In this document: positions 1 through 64,000 of the stretch, in pieces
Layout of the letters: each line of letters begins with the position of its first letter
How positions within the stretch are numbered: the stretch's first letter is position 1
Origin: Phenylobacterium sp.
Lineage (GTDB): Bacteria; Pseudomonadota; Alphaproteobacteria; Caulobacterales; Caulobacteraceae
Assembly (NCBI GenBank): GCA_020402745.1
Contig: JADBYZ010000011.1
Coordinates: forward strand, 1-64,000
Direction: 5' to 3'
DNA length: 64,000 bases
Made by a program: the position numbers and the translations under genes
The notes under the pieces: generated by a model
The model's input: the letters and a program-made list of their open reading frames with translations, nothing else
Told to the model about the DNA's origin: nothing
Database searches by the model: none

Positions 1-132
1 CAAGAGGCAGTCACCGATTCCGTTTTGTTCCCGGTTTTTTGATCGAGCGAGTCTTGCGCAGCCAAGTCGTTCTATAGGCGGAATCTATATGCGATAGCCC
101 TGCCCCTGGGGGGAGGAATTAGGGAGCCCATT

Positions 133-150
133 GCTCCCCCACGGGGGAGC
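133..150. repeat. Intergenic hairpin, 8-bp perfect arms
   Basis: GCTCCCCC and GGGGGAGC face each other across a 2-base loop, in the 193-base left-edge stretch that carries no gene. A further GGGAGC at 122-127 could pair with the left arm instead. It lies downstream of the crotonase gene that reads leftward, but no T-run follows on that strand, so a role as an intrinsic terminator is weak. GC-rich hairpins of this general look are common between genes in Caulobacterales. The rest of 1-193 is less GC-rich than its surroundings and shows nothing else I can name. Confidence 0.5.
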
Positions 151-193
151 TCCCAGCGACGCCGGCTGAGGGAGTCGACAGGGGCGATCGAAC

Positions 194-979
194 TCACCGC
201 CCGTTGAAGTTCCCCGGCCGGCGCTCTGCCACGGCGCGGACGCCCTCGGCGAAGTCCTCGGTGGCGCGAAGGATGGTCTGCTGGCCGTGCTCGTGGTCGG
301 TCTGGGCCCGGACGGCGGCGGCGAGGCCGGCGCGCAGGGTCTTGCGGGTGGCGACCACCGCCAGGGGGGCGTTCTCGGCGATCTCGGCAGCCAGGGCCTT
401 GGCGGCCTCCAGCAGCTGGGCCTGCGGAACCACCTCGTCCACCAGGCCCCAGGCCAGGGCCTCTTCGGGCTTCACCCGACGGCCGGTCAGGAACATCAGG
501 GCGGCCCTCTGCTCGCCGACCAGTCGGGGCAGGGTGTGGGTTAGACCAAAGCCCGGATGGAAGCCCAGCTTCACGAAGTTGGCGGTGAAGCGGGCCTCGG
601 GAGAGGCGATGCGGAAGTCCGCCACGAGGGCCAGGCCCAGGCCCGCGCCCACCGCCGCGCCCTGGACGGCGGCGACGATCGGGGTCTCCACCGAGAAGAG
701 GCGCACGGCCTGGGTGTAGAGGTCGTTGATCCCGTTCATGCCCGAGCCGCCGATCCCATCGGGGGCCACGAGGTCGGCGCCGGCGCAGAAGGCCTTGCCC
801 GCCGAGGCCAGGACGACGGCCCGGACGGTATCGTCCCGGTCGATCTTCTCCATCAGGTCGGCCAGGTCGCGCATCAGGGGCACGGAGACGTGGTTGTTCG
901 GCGGCCGGTCGAGGGTGACCACTGCGATCTGGCCAATCTTCTCGACGGTGATTTCGGGGCGCTCGGTGGTGGTGGTCAT
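194..979 (-). CDS. Crotonase-superfamily protein (annotated-type enoyl-CoA hydratase/isomerase)
   Basis: 261 residues, normal for a single-domain crotonase acting on an acyl-CoA in the cytosol. The CoA/oxyanion loop FCAGAD and the second loop GAAVGAGLG are clear. Both positions that hold the catalytic glutamates in rat enoyl-CoA hydratase appear changed: the first falls on a Gly in GAGLGLALVAD and the second on a Phe in ANFVKLGF. The Asp used by PaaG-type isomerases is also replaced (GFHPGFGL). Hydration is therefore not assured. The ATG at 979 overlaps the TGA of the upstream acyl-CoA dehydrogenase as ATGA, so the two are translationally coupled. Confidence 0.88.
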   Translation of the reverse strand: MTTTTERPEITVEKIGQIAVVTLDRPPNNHVSVPLMRDLADLMEKIDRDDTVRAVVLASAGKAFCAGADLVAPDGIGGSGMNGINDLYTQAVRLFSVETPIVAAVQGAAVGAGLGLALVADFRIASPEARFTANFVKLGFHPGFGLTHTLPRLVGEQRAALMFLTGRRVKPEEALAWGLVDEVVPQAQLLEAAKALAAEIAENAPLAVVATRKTLRAGLAAAVRAQTDHEHGQQTILRATEDFAEGVRAVAERRPGNFNGR

Positions 980-2142
980 CTCTTCACTCCCAGGAGGTTG
1001 CGGGCGACCACCATGCGGTGGACTTCGGAAGGCCCGTCGTAGATTCGCATGTTCCGGATGCTGGCCGCCATCAGGTGCAGGGGCAGTTCCTTGGTCATGC
1101 CCATGGCGCCGAAGCACTGCATGACATTGTCCAGGACCTCCCAGGCCATCTCGGTGGCGAAGACCTTGATCATCGAGATCTCGTTCTTCACGTCCTGACC
1201 CTGATCCAGCTTCCAGGCGCAGTGATAGGTCATCAGGCGGGCGGCGTGGATCCTGGTCGCGGCGTCGGCGGCCCACCACTGGACGGCCTGGCGCTGGGAC
1301 AGGGGTTGGCCGAAGGTCACCCGCTGGGGGGCGTACTCGATCATCATGTCCAGGGCCCGCTGGGCGAGGCCGATGCACCAGGCGGCCATCTCGATGCGGC
1401 GGGTGCCGAGGCGCACCTGCATGGGGGCGAAGCCCTGCCCCTCCTCGCCCAGCAGCTTCCAGCCCGGCACGCGGACGTCGTCGAGGGCGATCTCGTAGGT
1501 GAAAGCGCCGGCCAACATGGGAATGCGGCGCAGAATGTTGAAGCCGGGGGTGTCGCGGTCGACCAGGAAGGCGCTCATGCCGCCGCGCGAGCCCTTCTCC
1601 TTGTCGGTGACGGCCATGACGATGGTGAAGTCGGCCTGCTCGGCCCGGCTGGTCCAGATCTTCCGGCCGTTGAGAATCCAGTCCTCGCCGTCGCGGACAG
1701 CCCGGGTGATCATGCCCGCCGGGTCGGCGCCGGCGCCCGGCTCGGAGATGCCGATGGCGCTGATGGTCTTTCCGGCCGCATACGGGGCCAGGTAGGCCTC
1801 CCGCTGGCGCTCGGTCACCGTGGCCATCAGCATGCGCAGGTTCGGCGAGTCCGGCGGCAGGGTATAGGGCGTGATGGTCGAGCCCATGGCCTCATTGACG
1901 CCGACCAGGGCCACCTGGGGCAGGTCGAAGCCACCGACGTCCTCAGGCGCGTCCAGGCCCCAGAGACCCAGCTTCTGAGAGACCTCGTCGATGCGGGCGC
2001 GCTCCTCCGGCGAGAGCCAGATCCCCTGCCCGGCCGCGTCCCGCGCCAGCACGGCCCCCTCGAGGGGGATGAGCTCCTCACGCACGAAGCGTTCGGCGAG
2101 GTCCCTGAGCATCCGGTGCTCTTCGGAAAGCTGAAAGTCCAT
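976..2142 (-). CDS. Acyl-CoA dehydrogenase
   Basis: 388 residues, full length. FAD-dependent alpha,beta-desaturation of an acyl-CoA, feeding electrons to ETF. The flavin-contact segment ISEPGAGADPAG (about 132-143) and the following WTSRAEQAD are typical. The C-terminal motif IYDGPSEVHR puts Asp369 where medium-chain enzymes carry their catalytic Glu, as in the ACAD10/11-like subfamily. First gene of a leftward pair with the crotonase at 194-979 and divergent from the CoA-transferase at 2218, with 75 bases between them. The three genes look like one activation, desaturation and hydration module. Confidence 0.93.
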   Translation of the reverse strand: MDFQLSEEHRMLRDLAERFVREELIPLEGAVLARDAAGQGIWLSPEERARIDEVSQKLGLWGLDAPEDVGGFDLPQVALVGVNEAMGSTITPYTLPPDSPNLRMLMATVTERQREAYLAPYAAGKTISAIGISEPGAGADPAGMITRAVRDGEDWILNGRKIWTSRAEQADFTIVMAVTDKEKGSRGGMSAFLVDRDTPGFNILRRIPMLAGAFTYEIALDDVRVPGWKLLGEEGQGFAPMQVRLGTRRIEMAAWCIGLAQRALDMMIEYAPQRVTFGQPLSQRQAVQWWAADAATRIHAARLMTYHCAWKLDQGQDVKNEISMIKVFATEMAWEVLDNVMQCFGAMGMTKELPLHLMAASIRNMRIYDGPSEVHRMVVARNLLGVKR

Positions 2143-2217
2143 GCGACGGCCTCCTCACGGCTTGCGCCCTCCGCTGGGGTGATCATAACGACGGAAACGG
2201 CCAAGGGGAGACACGAC

Positions 2218-3435
2218 GTGGCGGAAACCCGGGAACTTGCAACAAAGGCGACGGGGCCCCTGGCGGGCGTGCGCATCCTGGACCTGACCAGCGTGGTCTT
2301 CGGCTCCTACGCCACCCAGATCCTGGGCGACCAGGGCGCCGAGGTGATCAAGATCGAAGACCCCGGCTCGGGCCGGGGCGACGGCGGCGACATCATGCGC
2401 TGGGCCGGCCATGTGCCCGAGGGTGCGCCCCGGGACCTGGGCCCTATCTTCCTGACCATCAACCGCAACAAGCGCTCGGTGGTGGTGGACATGAAGGACC
2501 CGGCGAGCCGACCCCTGATGGAGGCCCTGATCGCCTCCTGCGAGGTCTTCGCCACCTCCATCCGCTACGAGGGCCTGAAGCGGCTGGGCCTGGCCTATGA
2601 GGACGTCCGCGCCCTGCGGCCCGACGTGGTCTATGTGCACGCGGCGGGCTACGGCTCGGAGGGGCCCTATGCCGGCGAGCCGGCCTATGACGACCTGATC
2701 CAGTCGGCCTCGGGCCTGGCGGACCTCCTGCCCCGCACGGACGGCGACCCGACGCCGCGCATCCTGCCCACCCTGGTGGCCGACAAGGTCTCGGGCCTGT
2801 TCATGAGCCAGGCCATCACCGCCGGCCTCCTGCACCGCGAGCGCACCGGCGAGGGCCAGTTCATCGAGGTGCCCATGCTGGAGTGCATGACCAGCTTCAC
2901 CCTGGTCGAGCACCTCTACGACCACGCCTTCGACCCGCCCATCGGCCAGTGGGCCTACCAGCGCGTGGCCAATCCGAACCGCCGCCCTTACGAGACCAAG
3001 GACGGGTACATCGGCCTGTTGCCCTACACCGACAAGCAGTGGGACCAGTTCTTCGCCGCCGCCGGCATGGCCGAGAGCTTCGGCAAGGACCCGCGCTTTT
3101 CCGACTACGCCACCCGCGGCAAGCACATCCAGGAGCTCTATGGCCTGGTGGGGGAGGTGACCAAGACCAAGACCACCCAGGAGTGGCTGGACCTCCTGAA
3201 GCCCCTGTCCATCCCGGTGGTGCGCACCGCCCGCCTGGACGACCTGCCCGACGACCCGCACCTGTCCGCCGTGGGCTTCTTCGAGCGGCACGAGCACCCG
3301 CACGCCGGGCCCTATCTCGCCATGAAGCCGCCGGTGAAATTCACCGGCTCGCCCAGCAATATCCGCCGGCACCCGCCCCGCCTGGGCGAGCACACCGACG
3401 AGGTCTGGGCGGAGCTGGGCCTCAAACGGAACTGA
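2218..3435 (+). CDS. Family III (CaiB/BaiF) acyl-CoA transferase
   Basis: 405 residues. Expected to move CoA from a donor thioester to a carboxylic acid. The N-terminus reads PLAGVRILDLTSVVFGSYAT, followed by LGDQGAEVIKIE and later the region ending GEHTDEVWAELG, all hallmarks of the family. I chose the GTG at 2218 because GGGGAG at 2205-2210 sits seven bases upstream; the open frame extends far upstream but only over the antisense of the dehydrogenase. It is divergent from the dehydrogenase/crotonase pair and followed three bases later by a phosphotransferase gene. Confidence 0.92.
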   Translation: MAETRELATKATGPLAGVRILDLTSVVFGSYATQILGDQGAEVIKIEDPGSGRGDGGDIMRWAGHVPEGAPRDLGPIFLTINRNKRSVVVDMKDPASRPLMEALIASCEVFATSIRYEGLKRLGLAYEDVRALRPDVVYVHAAGYGSEGPYAGEPAYDDLIQSASGLADLLPRTDGDPTPRILPTLVADKVSGLFMSQAITAGLLHRERTGEGQFIEVPMLECMTSFTLVEHLYDHAFDPPIGQWAYQRVANPNRRPYETKDGYIGLLPYTDKQWDQFFAAAGMAESFGKDPRFSDYATRGKHIQELYGLVGEVTKTKTTQEWLDLLKPLSIPVVRTARLDDLPDDPHLSAVGFFERHEHPHAGPYLAMKPPVKFTGSPSNIRRHPPRLGEHTDEVWAELGLKRN

Positions 3436-3437
3436 CC

Positions 3438-4322
3438 ATGTCCGCGGGCGGGACTGAACGCTTTGCGATCGACGCGGCCCTGGCCGCCCGGCTGGTCGCG
3501 GCGCAGTTTCCGCATTGGGCGCACCTGACCGTCACGCCTGTCGCCATGGGAGGCCAGGACAATGTGACCTTTCATCTCGGGAAAGAGCTGAGCCTGCGAC
3601 TGCCCCGGGATGAGGCCCACGCGCATCAGGTCGAGAAGGAGGCGCTTTGGCTCCCAAAGCTCGCGCCGCATCTGCCGCTGGCCATCCAGACACCCCTCGC
3701 CCTCGGCGCGCCGGGTGACGACTTTCCCTGGGCCTGGTCCGTCAATCAATGGCTGCCGGGAGAGAGCGCCAACTGCGCGGCCATCCGTGACCCCGTGACC
3801 TTCGCCCGCGACCTGGCGGGCTTTCTGAAGGCGCTTCAGCAACTGGACGCCTCCGGCGGACCCGCGGGGGGCGCCCACAACTTTTTCCGGGGCGGCCCCC
3901 TGTCCACCTACACGCGGCAGGTCAGCTGGGCCCTGCGCAAGCTGGGGTCAGGGGTGGATCAGGTCGGGGCGGCAGGCCTCTGGGAGAGCGCCCTGGCGAC
4001 CCGATGGACCGGCATGCCGGTCTGGATCCATGGAGATGTCTCTCCCGGAAATCTTCTGGTGAGCGAGGGCCGCCTCAGCGCCGTGATCGATTTCGGCATC
4101 ATGGGGGTCGGCGATCCCGCCTGTGACCTGGTCATCACATGGACCTTCCTTGAGGGCGAGGCTCGTGCGGCCTTCGTTGACGCCATGGCGATGGATCGGG
4201 ATGTATGGACCCGGGCGCGCGGCTGGGCCCTGTGGAAGGCGTTGATCACCCTGGCGGGCAATGGCGGCGAGGACAGGCTGGCCATGCAGGTGATTGAGGC
4301 CGTCGTGGGAAAGGACGCCTGA
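3438..4322 (+). CDS. Aminoglycoside phosphotransferase (APH)-family kinase
   Basis: 294 residues with a protein-kinase-like fold. The catalytic loop is IHGDVSPGNLL (HxDxxxxN) and the metal motif is VIDFG followed by GDPACDL. Members phosphorylate small molecules such as aminoglycosides or macrolides, but many chromosomal copies have unknown substrates, and nothing here proves antibiotic resistance. It starts two bases after the CoA-transferase stop and its own TGA shares one base with the ATG of the next gene (4320-4324), so it is the middle gene of a tight three-gene operon. Confidence 0.85.
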   Translation: MSAGGTERFAIDAALAARLVAAQFPHWAHLTVTPVAMGGQDNVTFHLGKELSLRLPRDEAHAHQVEKEALWLPKLAPHLPLAIQTPLALGAPGDDFPWAWSVNQWLPGESANCAAIRDPVTFARDLAGFLKALQQLDASGGPAGGAHNFFRGGPLSTYTRQVSWALRKLGSGVDQVGAAGLWESALATRWTGMPVWIHGDVSPGNLLVSEGRLSAVIDFGIMGVGDPACDLVITWTFLEGEARAAFVDAMAMDRDVWTRARGWALWKALITLAGNGGEDRLAMQVIEAVVGKDA

Positions 4323-4870
4323 TGCGCATCTCCATCATGGGGGTTTCCGGGGCGGGGAAGTCGACCCTGGCGGCGTGTCTGGCGGCGCAGTTCTGCCTGG
4401 AGCGGGTGGAGCTGGACGCCCTGAACTGGCTGCCGGGCTGGCGCGACCTGCACGGCGAGGACCCGCAGGCCTTCGTCGACCGGGTCGAAGCCGCCACCCG
4501 GGGCGAGCGGTGGGTCACCGACGGCAACTACACCGTCTGTCAGGACCTCATCTGGAGTCGGGCCACCGACGTCATCTGGCTGGACTATCCCCTCTCGGCC
4601 AGCATGCCGCGCCTGTTGAGGCGCACCGTGAACCGGGCGGTCACCGGGCGCGAGCTGTGGGAAGGCACGGGCAATCGGGAGCACTTCACCCGCTGGTTCG
4701 ATAAGGACCACCCGGTCTGGTACACCCTGCGCCACCGCACCCGGGCGAACGCCAAGCGCGCGGAGCGTTTCGCGGACCCGAAGTGGGCCGGCCTGCGCCT
4801 TCACCGGGTGAGGTCGCCCCGGGAGGCCGAAGCCCTGCTGGAGCAGATGGCGGCCGAGGCCCGGGCATGA
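4322..4870 (+). CDS. P-loop nucleotide kinase-like protein (AAA/FlaR-type, adenylate-kinase relative)
   Basis: 182 residues. Opens with a Walker A loop, GVSGAGKST, at about residues 7-15, then the aspartate-rich ELDALNWLPGW and the sequence WVTDGNYT that characterise small FlaR/topology-modulation-type P-loop proteins. A probable nucleotide or small-molecule kinase; substrate unknown. Last gene of the operon with the APH-like kinase, overlapping it by one base. The pairing of two small-molecule kinases suggests a shared metabolite or drug-modifying role, but that is only inference. Confidence 0.8.
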   Translation: MRISIMGVSGAGKSTLAACLAAQFCLERVELDALNWLPGWRDLHGEDPQAFVDRVEAATRGERWVTDGNYTVCQDLIWSRATDVIWLDYPLSASMPRLLRRTVNRAVTGRELWEGTGNREHFTRWFDKDHPVWYTLRHRTRANAKRAERFADPKWAGLRLHRVRSPREAEALLEQMAAEARA

Positions 4871-4902
4871 AAAAGCCCGGCGGCCCCGAGGGGCGGCCGG
4901 GC
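4871..4902 (-). terminator. Rho-independent terminator for the entericidin-like gene
   Basis: GCCCGGC at 4875-4881 pairs with GCCGGGC at 4896-4902, with an inner GCCCC/GGGGC stem and a single G-G mismatch. Reading leftward the stem is followed by five T residues (the A-run 4870-4874). It lies 25 bases past the stop of the small lipoprotein gene, and could also help end the rightward operon that stops at 4870. Confidence 0.8.
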
Positions 4903-4927
4903 GATTCCTGCGGCGGCGTCGCGAGGG

Positions 4928-5077
4928 TTACTCCTTGACGCCTTCCTTGGCCTGGTCGGCCGTCTTGGTGACGGCGCTGCCGGCGGCCTGGACGTCCTTG
5001 CCGACGCCCGCGATGGTGTTGCAACCGGCCACGGCGAGGTTCGCCGCGGCGGCCGCGAGGATGAGGATCTTGCGCAT
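4928..5077 (-). CDS. Entericidin-like small lipoprotein
   Basis: 49 residues, below most gene-finding cut-offs. It begins MRKILILAAAAANLAVAGC, a short signal peptide ending in a lipobox (VAGC), so Cys19 should be lipidated after cleavage. The mature part starts CNTIAGVGKDVQAAGSAV, the hallmark of the entericidin A/B (EcnAB) family, and is rich in Lys, Ala and Asp. An in-frame ATG at 5086 is possible, but AAGGA at 5087-5090 is spaced correctly for 5077. Entericidins are small envelope lipoproteins, often stress-induced. It is a single gene with its own terminator at 4871-4902. Confidence 0.88.
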   Translation of the reverse strand: MRKILILAAAAANLAVAGCNTIAGVGKDVQAAGSAVTKTADQAKEGVKE

Positions 5078-5177
5078 GTCGGCCATCCTTTGCCTGAGCC
5101 TGAAGACTGGCGTCTCTTAGGCCAGAGCCTTGGTTAACAGACGCTGAACGGAAACCGGAAAAGGCGCTGATCTCCTA

Positions 5178-5223
5178 GGGCCTGTTCCTTTCAGACGGAA
5201 CGTCTGGAAGGGAAAACAGGGCC
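5178..5223. repeat. Imperfect 46-bp palindrome
   Basis: The centre is CAGACG-GAA-CGTCTG (5192-5206). Flanking arms continue the symmetry with small gaps: GGCCTGTT on the left against AACAGGGCC on the right. It lies in the space upstream of the entericidin-like gene, next to a second palindromic element at 5238-5284. The leftward strand carries GGAAC at 5187-5191, resembling an EcfG/sigma-T -35 box, but the matching -10 is poor. Confidence 0.65.
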
Positions 5224-5237
5224 TCATTCCAATATGT

Positions 5238-5284
5238 TAGATCATGTTCCGAGAACCGGTTCCCACTTATCGGAACATGATCTA
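5238..5284. repeat. 15-bp perfect inverted repeat with inner palindrome, overlapping a stop codon
   Basis: TAGATCATGTTCCGA (5238-5252) is exactly mirrored by TCGGAACATGATCTA (5270-5284) across 17 bases that contain the palindrome GAACCGGTTC (5253-5262). The right arm includes the TAG stop of the amidohydrolase gene. The layout, GATCATGTTCC around an ACCGGTT core, resembles REP-like intergenic elements that I know from other alphaproteobacteria. The transcript would fold into a long stem, so it may also protect or end the amidohydrolase mRNA. Confidence 0.75.
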
Positions 5285-6277
5285 GCCCTCGATCCCATAG
5301 ACCCGGGCGGCGACGCCGCGGAACATCAGGTCCTTCTCGGCCTCGGAGTAGGGGGCGGCGATGCGCTTCAGGCCGTTCCAGAGGGTGCGATAGGAGAGGC
5401 TGGCCCGGTCCACCGGGAAGTTGCTCTCGAACATGCAGCGGTCCGGCCTGAACAGGTCGATGGCGGCCCTGTACCAGTCGCCCTGGGCGGCGGCGAAGGT
5501 GGCGGAGTCCGGGGCGCCGGTCTTGTGCCAGTCCCAGCCGTTGATGGGCATGGCCATGCCGCCCAGCTTGACGGTCACGTTCGGGCAGGTCGCCAGCTCA
5601 GCCATGTCCGCCCGCCACTTCGGGAAGTAGGCGTCTCGCTGACCCGCGTAGGGGCCGATACCCAGGGGCCCGCCCAGATGGTCCAGGATGATGCTGGCCC
5701 CGGGAAAGGCCCGGGCGAGGTCGGTCAGCTCGGGGATCTGGGGATGGAAGAGCCAGGCGTCGAAGGTCAGGCCCCGGGCCGCCAGCATTGCAAAGCCCCG
5801 CCGGAAGGTCGGGTTCAGGTAGAGGTGCGGCGGCGGGTGATGGTGCGAGGGGCGGATGGCGTCCGAGGCGTCCCAGGCCGCCGCATGGCGGATCCCGCGG
5901 AACAGGCCCTCGCCGGCTTCGATGTGGGCGTCCAGCAGGGCGTCGAGGTCGTCGGGCGCAAGAAGATCCGCCGAGCCGACAATGGCGGCGATGCGCGCGC
6001 CCTTTCCGTCGCGGGAGTCCCGGGCGACCCGGGCGACGAAGGCGCTCTCGCCGGCCCGGCGCAGGGCCTCGGGCCCGTCGGTCAGGTAGCCCGTCATGCA
6101 CTCGACGAAGACCGTGGCCTCCACGCGGTGGCCGTCGCCGGTGTCGGCCCTCAGCTCGTCCAGCAGGTAGGCGGGCCCGGCCCCCGCCGGCCAGAGATGA
6201 TGGTGCGGGTCGAGGATCCGGCGGTCCGGGTCCAGTATCGGTTCCGGCGCGGCTTCCGTCGCGGATGGCTTGTCCAT
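5282..6277 (-). CDS. Amidohydrolase 2-family metal-dependent hydrolase (TIM barrel)
   Basis: 331 residues. The N-terminal metal site DPHHHLW lies at about residues 23-29; later metal or catalytic motifs are the His in IILDHLGGPLG and the acidic FESNFPVD. Members hydrolyse lactones or cyclic amides or decarboxylate small carboxylic acids, and relatives often sit in catabolic clusters. Start ATG 6277 has GGAGG upstream. It is divergent from the acyl-CoA dehydrogenase pair at 6407, with 129 bases between. A lactonase role after the Baeyer-Villiger enzyme at 32878 is possible but unproven. Confidence 0.88.
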   Translation of the reverse strand: MDKPSATEAAPEPILDPDRRILDPHHHLWPAGAGPAYLLDELRADTGDGHRVEATVFVECMTGYLTDGPEALRRAGESAFVARVARDSRDGKGARIAAIVGSADLLAPDDLDALLDAHIEAGEGLFRGIRHAAAWDASDAIRPSHHHPPPHLYLNPTFRRGFAMLAARGLTFDAWLFHPQIPELTDLARAFPGASIILDHLGGPLGIGPYAGQRDAYFPKWRADMAELATCPNVTVKLGGMAMPINGWDWHKTGAPDSATFAAAQGDWYRAAIDLFRPDRCMFESNFPVDRASLSYRTLWNGLKRIAAPYSEAEKDLMFRGVAARVYGIEG

Positions 6278-6406
6278 GAGGCGGGCCTCCCCTAATCGCT
6301 TGGGGACGGCGGCTTGCCTGCCGTCCGGCCCGCCGCCAGACTGGACCCTGCGGGACGGAGGCTCAAGGTTTGGCGCACAAGGCCCGACCGCGACGGGAGG
6401 AGACCG

Positions 6407-7582
6407 ATGGACCTTTCCTACAGTGCCGAATACGAGGCCTTTCGCGCCGAGGTGCGCGGCTTTCTCGAGACCCACCGGAGCCAGGCGCCCGGCCAGGGCG
6501 GCAACGGCCTGACCTGGCAGAAGCTGCTGATCGAGAACGGCTACGCCGCCCGCACCATCCCCCGCGAATATGGCGGCTACGGCGGCGAGCCGGACATCCT
6601 GAAGTCGCGGATCATCGCCGAGGAGTTCGCCGGCGCCCAGCTGTCGCCGGGACTGGGCGGCCAGGGCATCTCCATGCTGGTTCCGACCCTCCTGGAAGTG
6701 GGCTCGGAGGACCAGAAGCGCCAGTTCATCGGCCCGACCCTGCGCGGCGAGTTGCTGTGGTGCCAGGGCTATTCCGAGCCCAATGCCGGCTCCGACCTCG
6801 CCGCCCTGGCCACCAAGGGCGTGTTGGAGGGTGATCACTGGATGATCAATGGCCAGAAGATCTGGACATCCACGGCCCACCTGGCCGACTGGATCTTCTG
6901 CCTGGTCCGGACCGAGCCTGACGCCCCCAAGCACGAGGGCATCAGCTTCCTCCTTTTCGACATGAAGACCCCGGGCATCGAGATCCGGCCCCTGGTGGAC
7001 ATGACCGGGGCGGCCAACTTCAACGAGGTCTTCTTCACCGATGTCCGCGTCCCGGCCCACCAGATCGTCGGGCGGCGGGGGGAGGGGTGGAAGGTGGCCA
7101 ACGCCATCCTGCGGCACGAGCGGGGCTCCCTGGCCGACCCCAACGTCATGCAGAGCCGGCTCAACGCCCTGATCGACCTGATGAAGGCCGAGACCCTCGA
7201 CGGAAGCCGCGTCATCGACAACCCCATCTACCGGGACCGTCTGATGGCGATCCAGGGCCGGGTCCAGGCCCTGCGCTGCAACGACCTGCGCCTGCTCTCG
7301 GCGGCGGTGAACCGGCAGAGCGCGCCCCTGGCCGGGATGGTGGTCAAGCTGCAGGGCACCGAGCTGCGCCACGAGCTGGAGGGCTTCGCCATCGACGTCA
7401 TGGGCGAGTTGGGCCTGCTCTACGGCGACACGCCCCGCCTGCGCGGCGGCGGCTCCTGGCAGAGGGACTACATGTACTTCCTGGGCCTGATCATCGGCGG
7501 GGGCACCTCGCAGATCCAGAAGAACATCATCGCCGAGCGCGGGCTGGACATGCCCCGCGAGCCCAAGCTGGCCAAGGCCTGA
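6407..7582 (+). CDS. Acyl-CoA dehydrogenase, probable catalytic subunit of a heteromeric enzyme
   Basis: 391 residues. FAD-contact segment CQGYSEPNAGSDLA spans about 119-132 and the end carries GGTSQIQKNIIAER. Glu238, in RHERG, falls in the helix that supplies the catalytic base in isovaleryl- and long-chain-type dehydrogenases. The ATG at 6407 follows GGGAGGAG at 6395-6402. The next gene, 13 bases later, is a second and smaller dehydrogenase that lacks this Glu; such pairs form alpha2-beta2 enzymes in bacterial steroid side-chain catabolism (ChsE1-ChsE2 type). Confidence 0.92.
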   Translation: MDLSYSAEYEAFRAEVRGFLETHRSQAPGQGGNGLTWQKLLIENGYAARTIPREYGGYGGEPDILKSRIIAEEFAGAQLSPGLGGQGISMLVPTLLEVGSEDQKRQFIGPTLRGELLWCQGYSEPNAGSDLAALATKGVLEGDHWMINGQKIWTSTAHLADWIFCLVRTEPDAPKHEGISFLLFDMKTPGIEIRPLVDMTGAANFNEVFFTDVRVPAHQIVGRRGEGWKVANAILRHERGSLADPNVMQSRLNALIDLMKAETLDGSRVIDNPIYRDRLMAIQGRVQALRCNDLRLLSAAVNRQSAPLAGMVVKLQGTELRHELEGFAIDVMGELGLLYGDTPRLRGGGSWQRDYMYFLGLIIGGGTSQIQKNIIAERGLDMPREPKLAKA

Positions 7583-7595
7583 GGAGAGACGCGCC

Positions 7596-8681
7596 ATGGA
7601 ATTCGGACTCTCTGAAGAACAGGTCATGCTGCAGGACGCCCTGGCCCGGTTCCTGGCCGGGACCGGCGGGCTGGATCGCACCCGCGCCTTCGCCGGGGGA
7701 CGGGATCGCCGCGCCCCCGACGTGCTGCAGGGCCTGGCCGAGCTGGGCGTCACCGGCCTCATCATCCCCGAGGTCCACGGCGGGGTGGGGCTGTCCCTGC
7801 TGGACGCCGCCCTGGCCGCCGAGCAGCTGGGCAGGTTCGTCGCCCCGGCCCCCTTCGCCGCCACCGCCGTCATGGCGCCCCTCGCCCTGCTGAAGGCCGG
7901 GGATGCCGGCCAGCAGGCGACCTGGCTGCCCAAACTCGCCTCCGGCGCGACAGTGGCGGGGGTGGCCCTGTCCGAGGTCACCGGCCCCCGGGACGGGGCG
8001 GGCGTCGAGGCCCGTGACGGCAAGCTGCATGGCCGGGCCCAGTTCGTCGTCGACTACGAGGCCGACCTCTACATCGTGGCGGACCGCGCGCGGGGCCTGC
8101 ACCTGGTGGCCGCAGACGCCCCGGGCCTGACCCGCACGGACTTCCGAACCATCGACGCGACCCGCCCGACGGGGGAGCTTGTCCTCGACGGCGTCCCTGC
8201 CGAGCCCCTGAAGGCCGGCGACGGCCCGGCCGCCGTGCGCGCCATGATCGACGCCGGCCGGGTCATGCTGGCCGCCGATACCCTGGGCGCGGCCCAGGAG
8301 ATGCTCGACCAGGCCGTGGCCTACGCCAAGGGCCGGGTGCAGTTCGGCCGGTCCATCGCCACCTTCCAGGCGGTCAAGCACATGTGCGCCGAGATGGCGG
8401 CCTCGCTGGAGCCCTGCCGGTCCCTGGTCTGGTACGCCGGCCACGCCCTCGACCACCTGCCGGAGGAGGCCCCGGTCATGGCCTGCCACGCCAAGGCGCA
8501 CCTGTCGGAGGTGGGAACCTTCGTCGCCCGCACGGCGACCGAGGTGCACGGCGGCATGGGCTTCACCGACCTTGTCGGTCTGCACTACTGGTTCAAGCGC
8601 ATCGGCTTCAACCGGCAGGTGCTGGGCGGCCCTCAGGCCGTCCGCGCCGAGGCGGCGGCCCTGCAGGGACTGGCGGCCTGA
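7596..8681 (+). CDS. Acyl-CoA dehydrogenase-like protein, probable non-catalytic partner subunit
   Basis: 361 residues with the acyl-CoA dehydrogenase fold: N-terminal helices, a beta domain that is short of the usual SEPxAGSD sequence (it reads LSEVTGPRDG), and a C-terminal helical bundle with QFGRSI (249-254), the flavin-binding Arg. The site of the catalytic Glu reads IDAGRVMLAA, with Gly at about residue 221, and the C-terminus offers no substitute. This fits the structural subunit of a two-gene dehydrogenase with 6407-7582 rather than a free-standing enzyme. Same operon, 13-base gap. Confidence 0.88.
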   Translation: MEFGLSEEQVMLQDALARFLAGTGGLDRTRAFAGGRDRRAPDVLQGLAELGVTGLIIPEVHGGVGLSLLDAALAAEQLGRFVAPAPFAATAVMAPLALLKAGDAGQQATWLPKLASGATVAGVALSEVTGPRDGAGVEARDGKLHGRAQFVVDYEADLYIVADRARGLHLVAADAPGLTRTDFRTIDATRPTGELVLDGVPAEPLKAGDGPAAVRAMIDAGRVMLAADTLGAAQEMLDQAVAYAKGRVQFGRSIATFQAVKHMCAEMAASLEPCRSLVWYAGHALDHLPEEAPVMACHAKAHLSEVGTFVARTATEVHGGMGFTDLVGLHYWFKRIGFNRQVLGGPQAVRAEAAALQGLAA

Positions 8682-8699
8682 GGCCCGGCGGGCGGCGGC

Positions 8700-10193
8700 T
8701 CAGTCGTCGCCGCCGTCGCCCTCCTTGCCCTTCATCTCGGCCAGGGTGCGCAGGTTCGCCTCGTGGCCGTCCCGGGTGATGGTGTAGGTCATCATCACCG
8801 CCAGCATGGTCAGCCAGAGGGCCAGGATGGCGGGAACGTAGAAGAGGCCCAGGCGGAACAGGGTCTCATCGGACACTTGGCTGGGGTCGGCCCCGGCCTG
8901 GAGGCCCGCCACGGTCAGGACGAAGGTGGCGGCGGTGAGCCCGAGGCCCCCCACCACCTTCCGGATGAAGGCCGAGGCGGCGAAGAAGATGCCCTCCGAG
9001 CGCCTCCCCGTCTTGATCTCCGCCTGCTCTACCAGGTCCGCCATCATGGAGGCGGAGAGGATCTGGAAGCAGATGATCAGGCCCACGTCGATCATGGTCG
9101 TGAAGAAGACGAACCAGAAGACCATGGGGCTGGAGTTGTCCGGCAGCATGCCCATCAGGCGCAGGACGATTGGCATGGGCGAGCCGAGGAAGGCGATCAG
9201 GCCGATGATGATCGCGCCCTTCTTCTTGCCGATGGTTCGGCTGACGATGGGGGCCAGGACCGCCCCGAGGATCGCCGAGACGAAGACCCCGCTGGTGATC
9301 ATTCCCTGCTGCTGGGTCGTGAAGTCCCAGAAGTAGGCGTAAAAGAAAAAGGCGAGGGCGGCCGAAAGCCCGCCGGCGATCGATCCGAAGATGGCCGAGA
9401 CGAAGAGGGCCAGGAAGGACCGGTTCGACAGGGTCTCGAAGATTTCCTTGAAGATGACCGCCGGGCCCAGGCGCCGCTTCGGCGGGGCCGGCTTCAGGTG
9501 CATGATCCGGCTGTGGGTGCCGAGGGGGGAGGCCAGGACGGAGATCAGCAGAAGGCCCGAGGCGATCATGCCGTAGGTCCGGTAGGCCTCAGGATTGAAC
9601 TGGCCGTTGGGGATGGCCGCCGTCGCGAACAGCGGGAACAGGACGATGAAGTTGAACACCGACATGGCGTTGCCGCCGGTCCAGCCAAAGTAGGACCGGT
9701 AGGCCTGGAGGGAGCTGCGCTCATCGTAGTCGTCGGTCAGTTCCGGAGCCAGGGCCGTACTGGGGATTTCGTAGATGGAGATCAGCATGCGGACCACGAT
9801 GGACAGGCCCAGCAGGTAGAGGAAGAGGTGGAAGTCCTCCCAGCCCTGGGGTGGGCTCCAGAGCAGGAAGTAGGTCGCCGCGATGGGTACGGCGGCGGCG
9901 TACATGAACGGGTGCCGCCGGCCCCATTTCGAGCGCAGATTGTCGGACCAGTAGCCGAGGATCGGGTCGAAGAAGGCGTCGACACACATCGACAGAAATA
10001 GGGCGATCCCCACGAGGCGGGCGTCCATGCCGATGACCTGGCTGTAGAAGATCAGCAGGAAGTAGCTGAAGCCGTTGTCCTTGACCCCGAAGGCCACCGC
10101 CCCGAAGCCGTAGGAGATTTTGGTCCAGAGGGACGGCTTGGTCGTTTCGATCCTGGGGCCGGGCGCGCCGCCGGCGGTGGAGTCCACGCTCAT
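8700..10193 (-). CDS. GPH-family MFS transporter (sugar:cation symporter type)
   Basis: 497 residues with about 12 membrane segments. The loop RSKWGRRHPFMY after helix 2 and the motif YEIPSTALAPEL are typical of the glycoside-pentoside-hexuronide:cation symporter family (MFS_2). In alphaproteobacteria such permeases are often found next to catabolic genes for non-sugar compounds, so the substrate cannot be named. GGGGGAAG lies before the ATG at 10193. It converges on the dehydrogenase operon. A paralogue interrupted by a stop codon lies at 41734-43188. Confidence 0.9.
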   Translation of the reverse strand: MSVDSTAGGAPGPRIETTKPSLWTKISYGFGAVAFGVKDNGFSYFLLIFYSQVIGMDARLVGIALFLSMCVDAFFDPILGYWSDNLRSKWGRRHPFMYAAAVPIAATYFLLWSPPQGWEDFHLFLYLLGLSIVVRMLISIYEIPSTALAPELTDDYDERSSLQAYRSYFGWTGGNAMSVFNFIVLFPLFATAAIPNGQFNPEAYRTYGMIASGLLLISVLASPLGTHSRIMHLKPAPPKRRLGPAVIFKEIFETLSNRSFLALFVSAIFGSIAGGLSAALAFFFYAYFWDFTTQQQGMITSGVFVSAILGAVLAPIVSRTIGKKKGAIIIGLIAFLGSPMPIVLRLMGMLPDNSSPMVFWFVFFTTMIDVGLIICFQILSASMMADLVEQAEIKTGRRSEGIFFAASAFIRKVVGGLGLTAATFVLTVAGLQAGADPSQVSDETLFRLGLFYVPAILALWLTMLAVMMTYTITRDGHEANLRTLAEMKGKEGDGGDD

Positions 10194-10288
10194 CTGCTTC
10201 CCCCCGTCGGGCCGTCCCGGACGCCGTCTGCGAACCTTCGCAGCAGCGCCGTCAGCCTGCGGACGACAGACTCAAACCCAGCCCCCGG

Positions 10289-10317
10289 CGCCCGTCAAGT
10301 CAATGCGTTGACGGGCG
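10289..10317. promoter_or_regulatory. 10-bp perfect inverted repeat upstream of the transporter gene
   Basis: CGCCCGTCAA (10289-10298) and TTGACGGGCG (10308-10317) are separated by nine bases; an inner GTCAA/TTGAC pair (10299-10312) gives an alternative, shorter palindrome. It sits between the flavoenzyme stop (10342) and the transporter start (10193), both read leftward. It is not followed by a T-run, so it may be an operator for the transporter or simply a hairpin at the end of the flavoenzyme message. Confidence 0.45.
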
Positions 10318-10341
10318 CAGGCTGCTGACCGCTGGGTGAAA

Positions 10342-12477
<2,136 letters not shown>

Positions 12478-14961
12478 TCAGAGCCCCACGACACCTCCAT
12501 TGGTGCGTGTCACCGCGACCACGCCTGAGCGCGGACGACCGCTGCGGACGCCGGACTGGCTCTGGGGCCAGTTGCTGTCCGGTGCATTGGGTGCGCCGTC
12601 TTCGCCAGGGTGCTGGATGCCGACGAAGAGGGTCCGTCCGTCGGGCGTGCTGTCCACGCCTGTGATCTCGCAGCCGACCGGGCCAGTCAGGAAGCGCTTG
12701 AGCGTGGCGGGCGTGGCGTTGGCGCCGGCGATGGTCGATTGGGTTGCCGTCGCCCCCGAGTTGCTGGTGTTGGTGATGGTCAGCGCCCTTCCATCACCCA
12801 CGACGCCGGGAAGCGCCGCCAGCATCTGGTTGTTGGTCCGGTCCGTGAAGGCGCCGTCATCGGTCTGAATCCACAGGAGGGGGCGGATCTGCCCACCAGG
12901 GTTCTGCGCCCGGGAGAACCAAAGTCCATCAGGGCTGGAGAAGTCGTTAGAGGCGTCCAGTCCCGAGAGGTTGACGTTCGGACCGGCGTCAATGGAGTCG
13001 GCGCCGAAGAGGTAGATGTCCCAGCCAAAAGTGGTCGCCGCATTGTTGTCGCCCGTCTCGCGGAAACGGATGATGTGCCCGTTGGGGTTGCCAGAACTGG
13101 AACTGGTACCACGCGGAGCCACATAGTGGCGCGGGTTGGCGGCGTTGGTGCCGTTCAGCGGCCGAAGCGTGGCGTTGTTGTTGGTAAGGGTCAGGTACAC
13201 CTCGCCATTGACGGGATTGACGGCGGTCCACTCGGGGCGATCCATCGGCGTCGCCCCGACGGCGTCAGCCGCCAGGCGGGTATTGATCAGGATGTCGGCC
13301 TGGTCGGCGAAGACGTAGGCGGGAGCGGATCCTACGGCCGGCCGCGCCGGAACCTGGCCGAAGACCAGCGGAAGCCATGTCCCGGTCCCATCCGCGTTGA
13401 AGCGGGCCACATAGAGCGTACCGGAGTCGAGGTACTTGTCACCCATGGCCAAACGGTCGGTCGCCTGAGCGTCACTTGCCTGCCAGACTGCGTTCGAGAC
13501 GAACTTGTAGAGGTACTCCGATCGGGCGTCGTCGCCCATGTAGACCACCACCTTCTGACCCGGGATCACCCGGCCCTTCCAGGCGCCCTCATGGTTGAAC
13601 CGGCCAAGGGCCGTGCGCTTGCGCGGGGTCGCCGCAGGATTGTAGGGGTCCATTTCCACGACCCATCCAAACTGGTTGGGCTCGTTGCGATAGTCGGCAG
13701 TGGCGCTGGCCCCCTTGGCCCGTGCGTCCCAGCGGACGAACATCGGGCCCGTGGGCTGGGCCGACGACCAGCCATAATTGCCCGTCGTGCTTGTCACGCC
13801 ATACCGGCGCAGCGCCGTCAGCTCGCGGGCGCTGCGGGCGGCGCTGTCTGAGCCCGCCCCCGAGTCGTCCCGCCTGAAGTAGCCGCTCCAGTTTTCCTCG
13901 CAGGTCAGCAGGGTGCCCCAGGATGTGTACCCATTGGCGCAGTTATTGATCGTTCCGCGGCCTTCGACACCCGATGGGGAGAAGACCGTGACCATCATCG
14001 CCGACCCCCGCGCGGGCCCATTTAACGTCATCGGCGTATTGGGCGTAACCATACGGTTGAAGGGGCTATCCTTCACATAGGACCAGGTGCGATTGCCGGT
14101 GGTGTCCCGCACCTCGACGAAGCTCACGCCGTGGGCTTCGATTTCCTTCTGCGCTTCCGCCGCCGGGCGGGCGCCGTTACCGTCGACGGTCGGGCCGTTG
14201 GGATGCAGGTACTGGACGCTCAGGTTCTCGTGGTTCTGGGCCAGGACACCTCGGACGGAGCTGTTGTCGTCACGCATACCGCTCGGGCTCAGCCCGAAGT
14301 AGTAAAGGGCGTCGCCATGGTCGCCGATGCGCTGCGCGTAATTCGTGTCGGTCCCGTCGTTCTTGAAGGCAGGGACGGATGCGGCGATGGGGTCTCCGAG
14401 GGCGGTCACCACAGTGACGGCGTAGCCCGCAGGGACCGTGACAACATCATCGAGGTTCTTTGGCACTGCGGCGAAGGTCAATTGCGCCGGATTAACTGTG
14501 ACGCTGACTTCGTCCGAGGCCACCGATGTGGTTCCGCTCTCGAATCGGAAGATCAGGGTCGTTGGCGTGGCGACGGCAGGGGCGATGAAGGTCGCGCGGC
14601 CGTTTCCTGCCTGAACCAGGTCAACCCTGGGCCCTGCAACCTGCGTGAACTGGCTGAATGGTGCGGGTCCAGCAGGATCAGATCCAGAAACGCTACCCTG
14701 GAGAGTAACGAAATTGCCTGTCGTCGTTGCAGCGTCCTGTCCCGCATTCACGGTGATCGCAGCACCTGAAACACCGCCGCCGCCGTTAGAGCATGCGGCG
14801 AGAACGCTCGTCCCCAGGAACGCGACTGCACTGGCGCGCAAGCCGCCGAAAAGGGCGGCCCGACGGGAGTACCGAACCTCAACGATCTGGCTGAGCGAAA
14901 GATTACCCGTCCGGTTGGTGTCGACATCGCCGTCGGAGTAAATCGTGTCTCGCTGAACCAT
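12478..14961 (-). CDS. phoX: PhoX-family alkaline phosphatase-like protein (DUF839), Tat lipoprotein
   Basis: 827 residues. A long n-region leads to the twin arginines SRRAALF (Arg33-Arg34), a hydrophobic stretch and a lipobox LAAC at Cys57, so it should be exported folded and lipidated. Residues about 66-158 read like a small Ig/PKD-like beta domain. The rest matches PhoX: the NHEN motif at 243, TCEEN at 353-357 with the iron-binding Cys354, and NHEGAWKG. PhoX enzymes are Ca/Fe phosphomonoesterases of the periplasm or cell surface. Its base use is less GC-extreme than its neighbours, and it lies inside a 225-bp direct repeat, which points to insertion. Confidence 0.85.
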   Translation of the reverse strand: MVQRDTIYSDGDVDTNRTGNLSLSQIVEVRYSRRAALFGGLRASAVAFLGTSVLAACSNGGGGVSGAAITVNAGQDAATTTGNFVTLQGSVSGSDPAGPAPFSQFTQVAGPRVDLVQAGNGRATFIAPAVATPTTLIFRFESGTTSVASDEVSVTVNPAQLTFAAVPKNLDDVVTVPAGYAVTVVTALGDPIAASVPAFKNDGTDTNYAQRIGDHGDALYYFGLSPSGMRDDNSSVRGVLAQNHENLSVQYLHPNGPTVDGNGARPAAEAQKEIEAHGVSFVEVRDTTGNRTWSYVKDSPFNRMVTPNTPMTLNGPARGSAMMVTVFSPSGVEGRGTINNCANGYTSWGTLLTCEENWSGYFRRDDSGAGSDSAARSARELTALRRYGVTSTTGNYGWSSAQPTGPMFVRWDARAKGASATADYRNEPNQFGWVVEMDPYNPAATPRKRTALGRFNHEGAWKGRVIPGQKVVVYMGDDARSEYLYKFVSNAVWQASDAQATDRLAMGDKYLDSGTLYVARFNADGTGTWLPLVFGQVPARPAVGSAPAYVFADQADILINTRLAADAVGATPMDRPEWTAVNPVNGEVYLTLTNNNATLRPLNGTNAANPRHYVAPRGTSSSSGNPNGHIIRFRETGDNNAATTFGWDIYLFGADSIDAGPNVNLSGLDASNDFSSPDGLWFSRAQNPGGQIRPLLWIQTDDGAFTDRTNNQMLAALPGVVGDGRALTITNTSNSGATATQSTIAGANATPATLKRFLTGPVGCEITGVDSTPDGRTLFVGIQHPGEDGAPNAPDSNWPQSQSGVRSGRPRSGVVAVTRTNGGVVGL

Positions 14962-15086
14962 TGGAAGCCCCCTAAAATGTTGCTCCCTGACCGTGACCCC
15001 TCATCATGACCGGATAAGAACAGGCCGATGACGGTTTTCTGTCCCCTTGCAGTCACCCCTGGGTCAGGAAGCCCCCCCGTCCGGTC

Positions 15087-16087
<1,001 letters not shown>

Positions 16088-16134
16088 GCGTCAGGCTAAC
16101 GGGTCGCTCCAGGGCCGGCAACCCGCCCCGCCGT

Positions 16135-17007
16135 TCAGGCGTACTCGAACCAGGCGTGGGAGACGACGGTGCGCTCGCCGACCCGGGCTTCGAAGATGAC
16201 GCGGCCGGGGCCGTCCTTCCAGGCCAGGACCTTCAGGTCGTCGCCGGGCAGGACCGGGGAGGAGAAGCGGACCTTGATCTTGCGGAACCGGGCCGGGTCG
16301 CCGTCGCAGAGGGCGCTGAGCAGCAGGTGGGCGCAGTGGCCGAAGGTGCACAGGCCGTGCAGGATCGGCTTATCGAAGCCGCCGAACCGGGCCGCCTCGG
16401 GGTCGATGTGCAGGGGGTTGTAGTCGCCGGACAGGCGGTAGATGTCGGCCTGGTTCTCGGGGATGTGCGCCCCGGTCTCGACGTCGGGCGCGCGGTCGGG
16501 GACCGTCACGGGGGCGGAGAAGGTCGTCCCGGCGCCCTCGAAGGGCTCGATGTCGCCCAGCCGCTCGACGCCCCGGCGAAAGGAACCCGAGACCATCTTC
16601 ACGCAGACCTCGCCCTCGGCGTTGCGCACCTCGCTCTCGTACTCGACGAAGCCGGCGCCCTTGCCGCGCGGATGCACGCCGATCAGGCGCGAGACGACGC
16701 TGACCTCGCCCCCGAGGGGCAGGGGGCGGACCACCTCCAGATAGCGCTCGGCGTCGATGGTCAGGGGGCCGGGCGAGGGCGGGATGGCGGCGCGGTCCAC
16801 CACCGCTCCGGCGCCGCCCCAGCGGATGGGGAAGGTCGGGAAGACGGCGAAGTCCTTGTGGCCCTCGAAAATGAACCTCAGGTCCCGGCTGTTGATTCCG
16901 ACGGCGTAGAGCAGGATGTCCCGCCGGTCGTAGGCGATGCGGACCGGCTCGCCCCAGGCGGCGGGGCCGCCGCCCGGCAGGGCGGCCTTGGCGTTGTAGA
17001 CGGCCAT
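16135..17007 (-). CDS. MaoC-type (R)-specific enoyl-CoA hydratase, double hot-dog
   Basis: 290 residues, the length of the hydratase 2 domain of peroxisomal multifunctional enzyme. The N-terminal hot-dog is degenerate; the C-terminal one has YRLSGDYNPLHIDPEAA with the catalytic pair Asp195 and His200, then KPILHGLCTFG. It hydrates trans-2-enoyl-CoA to the (R)-3-hydroxy product. AAGGAGA precedes the ATG. It follows the amidase with a 9-base gap and precedes the ComB-like gene. Its last 40 bases are copied at 15087-15126. Confidence 0.93.
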   Translation of the reverse strand: MAVYNAKAALPGGGPAAWGEPVRIAYDRRDILLYAVGINSRDLRFIFEGHKDFAVFPTFPIRWGGAGAVVDRAAIPPSPGPLTIDAERYLEVVRPLPLGGEVSVVSRLIGVHPRGKGAGFVEYESEVRNAEGEVCVKMVSGSFRRGVERLGDIEPFEGAGTTFSAPVTVPDRAPDVETGAHIPENQADIYRLSGDYNPLHIDPEAARFGGFDKPILHGLCTFGHCAHLLLSALCDGDPARFRKIKVRFSSPVLPGDDLKVLAWKDGPGRVIFEARVGERTVVSHAWFEYA

Positions 17008-17016
17008 GGGCTCTCC

Positions 17017-18411
17017 TTACATGTGCGGGAAGGCAAGGGGGTCCTGGCGCTCGAAGGCTTCGGCGGCGGCCAGGACCAGGTCGTCGCGGGAGTGGGCGGC
17101 GGCGATCTGCAGGCCGAAGGGCGTGCCGATGCTCGAGATCCCGCAGGGAACCGAGACCGCCGGATGGCGCGTCAGGTTGAAGATGGCGGTGTTGGTCCAG
17201 TAGGGGTTGGGCCGTCCGTCTGGCCCGTCTGGCACGTTCCGTCCCACCTGCGGGGGCAGGGTCGACATGGTGGGCGACAGGACGAGGTCGTATTCGGCGA
17301 AGACCTGGTTCCAGGCATGGGCCATCTCGCGGCGGCGGACCTGGGAATCGATGATGGTCTTCACGTCCAGCTTGGCGCCGATCTTGGCCTGTTCGTAGAG
17401 GGCCGGGTCGAACTCGCCATGCCGCGCCTCAGGGTAGAGATGCAGCAGGCGCTGGAGGGCGGCGAACCAGTGGGCGACGAAGATCCGCCCGGTCTCGCCG
17501 TTCTCGGTGGGCGGGGTGATGGGGACCACCTCGCAGCCCAGGGCCCGGAAGCGGTCGGCCGCCTTCAGGATCGCCGCCTCGACCTCGGGATCGAGGTGGA
17601 AGTCGCCGAACTTCAGGACCAGGCCCACCTTCAGCCCCTTCAGGCTGCGGTCCAGGCCGGCGACGAAGTAGACGTCCGTGGGCGGCAGGGCCAGGGGGTC
17701 GCGCACGTCGGCGCCTTTGAGCACGTTGAGCATGAGGGCCGCGTCGCGGGTGGTGCGGGTCATGGGGCCGGTATTGGCCAGGTCCCCGTGCATGGAGGCG
17801 GGCCAGGCGGGGATGCGGCCGTAGGTGGCCTTAAGTCCCACCAGTCCCGTGCAGGCCGCCGGGATCCGCACCGAGCCGCCGCCGTCCGTGCCGATAGAGA
17901 GGGGCCCGATCCCCGCCGCCACCGCGGCCCCGGCGCCGCCGGAGGACCCGCCCGGCGTCCGCTCGGTATTCCAGGGGTTGCGGGTGATCCCGTTGAGCGG
18001 CGAGTCCGTCACCCCCTTGAACCCGTATTCCGGGCTGGAGTTGGAGGCGAAGATCACGGTCCCGGCCTCCCGCAGGCGGGAGACGGTGGTGGCGTCCTCC
18101 GTCTGCGGGGTCTTGTCGGTCAGCTGGCTGGCCATGGTGAGGGGCCAGCCCTTCACCTTGATCAGCTCCTTGATCGAGACCGGGACCCCGTCGAGGGGCG
18201 ACAGGGGCTCGCCCTTGGCCCAGCGGGCCTCGGACGCCCTGGCCTGGGCCCGGGCGCCGTCGGCGTCGATCAGGGGCAGGGCGTTGAGCACCGGATTGAG
18301 CCGGGCCGCCTTGTCCAGGACCGCTTCAAGGACCTCGACGGGCGAGGCCTTGCGGGCGGCGTAGAGGCCCGAAAGCTCGGCGGCGGAGGCGCGGGTCAGG
18401 TCCTGGGTCAT
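17017..18411 (-). CDS. Amidase (amidase-signature family)
   Basis: 464 residues. The Ser-cisSer-Lys triad is visible: Lys81 in SIKEL, Ser156 in GGSSGG and Ser180 in GTDGGGSVRIPA. These enzymes hydrolyse amides or act as aryl-acylamidases; substrate unknown. There is no signal peptide, so it should be cytosolic. AGGAG lies nine bases before ATG 18411. Upstream neighbour is the nitronate monooxygenase (33-base gap), downstream the MaoC hydratase (9-base gap), so these probably share a transcript. Confidence 0.92.
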   Translation of the reverse strand: MTQDLTRASAAELSGLYAARKASPVEVLEAVLDKAARLNPVLNALPLIDADGARAQARASEARWAKGEPLSPLDGVPVSIKELIKVKGWPLTMASQLTDKTPQTEDATTVSRLREAGTVIFASNSSPEYGFKGVTDSPLNGITRNPWNTERTPGGSSGGAGAAVAAGIGPLSIGTDGGGSVRIPAACTGLVGLKATYGRIPAWPASMHGDLANTGPMTRTTRDAALMLNVLKGADVRDPLALPPTDVYFVAGLDRSLKGLKVGLVLKFGDFHLDPEVEAAILKAADRFRALGCEVVPITPPTENGETGRIFVAHWFAALQRLLHLYPEARHGEFDPALYEQAKIGAKLDVKTIIDSQVRRREMAHAWNQVFAEYDLVLSPTMSTLPPQVGRNVPDGPDGRPNPYWTNTAIFNLTRHPAVSVPCGISSIGTPFGLQIAAAHSRDDLVLAAAEAFERQDPLAFPHM

Positions 18412-18443
18412 GGCGGGGGCTCCTGGGTTCCGATTAGCTCAGG

Positions 18444-19415
18444 TCAGGCGAAGCGGGCGAGGCGGCCGCGGATGATCTCCTCGGCCTCGGCCACGATGCC
18501 CTCGATCAGCTCCTTGCAGGTGGGCACATCGTGGATCAGGCCCACCACCATGCCGCAGGACCAGGCGCCGGCGTCCATATCGCCATCCTGCATGATGCGC
18601 GGATAGACCCCGCCCACCTCGTGGATGATGTCCTCGAACTTCAGGTTCGGGCCCAGGGCCTTTTCCTTCTCCAGCAGGCGCTGGACGGCGGCGTTGTTCA
18701 GCACGCGCTCGGTGTTGCGCAGGGGGCGCATGACCAGGCGGGTGTCCAGCTCGGAGGCGTCCACGATGGCCTGCTTGACGTTGTCGTGGACCGGGGCCTC
18801 CTTCGTGGCGATGAACCGGGTGCCCATGTTGATGCCCTCGGCGCCGAGGGCCAGGGCCGCCGCCAGCTGCTTGCCGTTGGCCACGCCGCCGGAGGCGACG
18901 AAGGGGATCTTCAGCTCCTCGGCCGCCCGGGGCAGGAGGATAAAGTTGGGCACGTCATCCTCGCCGGGATGGCCGCCGCACTCGAAGCCGTCGACGCTGA
19001 TGGCGTCGCAGCCCACGGCCTCGGCCTTCAGGGAGTGGCGGACCGAGGTGCACTTGTGGATCACCTTGACCCCCGCCGCCTTCAGGTCGGCCATGTACTT
19101 CTGGGGGTTGTTGCCGGCGGTCTCGACGATCTTGACGCCGTTGTCGATGATGGCCCGGATGTAGCCCGGATAGTCCGGCGGGTTGATCGAGGGCAGAAAG
19201 GTCAGGTTCACGCCGAAGGGCTTGTCGGTCATTTCCCGGCAGCGGCGGATTTCCTTGCCCAGGTCGTCCGGCGTGCGCTGGGTCAGGCCGGTGATGATGC
19301 CCAGGCCCCCGGCGTTGGAGACGGCGGCGGCCATCTCGGCAAGGCCCACGAAGTGCATGCCCCCCTGGACGATGGGGTGCTCAATGCCGAACAGTTCAGT
19401 AATGCGGGTCTTCAC
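18444..19415 (-). CDS. Nitronate monooxygenase / 2-nitropropane dioxygenase-like FMN protein
   Basis: 323 residues from a GTG at 19415 preceded by GGAG; the open frame runs further upstream but without family likeness. Begins KTRITELFGIEHPIVQGGM, then AVSNAGGLGIITG and FECGGHPGED, which includes the presumed active-site His. FMN-dependent oxidation of nitronates, or in many catabolic clusters an enoyl-type reductase role not yet defined. Upstream of the amidase in the same direction. An 8-bp palindrome ATACGTAT lies at 19441-19448 just upstream. Confidence 0.87.
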   Translation of the reverse strand: MKTRITELFGIEHPIVQGGMHFVGLAEMAAAVSNAGGLGIITGLTQRTPDDLGKEIRRCREMTDKPFGVNLTFLPSINPPDYPGYIRAIIDNGVKIVETAGNNPQKYMADLKAAGVKVIHKCTSVRHSLKAEAVGCDAISVDGFECGGHPGEDDVPNFILLPRAAEELKIPFVASGGVANGKQLAAALALGAEGINMGTRFIATKEAPVHDNVKQAIVDASELDTRLVMRPLRNTERVLNNAAVQRLLEKEKALGPNLKFEDIIHEVGGVYPRIMQDGDMDAGAWSCGMVVGLIHDVPTCKELIEGIVAEAEEIIRGRLARFA

Positions 19416-19498
19416 GGGAGGGTCTCCGGGGTTTTGAACGATACGTATGGAAACTGTGCGGCGCCGGGACCGGCAGGGCAAGGGTGCAGGCGCCGGCC

Positions 19499-21346
19499 TC
19501 AGCTCGGGCGCGCCACGGCCTCCTCGCTGCGGGCGTGGGCCTTGAGGGTTTCGGTCCAGATTTCGTGGAACAGGGGACTGTCCTTCAGGAGGGTGCGAAG
19601 GTCGCCCCGCGCCGCGATCCGCCCGCCCTCGACCACCAGGATCTGGTCCGCCCGACGATAGGCCTCCAGCCGGTGCGAGACGGCCAGGCAGGTGGGCCTC
19701 TCGCCCTCCTGCTCGAACAGCCGGGTCCAGAAGGCGTGCTCGGTGCGCACGTCCAGGGCGCTGGAGGCGTCGTCGAAGACCAGCAGGTCCGGGCGGCGGG
19801 CGAACATGCGGGCCGCCGCCGACCGCTGCACCTGGCCCCCGGACAGGGTCACGCCCCGGGTGCCCACCCGCGTGTCCAGGCCCTCGGCCAGGCGCGCCAC
19901 GTCCTCCTCCATCACCGCCAGATGGACGGCCCGGTCAAAGTCGGCGGGGGACAGGTCCAGCCCCATGGCGATGTTGTCGCCCAGGGTCTCGGTGAAGAGG
20001 CGCGGCGTCTGGCCGGTGTAGGCGCAGCGGGGCGGGGTGAGGAAGGTGGCGGGGTCCTCGACGCGCTCGCCGTTCCAGAACACCTCTCCGGCCTGGGCGG
20101 GCAGCAGGCCCAGGAGGCCGCGGAGCAAGGTGGTCTTGCCTGCCCCCACCCGTCCCGTGACGATGGTCACCGTGCCGCGCTCGAGGGTGAAGCTGATGTC
20201 CTCCACCCCGTTGCCGTCGCCGCCGTGCCGGCAGGTGAGGCCGCGCACCTCCAGGGTCCGAAGCGGCTCATGGCGACCGGTGGGCTCCGGGCCTTGGGGC
20301 TGGGCCTCGGTGATCCGCTCGCGCGGGGCGTCGCCCAGCAGGGTCTCGATGCGCATGAGGGCGACATCGGCGGTGCGCTTGCGCGCCAGCAGCCGGCCCA
20401 GCCAGCGGGGCGCCGAGGTCGCCGCGCCGACATAGGCGGCGAAGAGGGTGAAGTCGCCCACCGAGAACTCGCCCGCCTTCATGGCGCCCGCCGCCAGCAG
20501 CAGGATCAGGCCCAGGGCCAGGCTGGAGGTCCCGGCGCCGAAGGTGTCCAGGAGGGTGACGTAGATGCGGTGACGCACGGCCGTCGTCCGCCGGGTCTCG
20601 TTGAGGTCCGACAGCCGGCCCAGGACCCGGTCCTCGGCGCCCGCCACCCGGACGGCCTGGACAGCGGTGAAGGTCTCGCCGACGAAGGAGGTCACCCTCG
20701 CCTCGGCCTCCCGGGCCACGCGGGAATAGCGGTGGATGCCGGCGGTGATCTTCTGGGTAATGAAGACCATCAGGATCATCGGCAGGATGATGGCCAGGGT
20801 CACCGGCATGTTGATCCGCCACATGATGATGAGGGCGAGGACCGCAAAGACCGCCTGGCCGAAGGTCTCGGCCCAGCCCTCCATGAAGGCGATGACCTCG
20901 GCGACGTCGTCCCGGAAGCGGCTGAGCGCCTCGCCCGAGGTGCCGGGCGACACCCGCGGGCCCCGGGCGAACATGATCCAGCCCATCATGTTAGTCCGGA
21001 TCATCAGCCGGGAGGCCGAGGTGAAGGTCACGAAGGCCCAGGGCGTGAAGTACGACACGAACAGGGGCGACAACTGGGCGGCGAACCACAGCCCGACCAG
21101 GGTCCAGACATTGAACCCCGCCTGGGCGTGGCCGGAGAGGTTGTCGAAGATCTCCCTCTGCACGATGCCGGACAAGAGGGGCAGGGCGTAGAAGGCGGCG
21201 TAGAGCGCCATGCTGACGCCGAAGAGCCAGGGCCGGGCCGCGGCGATCCGCACGGCCTGGCGGAAGGCGGTCTGGTCCGGCGCCGGCAGGGGCGGCGGGA
21301 TGTCCCCGGTCTCGGGGTCGGTCCGGACGCTGTCGACCTCGCTCAC
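19499..21346 (-). CDS. ABC exporter half-transporter, subunit with degenerate ATPase residue
   Basis: 615 residues, type IV exporter: membrane domain about 35-315 and nucleotide-binding domain about 365-600. Walker A is GRVGAGKT (398-405), the signature is canonical LSGGQ (501-505), and Walker B is LLVFDD with Asp526 where the catalytic Glu is expected; the switch His558 is present. The start is GTG at 21346, which shares GTGA with the stop of the partner gene. With the partner's altered signature this gives one canonical and one degenerate ATP site, as in TM287/288-type heterodimers. Cargo unknown. Confidence 0.92.
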   Translation of the reverse strand: MSEVDSVRTDPETGDIPPPLPAPDQTAFRQAVRIAAARPWLFGVSMALYAAFYALPLLSGIVQREIFDNLSGHAQAGFNVWTLVGLWFAAQLSPLFVSYFTPWAFVTFTSASRLMIRTNMMGWIMFARGPRVSPGTSGEALSRFRDDVAEVIAFMEGWAETFGQAVFAVLALIIMWRINMPVTLAIILPMILMVFITQKITAGIHRYSRVAREAEARVTSFVGETFTAVQAVRVAGAEDRVLGRLSDLNETRRTTAVRHRIYVTLLDTFGAGTSSLALGLILLLAAGAMKAGEFSVGDFTLFAAYVGAATSAPRWLGRLLARKRTADVALMRIETLLGDAPRERITEAQPQGPEPTGRHEPLRTLEVRGLTCRHGGDGNGVEDISFTLERGTVTIVTGRVGAGKTTLLRGLLGLLPAQAGEVFWNGERVEDPATFLTPPRCAYTGQTPRLFTETLGDNIAMGLDLSPADFDRAVHLAVMEEDVARLAEGLDTRVGTRGVTLSGGQVQRSAAARMFARRPDLLVFDDASSALDVRTEHAFWTRLFEQEGERPTCLAVSHRLEAYRRADQILVVEGGRIAARGDLRTLLKDSPLFHEIWTETLKAHARSEEAVARPS

Positions 21347-23130
21347 CCCATGACCTCCGCCAGGCCGGTGCGCAGCAGGCGGGCGTAGGCCGACTCCGGG
21401 TCCGCCTCCAGCTCCGTCCTCCGGCCGGTCTCCACGAGGCGGCCCTGGTCGAGGATGGCGATCCGGTCGGCCCTCTGCACGGTGGAAAGCTTGTGGGCGA
21501 TGATGATGGCGGTCCGCCGCCGCCCGGTCCCGTCCGCGCCGAGGAGGCGGTCCAGGGCGCGCTCGATCATCTGGTCCGTGGCCGGATCGAGGCGCGACGA
21601 GGCCTCGTCCAGCACCACCAGGCCGGGGTCCTTCAGGAAGACCCGGGCGAAGGCCAGCAGCTGGGCCTCGCCGGCTGAAAGCCCGCCGCCAGCCCGCAGC
21701 ACCGTGCCCAGCCCCTGGGGCTGGCGGGACAGCCAGTCTCCCAGGCCCAGGTCCGTCAGCACATCAATGATCCGGGCGTCGTCGATGGCGGGATCGAAGA
21801 GGCTGGCGTTATCCCGGATGCTGGCGTCGAAGAGCTGGACCTCCTGGGTGACCAGGCCGATCCGCCCGCGCAGCTCGGACAAGCGCGCCGTCCTGATATC
21901 CGTCCCATCCAGGGTGACGGCCCCGCCCTGCGGGTCGTAGAGCCGGAAGAGGAGGCGGGTCAGGGTGGTCTTGCCGCTGCCGGTCCGGCCCAGCAGGCCG
22001 ATGACCTCGCCGGCGGGCACCTCCAGGTCGAGGTTGCGGATGACCGGGGTGTCTTCACGATAGGCGAAGGTCATGTCCTCGAAGCCGACGACCGGCGCCT
22101 GGGTGCGCAAGCCCTCCCACCCGGCGCCCGGCCCGTCGGTGAGGGTGGGCGTGATGGCGCGCAGGTCGCCGATCCGCTTCAGGCTGGCTGAGGCCGCCTG
22201 GAACTGCTGCAGCTGCTGGCCGATCAGCATGATCGGCAGGGACATCATCCCGGCGTACTGCATGAACATGAAGACGGTGCCGATCGTGGCCTCGCCGCGC
22301 TGGAACAGCCAGACGCCGAGGGCGAGGGCCAGGCCGAAGCCGATGGAGAAGAGGGCGCTGGCGGTCAGGAAGATCCAGTGCCCGCGGCGGGCGGCGTCGA
22401 CATTGGCAACCAGAAGCTCCGCATTGACCTCGCCCATGCGCCGCATCACGTGGGGGCCGCCGCCATTGGCCCGGACGTCGTCCAGGCCCGCCAGCCGCTC
22501 TTCCAGGAAGCCGGAGAAGGCCGACCAGGCCTCCCGGAGGCGCTCCCAGCGCCCGCCGGCGATCTGGCGGATGGCGTGGAGGACCAGACCCGCCACGACC
22601 GCGAAGCCGGTCAGCAGGACCCCGATCCGCCAGTCCTGCAGGTAGAGGACGATCAGGATGCCGGCCAGCAGCAGGGCGCCGCCGATGATCTGCAGGATGA
22701 ACTGGGAGAAGAAGGCGGCCAGGGCGGCCACGTCCCCGTCCACCCTCTCGATCAGCTCGCCCGGCGACTTGGCCGTGTGGAAGGCCATGTCCAGCCGCAG
22801 GGCGTGTTCGGCCAGGTCCTGGCGCATGCGATTGGTGGCCGACCAGCCCAGCTGCTCGCTGAAATAGGTGGAGCCGATCTGCAGGACCTGGGCGAGGATG
22901 GTGACGGCGATGAACAGGCCGGCCAGCATCCAGAGACGCTCCAGAGACGCGTCCGGGCCGCCCTGCGCGGTCGTGTCGATGAAGGCGCGGATGATCTGGG
23001 GCGAGGCCAGCTGGACCGCTGTTCCGGCCACCAGGAAGAGGGCGAGGGCGGTCAGGCGACGTCCCTCGGGCCGCAGGTAGACAGCGAGCACGGCCGCGCC
23101 GTCCGCCGACTTGACGGCCTCACGCCCCAC
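21343..23130 (-). CDS. ABC exporter half-transporter, subunit with canonical Walker B
   Basis: 595 residues from GTG 23130. Membrane domain about 25-320, nucleotide-binding domain about 348-590. Walker A GRTGSGKT (381-388), Q-loop TQE, signature LSAGE (484-488) instead of LSGGQ, Walker B LVVLDE with Glu509, and switch His in IIIAHKLS. Translationally coupled to the following subunit by a 4-base overlap. It lies 33 bases after the crotonase gene, so the exporter may be expressed with the acyl-CoA genes, perhaps to expel a toxic substrate or product. Confidence 0.92.
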   Translation of the reverse strand: MGREAVKSADGAAVLAVYLRPEGRRLTALALFLVAGTAVQLASPQIIRAFIDTTAQGGPDASLERLWMLAGLFIAVTILAQVLQIGSTYFSEQLGWSATNRMRQDLAEHALRLDMAFHTAKSPGELIERVDGDVAALAAFFSQFILQIIGGALLLAGILIVLYLQDWRIGVLLTGFAVVAGLVLHAIRQIAGGRWERLREAWSAFSGFLEERLAGLDDVRANGGGPHVMRRMGEVNAELLVANVDAARRGHWIFLTASALFSIGFGLALALGVWLFQRGEATIGTVFMFMQYAGMMSLPIMLIGQQLQQFQAASASLKRIGDLRAITPTLTDGPGAGWEGLRTQAPVVGFEDMTFAYREDTPVIRNLDLEVPAGEVIGLLGRTGSGKTTLTRLLFRLYDPQGGAVTLDGTDIRTARLSELRGRIGLVTQEVQLFDASIRDNASLFDPAIDDARIIDVLTDLGLGDWLSRQPQGLGTVLRAGGGLSAGEAQLLAFARVFLKDPGLVVLDEASSRLDPATDQMIERALDRLLGADGTGRRRTAIIIAHKLSTVQRADRIAILDQGRLVETGRRTELEADPESAYARLLRTGLAEVMG

Positions 23131-23163
23131 CTGAACGCCCTCGCCGACTGGAACCCGCAGGTC

Positions 23164-23976
23164 TCAACGCCCTGTGAACCTCGCCGGTCGCTTCTCGAGG
23201 AAGTGGGCGACGCCCTCCTTGAAGTCCTCGGACTTCAGGCTGAGGGCCATGTCGGCGTTGGCGTCGACAATGGCCTCAGAGAGGGACTGGAAGGGACTGT
23301 TCCAGAGCTCGCGCTTCATGACGGCGAGGGAGCGAGGGGAAACCTCGCTGGCCAGCATCCGGGCGTAGGCCATGACCTCGTCCCGGAAGGTGGCGGCTGG
23401 GAAGACCCGGTTGACCAGGCCGATCCGGAGGGCCTCGGCGGCGTCGACCCGGCGGGCCGAGTAGAGCAGGTCTGCGGCGTTGGCCATGCCGACGATCCGG
23501 GGCAGGAGCCAGGACATCCCGTGTTCGGCGATCAGGCCCCGGCGCGAGAAGGCGGTGGTGAAGACGCTCGCCTCCGAGGCGAACCGGATGTCGGTGTAGA
23601 GGGCCATCACCATGCCCAGGCCGGCGCAGGCGCCGTTGATCGCCCCCAGGATCGGCTTCGGGACGGCCGGGAAATAGGGATACTGCAGGCGGAAGTCAGG
23701 GCGCGAGGCCGGGTCGAAGGCGTCGGGCGCCCCGCCGCCAGTTCCCCCCGCCGAGACGGCGCCCTGCAGGACGTCCATGTCCGCGCCGGCGCAGAAGCCG
23801 CGCCCGGCGCCGGTCAGGACGATGACCTTCACCTCCGCATCGTCCACCGCCAGGCGCATGGCCAGGCGGAGCTCGGCCTCCATCACGCCCCGCCAGGCGT
23901 TCAGCCGGTCAGGGCGGTTGAGGGTGACCGTCGCCACCCCCGCCTCCACCTCGTAGAGGATGTCTTCAAAGGCCAT
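23164..23976 (-). CDS. Enoyl-CoA hydratase/isomerase (crotonase) family protein
   Basis: 270 residues. FCAGADMDVLQG forms the first CoA loop and INGACAGLGMVMALYTD the second. The sequence SRRGLIAEHGMSWLLPRIVG offers Glu in AEHG as the likely acid residue, while the first canonical Glu position is not conserved. Cytosolic; probably hydrates or isomerises an enoyl-CoA. Followed at 33 bases by the ABC exporter pair and preceded at 34 bases by an HD-domain gene, all leftward. Confidence 0.9.
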   Translation of the reverse strand: MAFEDILYEVEAGVATVTLNRPDRLNAWRGVMEAELRLAMRLAVDDAEVKVIVLTGAGRGFCAGADMDVLQGAVSAGGTGGGAPDAFDPASRPDFRLQYPYFPAVPKPILGAINGACAGLGMVMALYTDIRFASEASVFTTAFSRRGLIAEHGMSWLLPRIVGMANAADLLYSARRVDAAEALRIGLVNRVFPAATFRDEVMAYARMLASEVSPRSLAVMKRELWNSPFQSLSEAIVDANADMALSLKSEDFKEGVAHFLEKRPARFTGR

Positions 23977-24010
23977 GCGGGCCAGCCCGGGGCCGTACGG
24001 CCCCGCTCCC

Positions 24011-24601
24011 TCAGGCGTCCTGGCGGCGATAGATCGAGCGCTTGGGTTGGGCCGTCACGCGATGGATCATGGGCTCGAAGGCCGACAGGGGCATGGAGTC
24101 ATAGGCCGGGTCGAAGCTGTTCTGGTCGTAGAGGTGGCAGAACTGCGCCGTATACTCGAACCAGGGATGGCCCCGGAACTCGTCGCGCATGTCGCGGTCC
24201 AGGCCCAGGTGATGGAAGAAGTAGTAGCCCTGGAAGATCCCGTGCTTGTCCATCATCCAGTAGTTCTGCTCGGAGATGTAGGGCTTCAGGATCATGGCCC
24301 CCAGCTCGGCGTGGTTGGAGGGCGCCAGAATGTCGCCCACGTCATGCAGCAGGGCGCAGACCACGTACTCTTCGTCCCGGCCGTCGCGGTGGGCGCGGGT
24401 GGCGGTCTGCAGGGAGTGCTCCAGGCGGGTTACGGCGAAGCCGCCGCTGTCCTCGCCCAGCATGTTCAGGTGGGCGATCAGCCGGTTCGGGAACTCGCGG
24501 TGGAAGGGGGCGCCGGCCCGGCCGATGGCGGCCCAGTCCTCGGCGGTGCTCTCGGTCATGGCGTGGAAATTCGCCTTCATCTGCATCTCACCGTCCGCCA
24601 T
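24011..24601 (-). CDS. HD-domain protein, possible PhnZ/MIOX-like di-iron enzyme
   Basis: 196 residues. Candidate metal ligands are His62 (LEHSLQ), His86-Asp87 (LLHDVGD), His97 (NHAELGA), His120 and Asp159 (YDQNSFDP). Six such positions fit the mixed-valent di-iron oxygenase branch (PhnZ, myo-inositol oxygenase) at least as well as ordinary HD phosphohydrolases, but no phosphonate or inositol genes are nearby. GGGAGG lies six bases before the ATG. First gene of the leftward run that includes the crotonase and the ABC exporter; it lies downstream of the TonB receptor with a terminator between. Confidence 0.75.
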   Translation of the reverse strand: MADGEMQMKANFHAMTESTAEDWAAIGRAGAPFHREFPNRLIAHLNMLGEDSGGFAVTRLEHSLQTATRAHRDGRDEEYVVCALLHDVGDILAPSNHAELGAMILKPYISEQNYWMMDKHGIFQGYYFFHHLGLDRDMRDEFRGHPWFEYTAQFCHLYDQNSFDPAYDSMPLSAFEPMIHRVTAQPKRSIYRRQDA

Positions 24602-24720
24602 GTCGGCCTCCCTGCCCTGGCTGCCGGAGCTGGATCCGGCTTTTTTGATGAGCGGGTATCCTGAGGCCGCCCCGGGGAGGTGTCAACGCGCGCTCCCGTC
24701 TGCAGTCCGCCCAAAGACAA

Positions 24721-24748
24721 CGCCGCCCCCCGTTTCCGGGAGGCGGCG
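24721..24748 (-). terminator. Terminator of TonB-dependent receptor 1
   Basis: CGCCGCC and GGCGGCG arms with an extended CCCG/CGGG stem around a short loop, 25 bases past the receptor stop. Reading leftward it is followed by the T-rich TTGTCTTTG. The same 28 bases occur at 27444-27471 after the second receptor. Confidence 0.8.
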
Positions 24749-24772
24749 CGCCTGAAACCTCGGCTGAGGCGA

Positions 24773-27217
24773 TCAGTAGGTATAGCGCAGGGTCAACCCA
24801 TATGTCCGCGGCTGGCCCAGGAAGGCGTCGAATGAGCCTGGCTGGAATGGCGCGTCAAAGGCGACCTGGTAGTAGACTTCATTCAGGAGGTTCTGCGCCC
24901 AGGCCTCCACGGACCAGCGCTTGTCCTGGGACGCGAGGCCGAGGCGGGCGTTCACGGTGGTGAATCCCGGCTGGTTCTTGATCGGCGCCAGGTCAGACCC
25001 TGTATTGTACGACGAGACGCTCTTAGCGTTGAGCGCTGCCTTGCCGACCAGGTCATCCGTCAGGTTACGCTCATAGCTCAGGGCCAGCGAACCCGACCAT
25101 AGCGGCGCCAGGGACAAGCGGCTGCCGGGCAACCTGGCCCCGAGAGCCGCGGGAGTGGACTTCGCATAGGCCGTATCGGCGTAGGTCACCCCACCGTTCA
25201 GCGTCAGGCCGTCGACAGGTGTGAACCACAGGAAGTCCACGTCCGCGCCCTGGGAGACAACTTCCGGCACCGAAGTGACGGTGAACACCAACCCGTTGAA
25301 GGCGTTCAGCTGGAAGTCCTGGTAGTCCTGGTAGAACAGTGTGGCGTTCAGCAGCAGCGAGCGGTCGAACAGGGTGTTCTTGAAGCCGATCTCGTAGGAA
25401 TCGACCAGTTCGCGACCGAAGCGCGTGTCGAGAACCGGAGCGGTCGCCTGCCCAGCGACGATCTGAGTCGTCGTCGCGATCCGGTCCAGGTTGAAACCGC
25501 CCGCCTTGTAGCCGCGTGCATAGGAGGCGTACGCCATGACCTGATCGTTCAGGCGGTAGGCGGCCTTTACAGTGCCCGTGAACTCCTGCTCGTCCAGGGA
25601 CTGGGCGTTCGTGCCGATCTGACCAAAGCGCGGACTGTTCGCCGCGGCGCAGATCAGCTGGTATCCGGCGCCGAGCAGTCCGCCGGGACGGATCAGAGAG
25701 CCGTTGGCCGGGATCGGCCCGCCGAGGGCCTGGGCCCGGGCCAGCGCAGTTGCGCAGCCGATTCCACCATCCGAGTTGCTCCAGACGCTGCGGAGGGACT
25801 TGTCCTCCCAGGTGTAGCGGGCGCCGACCGTCAGCTCGAGGGCGTCAGTCACCTGGAAGCTGTTGTTGGTGAACAGCGCGAAGCCTTCCTGCTCCTGGGC
25901 GTAGGTGTCATTCTGGCCCTGACCGGGGCGGAACACCTGGCCCGTGGCCGGTTGGCCTGTAAACAGCGGCAGCTGCCCGCCGAGCAATCCGCTGAGGAAG
26001 GGCTCAAACTGGGCGCCGTAGGTGATCGTCCGTACGCGAGAGTCCAGGTCCTCTCGGGAATAGAAGGCGCCGACCAGCCAGTTGACAGTTTCGGTCCCAC
26101 CCGCGAGGCGGACTTCCTGGGTAAAGGTCGTGAAGCCCAGGGAGGCGGGGTTCGGACCTTCCAAGCCGGCCGTGTAAAGGATGTCAGCGCCCGTCCAGTC
26201 AACGTCGCCCCCGCCCTTCTGGCTCCATTCGCGATAGGCGGTGATGGAGGTCACCTTCGCGCCATCAAACCAGGGGGTGGTCCAGTCGGCCTGGACCGAG
26301 ACGCCCTTGTCAGTGATCTCCTTGAGGTAGCTGCGGTTGCCGTAGTCGCGGAAGCCGCCGATATCGACCGGGTTGGACAGGCCTGCGCCGGCCGGGGCCA
26401 GGGCGGTCACCAAGGCTGCAGTGCCGCCATTGAAGATCTGGACTGCTCCGCAGCAGCGCTCGTCGCGCTTGGTGTAGTCGATCGCGACATTGATATCGAG
26501 ATCGGCCGAGGGCGTGAACAGAACCTGCAGCCGGCTGGTGTAGAAGTCCTGGTTGTTGTTATTGGGCTGGTTAACGCTGTTGTAGTACCCATCACGAGCC
26601 CGCGCGGCGACAAACAGGCGGGCGGCGACCGCGTCTTCGACCAGGGGACCGTTCAGCGAGAGCGATGCGCCGAAGCCGTCGAGGTTGGACGCGGTCGCTT
26701 CGGCCGACGCCCCCAGGTTGAACGTCGGCCGCTTGGTGATGACATTGATCACGCCCGCGGTGGTGTTCTTGCCGAACAGGGTCCCTTGTGGGCCCTTCAG
26801 AACCTCAATGCGGTCCGGCTCGCCCAGGTCTGTAAAGGCGACACCGTTGCGGGGCCGGTAGACGCCATCGATCACCACGCCGACGGACGACTCCAGACCG
26901 GCGTTGTCGCCGACCGTGCCAATGCCGCGGATCCGGGCCGTGGTGACGGCGGCGCTCGACGTCGAGGTCACAATCAGGCCAGGCGTGGCGATGGTGAGAT
27001 CCTTGATGTCGCGGATGCCCGCGTCCTGAATCTGTTGCGCGCTGACCGAGGTGACGACGATCGGCACGTCCTGAAGGCTCTGTTCGCGGAGCTGTGCGGT
27101 GACCACCACCTCATCGACATAGGCGGGGGTGGCGTCCTGCGCCTGTGCGGCACCCGCGACCATCAGTCCAGATGCGACCGCGACAGCCGAAGCCCCGGCA
27201 AGATAAAGCCTCTTCAT
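24773..27217 (-). CDS. TonB-dependent outer-membrane receptor 1
   Basis: 814 residues. Signal peptide 1-26 ending GAAQAQ, TonB-box-like VDEVVVTAQ just after, plug domain with PDRIEVLKGPQGTLFGKNTT, then a 22-strand barrel closing with LRYTY (terminal aromatic residue). It resembles the large receptor family that Caulobacterales and sphingomonads use for carbohydrates and hydrophobic carbon sources; the ligand is unknown. It shares leader, signal peptide style and terminator with the receptor at 27496-30360, yet the barrels differ in length (814 against 954 residues), as if tandem paralogues had diverged. Confidence 0.93.
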   Translation of the reverse strand: MKRLYLAGASAVAVASGLMVAGAAQAQDATPAYVDEVVVTAQLREQSLQDVPIVVTSVSAQQIQDAGIRDIKDLTIATPGLIVTSTSSAAVTTARIRGIGTVGDNAGLESSVGVVIDGVYRPRNGVAFTDLGEPDRIEVLKGPQGTLFGKNTTAGVINVITKRPTFNLGASAEATASNLDGFGASLSLNGPLVEDAVAARLFVAARARDGYYNSVNQPNNNNQDFYTSRLQVLFTPSADLDINVAIDYTKRDERCCGAVQIFNGGTAALVTALAPAGAGLSNPVDIGGFRDYGNRSYLKEITDKGVSVQADWTTPWFDGAKVTSITAYREWSQKGGGDVDWTGADILYTAGLEGPNPASLGFTTFTQEVRLAGGTETVNWLVGAFYSREDLDSRVRTITYGAQFEPFLSGLLGGQLPLFTGQPATGQVFRPGQGQNDTYAQEQEGFALFTNNSFQVTDALELTVGARYTWEDKSLRSVWSNSDGGIGCATALARAQALGGPIPANGSLIRPGGLLGAGYQLICAAANSPRFGQIGTNAQSLDEQEFTGTVKAAYRLNDQVMAYASYARGYKAGGFNLDRIATTTQIVAGQATAPVLDTRFGRELVDSYEIGFKNTLFDRSLLLNATLFYQDYQDFQLNAFNGLVFTVTSVPEVVSQGADVDFLWFTPVDGLTLNGGVTYADTAYAKSTPAALGARLPGSRLSLAPLWSGSLALSYERNLTDDLVGKAALNAKSVSSYNTGSDLAPIKNQPGFTTVNARLGLASQDKRWSVEAWAQNLLNEVYYQVAFDAPFQPGSFDAFLGQPRTYGLTLRYTY

Positions 27218-27302
27218 GGTGGTCCAACTCCTTCCGCCGGCGGCCTGATTGCCTGAACATCCCGGCGTTAATGGCCGGGAGATAGTCCCGGGGCGCAGGG
27301 AT

Positions 27303-27340
27303 CGCTATAGCAATTTTGTCACAATCCAGGACGTTTAGCG
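27303..27340 (-). promoter_or_regulatory. Conserved upstream block of receptor 1
   Basis: 38 bases that match 30446-30483 at 29 positions without gaps, including CGCTAT at one end, TTTTG in the middle and GGACGTT and AGCG at the other. Both copies lie about 86 bases upstream of a TonB receptor start, in the same orientation. It probably holds the promoter and any shared operator. Confidence 0.6.
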
Positions 27341-27443
27341 GAAGATAGTCCAGGAACACGGACCTGCGTGCCTGCGACGCACTCGGTGAGGTCGTCTGCC
27401 GACCAAACAGGCGCCCGACGGGCGCAGGGCTTACCAAATCAAA

Positions 27444-27471
27444 CGCCGCCCCCCGTTTCCGGGAGGCGGCG
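27444..27471 (-). terminator. Terminator of TonB-dependent receptor 2
   Basis: Identical 28-base hairpin to 24721-24748, again 24 bases past the receptor stop; leftward it runs into TTTGATTTGG. The similarity continues across the spacer to the stop codon. Confidence 0.8.
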
Positions 27472-27495
27472 CGCCTGAAGCCTCGGCTGAGGGGA

Positions 27496-30360
27496 TCAGA
27501 ACTTCTTGGAAACGCCGACCTTGAAGGTGCGGCCGAAGGCGCGACCGGTGTAAGGGTCGAAGTTCGTCTCGAAGCGGGCGAACGGGGCGCCCTCGTCGAA
27601 CAGGTCTATGACCGAGGCCGTGATGACCAGTTCATCGTCGCCCTTCCAGCGATAGTGAACGTCCTGCTGCAGGCTCGAGTCGATGGTCCGACCCCGATCC
27701 AGCGCGGGCGCCGCCAGGAAGATGTTCCCGGCCACTGCCGACGGCAGATCACCCCGCTCGTCGCGATAGTCCGTCGTGTAACGGGCAACCCAACGCAGGT
27801 TATGCGGGCCGCGCTCGTAGTCGACGAAGGCGTTGGCCTTCCATTGCGGCATCGGCCGAATATAGCCCGCCGTCCGGTTGAAGCGTCCAACTGCGTCGAA
27901 TGGCGCGGCGATCCGCACGCCATCGATCACGAGCGCATCCACCTGGTACTCCAGCACATAGCTCATGTCGCCGCCGAAGGTGACAGAAGCGCCCCCGAGC
28001 ACATCCGGAAGGGAGTACTCTGCGGAGGCGTCGATACCGCTGGTGTTCACGCCGGGGCCGTTGGCGATGTTGACGCGAATGCGTTCAAAGGTCGCAGCCG
28101 TCGGCGGATTGGCCGAGAAGGTCACCCGGTTCGCGAACGGAGACCCGGTCGGATTGGCGAGCACATTGGCCAGCAACGGACCGAAGGGCTCAACAATGAT
28201 CGGATCCCTGAAGTCGAAGCGCCAGAAATCGATCGAACCCTTGAAGTCACCCCGGTTAAAGACAGCGCCGACGTTGAAGGTCGTGGCCGTTTCCGGATCC
28301 AGATTCGAATTGCCGAAGGTGTCGATCGCCTTGAACGCACCGGCCTGCGCCACGAAGGCCAGCGACGTGAACTGGCCGCTGAGCTGGTTCAGGGAGGGTC
28401 CACGGAAGGTCGTGCCGGCCGACCCCCGCAGCACCAGGTCCTCAGTGACTTCATAGCGCAGCGAGAGCTTCGGGTTCGTCGTCGCCCCGATGCTTCCGCC
28501 ATAGTCCTCATGGCGAATGGCCAATTGGGCCTCGAACTGATCCGAGAACGGAAGGTTCAGCTCGGTGAAGAGAGCCCACACATTGCGATCGACATCGGCC
28601 GGAGTCGTGGGAGCGAGGAAGCCGAACACGCCGGTCTTGGAAGTGCAGGTGGTTTGGCCGGGAATGGCGCACGGATTCTTTGTGAAGTCGGCATTGTCAT
28701 TCGGATCAAGGGAGTAAGCGTCGATCCGGTACTGCATGCCCACTGCAAACGCCACATTCCCGCCGCCGAGCTGGAAGCCGGTTTCGCCGTTCACGACCGC
28801 ATCAAAGACTGTGACCGTGGTGGTGGCCTCTGTGGCGGAGGCGCCGACAAGCCAGTTGGCGAGCGCCGGTGAGTTCTCAACTGACGCGACGAAGTTGGGG
28901 TTCGGGCTCGATGAGAAGGCGCCCTGCTTGATGGCGGTCGAGAAGGGGTTGTAGAACAGGCAGCCATTCGCCCCGGGGGTCGTTCCCGTGCAGTTCGGCC
29001 CCCCCAGTCCGCCGAGGGCGCGGTTGAAGCGATCGACGAAGGTATCGTTAGTCGAGCGTAATCCGACGTCCTCCATGTAGGTCAGGGCGACATCCCATCC
29101 CCAGCCGTTTTCGAACTCGCCCTTGAGGCCGCCAGACAGGCGGTAGGCCTCGTAGGAACGGCTTCCGACCTGTGCGCCGCCGCCATTGCCGGGGAAGCCG
29201 CCCCAGCCGAACGAGCGCCCCGTCCAGAGAACCGCCGGCGCCGTCGCGAGCCAGGGGTTCGCGGTGGCGAGCGAGGGGAACTGGGCAAGGAGGGACTGGA
29301 AGCCCGGGTGCGATGTCGGCACCGCGATCACCGGCCGCTGGGGCGGATAGGAGGGCGAGGTCTTCCACTTCGGCACGTCGGTGTTCGCGTACAGGAACTC
29401 GACATGGGCTTCCACGCCGTTGTCGAACCGGTGGTTCAGTTCGGAGAAGATCTGGTACCGGGTCTCCTCCTCGACGAGGTTGTCAAACGGAATGAAGCGG
29501 AACTGGCAGGCGCCGTTGGCGATGGTGCCGCCCACATTGGTGCAGCCAGGATCGATGACGTTAAGGGTTCCCGGAGCTGACGCACCAACCGGTAGAGCGT
29601 TCAAGATCCGCCCGGGATTACCAATTCCGGAATAGCCGGACTGGGGATTCCCGGCGAACGACACGTTGGCGACGTCAACGTCGTTGAAGCTCGTCTCGGA
29701 CCGGAAATTGTATCCGACAGTTGTCACCCAGCTGGTGTTGTCGCCCTGCCAGCCATAGGCCAGTGAGGCGTTCCACTCACCGTCGGAACCGCCAAAGACC
29801 AAGTAGTCGGCGCTGGCGACAAAGCCGGAAAGCCGGCGGTTGGTGATGAAGTTCACGACGCCGGCAATGGCGTCAGACCCGTAAAGAGCGGCCGCGCCGT
29901 CCTTCAGGATCTCGATCCGCCCGATCGCAGCAGCGGGAATCAGATTGGTGTCCACGAAGGTCTGTGCGCTTTCAGCGATGCCGTAGGGCGCCGAAACCAT
30001 GCGTCGGCCGTTCAACAGCACCAGGGTGCGCGCCGGGCCGAGGCCGCGAAGGTTCACATTGCTCAGGCCTTCGAGGCCGTTGGACGAGAACTGGTTGGTC
30101 TCACCGTCGGTTCCGCTCGACACGCCGAGGTTCTTGATCAGGTCCTTGATGGTCGGAGAGCCGCTCTTCTGGAGATCTGCGGCGGTCAGAACATCGACGG
30201 GCAGGGCCGCATCCTCGGGCGTGCCGCGGATGAAGGAGCCGGTGACGACGACTTCCTCAACCGTCGAAGGCTGAGCGCCCTGCGCCTGAGCAGCGCCCGC
30301 CGCCATCAAGCCAGCGGCGACTGCGACCGCTGACGCGCCACAAAAGAAACGTCCTCTCAT
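27496..30360 (-). CDS. TonB-dependent outer-membrane receptor 2
   Basis: 954 residues. Signal peptide about 1-26 (GAAQAQ), TonB-box-like VEEVVVTGS, plug with NVNLRGLGPARTLVLLNGRR and IGRIEILKDGAAALYGSDAI, long barrel ending GVSKKF. This is the large alphaproteobacterial receptor class with long extracellular loops, here partly stabilised by paired cysteines. GGGAGAGGAAG precedes ATG 30360. Two receptors next to acyl-CoA genes suggest uptake of the compound degraded here, though gene order alone cannot tell the ligand. Confidence 0.93.
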   Translation of the reverse strand: MRGRFFCGASAVAVAAGLMAAGAAQAQGAQPSTVEEVVVTGSFIRGTPEDAALPVDVLTAADLQKSGSPTIKDLIKNLGVSSGTDGETNQFSSNGLEGLSNVNLRGLGPARTLVLLNGRRMVSAPYGIAESAQTFVDTNLIPAAAIGRIEILKDGAAALYGSDAIAGVVNFITNRRLSGFVASADYLVFGGSDGEWNASLAYGWQGDNTSWVTTVGYNFRSETSFNDVDVANVSFAGNPQSGYSGIGNPGRILNALPVGASAPGTLNVIDPGCTNVGGTIANGACQFRFIPFDNLVEEETRYQIFSELNHRFDNGVEAHVEFLYANTDVPKWKTSPSYPPQRPVIAVPTSHPGFQSLLAQFPSLATANPWLATAPAVLWTGRSFGWGGFPGNGGGAQVGSRSYEAYRLSGGLKGEFENGWGWDVALTYMEDVGLRSTNDTFVDRFNRALGGLGGPNCTGTTPGANGCLFYNPFSTAIKQGAFSSSPNPNFVASVENSPALANWLVGASATEATTTVTVFDAVVNGETGFQLGGGNVAFAVGMQYRIDAYSLDPNDNADFTKNPCAIPGQTTCTSKTGVFGFLAPTTPADVDRNVWALFTELNLPFSDQFEAQLAIRHEDYGGSIGATTNPKLSLRYEVTEDLVLRGSAGTTFRGPSLNQLSGQFTSLAFVAQAGAFKAIDTFGNSNLDPETATTFNVGAVFNRGDFKGSIDFWRFDFRDPIIVEPFGPLLANVLANPTGSPFANRVTFSANPPTAATFERIRVNIANGPGVNTSGIDASAEYSLPDVLGGASVTFGGDMSYVLEYQVDALVIDGVRIAAPFDAVGRFNRTAGYIRPMPQWKANAFVDYERGPHNLRWVARYTTDYRDERGDLPSAVAGNIFLAAPALDRGRTIDSSLQQDVHYRWKGDDELVITASVIDLFDEGAPFARFETNFDPYTGRAFGRTFKVGVSKKF

Positions 30361-30445
30361 AGTGCTTCCTCTCCCTGCGCCTGCGGCTTGATTGCCTGAA
30401 ACAACGGCGCCCGCTGCAGCTTAATCGCACGCCCCGTAGGAATTC

Positions 30446-30483
30446 CGCTATTACATTTTTGCAACTATTCGGGACGTTCAGCG
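30446..30483 (-). promoter_or_regulatory. Conserved upstream block of receptor 2
   Basis: Counterpart of 27303-27340 (29 of 38 bases equal), 86 bases upstream of the receptor 2 start. Such conservation between otherwise diverged intergenic DNA suggests common promoter control. Confidence 0.6.
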
Positions 30484-30504
30484 TCCAATCGTCCAAACAA
30501 GCCT

Positions 30505-30793
30505 TCAGCGCCCGCCGCCGGCGTCCCGGACCTCCTCTCCCTCCACCACCATGTTCAGGTAGTGCGAGGAGATGCAGCCCCGCTCGAACCAGGCCTGTCC
30601 CCAGACCTGCTGCAGGAGGGGCGGGAAGAGGCTGAAGTGGGTTGGCCCCTCGATGGGCCCCGCCCGGAAGCCCAGCTTCTCGGCCATGGCGTCGTCGTGA
30701 ATGGAGGCGAGGCCGCCGATACTCCTGATCGGCCAGCATCTGGCGGGGCGCACGCAGGGGGCCGGTCAGGACCATGGGAGTGTCAAAGCTCAT
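30505..30793 (-). pseudogene. Broken hot-dog (MaoC-like) gene
   Basis: Starts at ATG 30793 with MSFDTPMVLTGPLRAPRQM, then loses frame near 30719. The next frame carries on as GGLASIHDDAMAEKLGFR, then GPTHFSLFPPLLQQVWG and WFERGCISSHYLN, before ending early at VRDAGGGR. The joined piece is about 95 residues, whereas relatives with this HDD...GPTH pattern are commonly well over 200. One frameshift and a missing 3' part make it a pseudogene. It lies upstream of receptor 2 and back to back with the SDR at 30997. Confidence 0.75.
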
Positions 30794-30996
30794 GCCGGCG
30801 GGCCTCCTGTCCCGGATGGTTTCCGGCGGATTTCTGCTTCCGGTATGCCCTGCAGACCGGCCTGCACACTGGATTGTCCGCCCGGGGCCGATCCTATACG
30901 GCTTTCGCCACGCACCAACATCCCCGATCCGAAGGGACGGCGGGATGTCATTTCACCCGGGGGTATCCACCCTGGGCGCACTCCAGGGAGAGAGAC

Positions 30997-31803
30997 ATGA
31001 CCACGGGCTTCGACGACATCTTTTCCATCCGGGGCAAGGTCGCCCTGGTCACCGGCGGCTCGCGCGGCATTGGCGAGATGATCGCCGCGGGCTTCCTGGC
31101 CGCGGGCGCCAAGGTCTACATCTCCTCGCGCAAGGCCGATGTCTGCGACGCCACCGCCGAGCGACTGGCTGCGACCTATGGCGGGACCTGCATCTCCCTG
31201 CCGGCCGACCTGTCGCAGATGAGCGGCATCGAGTCCCTCGCCGCCCGGCTGGCGGAGAAGGAGGACAAGCTCGACATCCTGGTGAATAACGCCGGCGCCG
31301 CCTGGGGCGCGCCCATCGAGTCCTTTCCCGAGGTGGGCTGGGACAAGGTGATGGACACCAACGTCAAGGGCGTCTTCTTCCTGACCCAGAAGCTCCTGCC
31401 CCTGCTGCGCAAGGCGGCCGCGGACGCCCCGGCCCGGGTGATCAACATCGGCTCCATCGACGGGCTGAAGTCGGCGGCCTTCGACACCTTCTCCTACGGC
31501 GCCTCCAAGGCCGCCGTGCACCACCTGACGCGCTTCCTGGCCGCCCACCTGACCAAGGAGAAGATTCTCTGCAACGCCATCGCGCCCGGTCCCTATCCGA
31601 CCTGGATGCTGTCCACCGGCGTGGGCTTCGGCGGCGAGACCGAGAACGCCGACTGGGACCGGGTCGGCCGGGGCAATCCCTCGGGCCGGGTAGGCACGGC
31701 CCAGGACATTGCGGGCCTGGCCATCTTCCTGTCGTCGCGGGCGGGCGAGTACGTGGTCGGCCAGGTCATCGCCAGCGACGGCGGCGCCGTGGGGACGTCC
31801 TGA
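30997..31803 (+). CDS. Short-chain dehydrogenase/reductase (SDR)
   Basis: 268 residues. Cofactor loop TGGSRGIG (19-26), NNAG (97-100), and catalytic Ser153, Tyr167 and Lys171 (SYGASK). NAD(P)-dependent oxidoreduction of a hydroxyl or keto group, likely a 3-hydroxyacyl or alicyclic alcohol. GGGAGAGAG sits just before the ATG at 30997. Monocistronic, converging on a crotonase with a shared hairpin at 31812-31834. Confidence 0.93.
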   Translation: MTTGFDDIFSIRGKVALVTGGSRGIGEMIAAGFLAAGAKVYISSRKADVCDATAERLAATYGGTCISLPADLSQMSGIESLAARLAEKEDKLDILVNNAGAAWGAPIESFPEVGWDKVMDTNVKGVFFLTQKLLPLLRKAAADAPARVINIGSIDGLKSAAFDTFSYGASKAAVHHLTRFLAAHLTKEKILCNAIAPGPYPTWMLSTGVGFGGETENADWDRVGRGNPSGRVGTAQDIAGLAIFLSSRAGEYVVGQVIASDGGAVGTS

Positions 31804-31811
31804 GTCCTTCC

Positions 31812-31834
31812 CCGCTGAGCCAGAGGCTCAGCGG
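31812..31834. terminator. Bidirectional hairpin between convergent SDR and crotonase
   Basis: CCGCTGAGCC and GGCTCAGCGG form a perfect 10-bp stem around AGA. It starts 8 bases after the SDR stop and overlaps the crotonase stop codon (31828-31830). There is no long T-run, so termination may be only partial. Confidence 0.6.
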
Positions 31835-32646
31835 CCGATGAAGACCGGCTCGCGCTTTTCCACAAAGGCGCGGGCCGCCTCCTTGTGGTCGGTGGTCTGG
31901 CCGCAGTGGACGTGGTGGGTGGCCTCCAGGTCCAGGCAGTCGTCGACTTCGCCGGACATGGCCCGGTTGAGGTTTTCCTTCATGTAGCGGTAGGCCACGG
32001 TGGGTCCGCCGGCCAGGCGCAGGGCGATCTCGCGGGTCTTGGCCGCCAGCGCCTCCGGCTCCACCACCCAGTTGGCCAGGCCCAGGCGCAAGGCCTCCTC
32101 GGCGCTGACCCGCTCGGACAGGTAGTAGAGCTCCCGCGCCTTGGCCGAGCCCACCAGCTGGGTCAGGAAGTAGGTCCCGCCATAGTCGCCCGAGAAGCCC
32201 ACCCGGGCGAAGGCCGTGGTCAGGATGGCGCTCGAGGCCATGATGCGCATGTCGCAGGCCAGGGCCAGGGACAGGCCCGCCCCGGCGGCGGGGCCAGGCA
32301 GGGCGGCCAGGGTGGGCTTGGGCATCTTGAACAAGCGACCGGCGGTGGCCCTCTGGTTCACCCGCTGGCGGTGGATGGCGGCGTCGATGGAGGCGCCGGC
32401 CCCGCCCTGGTTGGACTCATCCATGCCCTTCACGTCGCCGCCGGCGCAGAAGCCCTTGCCGGCCCCGGTCACCACGACGACCTTCACCTCGGGGTCCAGC
32501 TCGGCCTTGGCCAGCTGGTCGGCCAGGGCGGCGGTCATGGCCCCGCTCATGGCGTTGCGGGCCTCCGGCCGGTTGAGGGTCAGGGTCAGGACGCCGGTAT
32601 CGAGGTCGGCGAGCAGGTGCTGGGTTCCGGTGTCGATGGCGGCCAT
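31828..32646 (-). CDS. Enoyl-CoA hydratase/isomerase (PaaG-like crotonase)
   Basis: 272 residues. FCAGGDVKGM and the loop GPAAGAGLSLALACD are present. The catalytic region reads VGFSGDYGGTYFL, placing an Asp where PaaG-type delta3-delta2 isomerases use one, and the first canonical Glu is replaced by Ser. It is therefore more likely an isomerase or single-acid hydratase. GAGAGGA lies before the ATG at 32646; the longer open frame upstream is not supported. Divergent from the Baeyer-Villiger-type gene with a 231-base promoter region. Confidence 0.9.
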   Translation of the reverse strand: MAAIDTGTQHLLADLDTGVLTLTLNRPEARNAMSGAMTAALADQLAKAELDPEVKVVVVTGAGKGFCAGGDVKGMDESNQGGAGASIDAAIHRQRVNQRATAGRLFKMPKPTLAALPGPAAGAGLSLALACDMRIMASSAILTTAFARVGFSGDYGGTYFLTQLVGSAKARELYYLSERVSAEEALRLGLANWVVEPEALAAKTREIALRLAGGPTVAYRYMKENLNRAMSGEVDDCLDLEATHHVHCGQTTDHKEAARAFVEKREPVFIGR

Positions 32647-32877
32647 GGGAAATCCTCTCAGTGAAAGACGGGTATCGGGCGGCTGTCCGCATGCGAAGGT
32701 CGATACAGATACCCTGCGTTCAGTTTCAGGCCCGCAGCGGGCTGGCGTCAACGCCGTATCGTCCGCAAACTGTCGGAAGCGTGATGCTTGATCCCCGCCG
32801 GAGGCGGTGAGACGCTTCATACCGCAGGATCAAAACAGACTTACGCAGGGGCAGCGCCTGCGACAGGGAGACCAGAC

Positions 32878-34701
32878 ATGGGCGACGTGGCCAGCGGGGG
32901 AACGGTGCTTACGCGGGAAGAGGCGAGCTTTGATCCGGACGCCCTGCGTGACCGCTATCGCGCCGAGCGGGACAAGCGCATCCGCGCCGACGGGAACGAG
33001 CAGTACCTGCAGATCGCCGGCCGGTTCGCGGACTTTGGCGACGATCCCTACATCGAGGCCCCGATCCAGCGCGCGCCCCTGACCGACGAGGTCGAGGTGG
33101 TGGTGATCGGCGGCGGTTTCGGCGGCCTCCTGGCGGGCGCCCGCCTGCGCGAGGCGGGGGTGAAGTCCCTGCGCATGATCGAGGCGGCGGGCGACTTCGG
33201 CGGCACCTGGTACTGGAACCGGTATCCGGGCGCGGCCTGCGACATCGAGAGCCTGGTCTACCTGCCCCTCCTGGAGGAGACCGGCTTCATCCCCGAGATG
33301 CGCTACACCAAGGCGCCGGAGATTTTCGAGCACTCGAAGCGGATCGCCCGGCACTTCAACCTCTACGAGGACGCCTGCTTCCAGACCTCGGTGAAGGACC
33401 TGTCCTGGGACGAAGCGGCCCAGCGCTGGATCATCACCACCAACCAGGGCGACGCCATGCGGGCGCGGTTCGTGGTCATGTCCAACGGCCCCCTGAACAA
33501 GCCCAAGCTGCCCGGCGTCCCCGGCATCGAGACCTTCAAGGGCCACGCCTTCCACACCAGCCGCTGGGACTATGAGTACACCGGCGGCTCGGTACTGGGC
33601 GGCCTGGACCGGATCGGCGACAAGCGGATCGGCATCATCGGCACCGGCGCCACCGCCGTGCAGTGCGTGCCCCACCTGGCCGAGGGCGCGGGCCAGCTCT
33701 ATGTCTTCCAGCGCACGCCCTCGGCGGTGAACGTGCGTAATGACCAGCCCATCGACGCCGACTGGGTCCGCTCCCTGCCCCCCGGCTGGCAGAACCACCG
33801 GATGGACAACTTCAACCTCCTGCTCAGCGGCGGATACGCCGTGGAGGACCTGGTCAACGACGGCTGGACCGAGGCCTTCCGCGAGCTGGTCTTCATCGCC
33901 CGCAAGGAGGGTGCGGCGGGCCTGTCCCCCGAGAAGCTGGCCGAACTGATGGAGCTGGCCGACTTCGCCACCATGGAGCGCATCCGCGCCCGGGCCGAGG
34001 CGGTGGTCAAGGACCCGGCCACGGCCGAGGCCCTGAAGCCCTGGTACCGCCAGTTCTGCAAGCGGCCCTGCTTCCACGACGAGTACCTGCAGGCCTTTAA
34101 CCGGCCGAGCGTCAAGCTGGTGGACACCAATGGCAAGGGCGTCGATCGGATCACCGAGAATGCGGTGGTGGTGGACGGCGTCGCCTACGAGATCGACTGC
34201 CTGATCTTCTCCACCGGCTTCGAGGTCGGCACCAGCTTCAGCCGCCGCTACGGCTACGACATCCACGGCCGGGACGGCCTTCCCCTCAGCCAGGCCTGGG
34301 CGAATGGGGTGCGCAGCCTGCACGGCCTGATGGTCCGGGGCTTCCCCAACCTCTTCTTCCTGGGCTCGACCCAGGGCGGCTTCACGGCCAACTATCCGCA
34401 CAACCTGCGCGAGCAGGCGGCCCACGCCACCTACGTCATCGACCAGGTCAAGGCCCGCCAGGGCCGGGCGGCGGAGCCCTCGGAGCAGGCCGAGACCGAC
34501 TGGGTGGCGACCATCATCGACAAGGCCCGCAACAACCAAGCGTATCTCGAGGCCTGCACTCCCGGCTACTATAACAACGAGGGCAAGCCCTATCTGGCCA
34601 ACGCCCAGAACACCACCTACGGGGGCGGGCCGATCGAGTACTTCAGGATCCTCGCGGACTGGCGGGCCTCAGGGGACCTGCCTGGCCTTGAGGTGAGCTG
34701 A
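32878..34701 (+). CDS. Baeyer-Villiger-type flavin monooxygenase
   Basis: 607 residues. First Rossmann loop GGGFGG (78-83), GGTWYWNRYPGA (108-119), the fingerprint FKGHAFHTSRWD (220-231, FxGxxxHxxxW with Asp after the Trp), and second dinucleotide loop GTGATA (255-260). The extra N-terminal 70 residues (DALRDRYRAERDKR) are typical of the large class that includes cyclopentadecanone and steroid monooxygenases. It would insert oxygen next to a ketone to give an ester or lactone, using NADPH and O2. The ATG at 32878 follows ACAGGGAG. Followed at seven bases by a crotonase fragment. Confidence 0.9.
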   Translation: MGDVASGGTVLTREEASFDPDALRDRYRAERDKRIRADGNEQYLQIAGRFADFGDDPYIEAPIQRAPLTDEVEVVVIGGGFGGLLAGARLREAGVKSLRMIEAAGDFGGTWYWNRYPGAACDIESLVYLPLLEETGFIPEMRYTKAPEIFEHSKRIARHFNLYEDACFQTSVKDLSWDEAAQRWIITTNQGDAMRARFVVMSNGPLNKPKLPGVPGIETFKGHAFHTSRWDYEYTGGSVLGGLDRIGDKRIGIIGTGATAVQCVPHLAEGAGQLYVFQRTPSAVNVRNDQPIDADWVRSLPPGWQNHRMDNFNLLLSGGYAVEDLVNDGWTEAFRELVFIARKEGAAGLSPEKLAELMELADFATMERIRARAEAVVKDPATAEALKPWYRQFCKRPCFHDEYLQAFNRPSVKLVDTNGKGVDRITENAVVVDGVAYEIDCLIFSTGFEVGTSFSRRYGYDIHGRDGLPLSQAWANGVRSLHGLMVRGFPNLFFLGSTQGGFTANYPHNLREQAAHATYVIDQVKARQGRAAEPSEQAETDWVATIIDKARNNQAYLEACTPGYYNNEGKPYLANAQNTTYGGGPIEYFRILADWRASGDLPGLEVS

Positions 34702-34708
34702 GGCGGCC

Positions 34709-34942
34709 GTGGGCCAGCTTGCCCTCGACCTGCGCGACGGGATCGCCGTCATCACCTTCAGCAATCCGCCGGCGCAGGTGATGACCCCGCCGATGATGAA
34801 CGCGCTGAACCGGATGCTGCCGCAGCTGCGCTCTGACGAAGTGCGCGCCATCGTCTTCACGGGCTCGGATGCGACCTGTTTCATCCGCCACGTCTCGGTG
34901 GACGCGCTGGACGAGAACACCCGGGCCGAGCGCAGCGGCTGA
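34709..34942 (+). pseudogene. Truncated crotonase (N-terminal 77 residues)
   Basis: GTG-started frame beginning GQLALDLRDGIAVITFSNPP with DEVRAIVFTG further on, the first strands of a crotonase. It stops at RAERSG, about a third of the usual length, before the second CoA loop and all catalytic positions. It is squeezed between the monooxygenase and the SDR on the same strand, so it looks like the leftover of a gene deleted from the operon. Confidence 0.75.
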
Positions 34943-34988
34943 CATTCAACACGGACCGGCGCAGACCGGGATCCAGAGGAGGACGGGC

Positions 34989-35858
34989 ATGAAGGACTTC
35001 AGCGGCAAGATCGCAGTGGTGACCGGCGGCGGCAGCGGCATCGGCCGGGCCCTGGTGCAGGCCCTGACCTCCGAAGGCTGCAGCGTCGCCATGTGCGACA
35101 TCCGCGAGGCCGATATGCTGGAGACCGTCCGCATCGCCGAGAAGACCGCCGTCCAGGGGGTGAAGATCACCACCTTCGTGGCCGACGTGGCCCAGGAGAA
35201 GGAGACCCTGGCCTTCCGCGACCACACGGGCGAGCAGCACGAGACCGACCACCTGCACCTGCTCTTCAACAACGCCGGCATCGGCGCGGGCGGCAGCTTC
35301 GTCAACTCTCCCCGTGACCAGTGGGAACGGACCTTCGCCGTCTGCTGGTACGGGGTCTACTACAACGCCCGGGCCTTCCTGCCGATGCTGCTCAAGGCGC
35401 CCGAGGCGCACATGATCAATGTCTCTTCGGTCAACGGCTTTTGGGCGTCCCTGGGGCCGCAGACCTCGCACACGGCCTATTCGGCGGCCAAGTTCGCCGT
35501 GAAGGGCTTCACCGAGGCGCTCATCAACGACTTCCGCAACAACGCCCCCCACGTGAAGGCCAGCGTGGTCATGCCCGGTCACATCGGCACCAATATCGCC
35601 ATCAACTCCATGGCCGAGTTTGCTCCGCCCGACGGCGCGACCGCCGAGGCCAAGGCCATGGTCGAGGCCTTCCGGGACAATGGCCTGCCCCCGCCCGCGG
35701 CGGCGAAGATCATCCTGGACGGGGTGCGGGAGGCGCGCTGGCGGATCCTGGTCGGCCCGGACGCCGTGGCCCTGGACAAGGCGGTCCGCGCCCGTCCGGA
35801 AGACGCCTACGAGCACGGCATGGCCGACCTCGTGGCCCGCGCCATGGCGTCAGGCTGA
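34989..35858 (+). CDS. Short-chain dehydrogenase/reductase (SDR)
   Basis: 289 residues. TGGGSGIG cofactor loop (12-19), NNAG (94-97), catalytic Ser147, Tyr164 and Lys168 (YSAAK), and a C-terminal extension common in SDRs next to flavin monooxygenases. Likely oxidises the alcohol to the ketone that the upstream monooxygenase uses, or acts on the ring-opened product. GGAGGA lies upstream of ATG 34989. Same strand as the monooxygenase with only the crotonase fragment between. Confidence 0.92.
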   Translation: MKDFSGKIAVVTGGGSGIGRALVQALTSEGCSVAMCDIREADMLETVRIAEKTAVQGVKITTFVADVAQEKETLAFRDHTGEQHETDHLHLLFNNAGIGAGGSFVNSPRDQWERTFAVCWYGVYYNARAFLPMLLKAPEAHMINVSSVNGFWASLGPQTSHTAYSAAKFAVKGFTEALINDFRNNAPHVKASVVMPGHIGTNIAINSMAEFAPPDGATAEAKAMVEAFRDNGLPPPAAAKIILDGVREARWRILVGPDAVALDKAVRARPEDAYEHGMADLVARAMASG

Positions 35859-35913
35859 GGGGGGCTGCGGCGTTACAGTCGCGCCCCTTGGGAGAAACTC
35901 GCGGGCGGCGGGC

Positions 35914-37155
35914 TCAGGGGTGGATGACGCCGCGCACCATGGCGTCGACGAAGAGGCGGGCGCCCGTCTCGGGATTCTCGCCGGGCTGCCACCAGGTCAG
36001 CTCGGAGGCCGCATTGATCCCGGCGGTCAGGATCTGGGCGGTGATGCTGGTGTCCAGCGGCCGGATGGAGCCGTCGGCGATGCCGTCGCACAGCATGGAG
36101 CCCAGACGGATCGAGATCTGGCGTAGCCGGAACATCAGATCGTCGCGGATCTCCTCGGGCACTGTGGACAGGGCGCTGGTCCTGAGCAGGGGCGCGGGGC
36201 CCACCTGCAGCTGAACCACCGCCTGGAGCAGGGAGTGCATGATCTCCAGTCCGTCGTCGCCGCCCGATTCCGCCGCATCGATGGCCCGCCAGAGGACGTC
36301 GAAGGTCCGCTGGAAGCAGGCCACCACCAGGTCATCCTTGGTGGCGTTGTAGTGGTAGAAGGCGCCCTTTGTGACGTTGAGCTTGGAGGAGATCCGGTCC
36401 ACCGACGCGCCGTGGTAACCCTCGTCGTTGATCAGTTGGGTGGCGGCCCGCAGGAAGTGCTCGGCCGAGCCCTCGTCAACCTCGTCACCTGAAGGCTGAA
36501 GGTCCAGGAATCGGACGCCGGGCACGTTCCCGCCCCGAGGGATTCCGTCCAGCAGGATGGAGGCGATGCGCTGGCCGATGCGCGGATAGTCCTCGACGCG
36601 CCAAGTGTAGATCCAGGCGCTGACGAAGGTCAGGGCGTTGATGAGCAGGTGTGCGCGGCCGTTCAGGTCGGCCCGGGTGCGGTTCTCCCGGCGATCGAGG
36701 AGTGAGCGGACCGTCCGGAACAGGGCGACGAAGGCCTGGTTGACGCTCTCGCTGTTCAGGGCGCGGACGTCGTTGAAGACGGCCAAAGGCTCGGCCTCGC
36801 CCAGCTCGATCCTCTGCTGGAGAAGGATGAACATGTCGATGAAGACCTTGACGCGCTCGCGCTCCGTGGGGTGCTCCCGGGCGTACTCGGCCAGCTCCTG
36901 GATGCGGCCGATGCTGCGCTCGAAGGCGGCGGCGGCCAGGTCCTCCTTGTTGCGGAAATAGTAGATGACCCCGGTGGGCACGAGGTCGAGGCGGGCGGCG
37001 ACGTCGCCCAGGGTCATGCCGCGCACGCCGTGGCGGTTCATCTCGCGGATGGCCGAGGCGATAATGGCGTCGCGGCGGGCCATGTAGCGCCGGCTGGGCG
37101 TCCGCGCCATCGGTGCGCCCGGGGCGGTTTCGGAGGCGGTGTCGGGGGTGGACAT
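35914..37155 (-). CDS. Tandem two-domain TetR-family regulator
   Basis: 413 residues, about twice the usual TetR length. The first helix-turn-helix is at about 28-75 (GMTLGDVAARLDLVPTGVIY, then YFRNKEDL) and the second at about 231-280 (ASVDRISSKLNVTKGAFYHY, then NATKDDL); each is followed by its own helical ligand domain. A single polypeptide could act like a built-in dimer and sense acyl-CoA or a related ligand. Divergent from the CoA-transferase at 37290, so it probably controls that promoter and perhaps the wider cluster. Confidence 0.92.
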   Translation of the reverse strand: MSTPDTASETAPGAPMARTPSRRYMARRDAIIASAIREMNRHGVRGMTLGDVAARLDLVPTGVIYYFRNKEDLAAAAFERSIGRIQELAEYAREHPTERERVKVFIDMFILLQQRIELGEAEPLAVFNDVRALNSESVNQAFVALFRTVRSLLDRRENRTRADLNGRAHLLINALTFVSAWIYTWRVEDYPRIGQRIASILLDGIPRGGNVPGVRFLDLQPSGDEVDEGSAEHFLRAATQLINDEGYHGASVDRISSKLNVTKGAFYHYNATKDDLVVACFQRTFDVLWRAIDAAESGGDDGLEIMHSLLQAVVQLQVGPAPLLRTSALSTVPEEIRDDLMFRLRQISIRLGSMLCDGIADGSIRPLDTSITAQILTAGINAASELTWWQPGENPETGARLFVDAMVRGVIHP

Positions 37156-37289
37156 GGGGCGGCTCCGCGCCGGGCGCCGGGGCGGCTCCGGCAGGCTTTC
37201 CCTTGGGGATAGTGTGGCTTGTGAGGCCGGTCAATCAGGGCCAATCTTGGCGGGAGAAGGCGCACAGACGCCGTCGGGGGGAAGTGACC

Positions 37290-38477
37290 ATGCTGCTGCA
37301 GGGACTGAAGGTCGTCGAGCTCGCCACCTGGATCGCCGCGCCGGGATGCGCCGCCGTCATGGCCGACTGGGGCGCCGACGTGATCAAGGTGGAGTCCCTG
37401 GGCGGAGACGCCACCCGCACCTTTTTTCCGGAGAGCGCCGAGACCCCCGGCAATCCCATCTTCACGATGGAGAACCGCGGCAAGCGCGGGGTGGCCCTGG
37501 ACATCGCCTCCCCCGAGGGTCGCGAGGCCATGCTGGGCCTCCTTGGCGGGGCGGATGTCTTCATCACCAATGTCCGGCCCGGCGCCCTGAAGCGGGCCCG
37601 GCTCGACTACGAGACGCTGAAGGCGGCCTTCCCCCGGCTGATCTACGCCAGCGTCTCCGGGGTGGGCCTGGAGGGACCGGATGTGGACCTGCCAGCCTTT
37701 GACATCACAGTCTTCTGGACCAAGAGCGGCGTCGGGCGCTCGCACATCCCGCCGGACCAGGAGCCCTTCGCCTGCCGCCCCGGCTTTGGCGACCACACCA
37801 CGGCCCTGGCCACCCTGTCCTCCGTCCTGGCCGCCCTGCATGAGCGCCACACGACGGGGCGGGGGCGGCTGGTGGAGTGCTCCCTCCTGCGCACGGCGTC
37901 CTACGCCCTGGGCTGGGACATGGCCACCCAGCTGCGTTTCGGCGAGGCGCCGACCTCCCAGGCCCGGCACATGCGCCCGCATCCGATCTCCGGCGTCTAT
38001 TTCCGCACCCTGGACGACCGGTGGGTCACCTTCGTGCTCAAGGGACCTTCCTGCTATCCGACCCTGATGAAGGTGCTGGGCCACCCGGAGGTCATCGACG
38101 ATCCCCGCTACGCCCTGCCGACGACGGACCTCGACATCGTCCGCGAGATCCGGGCCCGGGCGGATGCGGCCTTTGCGCGAATGACCCTGGCCGAGGCGGC
38201 GGTGATCCTCACCGAGGCGGACCTGGCCTGGGCGCCCCTGCAGAGCCTGTCGGAGGTGGTGGGCGGCGAGCAGTTCATGGCCACGGGCTGCGCGGTGGAG
38301 GTGTCGGATGGCTGGGGCGGGCGGATGGCCTCGCCGGCGGCGCCGGGCCGCTTCCCCGAGGGGGCGCCTGAGGTGACCCGTGGGGCGCCAAAGCTGGGCG
38401 AGCATACCCGAGAGGTCCTGGTCGAGGCCGGGGTCGCAGGGGAGGTCGTAGAAAAAGTCATGGCCCGGCTCGGGTGA
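37290..38477 (+). CDS. Family III (CaiB/BaiF) acyl-CoA transferase
   Basis: 395 residues. Begins MLLQGLKVVELATWIAAPGC, with MADWGADVIKVE next and GEHTREVLVEAG at the end. AFDITVFW probably holds the aspartate that forms the acyl anhydride. GGGGGGAAG directly precedes the ATG. It is a paralogue, not a copy, of 2218-3435. Divergent from the tandem TetR gene (134 bases between) and convergent with the thiolase. Confidence 0.93.
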   Translation: MLLQGLKVVELATWIAAPGCAAVMADWGADVIKVESLGGDATRTFFPESAETPGNPIFTMENRGKRGVALDIASPEGREAMLGLLGGADVFITNVRPGALKRARLDYETLKAAFPRLIYASVSGVGLEGPDVDLPAFDITVFWTKSGVGRSHIPPDQEPFACRPGFGDHTTALATLSSVLAALHERHTTGRGRLVECSLLRTASYALGWDMATQLRFGEAPTSQARHMRPHPISGVYFRTLDDRWVTFVLKGPSCYPTLMKVLGHPEVIDDPRYALPTTDLDIVREIRARADAAFARMTLAEAAVILTEADLAWAPLQSLSEVVGGEQFMATGCAVEVSDGWGGRMASPAAPGRFPEGAPEVTRGAPKLGEHTREVLVEAGVAGEVVEKVMARLG

Positions 38478-38492
38478 GCACGGGCCACGACA

Positions 38493-38512
38493 GGGGCTGA
38501 GGCGTCAGCCCC
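38493..38512. terminator. Hairpin between convergent CoA-transferase and thiolase
   Basis: GGGGCTGA and TCAGCCCC pair perfectly around GGCG. A second possible stem (GCCCCC...GGGGGC) follows at about 38508-38530. Placed in the 60-base gap between two converging stops; no T-run, so a terminator role is likely but not assured. Confidence 0.55.
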
Positions 38513-38537
38513 CACCCGCAGGCGGGGGCCTTGCCGA

Positions 38538-39710
38538 TCAGTTGTAGACTTCGAACAGGCCGGCGCCGCCCTGGCCGCCGCCGATGCACATGGTCACCAC
38601 GGCCCACTTGGCGTTGCGGCGCTGGCCTTCCTGCAGGACGTGGCCCGTCAGGCGGGCGCCGGTCATGCCGAAGGGGTGGCCGATAGCGATGGAGCCGCCG
38701 TTCACGTTGTACTTCTCGGGATCGATGCCGAGGTGATCGCGGCAGTAGAGGCACTGGCTGGCGAAGGCCTCGTTCAGCTCCCACAGGTCGATGTCGTCGA
38801 CCTTCAGGCCGTTCCGCTTCAGCAGCTTCGGAATGGCGAAGACCGGGCCGATGCCCATCTCGTCGGGCTCGCAGCCGGCGACGGCCCAGGAGACGAAGCG
38901 GCCGAGGGGCTTCAGGCCCCGGCGCTCGGCTTCCTTGCCTTCCATCAGGAGGACGGCGGCGGCGCCGTCGGACAGCTGGGAGGCGTTGCCGGCGGTGATG
39001 AACTTGCCCTCGCCCATGACAGGCTGGAGCTTGGAGAGGCCCTCGAGGTTGGTGTCGGGACGGTTGCACTCGTCACGGTTCACCACGTAGTCGACGATGG
39101 TCTCTTCCTTCGTCTCCTTGTTGACCTGCTTCATCTTGGTCTTCATCGGGACGATCTCGTCGGCGAACAGGTTGGCCTGCTGAGCGGCGGCCATCCGCTG
39201 CTGGGAGCGCAGGGAGAACTCGTCCTGGGCCTCGCGGCTGACCTTGTAGCGCTCGGCGACGATGTCGGCGGTGTCGATCATGGCCATGTAGATGGCCGGG
39301 GCGATCTGGGCCAGCTCCGGGTCCATGGCCTCAGGTGGGAAGCGCCCCCCGCTGATGGAGATGCTCTCCACCCCGCCGGCCACGACGCAGTCCGCGCCGT
39401 CGCCACGGATGTGGTTGGCGGCCATGGCGATGGTCTGCAGACCCGACGAGCAGAAGCGGTTCACCGACACGCCGGCGGTGGTCACCGGCATTCCGGCCAG
39501 CAGGGCGGCCTGGCGGCCGATGTTCGGGGCGGCGTGCGCATTGTTGCCGAGGAAGCAGTCCTCAACGAAGTCCTTCTCGACGCCTGACTTCTCCACCGCG
39601 TGCTTGATCGCGTGGGCCGCCATGGACATCGGCGGCGTCATGTTGAACCCACCCCGGCCGGACTTGGCCAGGCCCGTGCGGGCATAGGAAACGATTACGG
39701 CTTCACGCAT
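38538..39710 (-). CDS. Acetyl-CoA acyltransferase (thiolase)
   Basis: 390 residues. Nucleophile Cys87 in NRFCSSG, His345 in AIGHPFGMTG and the proton-transfer Cys375 in CIGGGQGGAG. A degradative or biosynthetic thiolase; the HPFGMTG sequence, instead of HPxGxSG, is seen in the FadA/AtoB-like branch of catabolic clusters. GGGAGG lies nine bases before the ATG. Likely the last step of the beta-oxidation set here, releasing acetyl- or propionyl-CoA. Confidence 0.94.
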   Translation of the reverse strand: MREAVIVSYARTGLAKSGRGGFNMTPPMSMAAHAIKHAVEKSGVEKDFVEDCFLGNNAHAAPNIGRQAALLAGMPVTTAGVSVNRFCSSGLQTIAMAANHIRGDGADCVVAGGVESISISGGRFPPEAMDPELAQIAPAIYMAMIDTADIVAERYKVSREAQDEFSLRSQQRMAAAQQANLFADEIVPMKTKMKQVNKETKEETIVDYVVNRDECNRPDTNLEGLSKLQPVMGEGKFITAGNASQLSDGAAAVLLMEGKEAERRGLKPLGRFVSWAVAGCEPDEMGIGPVFAIPKLLKRNGLKVDDIDLWELNEAFASQCLYCRDHLGIDPEKYNVNGGSIAIGHPFGMTGARLTGHVLQEGQRRNAKWAVVTMCIGGGQGGAGLFEVYN

Positions 39711-39811
39711 ATGAAGAACCTCCCTTTGTCTCTTCGGTTATGGCCGCGCAGGTCGGCCTTGGCAATGTGAATCCCCCGACGGAAACCTGTCCCGCCGGGG
39801 CTTTTCCGGGG

Positions 39812-40951
39812 TCACGGCCGGACGAGAAACTTCTCGCCGGTGGCCTTTCGGTTGCAGGCCCGGACGGCCTCGGGCGTCAGCAGGTCGGTGAGCGAGACCT
39901 CGGTGGTGTAGCCTGAGGCGAAGGTGGTCTTCAGCCCCGCCACGACCCGGGCCCGCAGGCGGTCGGCGCCCGCCTTGCCGATCCGGATCAGGAAGGGCGT
40001 CAGGAGCCAGCCGCCCAGTCCCCAGGCCATGCCAAAGCCGCGGTTCAGTTCGGTAGGACCGGTGTCCAGGCCGCCATAGATGTAGACCTGCTTGTGGGTG
40101 GTGGAGCCATAGCGCGAGAAGCCGGCCGGGTTGCGGGCGTTGGCGGCGATCTCCATGCCGGTCAGGATCTGCCCGGCCAGCTTGCCGCCGCCGATGGCGT
40201 CAAAGCCCAGGGTCGCGCCGGTCTCGGTCAGGGCCGCCACCAGGCTCTCCATGAAGTCGGGCTGGGAGGAGTCGCATACCACCTTGGCGCCCTGGTCCTT
40301 CAGGATCTTCGCCTGGGCGGGGCTGCGCACGATGTTCACCAGGGGCACGCCGTCCTCCAGGCAGATACGGTTCAGCATCTGGCCGAGGTTGGAGGCCGCC
40401 GCCGTATGGACGAGGCCTGAATGGCCTTCGAGCTTCATGGTCTCGACCATGCCCAGGGCGGTCAGCGGATTGACGAAGCAGGAGGCGCCGTCGCGGGGAT
40501 CGGTCCCCTCGGGCAGGAGCAGGGCGTCGGCGGCGCGGACGCAGCGGTACTCGGCGTACATCTCGCCGCCCAGTATGGCCACGGTGCGGCCCAGCAGGGC
40601 CTGGGCCTCGGGGGAGGCGCCGGCGGCGACCACCTCGCCCGCCCCCTCGTTGCCGACAGGCAGGGCGGCGCCGGCGCGGGCGGCCACAGCCCGGCGCAGG
40701 GCCGGCGGGATGGGGGCGGACAGGACGGCGGCCTCGCCCGATCCGGAGACCGTCGCGGCCTCCAGGTCAGCCGGCCCCACCAGAAGACCAAGGTCGGACG
40801 GGTTGATCGGCGTGGCGCGCACCCGCACCAGGACCTCGCCATCGCCCGGCTTCGGCGTCGGGACCCGCGCCAGGGACAGGCGCAGCTCGGAGGCGTCGGC
40901 TGTGACCTCGGTGCGGAGCTGGAGGAAGGTGTCGGGAACGGGCGCGGTCAT
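39812..40951 (-). CDS. MDR-superfamily zinc-independent alcohol dehydrogenase/enoyl reductase-like protein
   Basis: 379 residues. An N-terminal GroES-like domain (VRVRATPINPSDLGLLVG) and a Rossmann domain beginning near HTAAASNLGQM. The normal zinc-binding cysteines are absent, so it is more likely a quinone or enoyl-thioester reductase. GAGAGG precedes ATG 40951, and a 14-bp palindrome lies about 32 bases upstream of the start. It lies downstream of the crotonase at 41006 in the same direction. Confidence 0.85.
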   Translation of the reverse strand: MTAPVPDTFLQLRTEVTADASELRLSLARVPTPKPGDGEVLVRVRATPINPSDLGLLVGPADLEAATVSGSGEAAVLSAPIPPALRRAVAARAGAALPVGNEGAGEVVAAGASPEAQALLGRTVAILGGEMYAEYRCVRAADALLLPEGTDPRDGASCFVNPLTALGMVETMKLEGHSGLVHTAAASNLGQMLNRICLEDGVPLVNIVRSPAQAKILKDQGAKVVCDSSQPDFMESLVAALTETGATLGFDAIGGGKLAGQILTGMEIAANARNPAGFSRYGSTTHKQVYIYGGLDTGPTELNRGFGMAWGLGGWLLTPFLIRIGKAGADRLRARVVAGLKTTFASGYTTEVSLTDLLTPEAVRACNRKATGEKFLVRP

Positions 40952-40982
40952 GTCTTGGCCTCTCTGGAAACTTTGAAGGTAA

Positions 40983-40996
40983 CGCTCATTTGAGCG
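40983..40996. promoter_or_regulatory. Perfect 14-bp palindrome upstream of the MDR reductase
   Basis: CGCTCA-TT-TGAGCG. It occupies the 54-base gap between the crotonase stop (41006) and the reductase start (40951), close to where a promoter would lie. Size and position suit a TetR-family operator. Confidence 0.5.
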
Positions 40997-41005
40997 GGGG
41001 GTATG

Positions 41006-41737
41006 TCAACCCCGGATCGAGGACGGCGCCACGCGGGAGGGGGCCGCGCCCCCCTGGCCAGGGCGGGCCTGGACGGCGTCGAACACGTCCCCGCCCTCCG
41101 GCAGGGGACGTCGCAGGGCGGCCTTGATCCCGGCCAGGGTCCCTGCGGGCCATCCCGCCATCCGGATCGCCGCCGCCCGGGCGTGGTCCTGCACCTCCGC
41201 GTCGGGGACGAGGGCCCAGGCCAGGCCCAGGCGGTGCAGGTCCGCCCCGCCCATCCGGCCGGCGCCGAGGGCCAGCTGAGCGGCGACGGCCTCGGGCGCC
41301 TTCAGCCTCAGCCAGGCCAGGTTCATGGGGGCGTGCATGCCGATCGCCGCCTCGCCCACGGTCAGGATCGCGCCCTCGCCCGCCACCATCAGGTCCGAGC
41401 CCAGGGCCAGGGCCGCGCCGGCGTTGATGGCGTAGCGCTCCAGGGCGCAGATCACCACGGCGGGGCAGGCATGGAGGTCCCGGTGAAAGCCCGTCCAGTC
41501 CGCAGCCCAGGCCGCCCCCGCCCCGCCCTGGAAGAGGTCGATGTCGAGGCCCGAGCAGAAGGTCCCGCCCTCTCCGCGCAGCAGGAGGACCCGCGCGCCG
41601 CCGGCGAGCAGGTCGGACAGGCCCTCCCGCAGGGCTTTGGCGGACTCCGGCGCAAGAGCGTTGCGGCGGTCCGGCCGGTTCAGGACGATCTCACCCCAGC
41701 CTTCATGCCGGGTCGCCAGGACCGGGGCATCGCTCAA
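41006..41737 (-). CDS. Crotonase-family protein
   Basis: 243 residues from a TTG start at 41737 that overlaps the permease stop as TTGA. FCSGLDIDLF is the first loop, INAGAALALGSD the second, and VGEAAIGM keeps a Glu where rat hydratase has its second catalytic Glu. The C-terminal helices are short. It depends on translation from the upstream permease frame, which carries an internal stop, so expression may be reduced unless an internal promoter exists. Confidence 0.83.
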   Translation of the reverse strand: MSDAPVLATRHEGWGEIVLNRPDRRNALAPESAKALREGLSDLLAGGARVLLLRGEGGTFCSGLDIDLFQGGAGAAWAADWTGFHRDLHACPAVVICALERYAINAGAALALGSDLMVAGEGAILTVGEAAIGMHAPMNLAWLRLKAPEAVAAQLALGAGRMGGADLHRLGLAWALVPDAEVQDHARAAAIRMAGWPAGTLAGIKAALRRPLPEGGDVFDAVQARPGQGGAAPSRVAPSSIRG

Positions 41738-43188
41738 GGCCGGTCGCCCGCTATGGTTTCGAGGTTCCGCGCGTGGCTTTCCTCATCCAGCCGGTAGAAG
41801 GACCAGGTCGCAATGGAGCCGAGGAACAGGACAATCACCGTCGGAAGGTAGAGCCAGCCCACCTGGGTGATCAGCTCCATGGTCTTCTCGCTCGGCTGGG
41901 CCTTGGTGGGGAAGGCCACGGCGGTGAGGATCAGGCCCGGGATGAGGGCGGCGATGGCGTTGACGATCTTGCTGGGCAGGCTGTCGGCCGTGGTGAGCAG
42001 GCCCTCTGCGCGGCGACCGGTGCGGACCTGCACCTCCTCAACAATGTCGCCGATCATGGACGAGGCCAGGATGTAGCCCGCGATGGCGCACACCATCTGC
42101 ACGAAGGTGAAGCTGGCGAGCACCCAGAGCAGGGCTGGGGTCCCGTTCAGCTGCAGCACCCCGATCAGCTTCAGGAACATGGGCGTGTGACCGAAGACCA
42201 CGCTGGTGAAGAAGAGGGCCATGGCCGCCTTTCTCTTGCCGAACCTGCGCGCGAGGCGCGGGGCGAGGATGCCGCCGAAGATCGGCCCCGGGATCCCCAA
42301 CAGGGTGAGGATCAGGATGTCCTGGGCTTTCAACTCCCAGAGATAGGTCTGGAAGTAGAGGGTCAGGCCAGCGGCGATGCCGAACCCCAGTCCGGCAATG
42401 ACCTGGGCCATCAGGGCGACCACGAAGTTGCGGTTGGTCAGGGTGACGAGGGCGTCTCGCCAGTCGTCACGGAAGGTCCGGCCCGGGTCATGTGCGCGAT
42501 GGTGGAAGCCTGCCGCCTTCTTTTGGGTTCCGAGGGCCATGGTCAGGCCGGCGCCGAGAAAGATCAGGGTGATGGCGATGGAAAGGGGCCCGTACCCATC
42601 GGCGTTCAGCTGGCCCACGGGATGCTCAGGCGTCCGCCTCAGGAAGATGCCGTAGATCAGCACGGTGGCTAGGGCGGTGCCGAGGGAGCCGAGGATCCAG
42701 CGATAGCCCAGGAGGACCGTCCGGTCGTGGTAGTCGGGGGCCAACTCCGGAGCCAGGGCCCCGGAGGGAACCTCATAGAGGCTCCAGGCCAGATTCAGGA
42801 AGAGCCCCGTTCCAAGGATTTACCAGAACATGACTGAAGCTTCCCAGCCGGGCGGGTGCCACCTCAGGAAGAGGGCCACAGGGAGCAGGAGCAGGGCCAT
42901 GTAGATGAAGGGGTGCCGTCGCCCGATCCGGGAACGGAACTGGTCGGAACCATGCCCGATCAGGGGGTCCCAGAAACCATCGATGAAGATGACGGCCGAA
43001 ATGGCCAGGCTTGCGATATGCGGCGGGACGCCGACCACCTGGCTGTGGAAGAACAGGGTCAGCCCGCCGAGGGCGTTATATGCCCCGTTCGCCACAGAGC
43101 CGACGCCGAAAAAGGCCTTCGTCCCGAAGGTGAGCGGTCTGCGATGACCCCTGACGGGGGTCTCGCCTTCGACGTCCTGAACGGTCAT
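41734..43188 (-). pseudogene. GPH-family MFS permease interrupted by an in-frame TAA
   Basis: Reads as a single 484-codon permease except for TAA at 42820-42822 (codon 123). Before it come FHSQVVGVPP and RSRIGRRHPFIY; after it come LYEVPSGALAPEL and the remaining helices, in the same frame. Aligned without gaps to the intact paralogue at 8700-10193, the stop falls on a Tyr (LFLYLLG), so one base change from TAC or TAT explains it. The start at 43188 has GGGAGGCGG upstream. Either a true nonsense mutation or a sequencing error. Confidence 0.88.
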
Positions 43189-43370
43189 GCCGCCTCCCGT
43201 CATTGCGGGTTCGCGACCGGATTCGCGCCCGGCCGTTCCTTCTCCCCCCGGGCGCCAGACCATGACGCCGGTGAATCTTTGTCAAGCCGGTACGGGCGCC
43301 TGACAGGGTGGGAAGCCCAAACAGGGCGAAGGGTCGCCCCGCTGAGCTCCGGCCCGAAGGGTCCAGGACT

Positions 43371-44351
43371 TCAGCTACAGGTCAGGATGATCTTGCCCAC
43401 ATGGTCGCCGGCCTCCAGGGCGGCGTGGGCTTCGCCGGCCCGGGCCAGGGGGAAGGTCCGGTCGATGACGGGGCGGAACTGACCTGAGGCGATCCAGGGC
43501 CAGACCCGTCCCTCCACCGCCGACGCCAGCCAGGCCTTCTCGTCCGCCGTTCGGGGTCGCAGGGTCGACCCGGTGACCACCGCCCGCTTCTGCATCAGCC
43601 GGAAGATCGGCAGGACAACCTCGCCGCCGCCCAGAGAGGCGATGAAGACGATCCGGCCGCCCGTCTTGAGGGCGTCCAGCTCCCGACCGAAATAGTCGCC
43701 GCCGACCATGTCCAGAACGACGTCAGCGCCCCCCTCGGCCTTGACCCGGGGGCCGAAGTCCTCGGCGGAGGCGTCAATGGCGAGGTCTGCCCCAAGCTCG
43801 AGGGCGCGGGCTGCCTTTGTGGCGCCCCGGACTGTGGCGATCACCCGGGCGCCGGCGGCCTTCGCCATCTGGATGGCGGTCACGCCTATGCCCGAGGTGG
43901 CGCCATGGACCAGCAGAGTCTCTCCCGGCTGCAGGGCGCCGTGCTCGAAGACGTTCGCCCAGACCGTGAAGACGGTCTCAGGCAGGCCGGCGGCCTCAAC
44001 AAGGTTGAACCCTTCCGGAACCGGCAAGGCGTGGCGGGCGTCGACCGCTGCGTATTCGGCATACCCCCCGCCCCCCAGCAGGGCGCAGACCCGGTCCCCC
44101 GCGCGCCAGCGTCCCGCGCCCTCGACGACCTCTCCGGCGACCTCCAGTCCGAGGGTATCCGGCGCGCCCGGCGGCGGCGGATACCCCCCCATGCGTTGGA
44201 AGACGTCCGGTCGGTTCACGCCGGCGGCCGCGACCCGGATCAGGATTTCCCCGTCGCGCGGGGATGGCCTTGGAATTCGCACAGGCTTGAGGGCCTCCGG
44301 CCCGCCGCGCCCGCCTTCGACGGCGATGGCCGTCATCATCGCTTCGCCCAT
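43371..44351 (-). CDS. NAD(P)H:quinone oxidoreductase, PIG3/zeta-crystallin-like MDR
   Basis: 326 residues. RIPRPSPRDGEILIRVAAAG and NRPDVFQRMGGYPPPPGAPD mark the PIG3 (TP53I3) subgroup; the cofactor loop is HGATSGIG and there are no zinc ligands. It reduces quinones or enones with NADPH. GGGAG lies eight bases before ATG 44351. It stands alone between the broken permease and the cell-cycle block, about where accessory content gives way to core genes. Confidence 0.92.
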   Translation of the reverse strand: MGEAMMTAIAVEGGRGGPEALKPVRIPRPSPRDGEILIRVAAAGVNRPDVFQRMGGYPPPPGAPDTLGLEVAGEVVEGAGRWRAGDRVCALLGGGGYAEYAAVDARHALPVPEGFNLVEAAGLPETVFTVWANVFEHGALQPGETLLVHGATSGIGVTAIQMAKAAGARVIATVRGATKAARALELGADLAIDASAEDFGPRVKAEGGADVVLDMVGGDYFGRELDALKTGGRIVFIASLGGGEVVLPIFRLMQKRAVVTGSTLRPRTADEKAWLASAVEGRVWPWIASGQFRPVIDRTFPLARAGEAHAALEAGDHVGKIILTCS

Positions 44352-44450
44352 GATCTTGCTCCCGCAGACTTGCGCTATGTGGTCCGGCCACGTCAGATAG
44401 TCTCAACATCGGGTCGCCGCCAAGGGGCGGGCGTGACGCGGAGGGTGATG

Positions 44451-44657
44451 ATGGAGGAGGCCGAGGAAGCCCGGCGCGGGCGCGGAGCGGTGCTGGATCT
44501 TGCCCTCCGGGAGGACCTTGATTTGTTTTCTCTGGACGATCTTGCGGACAGGATCGGTTTCCTTGAGGCGGAGATCACTCGCTGCCGCGCCCAGATCGCG
44601 AGGAAGGCGGCCGGACGCGAGGCGGCGGATGCGCTTTTCCGAAAGCCGGAGGACTAA
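44451..44657 (+). CDS. DUF1192 family small protein
   Basis: 68 residues. The conserved core is LFSLDDLADRIGFLEAEITR, followed by Arg/Lys-rich heptads, which fits a short coiled coil. Function unknown; the family is largely alphaproteobacterial. Of two adjacent ATGs (44448 and 44451) I favour the second because GGAGG at 44440-44444 is then six bases away. Upstream of rcdA on the same strand. Confidence 0.85.
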   Translation: MEEAEEARRGRGAVLDLALREDLDLFSLDDLADRIGFLEAEITRCRAQIARKAAGREAADALFRKPED

Positions 44658-44705
44658 GAACCCGGCTTTCCGCCGCGACTGAAAGCCGGAGGCCGGCGGT
44701 CTCTC

Positions 44706-44784
44706 GAGTCGCGAATCGTCGGGTCTTCCGCCACGATGAAACCCGAAGCATCACCGGTCCGATGCGAGACCGGTCCGATGCAAG
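44706..44784 (+). promoter_or_regulatory. rcdA upstream region: two GANTC sites and a 16-bp tandem repeat
   Basis: GAGTC at 44706-44710 and GAATC at 44713-44717 are CcrM methylation-type sites only seven bases apart. Downstream, ACCGGTCCGATGCGAG (44753-44768) is repeated at once with one change (44769-44784), directly before the AAGGAG at 44785-44790. In Caulobacter paired GANTC sites near promoters often mean GcrA/CcrM control. I see no full CtrA box (TTAA-N7-TTAA). Confidence 0.5.
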
Positions 44785-44796
44785 AAGGAGCAGGCC

Positions 44797-45291
44797 ATGA
44801 GCCCAGGCGCAAACCCGGAGCTTGCCGAGAGGCCGGGGATCCTCGTGGATCGGGCCGCAACGGAGCTCTTTGATCGCACCTTTCGGGAAGGGATGGACCT
44901 GGTCGCTGAGGTCGCGGCGCATCTGGATGGGATCGGTCGTCTGGATACGCGCCGCATGAGCCGGGAGATGGCTTCCGACTGCATTGCCGAGAGCATGCGG
45001 CTGACCACGCGCCTCATGAAGATCGCCTCCTGGCTTCTTTTGCAGAGGGCTCTCCGGGAGGGTGAAATTTCGCCCGCAGCCGCCGCCGATCCCCGCTATC
45101 GTCTGGGGAAGTTCACCTCACACCCGCCGTCCCCGAGAGTCCCTGAGTCTCTCGCAACCTTCTCGCGCCGCGTTGACCGGCTGTTCGAGCGCGTGTGCCG
45201 AATGGACAGGTTTACGTACGCCCCGCTGGAGGTTCCCGCCAACCCGGTGGGCAGGCAGCTGGACCGGCTGAGGTCCGCCTTTCCCAGCTGA
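44797..45291 (+). CDS. rcdA: RcdA, regulator of CtrA degradation (DUF1465)
   Basis: 164 residues, mostly helical, close to the 170-odd of the Caulobacter protein. Recognised by the DUF1465 pattern: RTFREGMDLVAEVAAHLDG, then SREMASDCIAESMRLTTRL with LLLQRALREGEIS. In Caulobacter RcdA is an adaptor that, with CpdR and PopA, helps ClpXP destroy the cell-cycle regulator CtrA at the cell pole. AAGGAG sits seven bases before the ATG. Three bases separate its stop from that of the convergent rpmE, a neighbour arrangement that supports a Caulobacterales origin. Confidence 0.88.
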   Translation: MSPGANPELAERPGILVDRAATELFDRTFREGMDLVAEVAAHLDGIGRLDTRRMSREMASDCIAESMRLTTRLMKIASWLLLQRALREGEISPAAAADPRYRLGKFTSHPPSPRVPESLATFSRRVDRLFERVCRMDRFTYAPLEVPANPVGRQLDRLRSAFPS

Positions 45292-45294
45292 GGC

Positions 45295-45519
45295 CTATTT
45301 GCGGGTGAAGCCGCCGAACTTGGCGTTGAACCGAGACACGCGACCGCCGCGGTCCAGCAGCTGCTGGTTGCCGCCCGTCCAGGCCGGATGGGTCTTGGGG
45401 TCGATGTCCAGGTTGAGGGTCGCGCCCTCCTTCCCGTAGGTCGAGCGCGTCTGGTAGCTGGAGCCGTCCGTCATCACCACCGTGATGAAGTGATAGTCGG
45501 GATGGGTGTCTTGTTTCAT
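45295..45519 (-). CDS. rpmE: 50S ribosomal protein L31
   Basis: 74 residues, the alphaproteobacterial form. [17 protein letters not shown], then [21 protein letters not shown] are the standard blocks. There is no CxxC pair, so this is the zinc-free type, usually expressed independently of zinc status. Divergent from the ABC exporter across 121 bases. Confidence 0.96.
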
Positions 45520-45640
45520 CTCGGGAGCATCCGACGTAAAGGAGCGGCCAGTTTGGAGTCCGCCGCCCGCCGGCCAGCCGGGGAGCGGAAAGCGCGCCTT
45601 CTACAGCAAAGGGCGTCGGTAGAGCAAGGGCGTGGTCCTG

Positions 45641-47482
45641 ATGTCTGAGAGTTCCGTCGAAACGCCAGTGGAGGGCCGTCCCAGCGCAGGCGGGACCCTG
45701 GTCCAGGACATGGCGGCCGCAGCGGAGCGTCGGGCTTCGACACGCAACATCAAGGCCCTCGCCACGCTCTGGCCGATCCTCAGGGCCCACGGAGGCGAGA
45801 CGGCCATCGCCTGCCTGCTGATGGTCGCCACCTCAGCGGCGACTCTGGGGATGAGCGGCGCGGTGCGCCTGTTGGTCGAACACCTGACGTCCGACAAGAG
45901 CGGGGCCTCGGTCGATCCCTGGTTCTGGCTCCTGGGCGGTGTCGCGGTCGCCCTCGGCCTGTTCACGGCCCTGCGCTATTACTGGGTGACGCGCCTGGGC
46001 GAGCGGATCGTCGCGGACCTGCGCAAGTCGGTCTATGGGCACATCCTGACCCTGGACCCGGCCTTCTTCATCGCCACACGGACCGGCGAGGTCCTCTCGC
46101 GTCTGACCACCGACATCCAGATCATCGAGAACCTGCTGGCGACCACGGCCTCGGTCTTCCTGCGGAACACATTGATCCTGATCGGCGCCCTTGCCCTCAT
46201 GCTGCTGGTCAGCCCCAAGCTGACCCTTCTCGTGCTGTTGATCATCCCCGTAGTGGTCGTGCCCCTCTTTCTGTTCGCCCGCCCCCTCCGGAACCTGACC
46301 ACGGCCACCCAGGACGAGTTCGCCCGGGCCGTGGGCCATGCGGGAGAGACGCTGGACGCCCTGGAGACCGTCCAGGCCTTCGGTCGTGAGCAGGCCGCCT
46401 CCGAGCGCTTCGGCGCAGCGGTGGAACGCTCCTTCCGCACCTCGCTCCGGCGCATGTCCGCCCGGGCGGTGATGACGGCGGCGGCCATTGTCCTGATCTT
46501 CGGCGGGATCGTGGCGGTCTTCTGGCTGGGCGTGCACGCCGGCCAGAGGGGGGAGCTGAGCTGGGGGGCCCTCTTCCAGTTCGCCTTCCTCTCGGTCTTC
46601 GCCGCCAGTTCCGTCGGCACCCTCGGCGAGATGTGGGGCGACGTTCAGAAGGCGGCGGGCGCCATGGAGCGGATCGCCGAGCTCCTGGCCGCCCGGCCTG
46701 GGATCGCCCCGCCGGCCGATCCCCAGAAACCGCCGGGCCGGGGCGAGGTCCGCTTTGAGGAGGTGGTCTTCGCCTATCCCGGCCGCGAGGCGACCCCGGC
46801 CCTGGATGGCTTCACCCTGACCGTGGCCCCCGGCGAGCGCGTCGCCCTGGTCGGCCCCTCCGGAGCGGGCAAGAGCACCGTCTTCCGCCTGCTCCTGAGG
46901 TTCTATGATCCGATCTCCGGCGTCGTCCGGATCGATGGCGTGGACCTGCGCCAGGCCGATCCCCGCGATATCCGCGCCCAGGCCGCCCTGGTGGCCCAGG
47001 ACAGTCCGCTCTTCTCCGGCTCCGCCGCCGACAACATCGCCTTCGGCCGTGAGGGCGCCGGTCCGGAGGATGTCCGGGCGGCCGCCCGGGCGGCCCAGGC
47101 CGAAGCCTTCGTCGAGGCCCTTCCCGAGGGCTTTGAGACGGCGCTGGGGGAGCGCGCAAAGGGCCTCTCCGGCGGCCAGAGGCAGCGCCTGGCCATCGCC
47201 CGGGCCCTCGTGCGCCAGGCGCCCATCCTGCTGCTGGACGAGGCGACCAGCGCCCTGGACGCCGAGAACGAGAAGTTGGTCCAGGAAGCCCTGGACGAGG
47301 CCATGCGGGGCCGGACGACCCTGGTGATCGCCCACCGGCTGGCCACCGTGCTGAAGGCCGACCGCATCGTGGTGATGGACGCCGGGCGCGTGGTCGAGAC
47401 CGGCTCCCACGCCGAGCTGATCGCCCGGGGCGGACTCTACGCCCGCCTCGCCGCCCTTCAGTTCACCGACGGCAGGGACTGA
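45641..47482 (+). CDS. ABC exporter, MsbA-like half-transporter
   Basis: 613 residues, membrane domain about 45-340 and nucleotide-binding domain about 365-600. Walker A GPSGAGKS, signature LSGGQRQRLAIARAL, Walker B ILLLDEATSALD and switch His in VIAHRLAT are all canonical, so it should work as a homodimer. The ATG at 45641 has AAGGG ten bases upstream; a GTG nine bases earlier lies too near that site. Lipid or drug export is the usual job; cargo unknown. Convergent with the GDPD gene, only three bases apart. Confidence 0.92.
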   Translation: MSESSVETPVEGRPSAGGTLVQDMAAAAERRASTRNIKALATLWPILRAHGGETAIACLLMVATSAATLGMSGAVRLLVEHLTSDKSGASVDPWFWLLGGVAVALGLFTALRYYWVTRLGERIVADLRKSVYGHILTLDPAFFIATRTGEVLSRLTTDIQIIENLLATTASVFLRNTLILIGALALMLLVSPKLTLLVLLIIPVVVVPLFLFARPLRNLTTATQDEFARAVGHAGETLDALETVQAFGREQAASERFGAAVERSFRTSLRRMSARAVMTAAAIVLIFGGIVAVFWLGVHAGQRGELSWGALFQFAFLSVFAASSVGTLGEMWGDVQKAAGAMERIAELLAARPGIAPPADPQKPPGRGEVRFEEVVFAYPGREATPALDGFTLTVAPGERVALVGPSGAGKSTVFRLLLRFYDPISGVVRIDGVDLRQADPRDIRAQAALVAQDSPLFSGSAADNIAFGREGAGPEDVRAAARAAQAEAFVEALPEGFETALGERAKGLSGGQRQRLAIARALVRQAPILLLDEATSALDAENEKLVQEALDEAMRGRTTLVIAHRLATVLKADRIVVMDAGRVVETGSHAELIARGGLYARLAALQFTDGRD

Positions 47483-47485
47483 GCC

Positions 47486-48559
47486 TCAGCCGCCGCGGGC
47501 CGCGACAGCCAGGTCCGGGAAGTCGCAGAACACCCCATCGACGCCGGCGGCGTAGAGGGCCTTCAGCAGGCTTGCGGCGTCGCCGGGGTCGGAGGGGTTG
47601 CCGCCTCGCTGCAGGGCGGGGGGGAGGAAGACGTTCTCGGCCCGCACCGTCCAGGGATAGACCGTCAGGCCCGCCGCGTGGGCGTCGGCGACCAGGGAGG
47701 TCGGGCCGGCCAGGGCACCTGCGCCGTCCACCTTCAGGACCAGGCGCCATTCCGGACCCACCGCCTCGGCGTAGCCGGCGATGGCCTTCAGGCCCGACGC
47801 CGTCACCATGTCGGCGTAACGCACCCCCGGCAGGTCGGCCGGGCCGCCTTCACCCGAGACCAGCTGGACGCGGGGCGCCTTGGAAAGCCCCGCCAGGGTC
47901 TTCAGGGGGCCGACCTCAAAGCACTGGACCAGCACCGGCGCGGTCGGGGCGTCCAGGCCCTCGGCCTTCAGGGCGGCGGCCATGATGGGTTCGAACGCCA
48001 GGCCAAGCCTGCGGAAGTGGGCTGGATGCTTCATCTCCGGGCAGAGGCCGATGGTGCGTCCGGTCCGCGCCGACTCCCGCCGGGCGAGGGCCGCCACCTC
48101 GGCGAAGGTCAGGATCCCATCCTCGCCATCGTGCCGGGCGCTGGCGGGGCGCAGCTGGGGCAGGCGCTCCCGGGCGCGAAGGGTCTTCAGCTCGGCCAGG
48201 GTGAAGTCCTCGGTGAACCAGCCCTCGACCTGCTCGCCGTCGATGTCCCGGACCGTCCTGCGGGCGGCGAACTCGGGCCGGGCGGCCACGTCGGTGGTGC
48301 CGCCGATCTCATTCTCGTGGCGGGCCACCAGAGCCCCGTCCTTCGTCAGAACCAGGTCCGGCTCGATGACGTCGGCGCCCTGGGCGATGGCCAGGAGGTA
48401 GGCCGAGGCGGTGTGCTCTGGCCGGTAACCGCTGGCGCCCCGATGGGCGACCACCTGGGGGCGCGGCGCGGCGGCGGCGGTGCGTGCGGAGGCCATCAGG
48501 GCTCCTGCGGCGGCGAGGCCGGCCCCGAAGGCGCGGCGCGAAGGGATGAGGGTGGCCAT
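47486..48559 (-). CDS. glpQ: Glycerophosphodiester phosphodiesterase, Tat-exported
   Basis: 357 residues. A twin-arginine signal (SRRAFGAGLAAAGALMA) directs it to the periplasm. HRGASG (39-44), IEPDLVLTKDG and His81-Glu82 form the GDPD site, and the length fits periplasmic GlpQ rather than cytosolic UgpQ. It hydrolyses glycerophosphodiesters from phospholipid turnover to glycerol-3-phosphate and an alcohol. Followed upstream by suhB-like and thiE genes, all leftward. Confidence 0.92.
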   Translation of the reverse strand: MATLIPSRRAFGAGLAAAGALMASARTAAAAPRPQVVAHRGASGYRPEHTASAYLLAIAQGADVIEPDLVLTKDGALVARHENEIGGTTDVAARPEFAARRTVRDIDGEQVEGWFTEDFTLAELKTLRARERLPQLRPASARHDGEDGILTFAEVAALARRESARTGRTIGLCPEMKHPAHFRRLGLAFEPIMAAALKAEGLDAPTAPVLVQCFEVGPLKTLAGLSKAPRVQLVSGEGGPADLPGVRYADMVTASGLKAIAGYAEAVGPEWRLVLKVDGAGALAGPTSLVADAHAAGLTVYPWTVRAENVFLPPALQRGGNPSDPGDAASLLKALYAAGVDGVFCDFPDLAVAARGG

Positions 48560-48614
48560 GGCCTGCGACTAACGCAGGCGCGTGACGGTTTCGTCAAGCT
48601 GGCGGCAGGGCGCC

Positions 48615-49409
48615 TCAGGCGGCGGCGCGCAGGCGCTCGAGGATCAGGGGGTGCAGGTCCAGGTTGGCGGCGCAGACGCTGCCGGCGGCCAGGACATCCT
48701 CGCCGCCCTCGGCGGTGGTCACCTTGCCGCCCGCCTCGGTGACCAGCAGCAGGCCCGCCGCCAGGTCCCAGGGGCTGAGGTCACGCTGCCAGAAGCCGTC
48801 CATCCGGCCGGCGGCGACCCAGGCGAGGTCCAGGGCCGCCGCCCCGAACCGCCGGACCCCGGCGACACGCTGGCTGATCTGGTGAAGCTCCTTGAGGAAC
48901 CGGGCGTGCTGGCCATGGCCCAGGAAGGGAATGCCGGTGGCCAGGACCGACTCGTCCAGGCGCTGGCGGGCGGCGACCCTCAGTCGACGATCGTTGACGA
49001 AGGCGCCCTTGCCCTTTTCGGCCCAGAAGAGGTCGTTGGATACGGGATTGTAGGTGACCGCCGCCACGATGACGCCCTCGCGCTGCAGGGCGATGTTGAT
49101 GGCGAAGTGCGGGATGGCGTGCAGGAAGTTGGTGGTGCCGTCCAGCGGGTCGACGATCCAGGTGTGGGTCTTGTCCGTGCCCTCGATCAGGCCCCGCTCC
49201 TCACCCAGGAAGCTGTAGCCGGGCCGGCCCTTGGACAGGCTCTCGAAGAGGGACTGCTCGGCCTTTATGTCGGCGGCGGAGACAAAGTCCGCAGCGCCCT
49301 TGCGGGAGACCTGCAGTTCGGCCAATTCGCCGAAGTCGCGGTTGAGACCCCGGGCCGCCGTGCGGGCGGCGTCGGACATGACCTTGAGGAGGGCGGACTG
49401 GGTCGACAT
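48615..49409 (-). CDS. suhB: Inositol-1-monophosphatase family protein (SuhB)
   Basis: 264 residues. Metal motifs: Glu70-Glu71 in LGEERG, VDPLDGTTN (86-94) and SPWDLAAG near 213-220. A Mg-dependent phosphatase for inositol phosphate and related sugar phosphates; SuhB also helps rRNA transcription antitermination in enteric bacteria. Between GDPD and thiE on the same strand, 55 and 59 bases away. Confidence 0.92.
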   Translation of the reverse strand: MSTQSALLKVMSDAARTAARGLNRDFGELAELQVSRKGAADFVSAADIKAEQSLFESLSKGRPGYSFLGEERGLIEGTDKTHTWIVDPLDGTTNFLHAIPHFAINIALQREGVIVAAVTYNPVSNDLFWAEKGKGAFVNDRRLRVAARQRLDESVLATGIPFLGHGQHARFLKELHQISQRVAGVRRFGAAALDLAWVAAGRMDGFWQRDLSPWDLAAGLLLVTEAGGKVTTAEGGEDVLAAGSVCAANLDLHPLILERLRAAA

Positions 49410-49468
49410 GGGGCGCGGACCCTAGTGGTCTGGCCGTCGCAAGGCAAGGCGATGGGGCGGGGATCGGC

Positions 49469-50134
49469 TCAGGTCGCTTTGGGGCTCGTCCGGTCGGCCA
49501 GTCCCAGGGCGATGGCTGAGTTGAACTCACGCACCGCCGCCGCCTCGCCCCCGGGGTGGTTCCAGACCCCGGCGGAGACGGCGAGGAAGTCCGCGCCCGC
49601 CGCCGCCAGGCCGCGGGCGGTGTCCGCCGTGATCCCGCCGATGGCGACGCAGGGCGTCTCCATCGTCTCCTGCCAGACCGAGAGAATCTCGGGTTCCGCC
49701 CGGGTTGCGACGTCCTTGGTCGAGGTGGGGAAGAAGGCGCCGAAAGCCACGTAGTCCGCGCCCTGCTCGGCCGCCTCCATGGCCAGGTGCCGGCTGTCAT
49801 GGCAGGTGACCCCGACGATCCGGTCGCGACCCATCAGGCGGCGGGCCTGGGCATAGGGCGAATCGGACTGGCCCACATGTACGCCGTCGCAGTCCAGCCG
49901 GGCGGCGAGGGCGGGATCATCGTTGAGGATCAGGGCCGCGTCGTGGGCGCGGGCGACGGGGCCGAGCACCCGGATCGCCTCGGTGATCTCGGCCTCGGAG
50001 GCGTCCTTCAGCCGCACCTGGACGGCGGCGACATCGCCGGCCGAAAGGGCCGCCTCGAGGCGGGGGGCGAAGCCAGCCGGATCCTCGAGGCGAGGCGGCG
50101 TAATGAGATAGAGGCGGCAGGCGGGCGCGGACAT
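49469..50134 (-). CDS. thiE: Thiamine-phosphate synthase
   Basis: 221 residues, TIM barrel. [20 protein letters not shown] with GQSD forms the pyrimidine and phosphate pocket; [11 protein letters not shown] and AIGGITADT follow in the standard order. It joins HMP-pyrophosphate and thiazole phosphate. AGAGGGA precedes ATG 50134. I saw no TPP riboswitch in the 91 bases before it, and no other thi genes. Confidence 0.92.
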
Positions 50135-50225
50135 GGGTCCCTCTTAGCGCGCCGGCCCCGGGCGCCCAAGGCCCCTGTCGGGAATGGGTTGGGCCGGGCG
50201 GCAGGCAATGCTAAGGCCCCGCGCA

Positions 50226-50708
50226 ATGTTTCTCCTCACCGACGATCTGGAGTCCCTCCGGCGGGACCTCGACGCCGCCGACAGCGCCACCGCCGTTCTG
50301 CAGGCCCGGTGCGAGGCGCTCGGCCTGCCGGGCGGGCCTCGGGTCCTTGCCCGGGTCGAAGCCGCCGACCTGACGCCGGACGCCGAGGTGCGCCGCCAGC
50401 TTAGGGTGAACGGGGAGGAGGCCCTGGCCTGCCGCCGCGTGCAGCTCGTCTGGGGCGACCGCACCCTGTCCCGCGCCGTCAACTGGTACCGGCCGGCCCG
50501 GCTGACCGCCGACATGCGCCGGCGTCTCGACGAGACTGACGAACCCTTCGGGGTGGTGGCGCGTCCGCTGGACTATCGCCGGGTCCGGCTGGAGACGCGG
50601 ATCCTCGAGACGGAAGGACGACCGTCGGCGCTCTATTGCCGGGCCAGGCTTGAGACGCCGGATGGCGAGCCCCTGGCCCTGGTCGAGGAGACCTATCCCG
50701 GAACCTGA
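50226..50708 (+). CDS. Chorismate lyase-like (UbiC-fold) protein, unassigned
   Basis: 160 residues from ATG 50226. The order TAVLQARCEALGL, then EVRRQLRVNG and CRRVQLVWGDRTLSRAVNWY, and DEPFGVVARPLDYRR resembles UbiC-fold proteins, which cleave chorismate to 4-hydroxybenzoate and pyruvate. Overall similarity is weak and the active-site Glu and Arg cannot be fixed by eye, so it may be only a structural relative. Starts at 50184 and 50208 are also open. It is between thiE (divergent) and opgH (convergent, seven bases). Confidence 0.6.
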   Translation: MFLLTDDLESLRRDLDAADSATAVLQARCEALGLPGGPRVLARVEAADLTPDAEVRRQLRVNGEEALACRRVQLVWGDRTLSRAVNWYRPARLTADMRRRLDETDEPFGVVARPLDYRRVRLETRILETEGRPSALYCRARLETPDGEPLALVEETYPGT

Positions 50709-50715
50709 GGCCGGT

Positions 50716-52659
50716 TCAGGCGGCTTCGGGCAGGGCGCCGGCGAGGTTCGCGGGGGCCGGGGCGCTGGGGGTCGGCCGGCGCTCGCGCAGGCCGCGCGGC
50801 GCCAGTTCCAGCTCTTCCGGGGTCAGGAGGAAGCCGTAGCGACGGGCGAGCGCCCCCACCTCAACCCGAGAGCCGAGGAGCGAGATGGCCGGCGACGCCA
50901 GCAGGGGCAGGACGATCGGCAGGAAGACCAGGGTCAGGTCCGGGCGCGCCAGGAGGGCGGCGGCGAAGACCACCCCGGCGCGGACCTCCCAGGCGTGAGC
51001 GGCGAAGGCTTCGGACCAGGTCATGCGCCCGGCCTCGCGCTGCTGGGGCCGCCAGCCGGAGTCCCGTCCCGAGAAGATCTCGATCAGCATCCGGGTGTGA
51101 CTGACCATCATGATGGGGGCCATGATCACGGACATGACCACTTCGAGGGCCACGCCGGGCAGGATGAAGCCGACGCCGCCAAAAGCCTCCCGGTCGCGAC
51201 GGCGACACAGGGCGAGGAGGCTGCCGAAGAGCTTGGGCCCGAACAGAAGGAACCAAGACAGGGCGGCCATCCAGATCACGACAAGACCGTCCTGCCGGGG
51301 CTCCACGATGGTGCGCCAGCCGTGCACGGTGGAAATCTCGAGCAGCCGCGGCTCGGTCTGGAACTGGATGATCAGGCCGGTCAGGAGGGCCAGGAACCAG
51401 AGGGGCGAGGCCAGATAGGCCATGACGCCGATCAGCATCTGGAGCCGGCTCATAGGGTGGAGGCCCGCCGCCGTCAGCAGGCGAAGGTGTTGCATGTTGC
51501 CCTGGCACCAGCGGCGATCGCGGGCCAGGAAGGCCTGGAGGCCGGGAGGCGCCTCCTCATAGCTGCCGGGCAGGGCCCCGGTCATGTGCACAGACCACCC
51601 CTGGCGACGCAGGTAGGCCGCCTCGACCGAGTCATGGCTCATGACGTGGCCGCCCAGGGGCTTGCGGCCCGGCAGGACCGGAAGGCCGCAGGAGTCCGCG
51701 AAGGCCCGGACCCGGACAATCGCGTTGTGTCCGAAATAGGCCGACTCCGGACCGGTCCACCAGGCCAGGCCCGTGGCGGCGACGCGGCCATACAGGCGCA
51801 CGCCGAACTGCTGGACGCGCTGGTAGAGGGTCTCGGCGTTGATGATGGCGGGGGCGGTCTGGATCAGGCCGGCCCTAGGGTGGCGCTCCATGGCGTCGAC
51901 CAGGTGCAGCAGGGTCTCGCCCGACATCAGGCTGTCGGCGTCCAGGATCACCATGTGCGGATAGGCGCCGCCGAACCGGCGGACCCAGTCGGCGACATTT
52001 CCGGCCTTGCGCTCGGTGTTGATCTCCCGCCGGCGGTAGTAGGTCCGGCAGGCGGCGCTGAGGCGGAAGCCCTGGAAGGCGGCCCACTCAGCCTCTGCGG
52101 CCTCAGGGCAGGTGGAGTCGGACAGGACGAAGAGGTCGAAGGCGCCGGCGGCGTCGAGGTCCCTGAGACCCTGGTCGATGCGCGCAAGGCGGGCGAAGGC
52201 GGCCCCGGCGTCTTCGTTGTAGAGGGGCATCAGAAGGGCGGTCCGGACCTGGGGCCGCCTGGGCCGCTCCGGGAAGTCGAAATGGTCCCGGTCGCCGCGG
52301 ACGACCTGCAGGATGAGTCCGGCGAAGGCGTTGCAGAACCATCCCGACAGCGGAACGATCAGGGCCGAGAAGAGGCACAGGGCGATGATCTCAAGGGCCG
52401 TGAAGCCGTCCTCCGCATAGACCCGAGCGGGGGTCAGGAAGGCCAGGAGGGACAGCACCAGGGTCGCGACCAGCATGGCCGAGCGGCGCGGGGCCAGGCC
52501 CTGGGGGCCGGGAACCGGCGGCGGCGTCCCGTCCTCAGCAAGGCCATGACGGGGCATGTCGAGCGGCGCCTCAGAGGGAAGCCATGCGCGCACCGGGGCT
52601 TCGCGGCTCCAGGCGTCGTCCGTGGACGCGCCGAACTGCCTGCTGCGAAGACCGTCCAT
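50716..52659 (-). CDS. opgH: Glucans biosynthesis glucosyltransferase H
   Basis: 647 residues, lacking much of the long N-terminus of E. coli OpgH. Membrane segments flank a GT2 domain: MPLYNED, DSTCPE, DADSLMSG (DxD), SHDSVEA and RDRRWCQGNMQH are all visible, followed by four or more C-terminal helices. It polymerises UDP-glucose into osmoregulated periplasmic glucans at the inner membrane. No opgG lies next to it. The acyltransferase at 53454 could be its OpgC-like partner. Confidence 0.9.
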   Translation of the reverse strand: MDGLRSRQFGASTDDAWSREAPVRAWLPSEAPLDMPRHGLAEDGTPPPVPGPQGLAPRRSAMLVATLVLSLLAFLTPARVYAEDGFTALEIIALCLFSALIVPLSGWFCNAFAGLILQVVRGDRDHFDFPERPRRPQVRTALLMPLYNEDAGAAFARLARIDQGLRDLDAAGAFDLFVLSDSTCPEAAEAEWAAFQGFRLSAACRTYYRRREINTERKAGNVADWVRRFGGAYPHMVILDADSLMSGETLLHLVDAMERHPRAGLIQTAPAIINAETLYQRVQQFGVRLYGRVAATGLAWWTGPESAYFGHNAIVRVRAFADSCGLPVLPGRKPLGGHVMSHDSVEAAYLRRQGWSVHMTGALPGSYEEAPPGLQAFLARDRRWCQGNMQHLRLLTAAGLHPMSRLQMLIGVMAYLASPLWFLALLTGLIIQFQTEPRLLEISTVHGWRTIVEPRQDGLVVIWMAALSWFLLFGPKLFGSLLALCRRRDREAFGGVGFILPGVALEVVMSVIMAPIMMVSHTRMLIEIFSGRDSGWRPQQREAGRMTWSEAFAAHAWEVRAGVVFAAALLARPDLTLVFLPIVLPLLASPAISLLGSRVEVGALARRYGFLLTPEELELAPRGLRERRPTPSAPAPANLAGALPEAA

Positions 52660-52711
52660 CGTGCCGCGCCGCTCCCTCTCTCCACCTGCAGAGGCAGAGG
52701 ATCACAAACCC

Positions 52712-52741
52712 GTTATGTTGCAGCGCCGCATATGCAATAAC
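52712..52741. promoter_or_regulatory. Imperfect inverted repeat upstream of opgH
   Basis: GTTATgTTGCA (52712-52722) faces TGCAATAAC (52733-52741) about 53-82 bases before the opgH start. The region is markedly AT-richer than its surroundings and is a reasonable promoter or operator site. Confidence 0.35.
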
Positions 52742-52818
52742 GGAAACGTGAAGGCAAGCCTGAACGGACCTTGGGCGTCTTTGTGTCATGGTGCCGGATT
52801 TCAGGGTGCCCCTTGCGA

Positions 52819-53457
52819 TCAGGCAGAGGCTTCCGCCCGGGCGAGGGCCAGAAGTCGGCGCTCCAGCGAATAGGCCGCCACTCCGGTCCAGCCCACAAGG
52901 ACGATGGCGAAGGCCCGCTCCCACCAGCCGACATTGTCGTCGTTCACCAGGCCCTTGAAGAGGAGGTGCTTGGTCAGGACCGTCAGGATGGCCATGACAA
53001 CGAAGACGCCCGCCAGGAAAAGGCGAAGCTGGCCCGTGCCCTCGATGTTCCGAAGCGCCCAGACCATGGCCAGGGGCGCAATCTGTATCCCCAGCCCAAG
53101 GTTGATGGCCAGGTGCCTGGGGTCGGGCCAGGGATAAATGCTGGAGACCACCAGCCCCACCCCGGCGAGGGCGAAACAGAGGGCGATGATCGCCGCGGAG
53201 AGCCGCGCGCCCCCCAAGGCCAGGACGGACAGGCCGAAGCCGATCCCGGCCACACCCGCTCCGACCCCGGACACCAAAACGCCGACATTGAAGATTGCGG
53301 GATGAGGCGCGGCTTCACCCCCCAATTCGCTGATGTATTGGGTGGCGTGGTCGAAGCCCGGCCAGGTGAGAGCCGCCACGCCCACGCTGGCGTGGGCCAG
53401 AATCGGAGCGGCGATCCCGATCTGCAGAAGGAAGCGGCGGCGGCGGAAACGTGTCAT
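52819..53457 (-). CDS. DUF998 family membrane protein
   Basis: 212 residues with about six transmembrane helices. DHATQYISELGG after helix 1 and SSIYPWPDP between later helices match the family pattern. Role unknown; in other bacteria DUF998 proteins accompany lipid or polysaccharide genes. ATG 53457 overlaps the stop of the acyltransferase as ATGA, so the two are coupled. Confidence 0.82.
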   Translation of the reverse strand: MTRFRRRRFLLQIGIAAPILAHASVGVAALTWPGFDHATQYISELGGEAAPHPAIFNVGVLVSGVGAGVAGIGFGLSVLALGGARLSAAIIALCFALAGVGLVVSSIYPWPDPRHLAINLGLGIQIAPLAMVWALRNIEGTGQLRLFLAGVFVVMAILTVLTKHLLFKGLVNDDNVGWWERAFAIVLVGWTGVAAYSLERRLLALARAEASA

Positions 53458-54578
53458 GTAACCTTCGACCTGGGACGGAGACCCCAGAGGGGGCGCAGGA
53501 TATCGATCCGCCGAACGATCTCGTAAACCACCAGGCTACCGCCCAGGGTGATCAGGATCAGAAGGCCCGCCTCGGCGCCGACGGGCAGTCCGAGGGGCTT
53601 CAGGAGGTGTGCGGCGATCACCAGAAGGGTCTGGTGGGCGAGATAGCAGGGGAAGACCGCGTCGGTCAGATAGCGCAGGGCCGGCCCGTCTGCGCCCCGC
53701 AGATAACGGCTGCCAAATCCGAGGACCGTGCAGATGGTGGCCCACTGATAGACCGCGAAGACCAGGTTGGCGGGCGTCGAGGGTGGCTGGTCAATGGGCT
53801 GCGAGAGGACGATCAGCGCCGGCAGGCTGGCCGCTGCGACAGCGAGGGCCGTCCACCTCATCCGCTCGAACCGGGTCCAGACGTCGTCCCTCAGAGCCAG
53901 AAGGAAGCCGGTCAGGAAAACGCCCAGGGACATGGCGTGGTTGTAGGGGTCGTCAGTAATGTGATTGGTCAGGCCCGCCCAGGGAAAGACGAGCAGGCGC
54001 AGGAGCGCCAGGTAGATCATGGGAACCACCAGCAGCCGGCCGCCGGCTAGAAGCCGGCTCAGCACGGTTTCAAGCCAACCGAAGAGGCGCGACGAGGTCG
54101 CCAGGGCCAGGGCGGCGAGGCTGTACACCGTGATGTAGAGCACGAACCAGACGTGATTCAGGGGCACGCCGTCCTTCAGGCCCTCGGGGCTGAACTCCGC
54201 GAGCCACCAGTCGGTGAGCCCGCCGTGGAAGCTGCCCTTCTCCATCGCCTCGATCCAGGATTGCGGCGGGACCAGGAAGAGCACGCCGAAGAGGAGGGGC
54301 GGGACCAACCGCTGCAGGCGTTGTCGAAAGCCCTGCGCTGGCGGCGTCTTGCGGACCATGAACCTCAGGGCGACGCCCGACACCATAAACAGCAGCGTCA
54401 GACGCCAGGGATTCGTGACAAGGGCCGCAAGCCCCAGCGCCTCGATCGTATGCGTGCTACGCACATGCCAGTCCCACGGCGCGTAGACCAAGCCAACGTG
54501 GTAGAGGATCAGCACGCCAAAGGCGCCGATGCGGATCCAGTCGATGTCTGTGCGACGCTGTGAGGGTGCCGGGGTCAC
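53454..54578 (-). CDS. Acyltransferase 3 / OpgC-like membrane protein
   Basis: 374 residues from GTG 54578; no ATG lies between it and an implausible start at 54713, so the start is uncertain. It opens RRTDIDWIRIGAFGVLILYH, the classic helix 1 of acyltransferase 3 proteins, with the active His in LYH and MVSGVALRF later; about ten helices in all. It moves acyl groups such as succinyl onto an exported glycan or lipid. Being next to opgH, it may modify periplasmic glucans. Confidence 0.85.
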   Translation of the reverse strand: MTPAPSQRRTDIDWIRIGAFGVLILYHVGLVYAPWDWHVRSTHTIEALGLAALVTNPWRLTLLFMVSGVALRFMVRKTPPAQGFRQRLQRLVPPLLFGVLFLVPPQSWIEAMEKGSFHGGLTDWWLAEFSPEGLKDGVPLNHVWFVLYITVYSLAALALATSSRLFGWLETVLSRLLAGGRLLVVPMIYLALLRLLVFPWAGLTNHITDDPYNHAMSLGVFLTGFLLALRDDVWTRFERMRWTALAVAAASLPALIVLSQPIDQPPSTPANLVFAVYQWATICTVLGFGSRYLRGADGPALRYLTDAVFPCYLAHQTLLVIAAHLLKPLGLPVGAEAGLLILITLGGSLVVYEIVRRIDILRPLWGLRPRSKVT

Positions 54579-54730
54579 GAACCAATTTATGCCGTGCAGA
54601 GGGCCCGCCTGTCCACGCCAGAGCGGCGTTCGACCTTTCCGCCCCCGGCCAGGATCGCCCCTCCGCCTTGCCAGGCTTCCCGCACATCCCCAGGGTGGAG
54701 CGGAGTTCACCAAAGGCGAGGACCCGCACC

Positions 54731-55507
54731 ATGACCCTCCAGCTCAGACAGATCGCCTTCGTCGCCGACCGGCTCGAACCCGTCCTCCAGGACTTCGAAG
54801 CCGTGTTCGGCCTCGTGCGCTGCTACATAGACCCCGGGGTCGCCGTCTTCGGGCTGGAGAACACCCTCATGCCGGTGGGGCGCAACTTCTTCGAGGTGGT
54901 GGCCCCGGTGACGCCCCAGACTGCGGCCGGCCGGTACCTGGAGCGCCGCAAGGGCGACGGCGGCTACATGGTCATCACCCAGGCGCCGACCCTTGCCGAA
55001 CTGGAGGATGTCCGACGCCAGGCGGGCGAGGTCGGGGTGCGGGTGGCCTGGGAGTCCTCTCGGCCGGGCTGGACACTCATCCAGCTTCACCCCGGCGACC
55101 TCAAGACCACCTTCCTGGACGTCGAGTGGGACGCGGCGGGCGACCTTGCCGGGCCCTGGCCGCCGGCGGGCGGAGCGGGCTGGGAAGATAAGGTTCGCCA
55201 GGACCTCGTCGTCGACTTCAGCGCGGTCGAGCTCCAGGCTGATGATCCCGCCGGCGCCGCGCGGCTCTGGAGCGCCGTCACGGGCGCGCCCGTCCAGGTC
55301 GAGGCGGGCGTTCCGTGGGTGCGACTCAACAATGCCGGCCTGCGTTTCGTGCCGGCGGCTGACGGTCGCGGCCCCGGCCTGTCGGCGGTGGACCTGAAGG
55401 TCCGTGATCCGGCCGAAATCGTCGCCCGCGCCCGGGCGCGCGGCCTGCCCGCCACTGAGGACCGGGTCGAAGTCTGCGGCGTGCGTTTCCACCTCACGAG
55501 GGCCTGA
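54731..55507 (+). CDS. VOC (glyoxalase-fold) family protein
   Basis: 258 residues with two betaalphabetabetabeta modules: LRQIAFVADRLEPVLQDFEA with FFEVVAP, and DFSAVELQADDPAGAARLW with DLKVRDP. Metal ligands are not obvious, so it could be a lyase-like protein without metal. Divergent from the acyltransferase across a 152-base region and 102 bases before the TonB receptor. Confidence 0.85.
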   Translation: MTLQLRQIAFVADRLEPVLQDFEAVFGLVRCYIDPGVAVFGLENTLMPVGRNFFEVVAPVTPQTAAGRYLERRKGDGGYMVITQAPTLAELEDVRRQAGEVGVRVAWESSRPGWTLIQLHPGDLKTTFLDVEWDAAGDLAGPWPPAGGAGWEDKVRQDLVVDFSAVELQADDPAGAARLWSAVTGAPVQVEAGVPWVRLNNAGLRFVPAADGRGPGLSAVDLKVRDPAEIVARARARGLPATEDRVEVCGVRFHLTRA

Positions 55508-55608
55508 GCCCCGTCCCCGACGGATTTTCCGGTGGAATGCGTTGGCTCAGGGTCCGACCGCGCCTATCTCCGCCCGGTCCGCGACTGGACAGCCGGGACT
55601 TGCCCATC

Positions 55609-58269
55609 GTGCCAAACCGACTCCTCGCGGCCCTCGCGGCGCCCGCCCTCGCCGTCGTCGCCTCCGGCCCCGCCCTCGCGGCCCCGCCGCCGGCTGGCGA
55701 TGCCGTGGTCGATGAACTCGTGGTTGAGGCGCCGGCGGACCGGGCCGGGGCCGCGATCGGCGATATCCGGCCCGAGCTGAAGATCGACGAGGCGGAGATC
55801 CAGTCCTACGGCGTCAGCAACGTCGCTGAACTGGTCGCCCAGCTGGCGCCCCAGACCCAGTCCGGCCGGGGCCGCAGCCGCGGCGGCATGCCGGTGGTCC
55901 TGCTCAACGGCGCGCGGATCTCGGGCTTTGCGGAACTTCGCGACCTTCCGTCCGAGGCCATCCTCAGGGTCGACGTCCTGCCCGAGGAGGCGGCCCTCAA
56001 GTACGGCTATCCCGCCGACCAGAGGGTGCTGAACTTCGTGACCCGCCAGACCTTCCGGGCGGTGACCTCCGAGATCGACATCGAGGCCGCCACCGCCGGC
56101 GGGACCGTGACCCGGGAGGTCGAGGCGGGCGTCTTCCGGATCGAAGGGGATCACCGCACCCAGCTCCGGGTCGACTGGACCGACTCCTCGGCCGTGACCG
56201 AAGACGAGCGGGATGTCCCCCTGGACGGCGCGTCCGCCCTCTACACCCCGGAGGGCCTGTTCCGCGGACGCGGGCCTGGCGGCGAGATCGACCCGGCCCT
56301 CAGCGCCCTGGCCGGGGGCGTCGTCACGATCGCCGGCCTGCCCCCCATCGCCGCCACGCGCCCGCCCACCCTGTCCGAGGTCGCCGCCCTGGCCGGACAG
56401 GTCCCCGGGCAGGGCGAGGGCGCCTTCCGCACCCTCACGCCCGAGACCCGGAAGCTGAGCGTGAACGGCGTCCTGGCGCGCAGCCTACCCTCAGGGACGA
56501 CGGCGACGGTCAACGCCGTCCTTACTCTCGGCGGCTCCGAGTCTCTGCAGGGCCGCCCGTCCTATGCCCTGGCCGTGCCGGCGACGCGCCCCTGGTCGCC
56601 CTTCTCCGGGACGACGGACCTCCTGCGACGGGACGCTTCGCGCGGCGCGGTCCGCCAGACCTCAGAGGACTGGAGCGCCCGCCTTGGCTTTGGCCTGAAT
56701 GGCGCCCGCAGCGGCTGGCGCACCTCCCTCACCGGCGGCCTGGACCTTTCGGACGCCGTGGGCCGCACCGACGGGGGCGTGAACGCCGCCCCTGCCCAGG
56801 CGCGCCTCTCCGCCGGTGATCCGGCCTTCAATCCGTATGCGCCGGGGCCCGGCGACCTATCCGTCTTCGAGGCCGACCGAACCCGCTCGCGCAATGCGGG
56901 CGCCGAGATCCAGGGGCTGGCGGCCGGGGCCCTGGCCGAACTGCCAGCCGGCCCGCTCTTCCTGTCGACGCGCGCCGGGGCCTCCGGCGCCTGGCTGAAG
57001 TCGCGCTCGGTGCGGCGCGGCGTCGAGCGCGAGGTCGACCTGTCGCGGACCGGCGTCAGCGGCCAGGCGAGCCTGGACATCCCCTTCCTGCGGCGCGATG
57101 CGGAAGGCTGGGGCCGACTGGGCGACCTGTCCGTGAACTTCAACCTGCAGGGCGAGACCCTCTCCGACGCCGGCGACCTGGGCGCGTGGGGCGGCGGGGT
57201 GAACTGGTCGCCCGTGGACCGCCTGACCCTCCTGGCCTCCTTCAGCCGGGACCAGTCGCCCCCCACACTGGTCCAGCTGGGGGCGCCCCGCACCGTGACC
57301 AGCGGGGTCCGGGTCTTTGACTATGTCCGCGGCGAGACGGTGGAGGTGGTCCAGGTCTCCGGGGGCGATCCCACCCTGAGCCGCGACCAGCGGGACTCCA
57401 CGCGCCTGGGCGTCAACTGGAAGCCCTTCGCCGCGCGCGAGCTCAACCTCTCGGTCAGCTACACCCTGAACCGGGCCGAGGACCCGGCCTCCGCCCTGCC
57501 GGCGGCGACGGCGGAGGTGCAGGCGGCCTTTCCCGAGAAGTTCCTGCGGGACGCGAACGGCCGTCTGGCGGTGGTCGATGTCCGGCCGGTCAACTTCCTG
57601 CGCAGCGAGCGCGAGGAGATCCGCTGGGGCTTCAACTGGTTTGGCGGCCAGGGGCCTGCCCAGGGATCCGCCACGGGCCGTCCCGGCGGGGGACCGCCGC
57701 GCGGCCCAGGCGGACCGCCTCCGGGGGCCGGGAGCGGCGGCCGGCCGATGGCCATGATGGGCGGTCCCGGCATGGGCGGGACGTCAGGGCGGAACGGCTG
57801 GCAGGTTTCGATCTATCACACGGCGGCGCTCACCGACCGGATCGTGGTGCGCCAGGGCGGCCCGGTCTTCGACCTCCTGGACGGATCGGCCGCCGGCGTC
57901 CGGGGCGGCTCGCCGGCCCACACTGTGGAACTGCAATCGGGGATCTTCCGCCAGGGGCGCGGCGCACGCCTGACCGCGTCCTGGAGGTCCGGCTCGACGG
58001 TCCGGGGCGAGACCCCCGGCGGGGACCTCGTCTTCTCCGACCTCGCGACGGTGGACATCCGCCTGTTCGACACCTTTTCCGGCTCGCCGGACCTGGTCCG
58101 GCGCTGGCCCTTTCTGAAGGGCGCCCGGGTGACCCTGGCGGTGGACAACCTCCTTGACGCCCGACTTGAGGTCCGCGACGCCCAGGGCCGGGTTCCGGCT
58201 GGATACGCCCCGGATGTCCTCGATCCCGTGGGCCGCGTGTTCGAGGTGAGCTTCCGAAAGGTGTTCTGA
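55609..58269 (+). CDS. TonB-dependent receptor with a Gly/Pro-rich insert
   Basis: 886 residues from GTG 55609, giving the signal peptide VPNRLLAALAAPALAVVASG before ALA. A TonB-box-like VDELVVEAP precedes the plug (GGMPVVLLNGARISGFAELR), and the last residues FEVSFRKVF close the barrel. Residues about 679-727 are a low-complexity Gly/Pro/Met stretch (GRPGGGPPRGPGGPPPGAG), presumably an extracellular loop. It belongs to a receptor family frequent in sphingomonads and Caulobacterales. Followed by an NTF2-like gene and a Fes-like esterase. Confidence 0.85.
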   Translation: MPNRLLAALAAPALAVVASGPALAAPPPAGDAVVDELVVEAPADRAGAAIGDIRPELKIDEAEIQSYGVSNVAELVAQLAPQTQSGRGRSRGGMPVVLLNGARISGFAELRDLPSEAILRVDVLPEEAALKYGYPADQRVLNFVTRQTFRAVTSEIDIEAATAGGTVTREVEAGVFRIEGDHRTQLRVDWTDSSAVTEDERDVPLDGASALYTPEGLFRGRGPGGEIDPALSALAGGVVTIAGLPPIAATRPPTLSEVAALAGQVPGQGEGAFRTLTPETRKLSVNGVLARSLPSGTTATVNAVLTLGGSESLQGRPSYALAVPATRPWSPFSGTTDLLRRDASRGAVRQTSEDWSARLGFGLNGARSGWRTSLTGGLDLSDAVGRTDGGVNAAPAQARLSAGDPAFNPYAPGPGDLSVFEADRTRSRNAGAEIQGLAAGALAELPAGPLFLSTRAGASGAWLKSRSVRRGVEREVDLSRTGVSGQASLDIPFLRRDAEGWGRLGDLSVNFNLQGETLSDAGDLGAWGGGVNWSPVDRLTLLASFSRDQSPPTLVQLGAPRTVTSGVRVFDYVRGETVEVVQVSGGDPTLSRDQRDSTRLGVNWKPFAARELNLSVSYTLNRAEDPASALPAATAEVQAAFPEKFLRDANGRLAVVDVRPVNFLRSEREEIRWGFNWFGGQGPAQGSATGRPGGGPPRGPGGPPPGAGSGGRPMAMMGGPGMGGTSGRNGWQVSIYHTAALTDRIVVRQGGPVFDLLDGSAAGVRGGSPAHTVELQSGIFRQGRGARLTASWRSGSTVRGETPGGDLVFSDLATVDIRLFDTFSGSPDLVRRWPFLKGARVTLAVDNLLDARLEVRDAQGRVPAGYAPDVLDPVGRVFEVSFRKVF

Positions 58270-58331
58270 GGGGTTGCGCCGGGCGACAGGCTGGACTTCC
58301 CTAGGCGCAAAGCTTCCGGGAGGACGCCGAC

Positions 58332-58757
58332 ATGACAGACCCATCGGCCCCGCGCCCGCCCGTGCGCGCAGAGCACGCCGCCTTCTCCGCCCAGATCAAC
58401 GCCGCCCAGGACGTGCTCGACGCCTTTATGGCCGCCTGGAACGCCCGGGACGCCGGCGGCGTCCGGACCAGCTTCAACTTCCCGCACGTCCGGTTTGCCT
58501 CCGGCCAGGTCCGGGTCCTGTCGGCCGAGGACGTCAATGACGGGATGTACGCCGGGGCGGCCCTTTCGGAGTGGGGACGTTCGGCCTGGCTCCGGAGAGA
58601 GGTCATCCACGCCGGCGCCGACAAGGTCCAGCTCGACACCCGCTTCGCCCGTTTCCGGCCGGACGGGAGCCTGATCAGCGTCTTCGACTCGATCTACATT
58701 GTGACCCTTCAGGACGGTCGCTGGGGCGTCCAGGGCCGGTCCAGCTACGCGCCCTGA
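58332..58757 (+). CDS. SnoaL/NTF2-like protein
   Basis: 141 residues. VLDAFMAAWNARDAGGVRTS is the usual opening helix of the NTF2-like cone fold, and the end (DGRWGVQGRSSY) matches too. Function unknown; many are small isomerases or ligand-binding proteins. In the operon between the TonB receptor and the esterase, 14 bases before the latter. Confidence 0.83.
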   Translation: MTDPSAPRPPVRAEHAAFSAQINAAQDVLDAFMAAWNARDAGGVRTSFNFPHVRFASGQVRVLSAEDVNDGMYAGAALSEWGRSAWLRREVIHAGADKVQLDTRFARFRPDGSLISVFDSIYIVTLQDGRWGVQGRSSYAP

Positions 58758-58771
58758 AACGGGACCCCGCC

Positions 58772-59593
58772 ATGAAGGCCGCCAGCTATCCCCTCGCCCG
58801 CGAGCAGGACTTCACCTCCCGCGTCAATGGCCGCGCCTACCGCGTGAGGGTCGCGACACCCTACGGCCCGCCGCCTGAGACCGGCTATCCCGTCCTCTAC
58901 GTCCTCGACGGAGACGGCTATTTTGGTTCGTTCGCCGACGCCGCCCGGATGCGGGCGGCCCTTGGCGCCGAGCTTCCACACGCCGCCGTCGTGGGCGTGG
59001 GGTATCCGGGCGGTGATCTTTCCGCCGCCCTGGGGCGGCGCTTCCTGGACCTGACCCCGACCGAGCCCGACGAGGCCGAGAAGGCGAGCCACACCTTCGC
59101 CACAGGCGACCTCGCCTACGCCGGCGCTGATGACTTCCTGGAGATCCTGACCGAGGAGGTCCGGCCCCGCATCGCCGACATCCTGCCGGTCGACCTCTCG
59201 CGGCAGGCCGTGTTCGGCCATTCCCTCGGCGGCCTCTTCGTCCTCTACAGCCTGTTTCGCCGGCCCGACGCCTTCTCCGCCTGGCTGGCCCTTAGTCCTT
59301 CCATCTGGTGGGATGGCCGGACGGTCCTCCGGGGCGAGGCGGGCTTCACCGCCGCACTGCCCGCCCTGGCGACGCCGCCTCGGCTCTTCGTCGGCGTCGG
59401 CGCCCTGGAGCAACCCGTGGGCTCGCCCGCCCGGATGGTTGATAACGCCGTCGAGCTTTCCGCCAGGTTTTCCGCCCTTTCGGGTCCGCCGGGCTGGCGG
59501 TTCGCTTCCCGGGTGTTTGAGGGCGAGACCCATTCCAGCGTCATCTGGCCCGCCATTAATCCCATGCTGGACTTCGCCCTCAAGGACGCCTGA
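58772..59593 (+). CDS. Alpha/beta-hydrolase esterase, Fes/EstD-like (putative esterase family)
   Basis: 273 residues. Nucleophile Ser151 in FGHSLGG, catalytic His254 in GETHSS, PVLYVLDGDGYF near residue 40. This COG2819-type group contains siderophore-ester hydrolases and acyl-peptide esterases. It has no signal peptide, so it would act on imported molecules. Next to a TonB receptor, a role in siderophore breakdown is an attractive guess. Confidence 0.87.
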   Translation: MKAASYPLAREQDFTSRVNGRAYRVRVATPYGPPPETGYPVLYVLDGDGYFGSFADAARMRAALGAELPHAAVVGVGYPGGDLSAALGRRFLDLTPTEPDEAEKASHTFATGDLAYAGADDFLEILTEEVRPRIADILPVDLSRQAVFGHSLGGLFVLYSLFRRPDAFSAWLALSPSIWWDGRTVLRGEAGFTAALPALATPPRLFVGVGALEQPVGSPARMVDNAVELSARFSALSGPPGWRFASRVFEGETHSSVIWPAINPMLDFALKDA

Positions 59594-59632
59594 GGCGCCC
59601 CCCCCAACCCAAACCCGACGGAGCCCCCCACC

Positions 59633-60628
59633 GTGTCCGACACCTTCCGCGCCCTTCGCGCCCACAAGACCGACGCCGGGATCGAGACCCGGCTGGAGAC
59701 CCTGACCGACGCCGACCTGATGGACGGCGACGTCACCGTCCGGGTCGAGGCCTCGACCCTCAACTTCAAGGATGGCCTCGCCCTCACCGGCCGCTCGCCC
59801 ATCCTGCGCACCTTTCCCCTGATCCCCGGCATCGACTTCGCCGGTGTGGTCGAGGCCTCGACCTATGCCGGCTTCGCCCCGGGCGACCGGGTCGTCCTGA
59901 ACGGCTGGGGCGTGGGCGAGACCTGGCACGGCGGCTACGCCCAGAGGGCGCGGGTCAAGGGCGACTGGCTGGTCCGCCTTCCGGACAGCCTGTCCACCAC
60001 CCGGGCCATGGCCATCGGGACGGCGGGCTACACCGCCATACTGTGCGTCATGGCCCTGGAGCGCCAGGGGGTGACGCCCGGGTCCGGCGACATCCTGGTC
60101 ACCGGCGCCGCCGGCGGGGTGGGGAGCGTGGCCATCACCCTCCTGTCAGCCCTGGGACACCGGGTGGTGGCCTCCTCCCGGCGGGCGGAAGCCGAGGGCG
60201 ACTACCTGCGCGGCCTGGGTGCGGCGGAGGTGATCGACGCCGCGGAGTTCTCGGGTCCCGCCCGCCCGGTCGGCAAAGAGCGCTGGGCCGGGGTGGTGGA
60301 CTCCGTCGGCAGCCACACCCTGGCGAACGCGATCTCGCAGACCCGTTACGGCGGCGCGGTGGCGGCCTGCGGCCTGGCCCAGGGCATGGACCTGCCCGGG
60401 TCGGTGGCACCCTTCATCCTGCGCAGCGTCGTCCTGGCCGGGGTGGACAGCGTCCTGCGGCCCATGCCCGACCGGATCGAGGCCTGGCGCCGGCTCGGGA
60501 CCGATCTGGACCTCGCCCGCCTGGACGCCATGACCGAGGTCGCGGGCCTGTCCGACCTGCCGCGCCTCGCCGCCGAGATCCTCGATGGCAAGGTCCGCGG
60601 CCGGGTGGTGATCGACCCCTCGACTTAG
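59633..60628 (+). CDS. acuI: YhdH/AcuI-type acrylyl-CoA reductase family MDR
   Basis: 331 residues from GTG 59633. FKDGLALTGRSPILRTFPLI with PGIDFAG, VLNGWGVGETWHGGYAQ and VTGAAGGVGSVA are the signature blocks of the AcuI/YhdH subgroup. NADPH reduction of acryloyl-CoA to propionyl-CoA, or detoxification of small enones. Its TAG overlaps by four bases the stop of the convergent DoxX gene. Confidence 0.88.
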   Translation: MSDTFRALRAHKTDAGIETRLETLTDADLMDGDVTVRVEASTLNFKDGLALTGRSPILRTFPLIPGIDFAGVVEASTYAGFAPGDRVVLNGWGVGETWHGGYAQRARVKGDWLVRLPDSLSTTRAMAIGTAGYTAILCVMALERQGVTPGSGDILVTGAAGGVGSVAITLLSALGHRVVASSRRAEAEGDYLRGLGAAEVIDAAEFSGPARPVGKERWAGVVDSVGSHTLANAISQTRYGGAVAACGLAQGMDLPGSVAPFILRSVVLAGVDSVLRPMPDRIEAWRRLGTDLDLARLDAMTEVAGLSDLPRLAAEILDGKVRGRVVIDPST

Positions 60629-61041
60629 CGAATGGGCCGGCCTGGCCGCCTTGCCGCGAGGAGCAGAAGCCCGGCGAAGATGCCGAGGTTCTTGATGAAG
60701 TTCTGCATCTCGTGCTGCGGGTCGCCGCCTGGGTAGTCGTTCCAGAAGTCGTGCATGAAGACGTTGATCAGCAGGGTCATTCCGGCCAGCAGAAAGGCGG
60801 CGGTGCGGGTGTTCCAGTTCGCCATCAGCGCCAGTCCGCCGCCGACTTGGAGGGGGATGGTCAGAAGCAGCAGAGGCAGGGCGAACGGCACCCCGTGGAG
60901 CTTCATATAGGCCAGCGTGCCGGCGAACCCGCCGACCTTCATCAGGCCGGGAACCACGAAGTAGAGCCCCAAGAGGACGCGTCCGGTGAGGTCCATGGGC
61001 CGGCTGAGCCGGTCGAGCAGCGGGTCCAACGGGTTTTTCAT
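60625..61041 (-). CDS. DoxX family membrane protein
   Basis: 138 residues, four helices. GRVLLGLYFVVPGLMKVGGF is the family opening. Small quinone-linked or redox-stress membrane protein; role uncertain. GGAG lies six bases upstream of the ATG. Upstream neighbour is the DUF3429 gene (50 bases). Confidence 0.85.
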   Translation of the reverse strand: MKNPLDPLLDRLSRPMDLTGRVLLGLYFVVPGLMKVGGFAGTLAYMKLHGVPFALPLLLLTIPLQVGGGLALMANWNTRTAAFLLAGMTLLINVFMHDFWNDYPGGDPQHEMQNFIKNLGIFAGLLLLAARRPGRPIR

Positions 61042-61091
61042 GGAAGCTCCGGGTGGGGGGTGAAGGGCGTGGGCCGGGCGCCTCGCCGGAC

Positions 61092-61541
61092 TCAGACGAG
61101 GGCGCCCGCCGCCAGGCCTGCGACGGCCCCGGCGGTCAGGATCAGGCGAAGGCGCGGATACCAGCCGGGAAGCCCTTGCGAGCGCAGGTCCCAGAGAAGG
61201 TGCAGGACAAGGGCGGCGGCCAGGCCCGCCAGCTGGAGGCCGGAGTGCCCTGCCGGCAGCAGGACCAGCCCCCAGGCGGCGACGCTGGGCGCCATGCTGA
61301 AGGCGATGGTCCGCGGGTTGGGTTCAGGGTCGCTGACGGCCCGGCCCCACCGCGCGCCGCCCAGGAAGGACAGGATCACCGCCGCATAGAGACCGAGGGC
61401 CCGGTCACACCCAGCCGAAAGTTCCGGTGCGGCCAGGGACAGCATGGGAAGACCCAGGAAGGGGATGAGGCCGGCCAGGCCCCAGGCCAGGACAGGGCGG
61501 GGGATGGGGCCAGCGCCGCCCGAGGGATCGCCCGAGGTCAT
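61092..61541 (-). CDS. DUF3429 family membrane protein
   Basis: 149 residues with about five helices; AAVILSFLGGARWGRAV in the middle is the diagnostic block. Function unknown. AGGAGG precedes the ATG. Same direction as the DoxX gene downstream. Confidence 0.85.
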   Translation of the reverse strand: MTSGDPSGGAGPIPRPVLAWGLAGLIPFLGLPMLSLAAPELSAGCDRALGLYAAVILSFLGGARWGRAVSDPEPNPRTIAFSMAPSVAAWGLVLLPAGHSGLQLAGLAAALVLHLLWDLRSQGLPGWYPRLRLILTAGAVAGLAAGALV

Positions 61542-61609
61542 CGCACCGCCTCCTGACGGGTTTCCAGCCCCCGGTCTTGTCCCGGGAGCGCCAAGCTTGC
61601 AAGCCCGCG

Positions 61610-62671
61610 TCAGGTCCAGAGGCGGTTGCGGATGCGCTGGCCCGGCTCGGGCGCTGGCTGGACAGGCCGCTCCAGGACCTCCGCCCCCGGACCCAGGCGT
61701 TCCAGCACCCCCGCGCGTTCAGCGGTCCCGAGGGCGGCGAAGGCGGCCTGGAGGTCCGCCAGGCACTGCACCCGGTAGGGCGAGACAGGCAGGCGCCAGT
61801 CCACGCCTCCGCGCTGGAAGCGGACGAGCTTCAGGCTCCGGGCCGCCGCCTGGGCGTTGGCGTCCATTTCCGCCAGGTGATCGCGCACCGCCAGCCGCAG
61901 CAGGGGATCGAGGTCGGCGGGCGCGGTCTCCGGCAGGGGGGCGTCGGTGATCCCCTCTGGGCGGGTGTTCCAGAGCCGGGCGGTCCAGGCCAGGACCGAC
62001 GGCGCCCGCTCGCGCATCAGGGATGACGACGTCGGGTCGCTGGCGAAGTGCCTGAACATGGGCCCGAAGAGGCCGAAGTCAGCCGCAACGGGCCGCTCGC
62101 CGAACAGGAAGGGCCGCCGGGTGAGGAGGGGTTCAAGGAGATCGAGCACCTCGAGGTAGAGCCTCTCCACCGAAGGGGCCGTCGCCCGGGTGATCCCGTC
62201 CTGACGCAGGTAGACCCCCTGCTGGCGGTGTCGCACGACGGCCGCCTTCAGGGCCAGGGGAAGGGGGAGGTCCCGCATCAGGGTGGCGGCGATGCGGCGT
62301 CCCATCAGCTGGGCGTCATCGGTGAAGGCCCAGCGATAGTATAGGGCCGGTCGCCAGAGCCATTCGTCGAAGGCGTCCTCCAGGAACAGGCTGAGGAAGG
62401 CGGCGAGGGGGTCGGTCGGCTGCAGGGCCGGGCCGGGCGCCTCGGTCTCGAGGCGGCGCAGGATGGCGGTGGTGTCCGTCAGCCAGGTCCCGTCCGGCGA
62501 GCGCAGGGCCGGCATCTGTGCAATGCCTGTGGCCCGGGCGCAGGCGCGGAAGCCGGCCATATCCATCTCGACGAACCGGAAGGGTAGCCCGCGGACGCGG
62601 AGCCAGGCCTCAAGCTTGCCCGTGAAGTAGGACAGCTTCAGGCCATGAAGTTCCCAGGTCCCGTCGCTCAA
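61610..62671 (-). CDS. Glutathione S-transferase-like protein
   Basis: 353 residues from a TTG that overlaps the sulfatase stop (TTGA). A thioredoxin-like N-domain (LHGLKLSYFTGKLEAWLRVR, then QMPALRSPDGTWLTDT with the cis-Pro) is followed by an all-helical domain with PFLFGERPVAADFGLFG. About 100 residues longer than classical GSTs, with an added C-terminal part rich in DANAQAAARSLKLVRF. Activity uncertain. Confidence 0.83.
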   Translation of the reverse strand: MSDGTWELHGLKLSYFTGKLEAWLRVRGLPFRFVEMDMAGFRACARATGIAQMPALRSPDGTWLTDTTAILRRLETEAPGPALQPTDPLAAFLSLFLEDAFDEWLWRPALYYRWAFTDDAQLMGRRIAATLMRDLPLPLALKAAVVRHRQQGVYLRQDGITRATAPSVERLYLEVLDLLEPLLTRRPFLFGERPVAADFGLFGPMFRHFASDPTSSSLMRERAPSVLAWTARLWNTRPEGITDAPLPETAPADLDPLLRLAVRDHLAEMDANAQAAARSLKLVRFQRGGVDWRLPVSPYRVQCLADLQAAFAALGTAERAGVLERLGPGAEVLERPVQPAPEPGQRIRNRLWT

Positions 62672-64000
62672 GCCCGCCCGCCGCGCCGCCGCCAGCGCCA
62701 GGCCAGCAACCCGGCGCCGCCGAGGACCAGGGCCAGGGCGCCGATTGCCCCGGCCAGGGTCGGCAATTGCCGGACGAGGACGTTGGCCGTGAGCTGCTTC
62801 TGGGTGTTGTAGTCCGGGGGCAGGGGCGCCACCCCGACCCGCGCCTCATAGGCGGCGTAATCGGCCAGCATGGCCTTGAGCCTCCCGGGGTCGGCGGTGG
62901 AAAGATCGCGGGTCTCGCCGGGATCCCGGACGATGTCGTACAAACGCCAGCGGCCGTCGCCGAGGGGAGGCATGTCGCGGACGATCTTGAAGTCGCCCCG
63001 GTAGAGGGCGGCGTTACCGGAGACCTCAATCCCCAGGGGGCTGTCTGGCCCGCGGACAGGCTCCGCCCCCCCCTCCAGGCGGGGTCTGAGGCTCACACCG
63101 TCCATGGCCGGGGCCCCCGGGGTCGGGCGAGCGCCGGCGAAGTCGGCCAGGGTCGGTGTGACGTCGGTCACAAAGGTCAGTCCGTCAATGCGCCGACCGG
63201 CGGCTACCCCCGGGCCGGATACGATCAGGGGCGCGCGGATCCCGCCCTCGGAGACATAGAACTTGTAGCGTCGACCGGGCGCGGCCAGGGCCTCGGCCCA
63301 TTCCGGCCCGACATAGTTCAGGCTGCCGGGCCCGCCCAGGCCCTCAAGCCGCCAGCTGTAGCCGTTGAGCCGCATCCACAGCCCCATGCCCCTCTGGTGG
63401 ACCGGGTCGCTCGGCTCGGGGCCATTGTCGGAGGTCACCACGAAGAGGGTGTTGTCGAGCTCGCCCCGGGCCTCCAGACGCTGCATCAGCCGGCCGATGG
63501 CGGCGTCCGCCGCCTCGATCATCCCGGCGTAGACCTCCATGGAGCGGGCCGCCATCCGGCGTTCGTCCGCCGGCAGGGCGTCCCAGTCCCGGGCGTCCGG
63601 AGAGAAACCGTCGACGGCGGCGCCCTCTGGCAGAAGACCCAGTCGCCGGGCCCTTTCGGCCCGAGCCTGGCGGAGGGCCTCCCAGCCGCCGTCGAACCGG
63701 CCGCGATAGCCGTCGGAATAGCGGGCGGGCGCCTGGACCGGGATGTGCACCGCCTGCAGGGCGAGGTAGGCGAAGAAGGGCGCCCGTCCGGCGGGGGCAT
63801 CATTGATGTAGCGGGTCAGCCGGTCCACCAGCATGTCCGACGAGTAGAAGGACCCCGGCATCTTCGTCGGGCGGCCATCCTCGTACCAGGGCGCATGGGT
63901 GTAATAGGGCATGTAGGAGCGCGGCGCCCAGTTGTCGGCGCCCGAGGCGTCCAGGGCGAGGGAGCGGTCGAAGCCCTGTCCGTCAGGAAGTTCGCCTGGC
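62668..64000 (-). CDS. Sulfatase (arylsulfatase type), C-terminal part, runs off the edge
   Basis: At least 443 residues; the reading frame is open to 64000, so the formylglycine active-site Cys/Ser motif lies outside the window. Visible are ADNWAPRSYMPYYTHAPWYE, DRLTRYIND, FAYLALQAVHIPVQAP, VTSDNGPE (metal ligands), and SEGGIRAPLIVSGPG. It hydrolyses sulfate esters, normally in the periplasm. The C-terminus adds a hydrophobic helix (LAGAIGALALVLGGAGLLAW) and a basic tail, so it is probably membrane-anchored. Coupled to the GST-like gene. Confidence 0.92.
   Translation of the reverse strand, partial: PGELPDGQGFDRSLALDASGADNWAPRSYMPYYTHAPWYEDGRPTKMPGSFYSSDMLVDRLTRYINDAPAGRAPFFAYLALQAVHIPVQAPARYSDGYRGRFDGGWEALRQARAERARRLGLLPEGAAVDGFSPDARDWDALPADERRMAARSMEVYAGMIEAADAAIGRLMQRLEARGELDNTLFVVTSDNGPEPSDPVHQRGMGLWMRLNGYSWRLEGLGGPGSLNYVGPEWAEALAAPGRRYKFYVSEGGIRAPLIVSGPGVAAGRRIDGLTFVTDVTPTLADFAGARPTPGAPAMDGVSLRPRLEGGAEPVRGPDSPLGIEVSGNAALYRGDFKIVRDMPPLGDGRWRLYDIVRDPGETRDLSTADPGRLKAMLADYAAYEARVGVAPLPPDYNTQKQLTANVLVRQLPTLAGAIGALALVLGGAGLLAWRWRRRGGRA

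Follow-up and report, generated by a model that had tools for sequence, protein, structure and literature searches.

A clade-level mosaic catabolic island with a Baeyer-Villiger monooxygenase block in Phenylobacterium

Roughly 30 neighboring genes in a Phenylobacterium with a small genome form a clade-level mosaic island: close relatives keep the gene order, the homologues read in more distant relatives are mostly scattered, and the thiolase belongs to the genus core. Its enzymes are of known kinds, and they include a type I Baeyer-Villiger monooxygenase (BVMO) that is a member of the island. We tentatively favor a reading, predicted from the gene content, in which this clade-specific island may serve the catabolism of a hydrophobic alicyclic or branched compound via a BVMO route. 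A sequence-only reading of the same DNA had concluded that no named pathway fits; we likewise matched none, and no atu carboxylase or paa genes were seen among the window proteins scanned.

Results

Extent and composition of the island

The window is the whole 64,000-nucleotide stretch of DNA analyzed, and it begins where its contig begins on the left. The gene order of G079 and G067 is the same as that of the window from 5282 to 44351 and continues rightward, giving a conserved part of approximately 5.3-44.4 kb in close relatives (Table 1). Left of 5282, both genomes carry different genes. The bounds of 1..43200 set by the sequence-only reading were therefore upheld from 5282 rightward, with conservation extending to 44351, but not to the left of that point. 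Values of dN/dS were 0.02-0.17 across the orthologous enzymes and transporters compared; together with the order conserved in several genomes, this indicates that the grouping exceeds chance.

Profile searches recovered all of the enzyme families that had been named from sequence (CoA-transferases, dehydrogenases, crotonases, MaoC, thiolase, FadH and BVMO), with the same counts of two class III CoA-transferases, three acyl-CoA dehydrogenases and four full-length crotonases, as well as the two short-chain dehydrogenases (SDRs), Amidohydro_2 protein, two TonB receptors, ABC exporter pair and tandem TetR. Both of the GPH permeases proposed are present, but one carries an in-frame stop in the window strain, and intact copies of it are found in relatives. 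Genes that had been missed encode the HD-domain protein, amidase, nitronate-monooxygenase-family flavoprotein, PhoX, ComB-like protein, MDR dehydrogenase and quinone oxidoreductase. The closest solved relative of the Amidohydro_2 protein is 4dlf (Amidohydrolase 2), and the top solved match of the amidase is the aryl acylamidase 4yj6.

Table 1. Features of the island and its left flank.
Feature	Position	Strand	Remarks
Enoyl-CoA hydratase (crotonase)	194..982	-	Pfam ECH_1; outside conserved island
Acyl-CoA dehydrogenase	976..2142	-	Outside conserved island
Class III CoA-transferase	2236..3435	+	Start codon uncertain; Pfam CoA_transf_3; outside conserved island
Phosphotransferase (APH fold)	3438..4322	+	Pfam APH; probably unrelated
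Amidohydro_2 protein, candidate lactonase	5282..6223	-	Start uncertain; Pfam
Acyl-CoA dehydrogenase, large pair member	6407..7582	+	Best PDB match 4x28
Acyl-CoA dehydrogenase, small pair member	7596..8681	+	Pair also in other Alphaproteobacteria
GPH-type permease	8700..10193	-	Pfam MFS_2
FadH 2,4-dienoyl-CoA reductase	10342..12372	-	E. coli FadH match
PhoX-family protein	12478..14961	-	Insertion; Pfam PhoX
2-Phosphosulfolactate phosphatase-like (ComB-like) protein	15359..16087	-	Pfam
Double-hotdog MaoC hydratase	16135..17007	-
Amidase-signature enzyme	17017..18411	-	Pfam
Nitronate-monooxygenase-family flavoprotein	18444..19481	-	PA1024-like
Two adjacent ABC half-exporters	19499..23130	-
Crotonase	23164..23976	-
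HD-domain protein, candidate diiron oxygenase	24011..24601	-
TonB-dependent receptor	24773..27217	-
TonB-dependent receptor	27496..30360	-
Remnant pieces of 306-codon gene	30526..30793	-	Two frames; whole in G079, G051
Short-chain dehydrogenase	30997..31803	+	BVMO block
Crotonase	31828..32646	-	BVMO block
Type I Baeyer-Villiger monooxygenase	32878..34701	+
Truncated crotonase	34709..34942	+	77 codons (259 in G079)
Short-chain dehydrogenase	34989..35858	+	BVMO partner also in G206
Single-chain tandem TetR regulator	35914..37155	-
Class III CoA-transferase	37290..38477	+
Acetyl-CoA C-acyltransferase (thiolase)	38538..39710	-	Genus-core gene
MDR-family dehydrogenase	39812..40951	-	Weak match
Crotonase	41006..41737	-
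GPH-type permease	41734..43263	-	In-frame stop
Zinc-type quinone oxidoreductase	43371..44351	-	Taken as right end of island

The BVMO is a member of the island

The BVMO contains two Rossmann motifs and both type I fingerprints, [AG]GxWxxxx[FY]P[GM]xxxD and FxGxxxHxxxW[PD], in the form printed in PMC9836352. Its best family match is PtlE, at 804 bits and with nearly the whole profile covered, which falls short of the curated cut-off of 1100 bits (NF045818). The nearest solved protein is 5mq6 (residues 22-607), which we take to be PockeMO. By these matches and the shared fingerprints, the window BVMO resembles the PtlE/PntE pentalenolactone D synthases and PockeMO; it differs from them in scoring below that cut-off, in lying among acyl-CoA genes and in its alphaproteobacterial host, and its activity is predicted. 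BVMOs related to PtlE and PockeMO are reported to accept bulky compounds, a steroid among them (PMC6058054).

The BVMO clade comprises ten entries, and genes of the locus adjoin the BVMO in four further genomes: the dehydrogenase pair in G046, a tandem TetR in G076, part of an amidase gene cut by the end of the contig in G090, and the SDR, even at 70% identity, in G206. The trio of tandem TetR, SDR and BVMO is also grouped in Caulobacter and Novosphingobium. These linkages place the BVMO within the island, bearing out its earlier assignment to the locus. Among the matches listed, counted by eye in genomes that are not phylogenetically independent, a tandem TetR lay within 8 kb of a BVMO in 7 of the 52 genomes holding both, where a simple random-placement model expected 0.89. 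We rejected the idea that relatives of the BVMO are general carriers of the pathway: in the best 80 of at least 585 named BVMO loci, several of them shorter than the flank sought, 79 were without the block and only L056, kin of the window, carried it.

Cyclohexanol-type alicyclic-ketone BVMO clusters provide a system for comparison: there, as in the window, a degradation locus places the BVMO beside a gene for a hydrolase or a dehydrogenase. The anthraquinone BVMO-hydrolase clusters of Sphingobium AntQ-1 (PMC9836352) share this arrangement; AntQ-1 leads into aromatic ring cleavage, whereas the neighbors of the window BVMO are CoA-linked beta-oxidation genes. The scan of window proteins turned up no aromatic dioxygenase.

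Decay and loss of the BVMO branch

In the window strain the amidohydrolase of the BVMO block is gone and a fifth crotonase is truncated, so the BVMO branch may not function there as proposed. The gene of 306 codons that is intact in G079 and G051 persists only as fragments; it had no Pfam match, and by eye it appears MaoC-like. G067 lacks the block, with a scar in its place and the rest of the island kept. The block was also not found in G216 (assembly 82% complete), where an 11 kb contig has the same gap, and it has apparently been lost there too. As G067 keeps the remaining island and G216 shows the same gap, the remainder does not need the block. In both genomes the amidohydrolase of the block survives as a C-terminal stub, the same in each, and we therefore rejected a recent insertion of the BVMO.

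FadH, thiolase and a fatty-acid alternative

The window FadH matches E. coli FadH over its full length at 820.9 bits and is the sole full-length copy found in the genome. The spacing of the Fe-S cysteine motif, a criterion for FadH, is present. Unlike the E. coli enzyme, the window copy sits in an accessory island and is patchy in the family, occurring in 33 of 199 genomes at E<=1e-150. The thiolase is found in 56 of 60 genus members; it occurs together with FadH in G098, G206 and G202, and the dehydrogenase pair is nearby in the first two.

The FadH match and single full-length copy, the distribution of the thiolase, its linkage with FadH, and the retention of the core by G067 without the BVMO block would suit an ordinary island whose substrates are unsaturated or methyl-branched fatty acids. 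FadH, thiolase, dehydrogenases and crotonases would be its core, and the BVMO block only a neighbor with a separate job. We consider this rather unlikely, as the distribution of FadH is unlike that of a housekeeping gene and the BVMO orthologues of G046, G090 and G076 have locus genes beside them.

Conservation beyond the clade

Outside the clade, homologues of island genes were mostly scattered in the loci read. The sequence-only reading had counted placement at unrelated loci in relatives against its proposal, and such placement is what we found there for most homologues; its view of a single acyl-CoA catabolic locus is supported within the clade, where order is kept, and weakened beyond it. 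The PhoX gene is flanked by a 242-base repeat and is absent at that place from G051, G079 and G067, and the receptors vary between relatives. G051 also keeps the ComB-like gene, as does G079 at 65%. The scattering, the PhoX insertion, the variable receptors and the decay of several members would suit unrelated catabolic genes that are chance neighbors in a small genome and form no functional unit. That explanation is improbable: close genomes share the gene order and orientation, purifying selection acts on the genes, and parts of the same linkage recur in another genus.

The dehydrogenase pair and steroid pathways

In a PDB comparison covering the large member of the dehydrogenase pair alone, its nearest entries were 4x28, which we take to be ChsE4-ChsE5, and 6wy8, at 169 and 162 bits only. 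ChsE4-ChsE5 and Tcur3481-3483 are steroid-type heterotetrameric acyl-CoA dehydrogenases. The window pair resembles these in having adjacent large and small genes, with the large one closest to ChsE-type structures, and is a candidate heterotetramer; it differs in those low scores and in occurring in unlike alphaproteobacterial settings.

A KshA_C (PF19298) search gave no match in the window genome, although its sensitivity is unproven, as none of 14 control genomes passed the cut-off; on this search the classical 9,10-seco steroid pathway is disfavored. That the island is a section of a steroid or bile-acid pathway, acting on the side chain or C/D rings, is very unlikely: the ChsE-type matches, a FadH match to BaiCD far under its cut-off, and the amidase, TonB receptors and paired dehydrogenases of bile-acid degraders (PMC8399759) point toward it, but the KshA result, the absence of a CoA ligase from the scanned proteins of the island, and the spread of the pair over Alphaproteobacteria in other settings point away.

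The tandem TetR and the HD-domain protein

Two TetR_N stretches lie in one chain in the window regulator and in L063, L092, L108 and L219. When 15 intergenic stretches were scanned for palindromes, we saw no locus-wide motif that could be a shared operator for the tandem TetR. A 23-base near-palindrome lies upstream of both TonB receptors, at 27329 and 30472; there was no other copy in the window within 5 mismatches and none within 4 mismatches in the scanned stretches of G079 and G067, and G051 has one copy with 3 mismatches.

The HD-domain protein has the H..HD..H..H..D pattern of PhnZ, TmpB and MIOX, with H62, H86-D87, H97, H120 and D159 invariant in 16 sequences; the ligands H97, H120 and D159 are assigned by pattern only, and further invariant His and Asp exist. 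PhnZ is the best solved match, but over only about 50 residues, and scores against the PhnZ and TmpB NCBIfam models were 38.6 and 30.9 bits (cut-offs 214.6 and 300). In the PhnZ/TmpB phosphonate oxygenases a YxxE loop precedes the first ligand histidine (PMC8177086); the window protein lacks it at the aligned place, with Ser52 and Phe55 opposite PhnZ Tyr24 and Glu27, where the alignment is less certain. In G079 a PhyH gene adjoins the HD gene. A conserved PhyH-HD pair, like PhnY-PhnZ, was rejected, as it occurred at 1 of 49 HD loci searched about 1.5 kb to each side with five PhyH queries.

Discussion

The gene families, their order, purifying selection, BVMO membership and decay are observed; from them we infer reactions, their sequence, regulation and a substrate class. 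In the BVMO route that we tentatively favor, the compound would enter through the TonB receptors and GPH permeases, an SDR would oxidize its alcohol to a ketone, the BVMO would put an oxygen beside the carbonyl, and an amidohydrolase would open the lactone or ester so formed. The acid would then be loaded on CoA by a class III CoA-transferase; the acyl-CoA dehydrogenase pair, crotonase and MaoC hydratases, SDR and thiolase would shorten the chain; and FadH would remove obstructing double bonds. The tandem TetR may sense the compound. Conserved order, purifying selection, the type and linkage of the BVMO and the 4x28 match of the large dehydrogenase speak for this route; the scattering of most homologues in the loci read outside the clade, the gap in G067 and G216, the decay in the window strain and the 79 named BVMO loci without the block speak against it.

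A bolder combination, doubtful when taken jointly, is an undescribed Caulobacterales route in which an SDR-BVMO unit under tandem-TetR control would open bulky alicyclic (terpenoid- or steroid-like) ketones, the resulting acid would be burned via the CoA-transferase and heteromeric dehydrogenase pair, the HD protein would add a second oxygenase, a diiron enzyme of a new kind, and small-genome Phenylobacterium lineages would be losing the ketone branch stepwise. If the BVMO-route reading holds, it would name genes to test for bulky-ketone breakdown in Caulobacteraceae, and SDR plus BVMO with a tandem TetR would be a marker for finding similar loci. Close genomes would then offer a natural series in which one catabolic branch is whole, eroding or lost.

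Extent and gene content of the island

With ORFs chosen under GC3 guidance and families assigned by Pfam and NCBIfam scans, every enzyme type listed in the sequence-only reading was found in the window, which belongs to a 2.87 Mb draft genome and whose close kin include a Phenylobacterium MAG. Both GPH permease genes of that list are there, one of them broken by an in-frame stop. Fragments remain of a gene of 306 codons that looks MaoC-like by eye and has no Pfam match. Absent from the list had been an amidase, a PA1024-like flavoprotein (NMO), an HD-domain protein and others.

The same reading had treated bases 1 to 43200 as a single locus. Gene order from an amidohydrolase at 5282 to a quinone oxidoreductase at 44351 is shared with two relatives, G079 (one contig, 2.83 Mb) and G067, differences aside: PhoX is missing from the island of both, G079 differs in its TonB receptors and has additional genes ahead of the tandem TetR regulator, and G067 is without the block at 30997-35858 that holds the Baeyer-Villiger monooxygenase (BVMO) and has a different insert between FadH and MaoC. 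Both relatives carry other genes left of 5282, so the left 5 kb should be treated separately. For those orthologues that were compared with G079, G067 and G051 (enzymes, regulator and transporters), pairwise dN/dS fell at 0.02-0.17, and at 0.10-0.11 the BVMO itself has been kept under purifying selection. A ComB-like gene lay beyond this range (0.24 against G079, 0.39 against G051). Higher values also came from a receptor paired with a non-orthologue in G079 (0.54), from two paralogue matches (1.0 and 1.26) and, against G079, from a phosphodiesterase gene next to but not part of the island (0.23). A 23-base near-palindrome occurs at 27329 and 30472, upstream of both TonB receptor genes, with no further copy in the window within 5 mismatches.

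The BVMO belongs to the locus

The block is missing from 79 of 80 named BVMO loci (the best 80 of at least 585 matches), which counts against its BVMO being part of the locus, as had been proposed. In a 53-row tree, however, the window BVMO falls within a ten-row clade with support of 100/100, comprising six close-clade rows and four further genomes in which locus genes lie near the BVMO: the acyl-CoA dehydrogenase pair in G046, a tandem TetR in G076, an amidase fragment at a contig end in G090, and an orthologue (70% identity) of the short-chain dehydrogenase (SDR) at 34989-35858 in G206. A second G076 contig carries GPH, amidohydrolase, dehydrogenase pair, amidase and crotonases. The BVMO is thus a member of the locus.

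Other BVMO clades also place a tandem TetR and an SDR by the BVMO, in Caulobacter sp. SLTY (L063), Caulobacter RI_161 (L092), G047 and Novosphingobium kunmingense (L108), where one gene separates SDR from BVMO; the regulators of L063, L092, L108 and G076 have two TetR_N domains. Among 52 mutually related genomes holding both genes, pairs picked by eye among the matches listed lay within 2 kb in 5 (0.33 expected from random placement) and within 8 kb in 7 (0.89 expected). Given this choice of pairs and this relatedness, the nominal probability is unreliable. No natural tandem TetR regulator appeared among the matches listed from the open-access literature. An alphaproteobacterial contig (L099) carries five BVMO matches within 21 kb.

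Decay and rearrangement

We searched 14 genomes for the BVMO orthologue. Seven of the nine close genomes have it at 93-100% identity (the G223 copy is partial, at a contig end), and it was not found in G067 (100% complete) or G216 (82% complete). Among the five others, G206 has a 70% match, three have a 51% relative at best, and G202 has none at E<=1e-200. An amidohydrolase, whole or running to a contig end, lies between SDR and tandem TetR in G079, G203 (550 codons), G223, G226 and G229. Only its last 130 residues remain in G067 and G216, between TonB receptor and tandem TetR; because this remnant reads as a probable deletion scar, the block looks ancestral and lost in these two genomes. In the window strain the amidohydrolase is gone, leaving 55 bases between SDR and regulator, and the fifth crotonase, adjoining the BVMO, is a 77-codon remnant, as against about 259 codons in G079, G203, G229 and G226 (the G051 copy extends past a contig end).

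PhoX is inserted beside FadH, and on both sides of PhoX lies the start of FadH, as a direct repeat of 242 bases; next to the duplicated FadH start and promoter stands a duplicate of the MaoC 3' end. This spot seems prone to rearrangement, since in G067 it holds a different insert together with an incomplete copy of MaoC.

Coordinates of the HD-domain gene and of the repeats around PhoX
Feature	Position	Strand	Remark
HD-domain protein	24011-24601	-	metal-ligand pattern of HD oxygenases
Direct repeat, FadH start and promoter copy	12229-12470 and 15105-15346		around PhoX
Direct repeat, MaoC 3' end copy	15087-15126 and 16135-16174		around PhoX

Distribution beyond the close clade

Across 199 Caulobacteraceae genomes we found a BVMO in 73 (E<=1e-100), the HD protein in 97 (E<=1e-10), a tandem TetR match in 94 (E<=1e-30), the small dehydrogenase in 133 (E<=1e-40) and FadH in 33 (E<=1e-150); the thiolase occurs in 56 of 60 Phenylobacterium (E<=1e-150). 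A search for the same neighbourhood in relatives had a divided outcome: order held in the close clade, but in the loci read beyond it these six genes are mostly unlinked. In G098 and G206 a span of about 10 kb takes in a partial core of thiolase, FadH, NMO, GPH and dehydrogenase pair; away from that core, G098 has the HD gene together with an 88% SDR and an 83% CoA-transferase. The small dehydrogenase occurs in 28 of 385 Alphaproteobacteria (E<=1e-90). Clustering of 20 such loci (19 of 20 kb, one of 12.8 kb) recovered the large partner in 18 and the small in 19, and no further window gene family was common to three or more at the cut-offs used. The locus is a mosaic, not a widespread pathway.

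A sister cluster in G136 (L211) and G006 (L213), read partly by eye, has FadH-like, MaoC, SCP2-type thiolase and OB-fold genes, a related dehydrogenase pair, CoA ligase, flavin monooxygenase and P450, and looks like a side-chain degradation cluster.

The HD protein shares its metal-ligand pattern with HD oxygenases but is without the YxxE of PhnZ/TmpB. It was found in 59 of 398 Pseudomonadota genomes, and eight loci read beyond the clade show it for the most part without partners from the locus. By eye, the gene adjoins a Pst-PhoU-PhoB-like run in G152 and G190. A PhyH-family gene immediately adjoins it in G079 (L039 16677-17579), reminiscent of PhnY-PhnZ, an arrangement seen in 1 of 49 HD loci. 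An actinobacterial genome has adjacent PhnZ-like and PhnY-like genes (by eye; L109 311-1623) about 8 kb from a BVMO. A 54% identical homologue of the HD protein on an 18 kb IMG/VR contig (L279 3001-3531), with gp46/gp47 nuclease subunit-like and GroES-like neighbours by eye, is perhaps a phage-borne copy; it had no match in PHROGs, and the window protein none in phage records.

Proposed chemistry

FadH, the sole full-length copy found in the genome, closely matches the E. coli enzyme. The solved protein nearest to the large dehydrogenase is 4x28, which we take to be ChsE4-ChsE5, and the best solved relative of the amidohydrolase at 5282 is 4dlf, presumably a lactonase. The BVMO is nearest to PtlE by family and to 5mq6 among solved proteins. 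Excerpts of two papers describe ChsE4-ChsE5-type dehydrogenase architecture in steroid degraders (PMC8399759) and bulky substrates, a steroid among them, for BVMOs related to PtlE/5mq6 (PMC6058054). From these likenesses and papers we infer a route in which substrate would be taken up, converted to a ketone, opened by Baeyer-Villiger oxidation, hydrolysed, loaded onto CoA and passed to beta-oxidation, all of them predicted reactions.

Open-access excerpts on Phenylobacterium and Baeyer-Villiger chemistry concern anthraquinone in Sphingobium and give no account of the locus, nor is it described among the matches listed on Phenylobacterium/Caulobacter BVMO or steroid clusters, in open-access literature that leaves subscription journals mostly outside. 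The locus is real, kept within one clade and built from known kinds of enzyme, with one branch decaying; candidate substrates are terpenoids, alicyclic acids or ketones, and steroid fragments.
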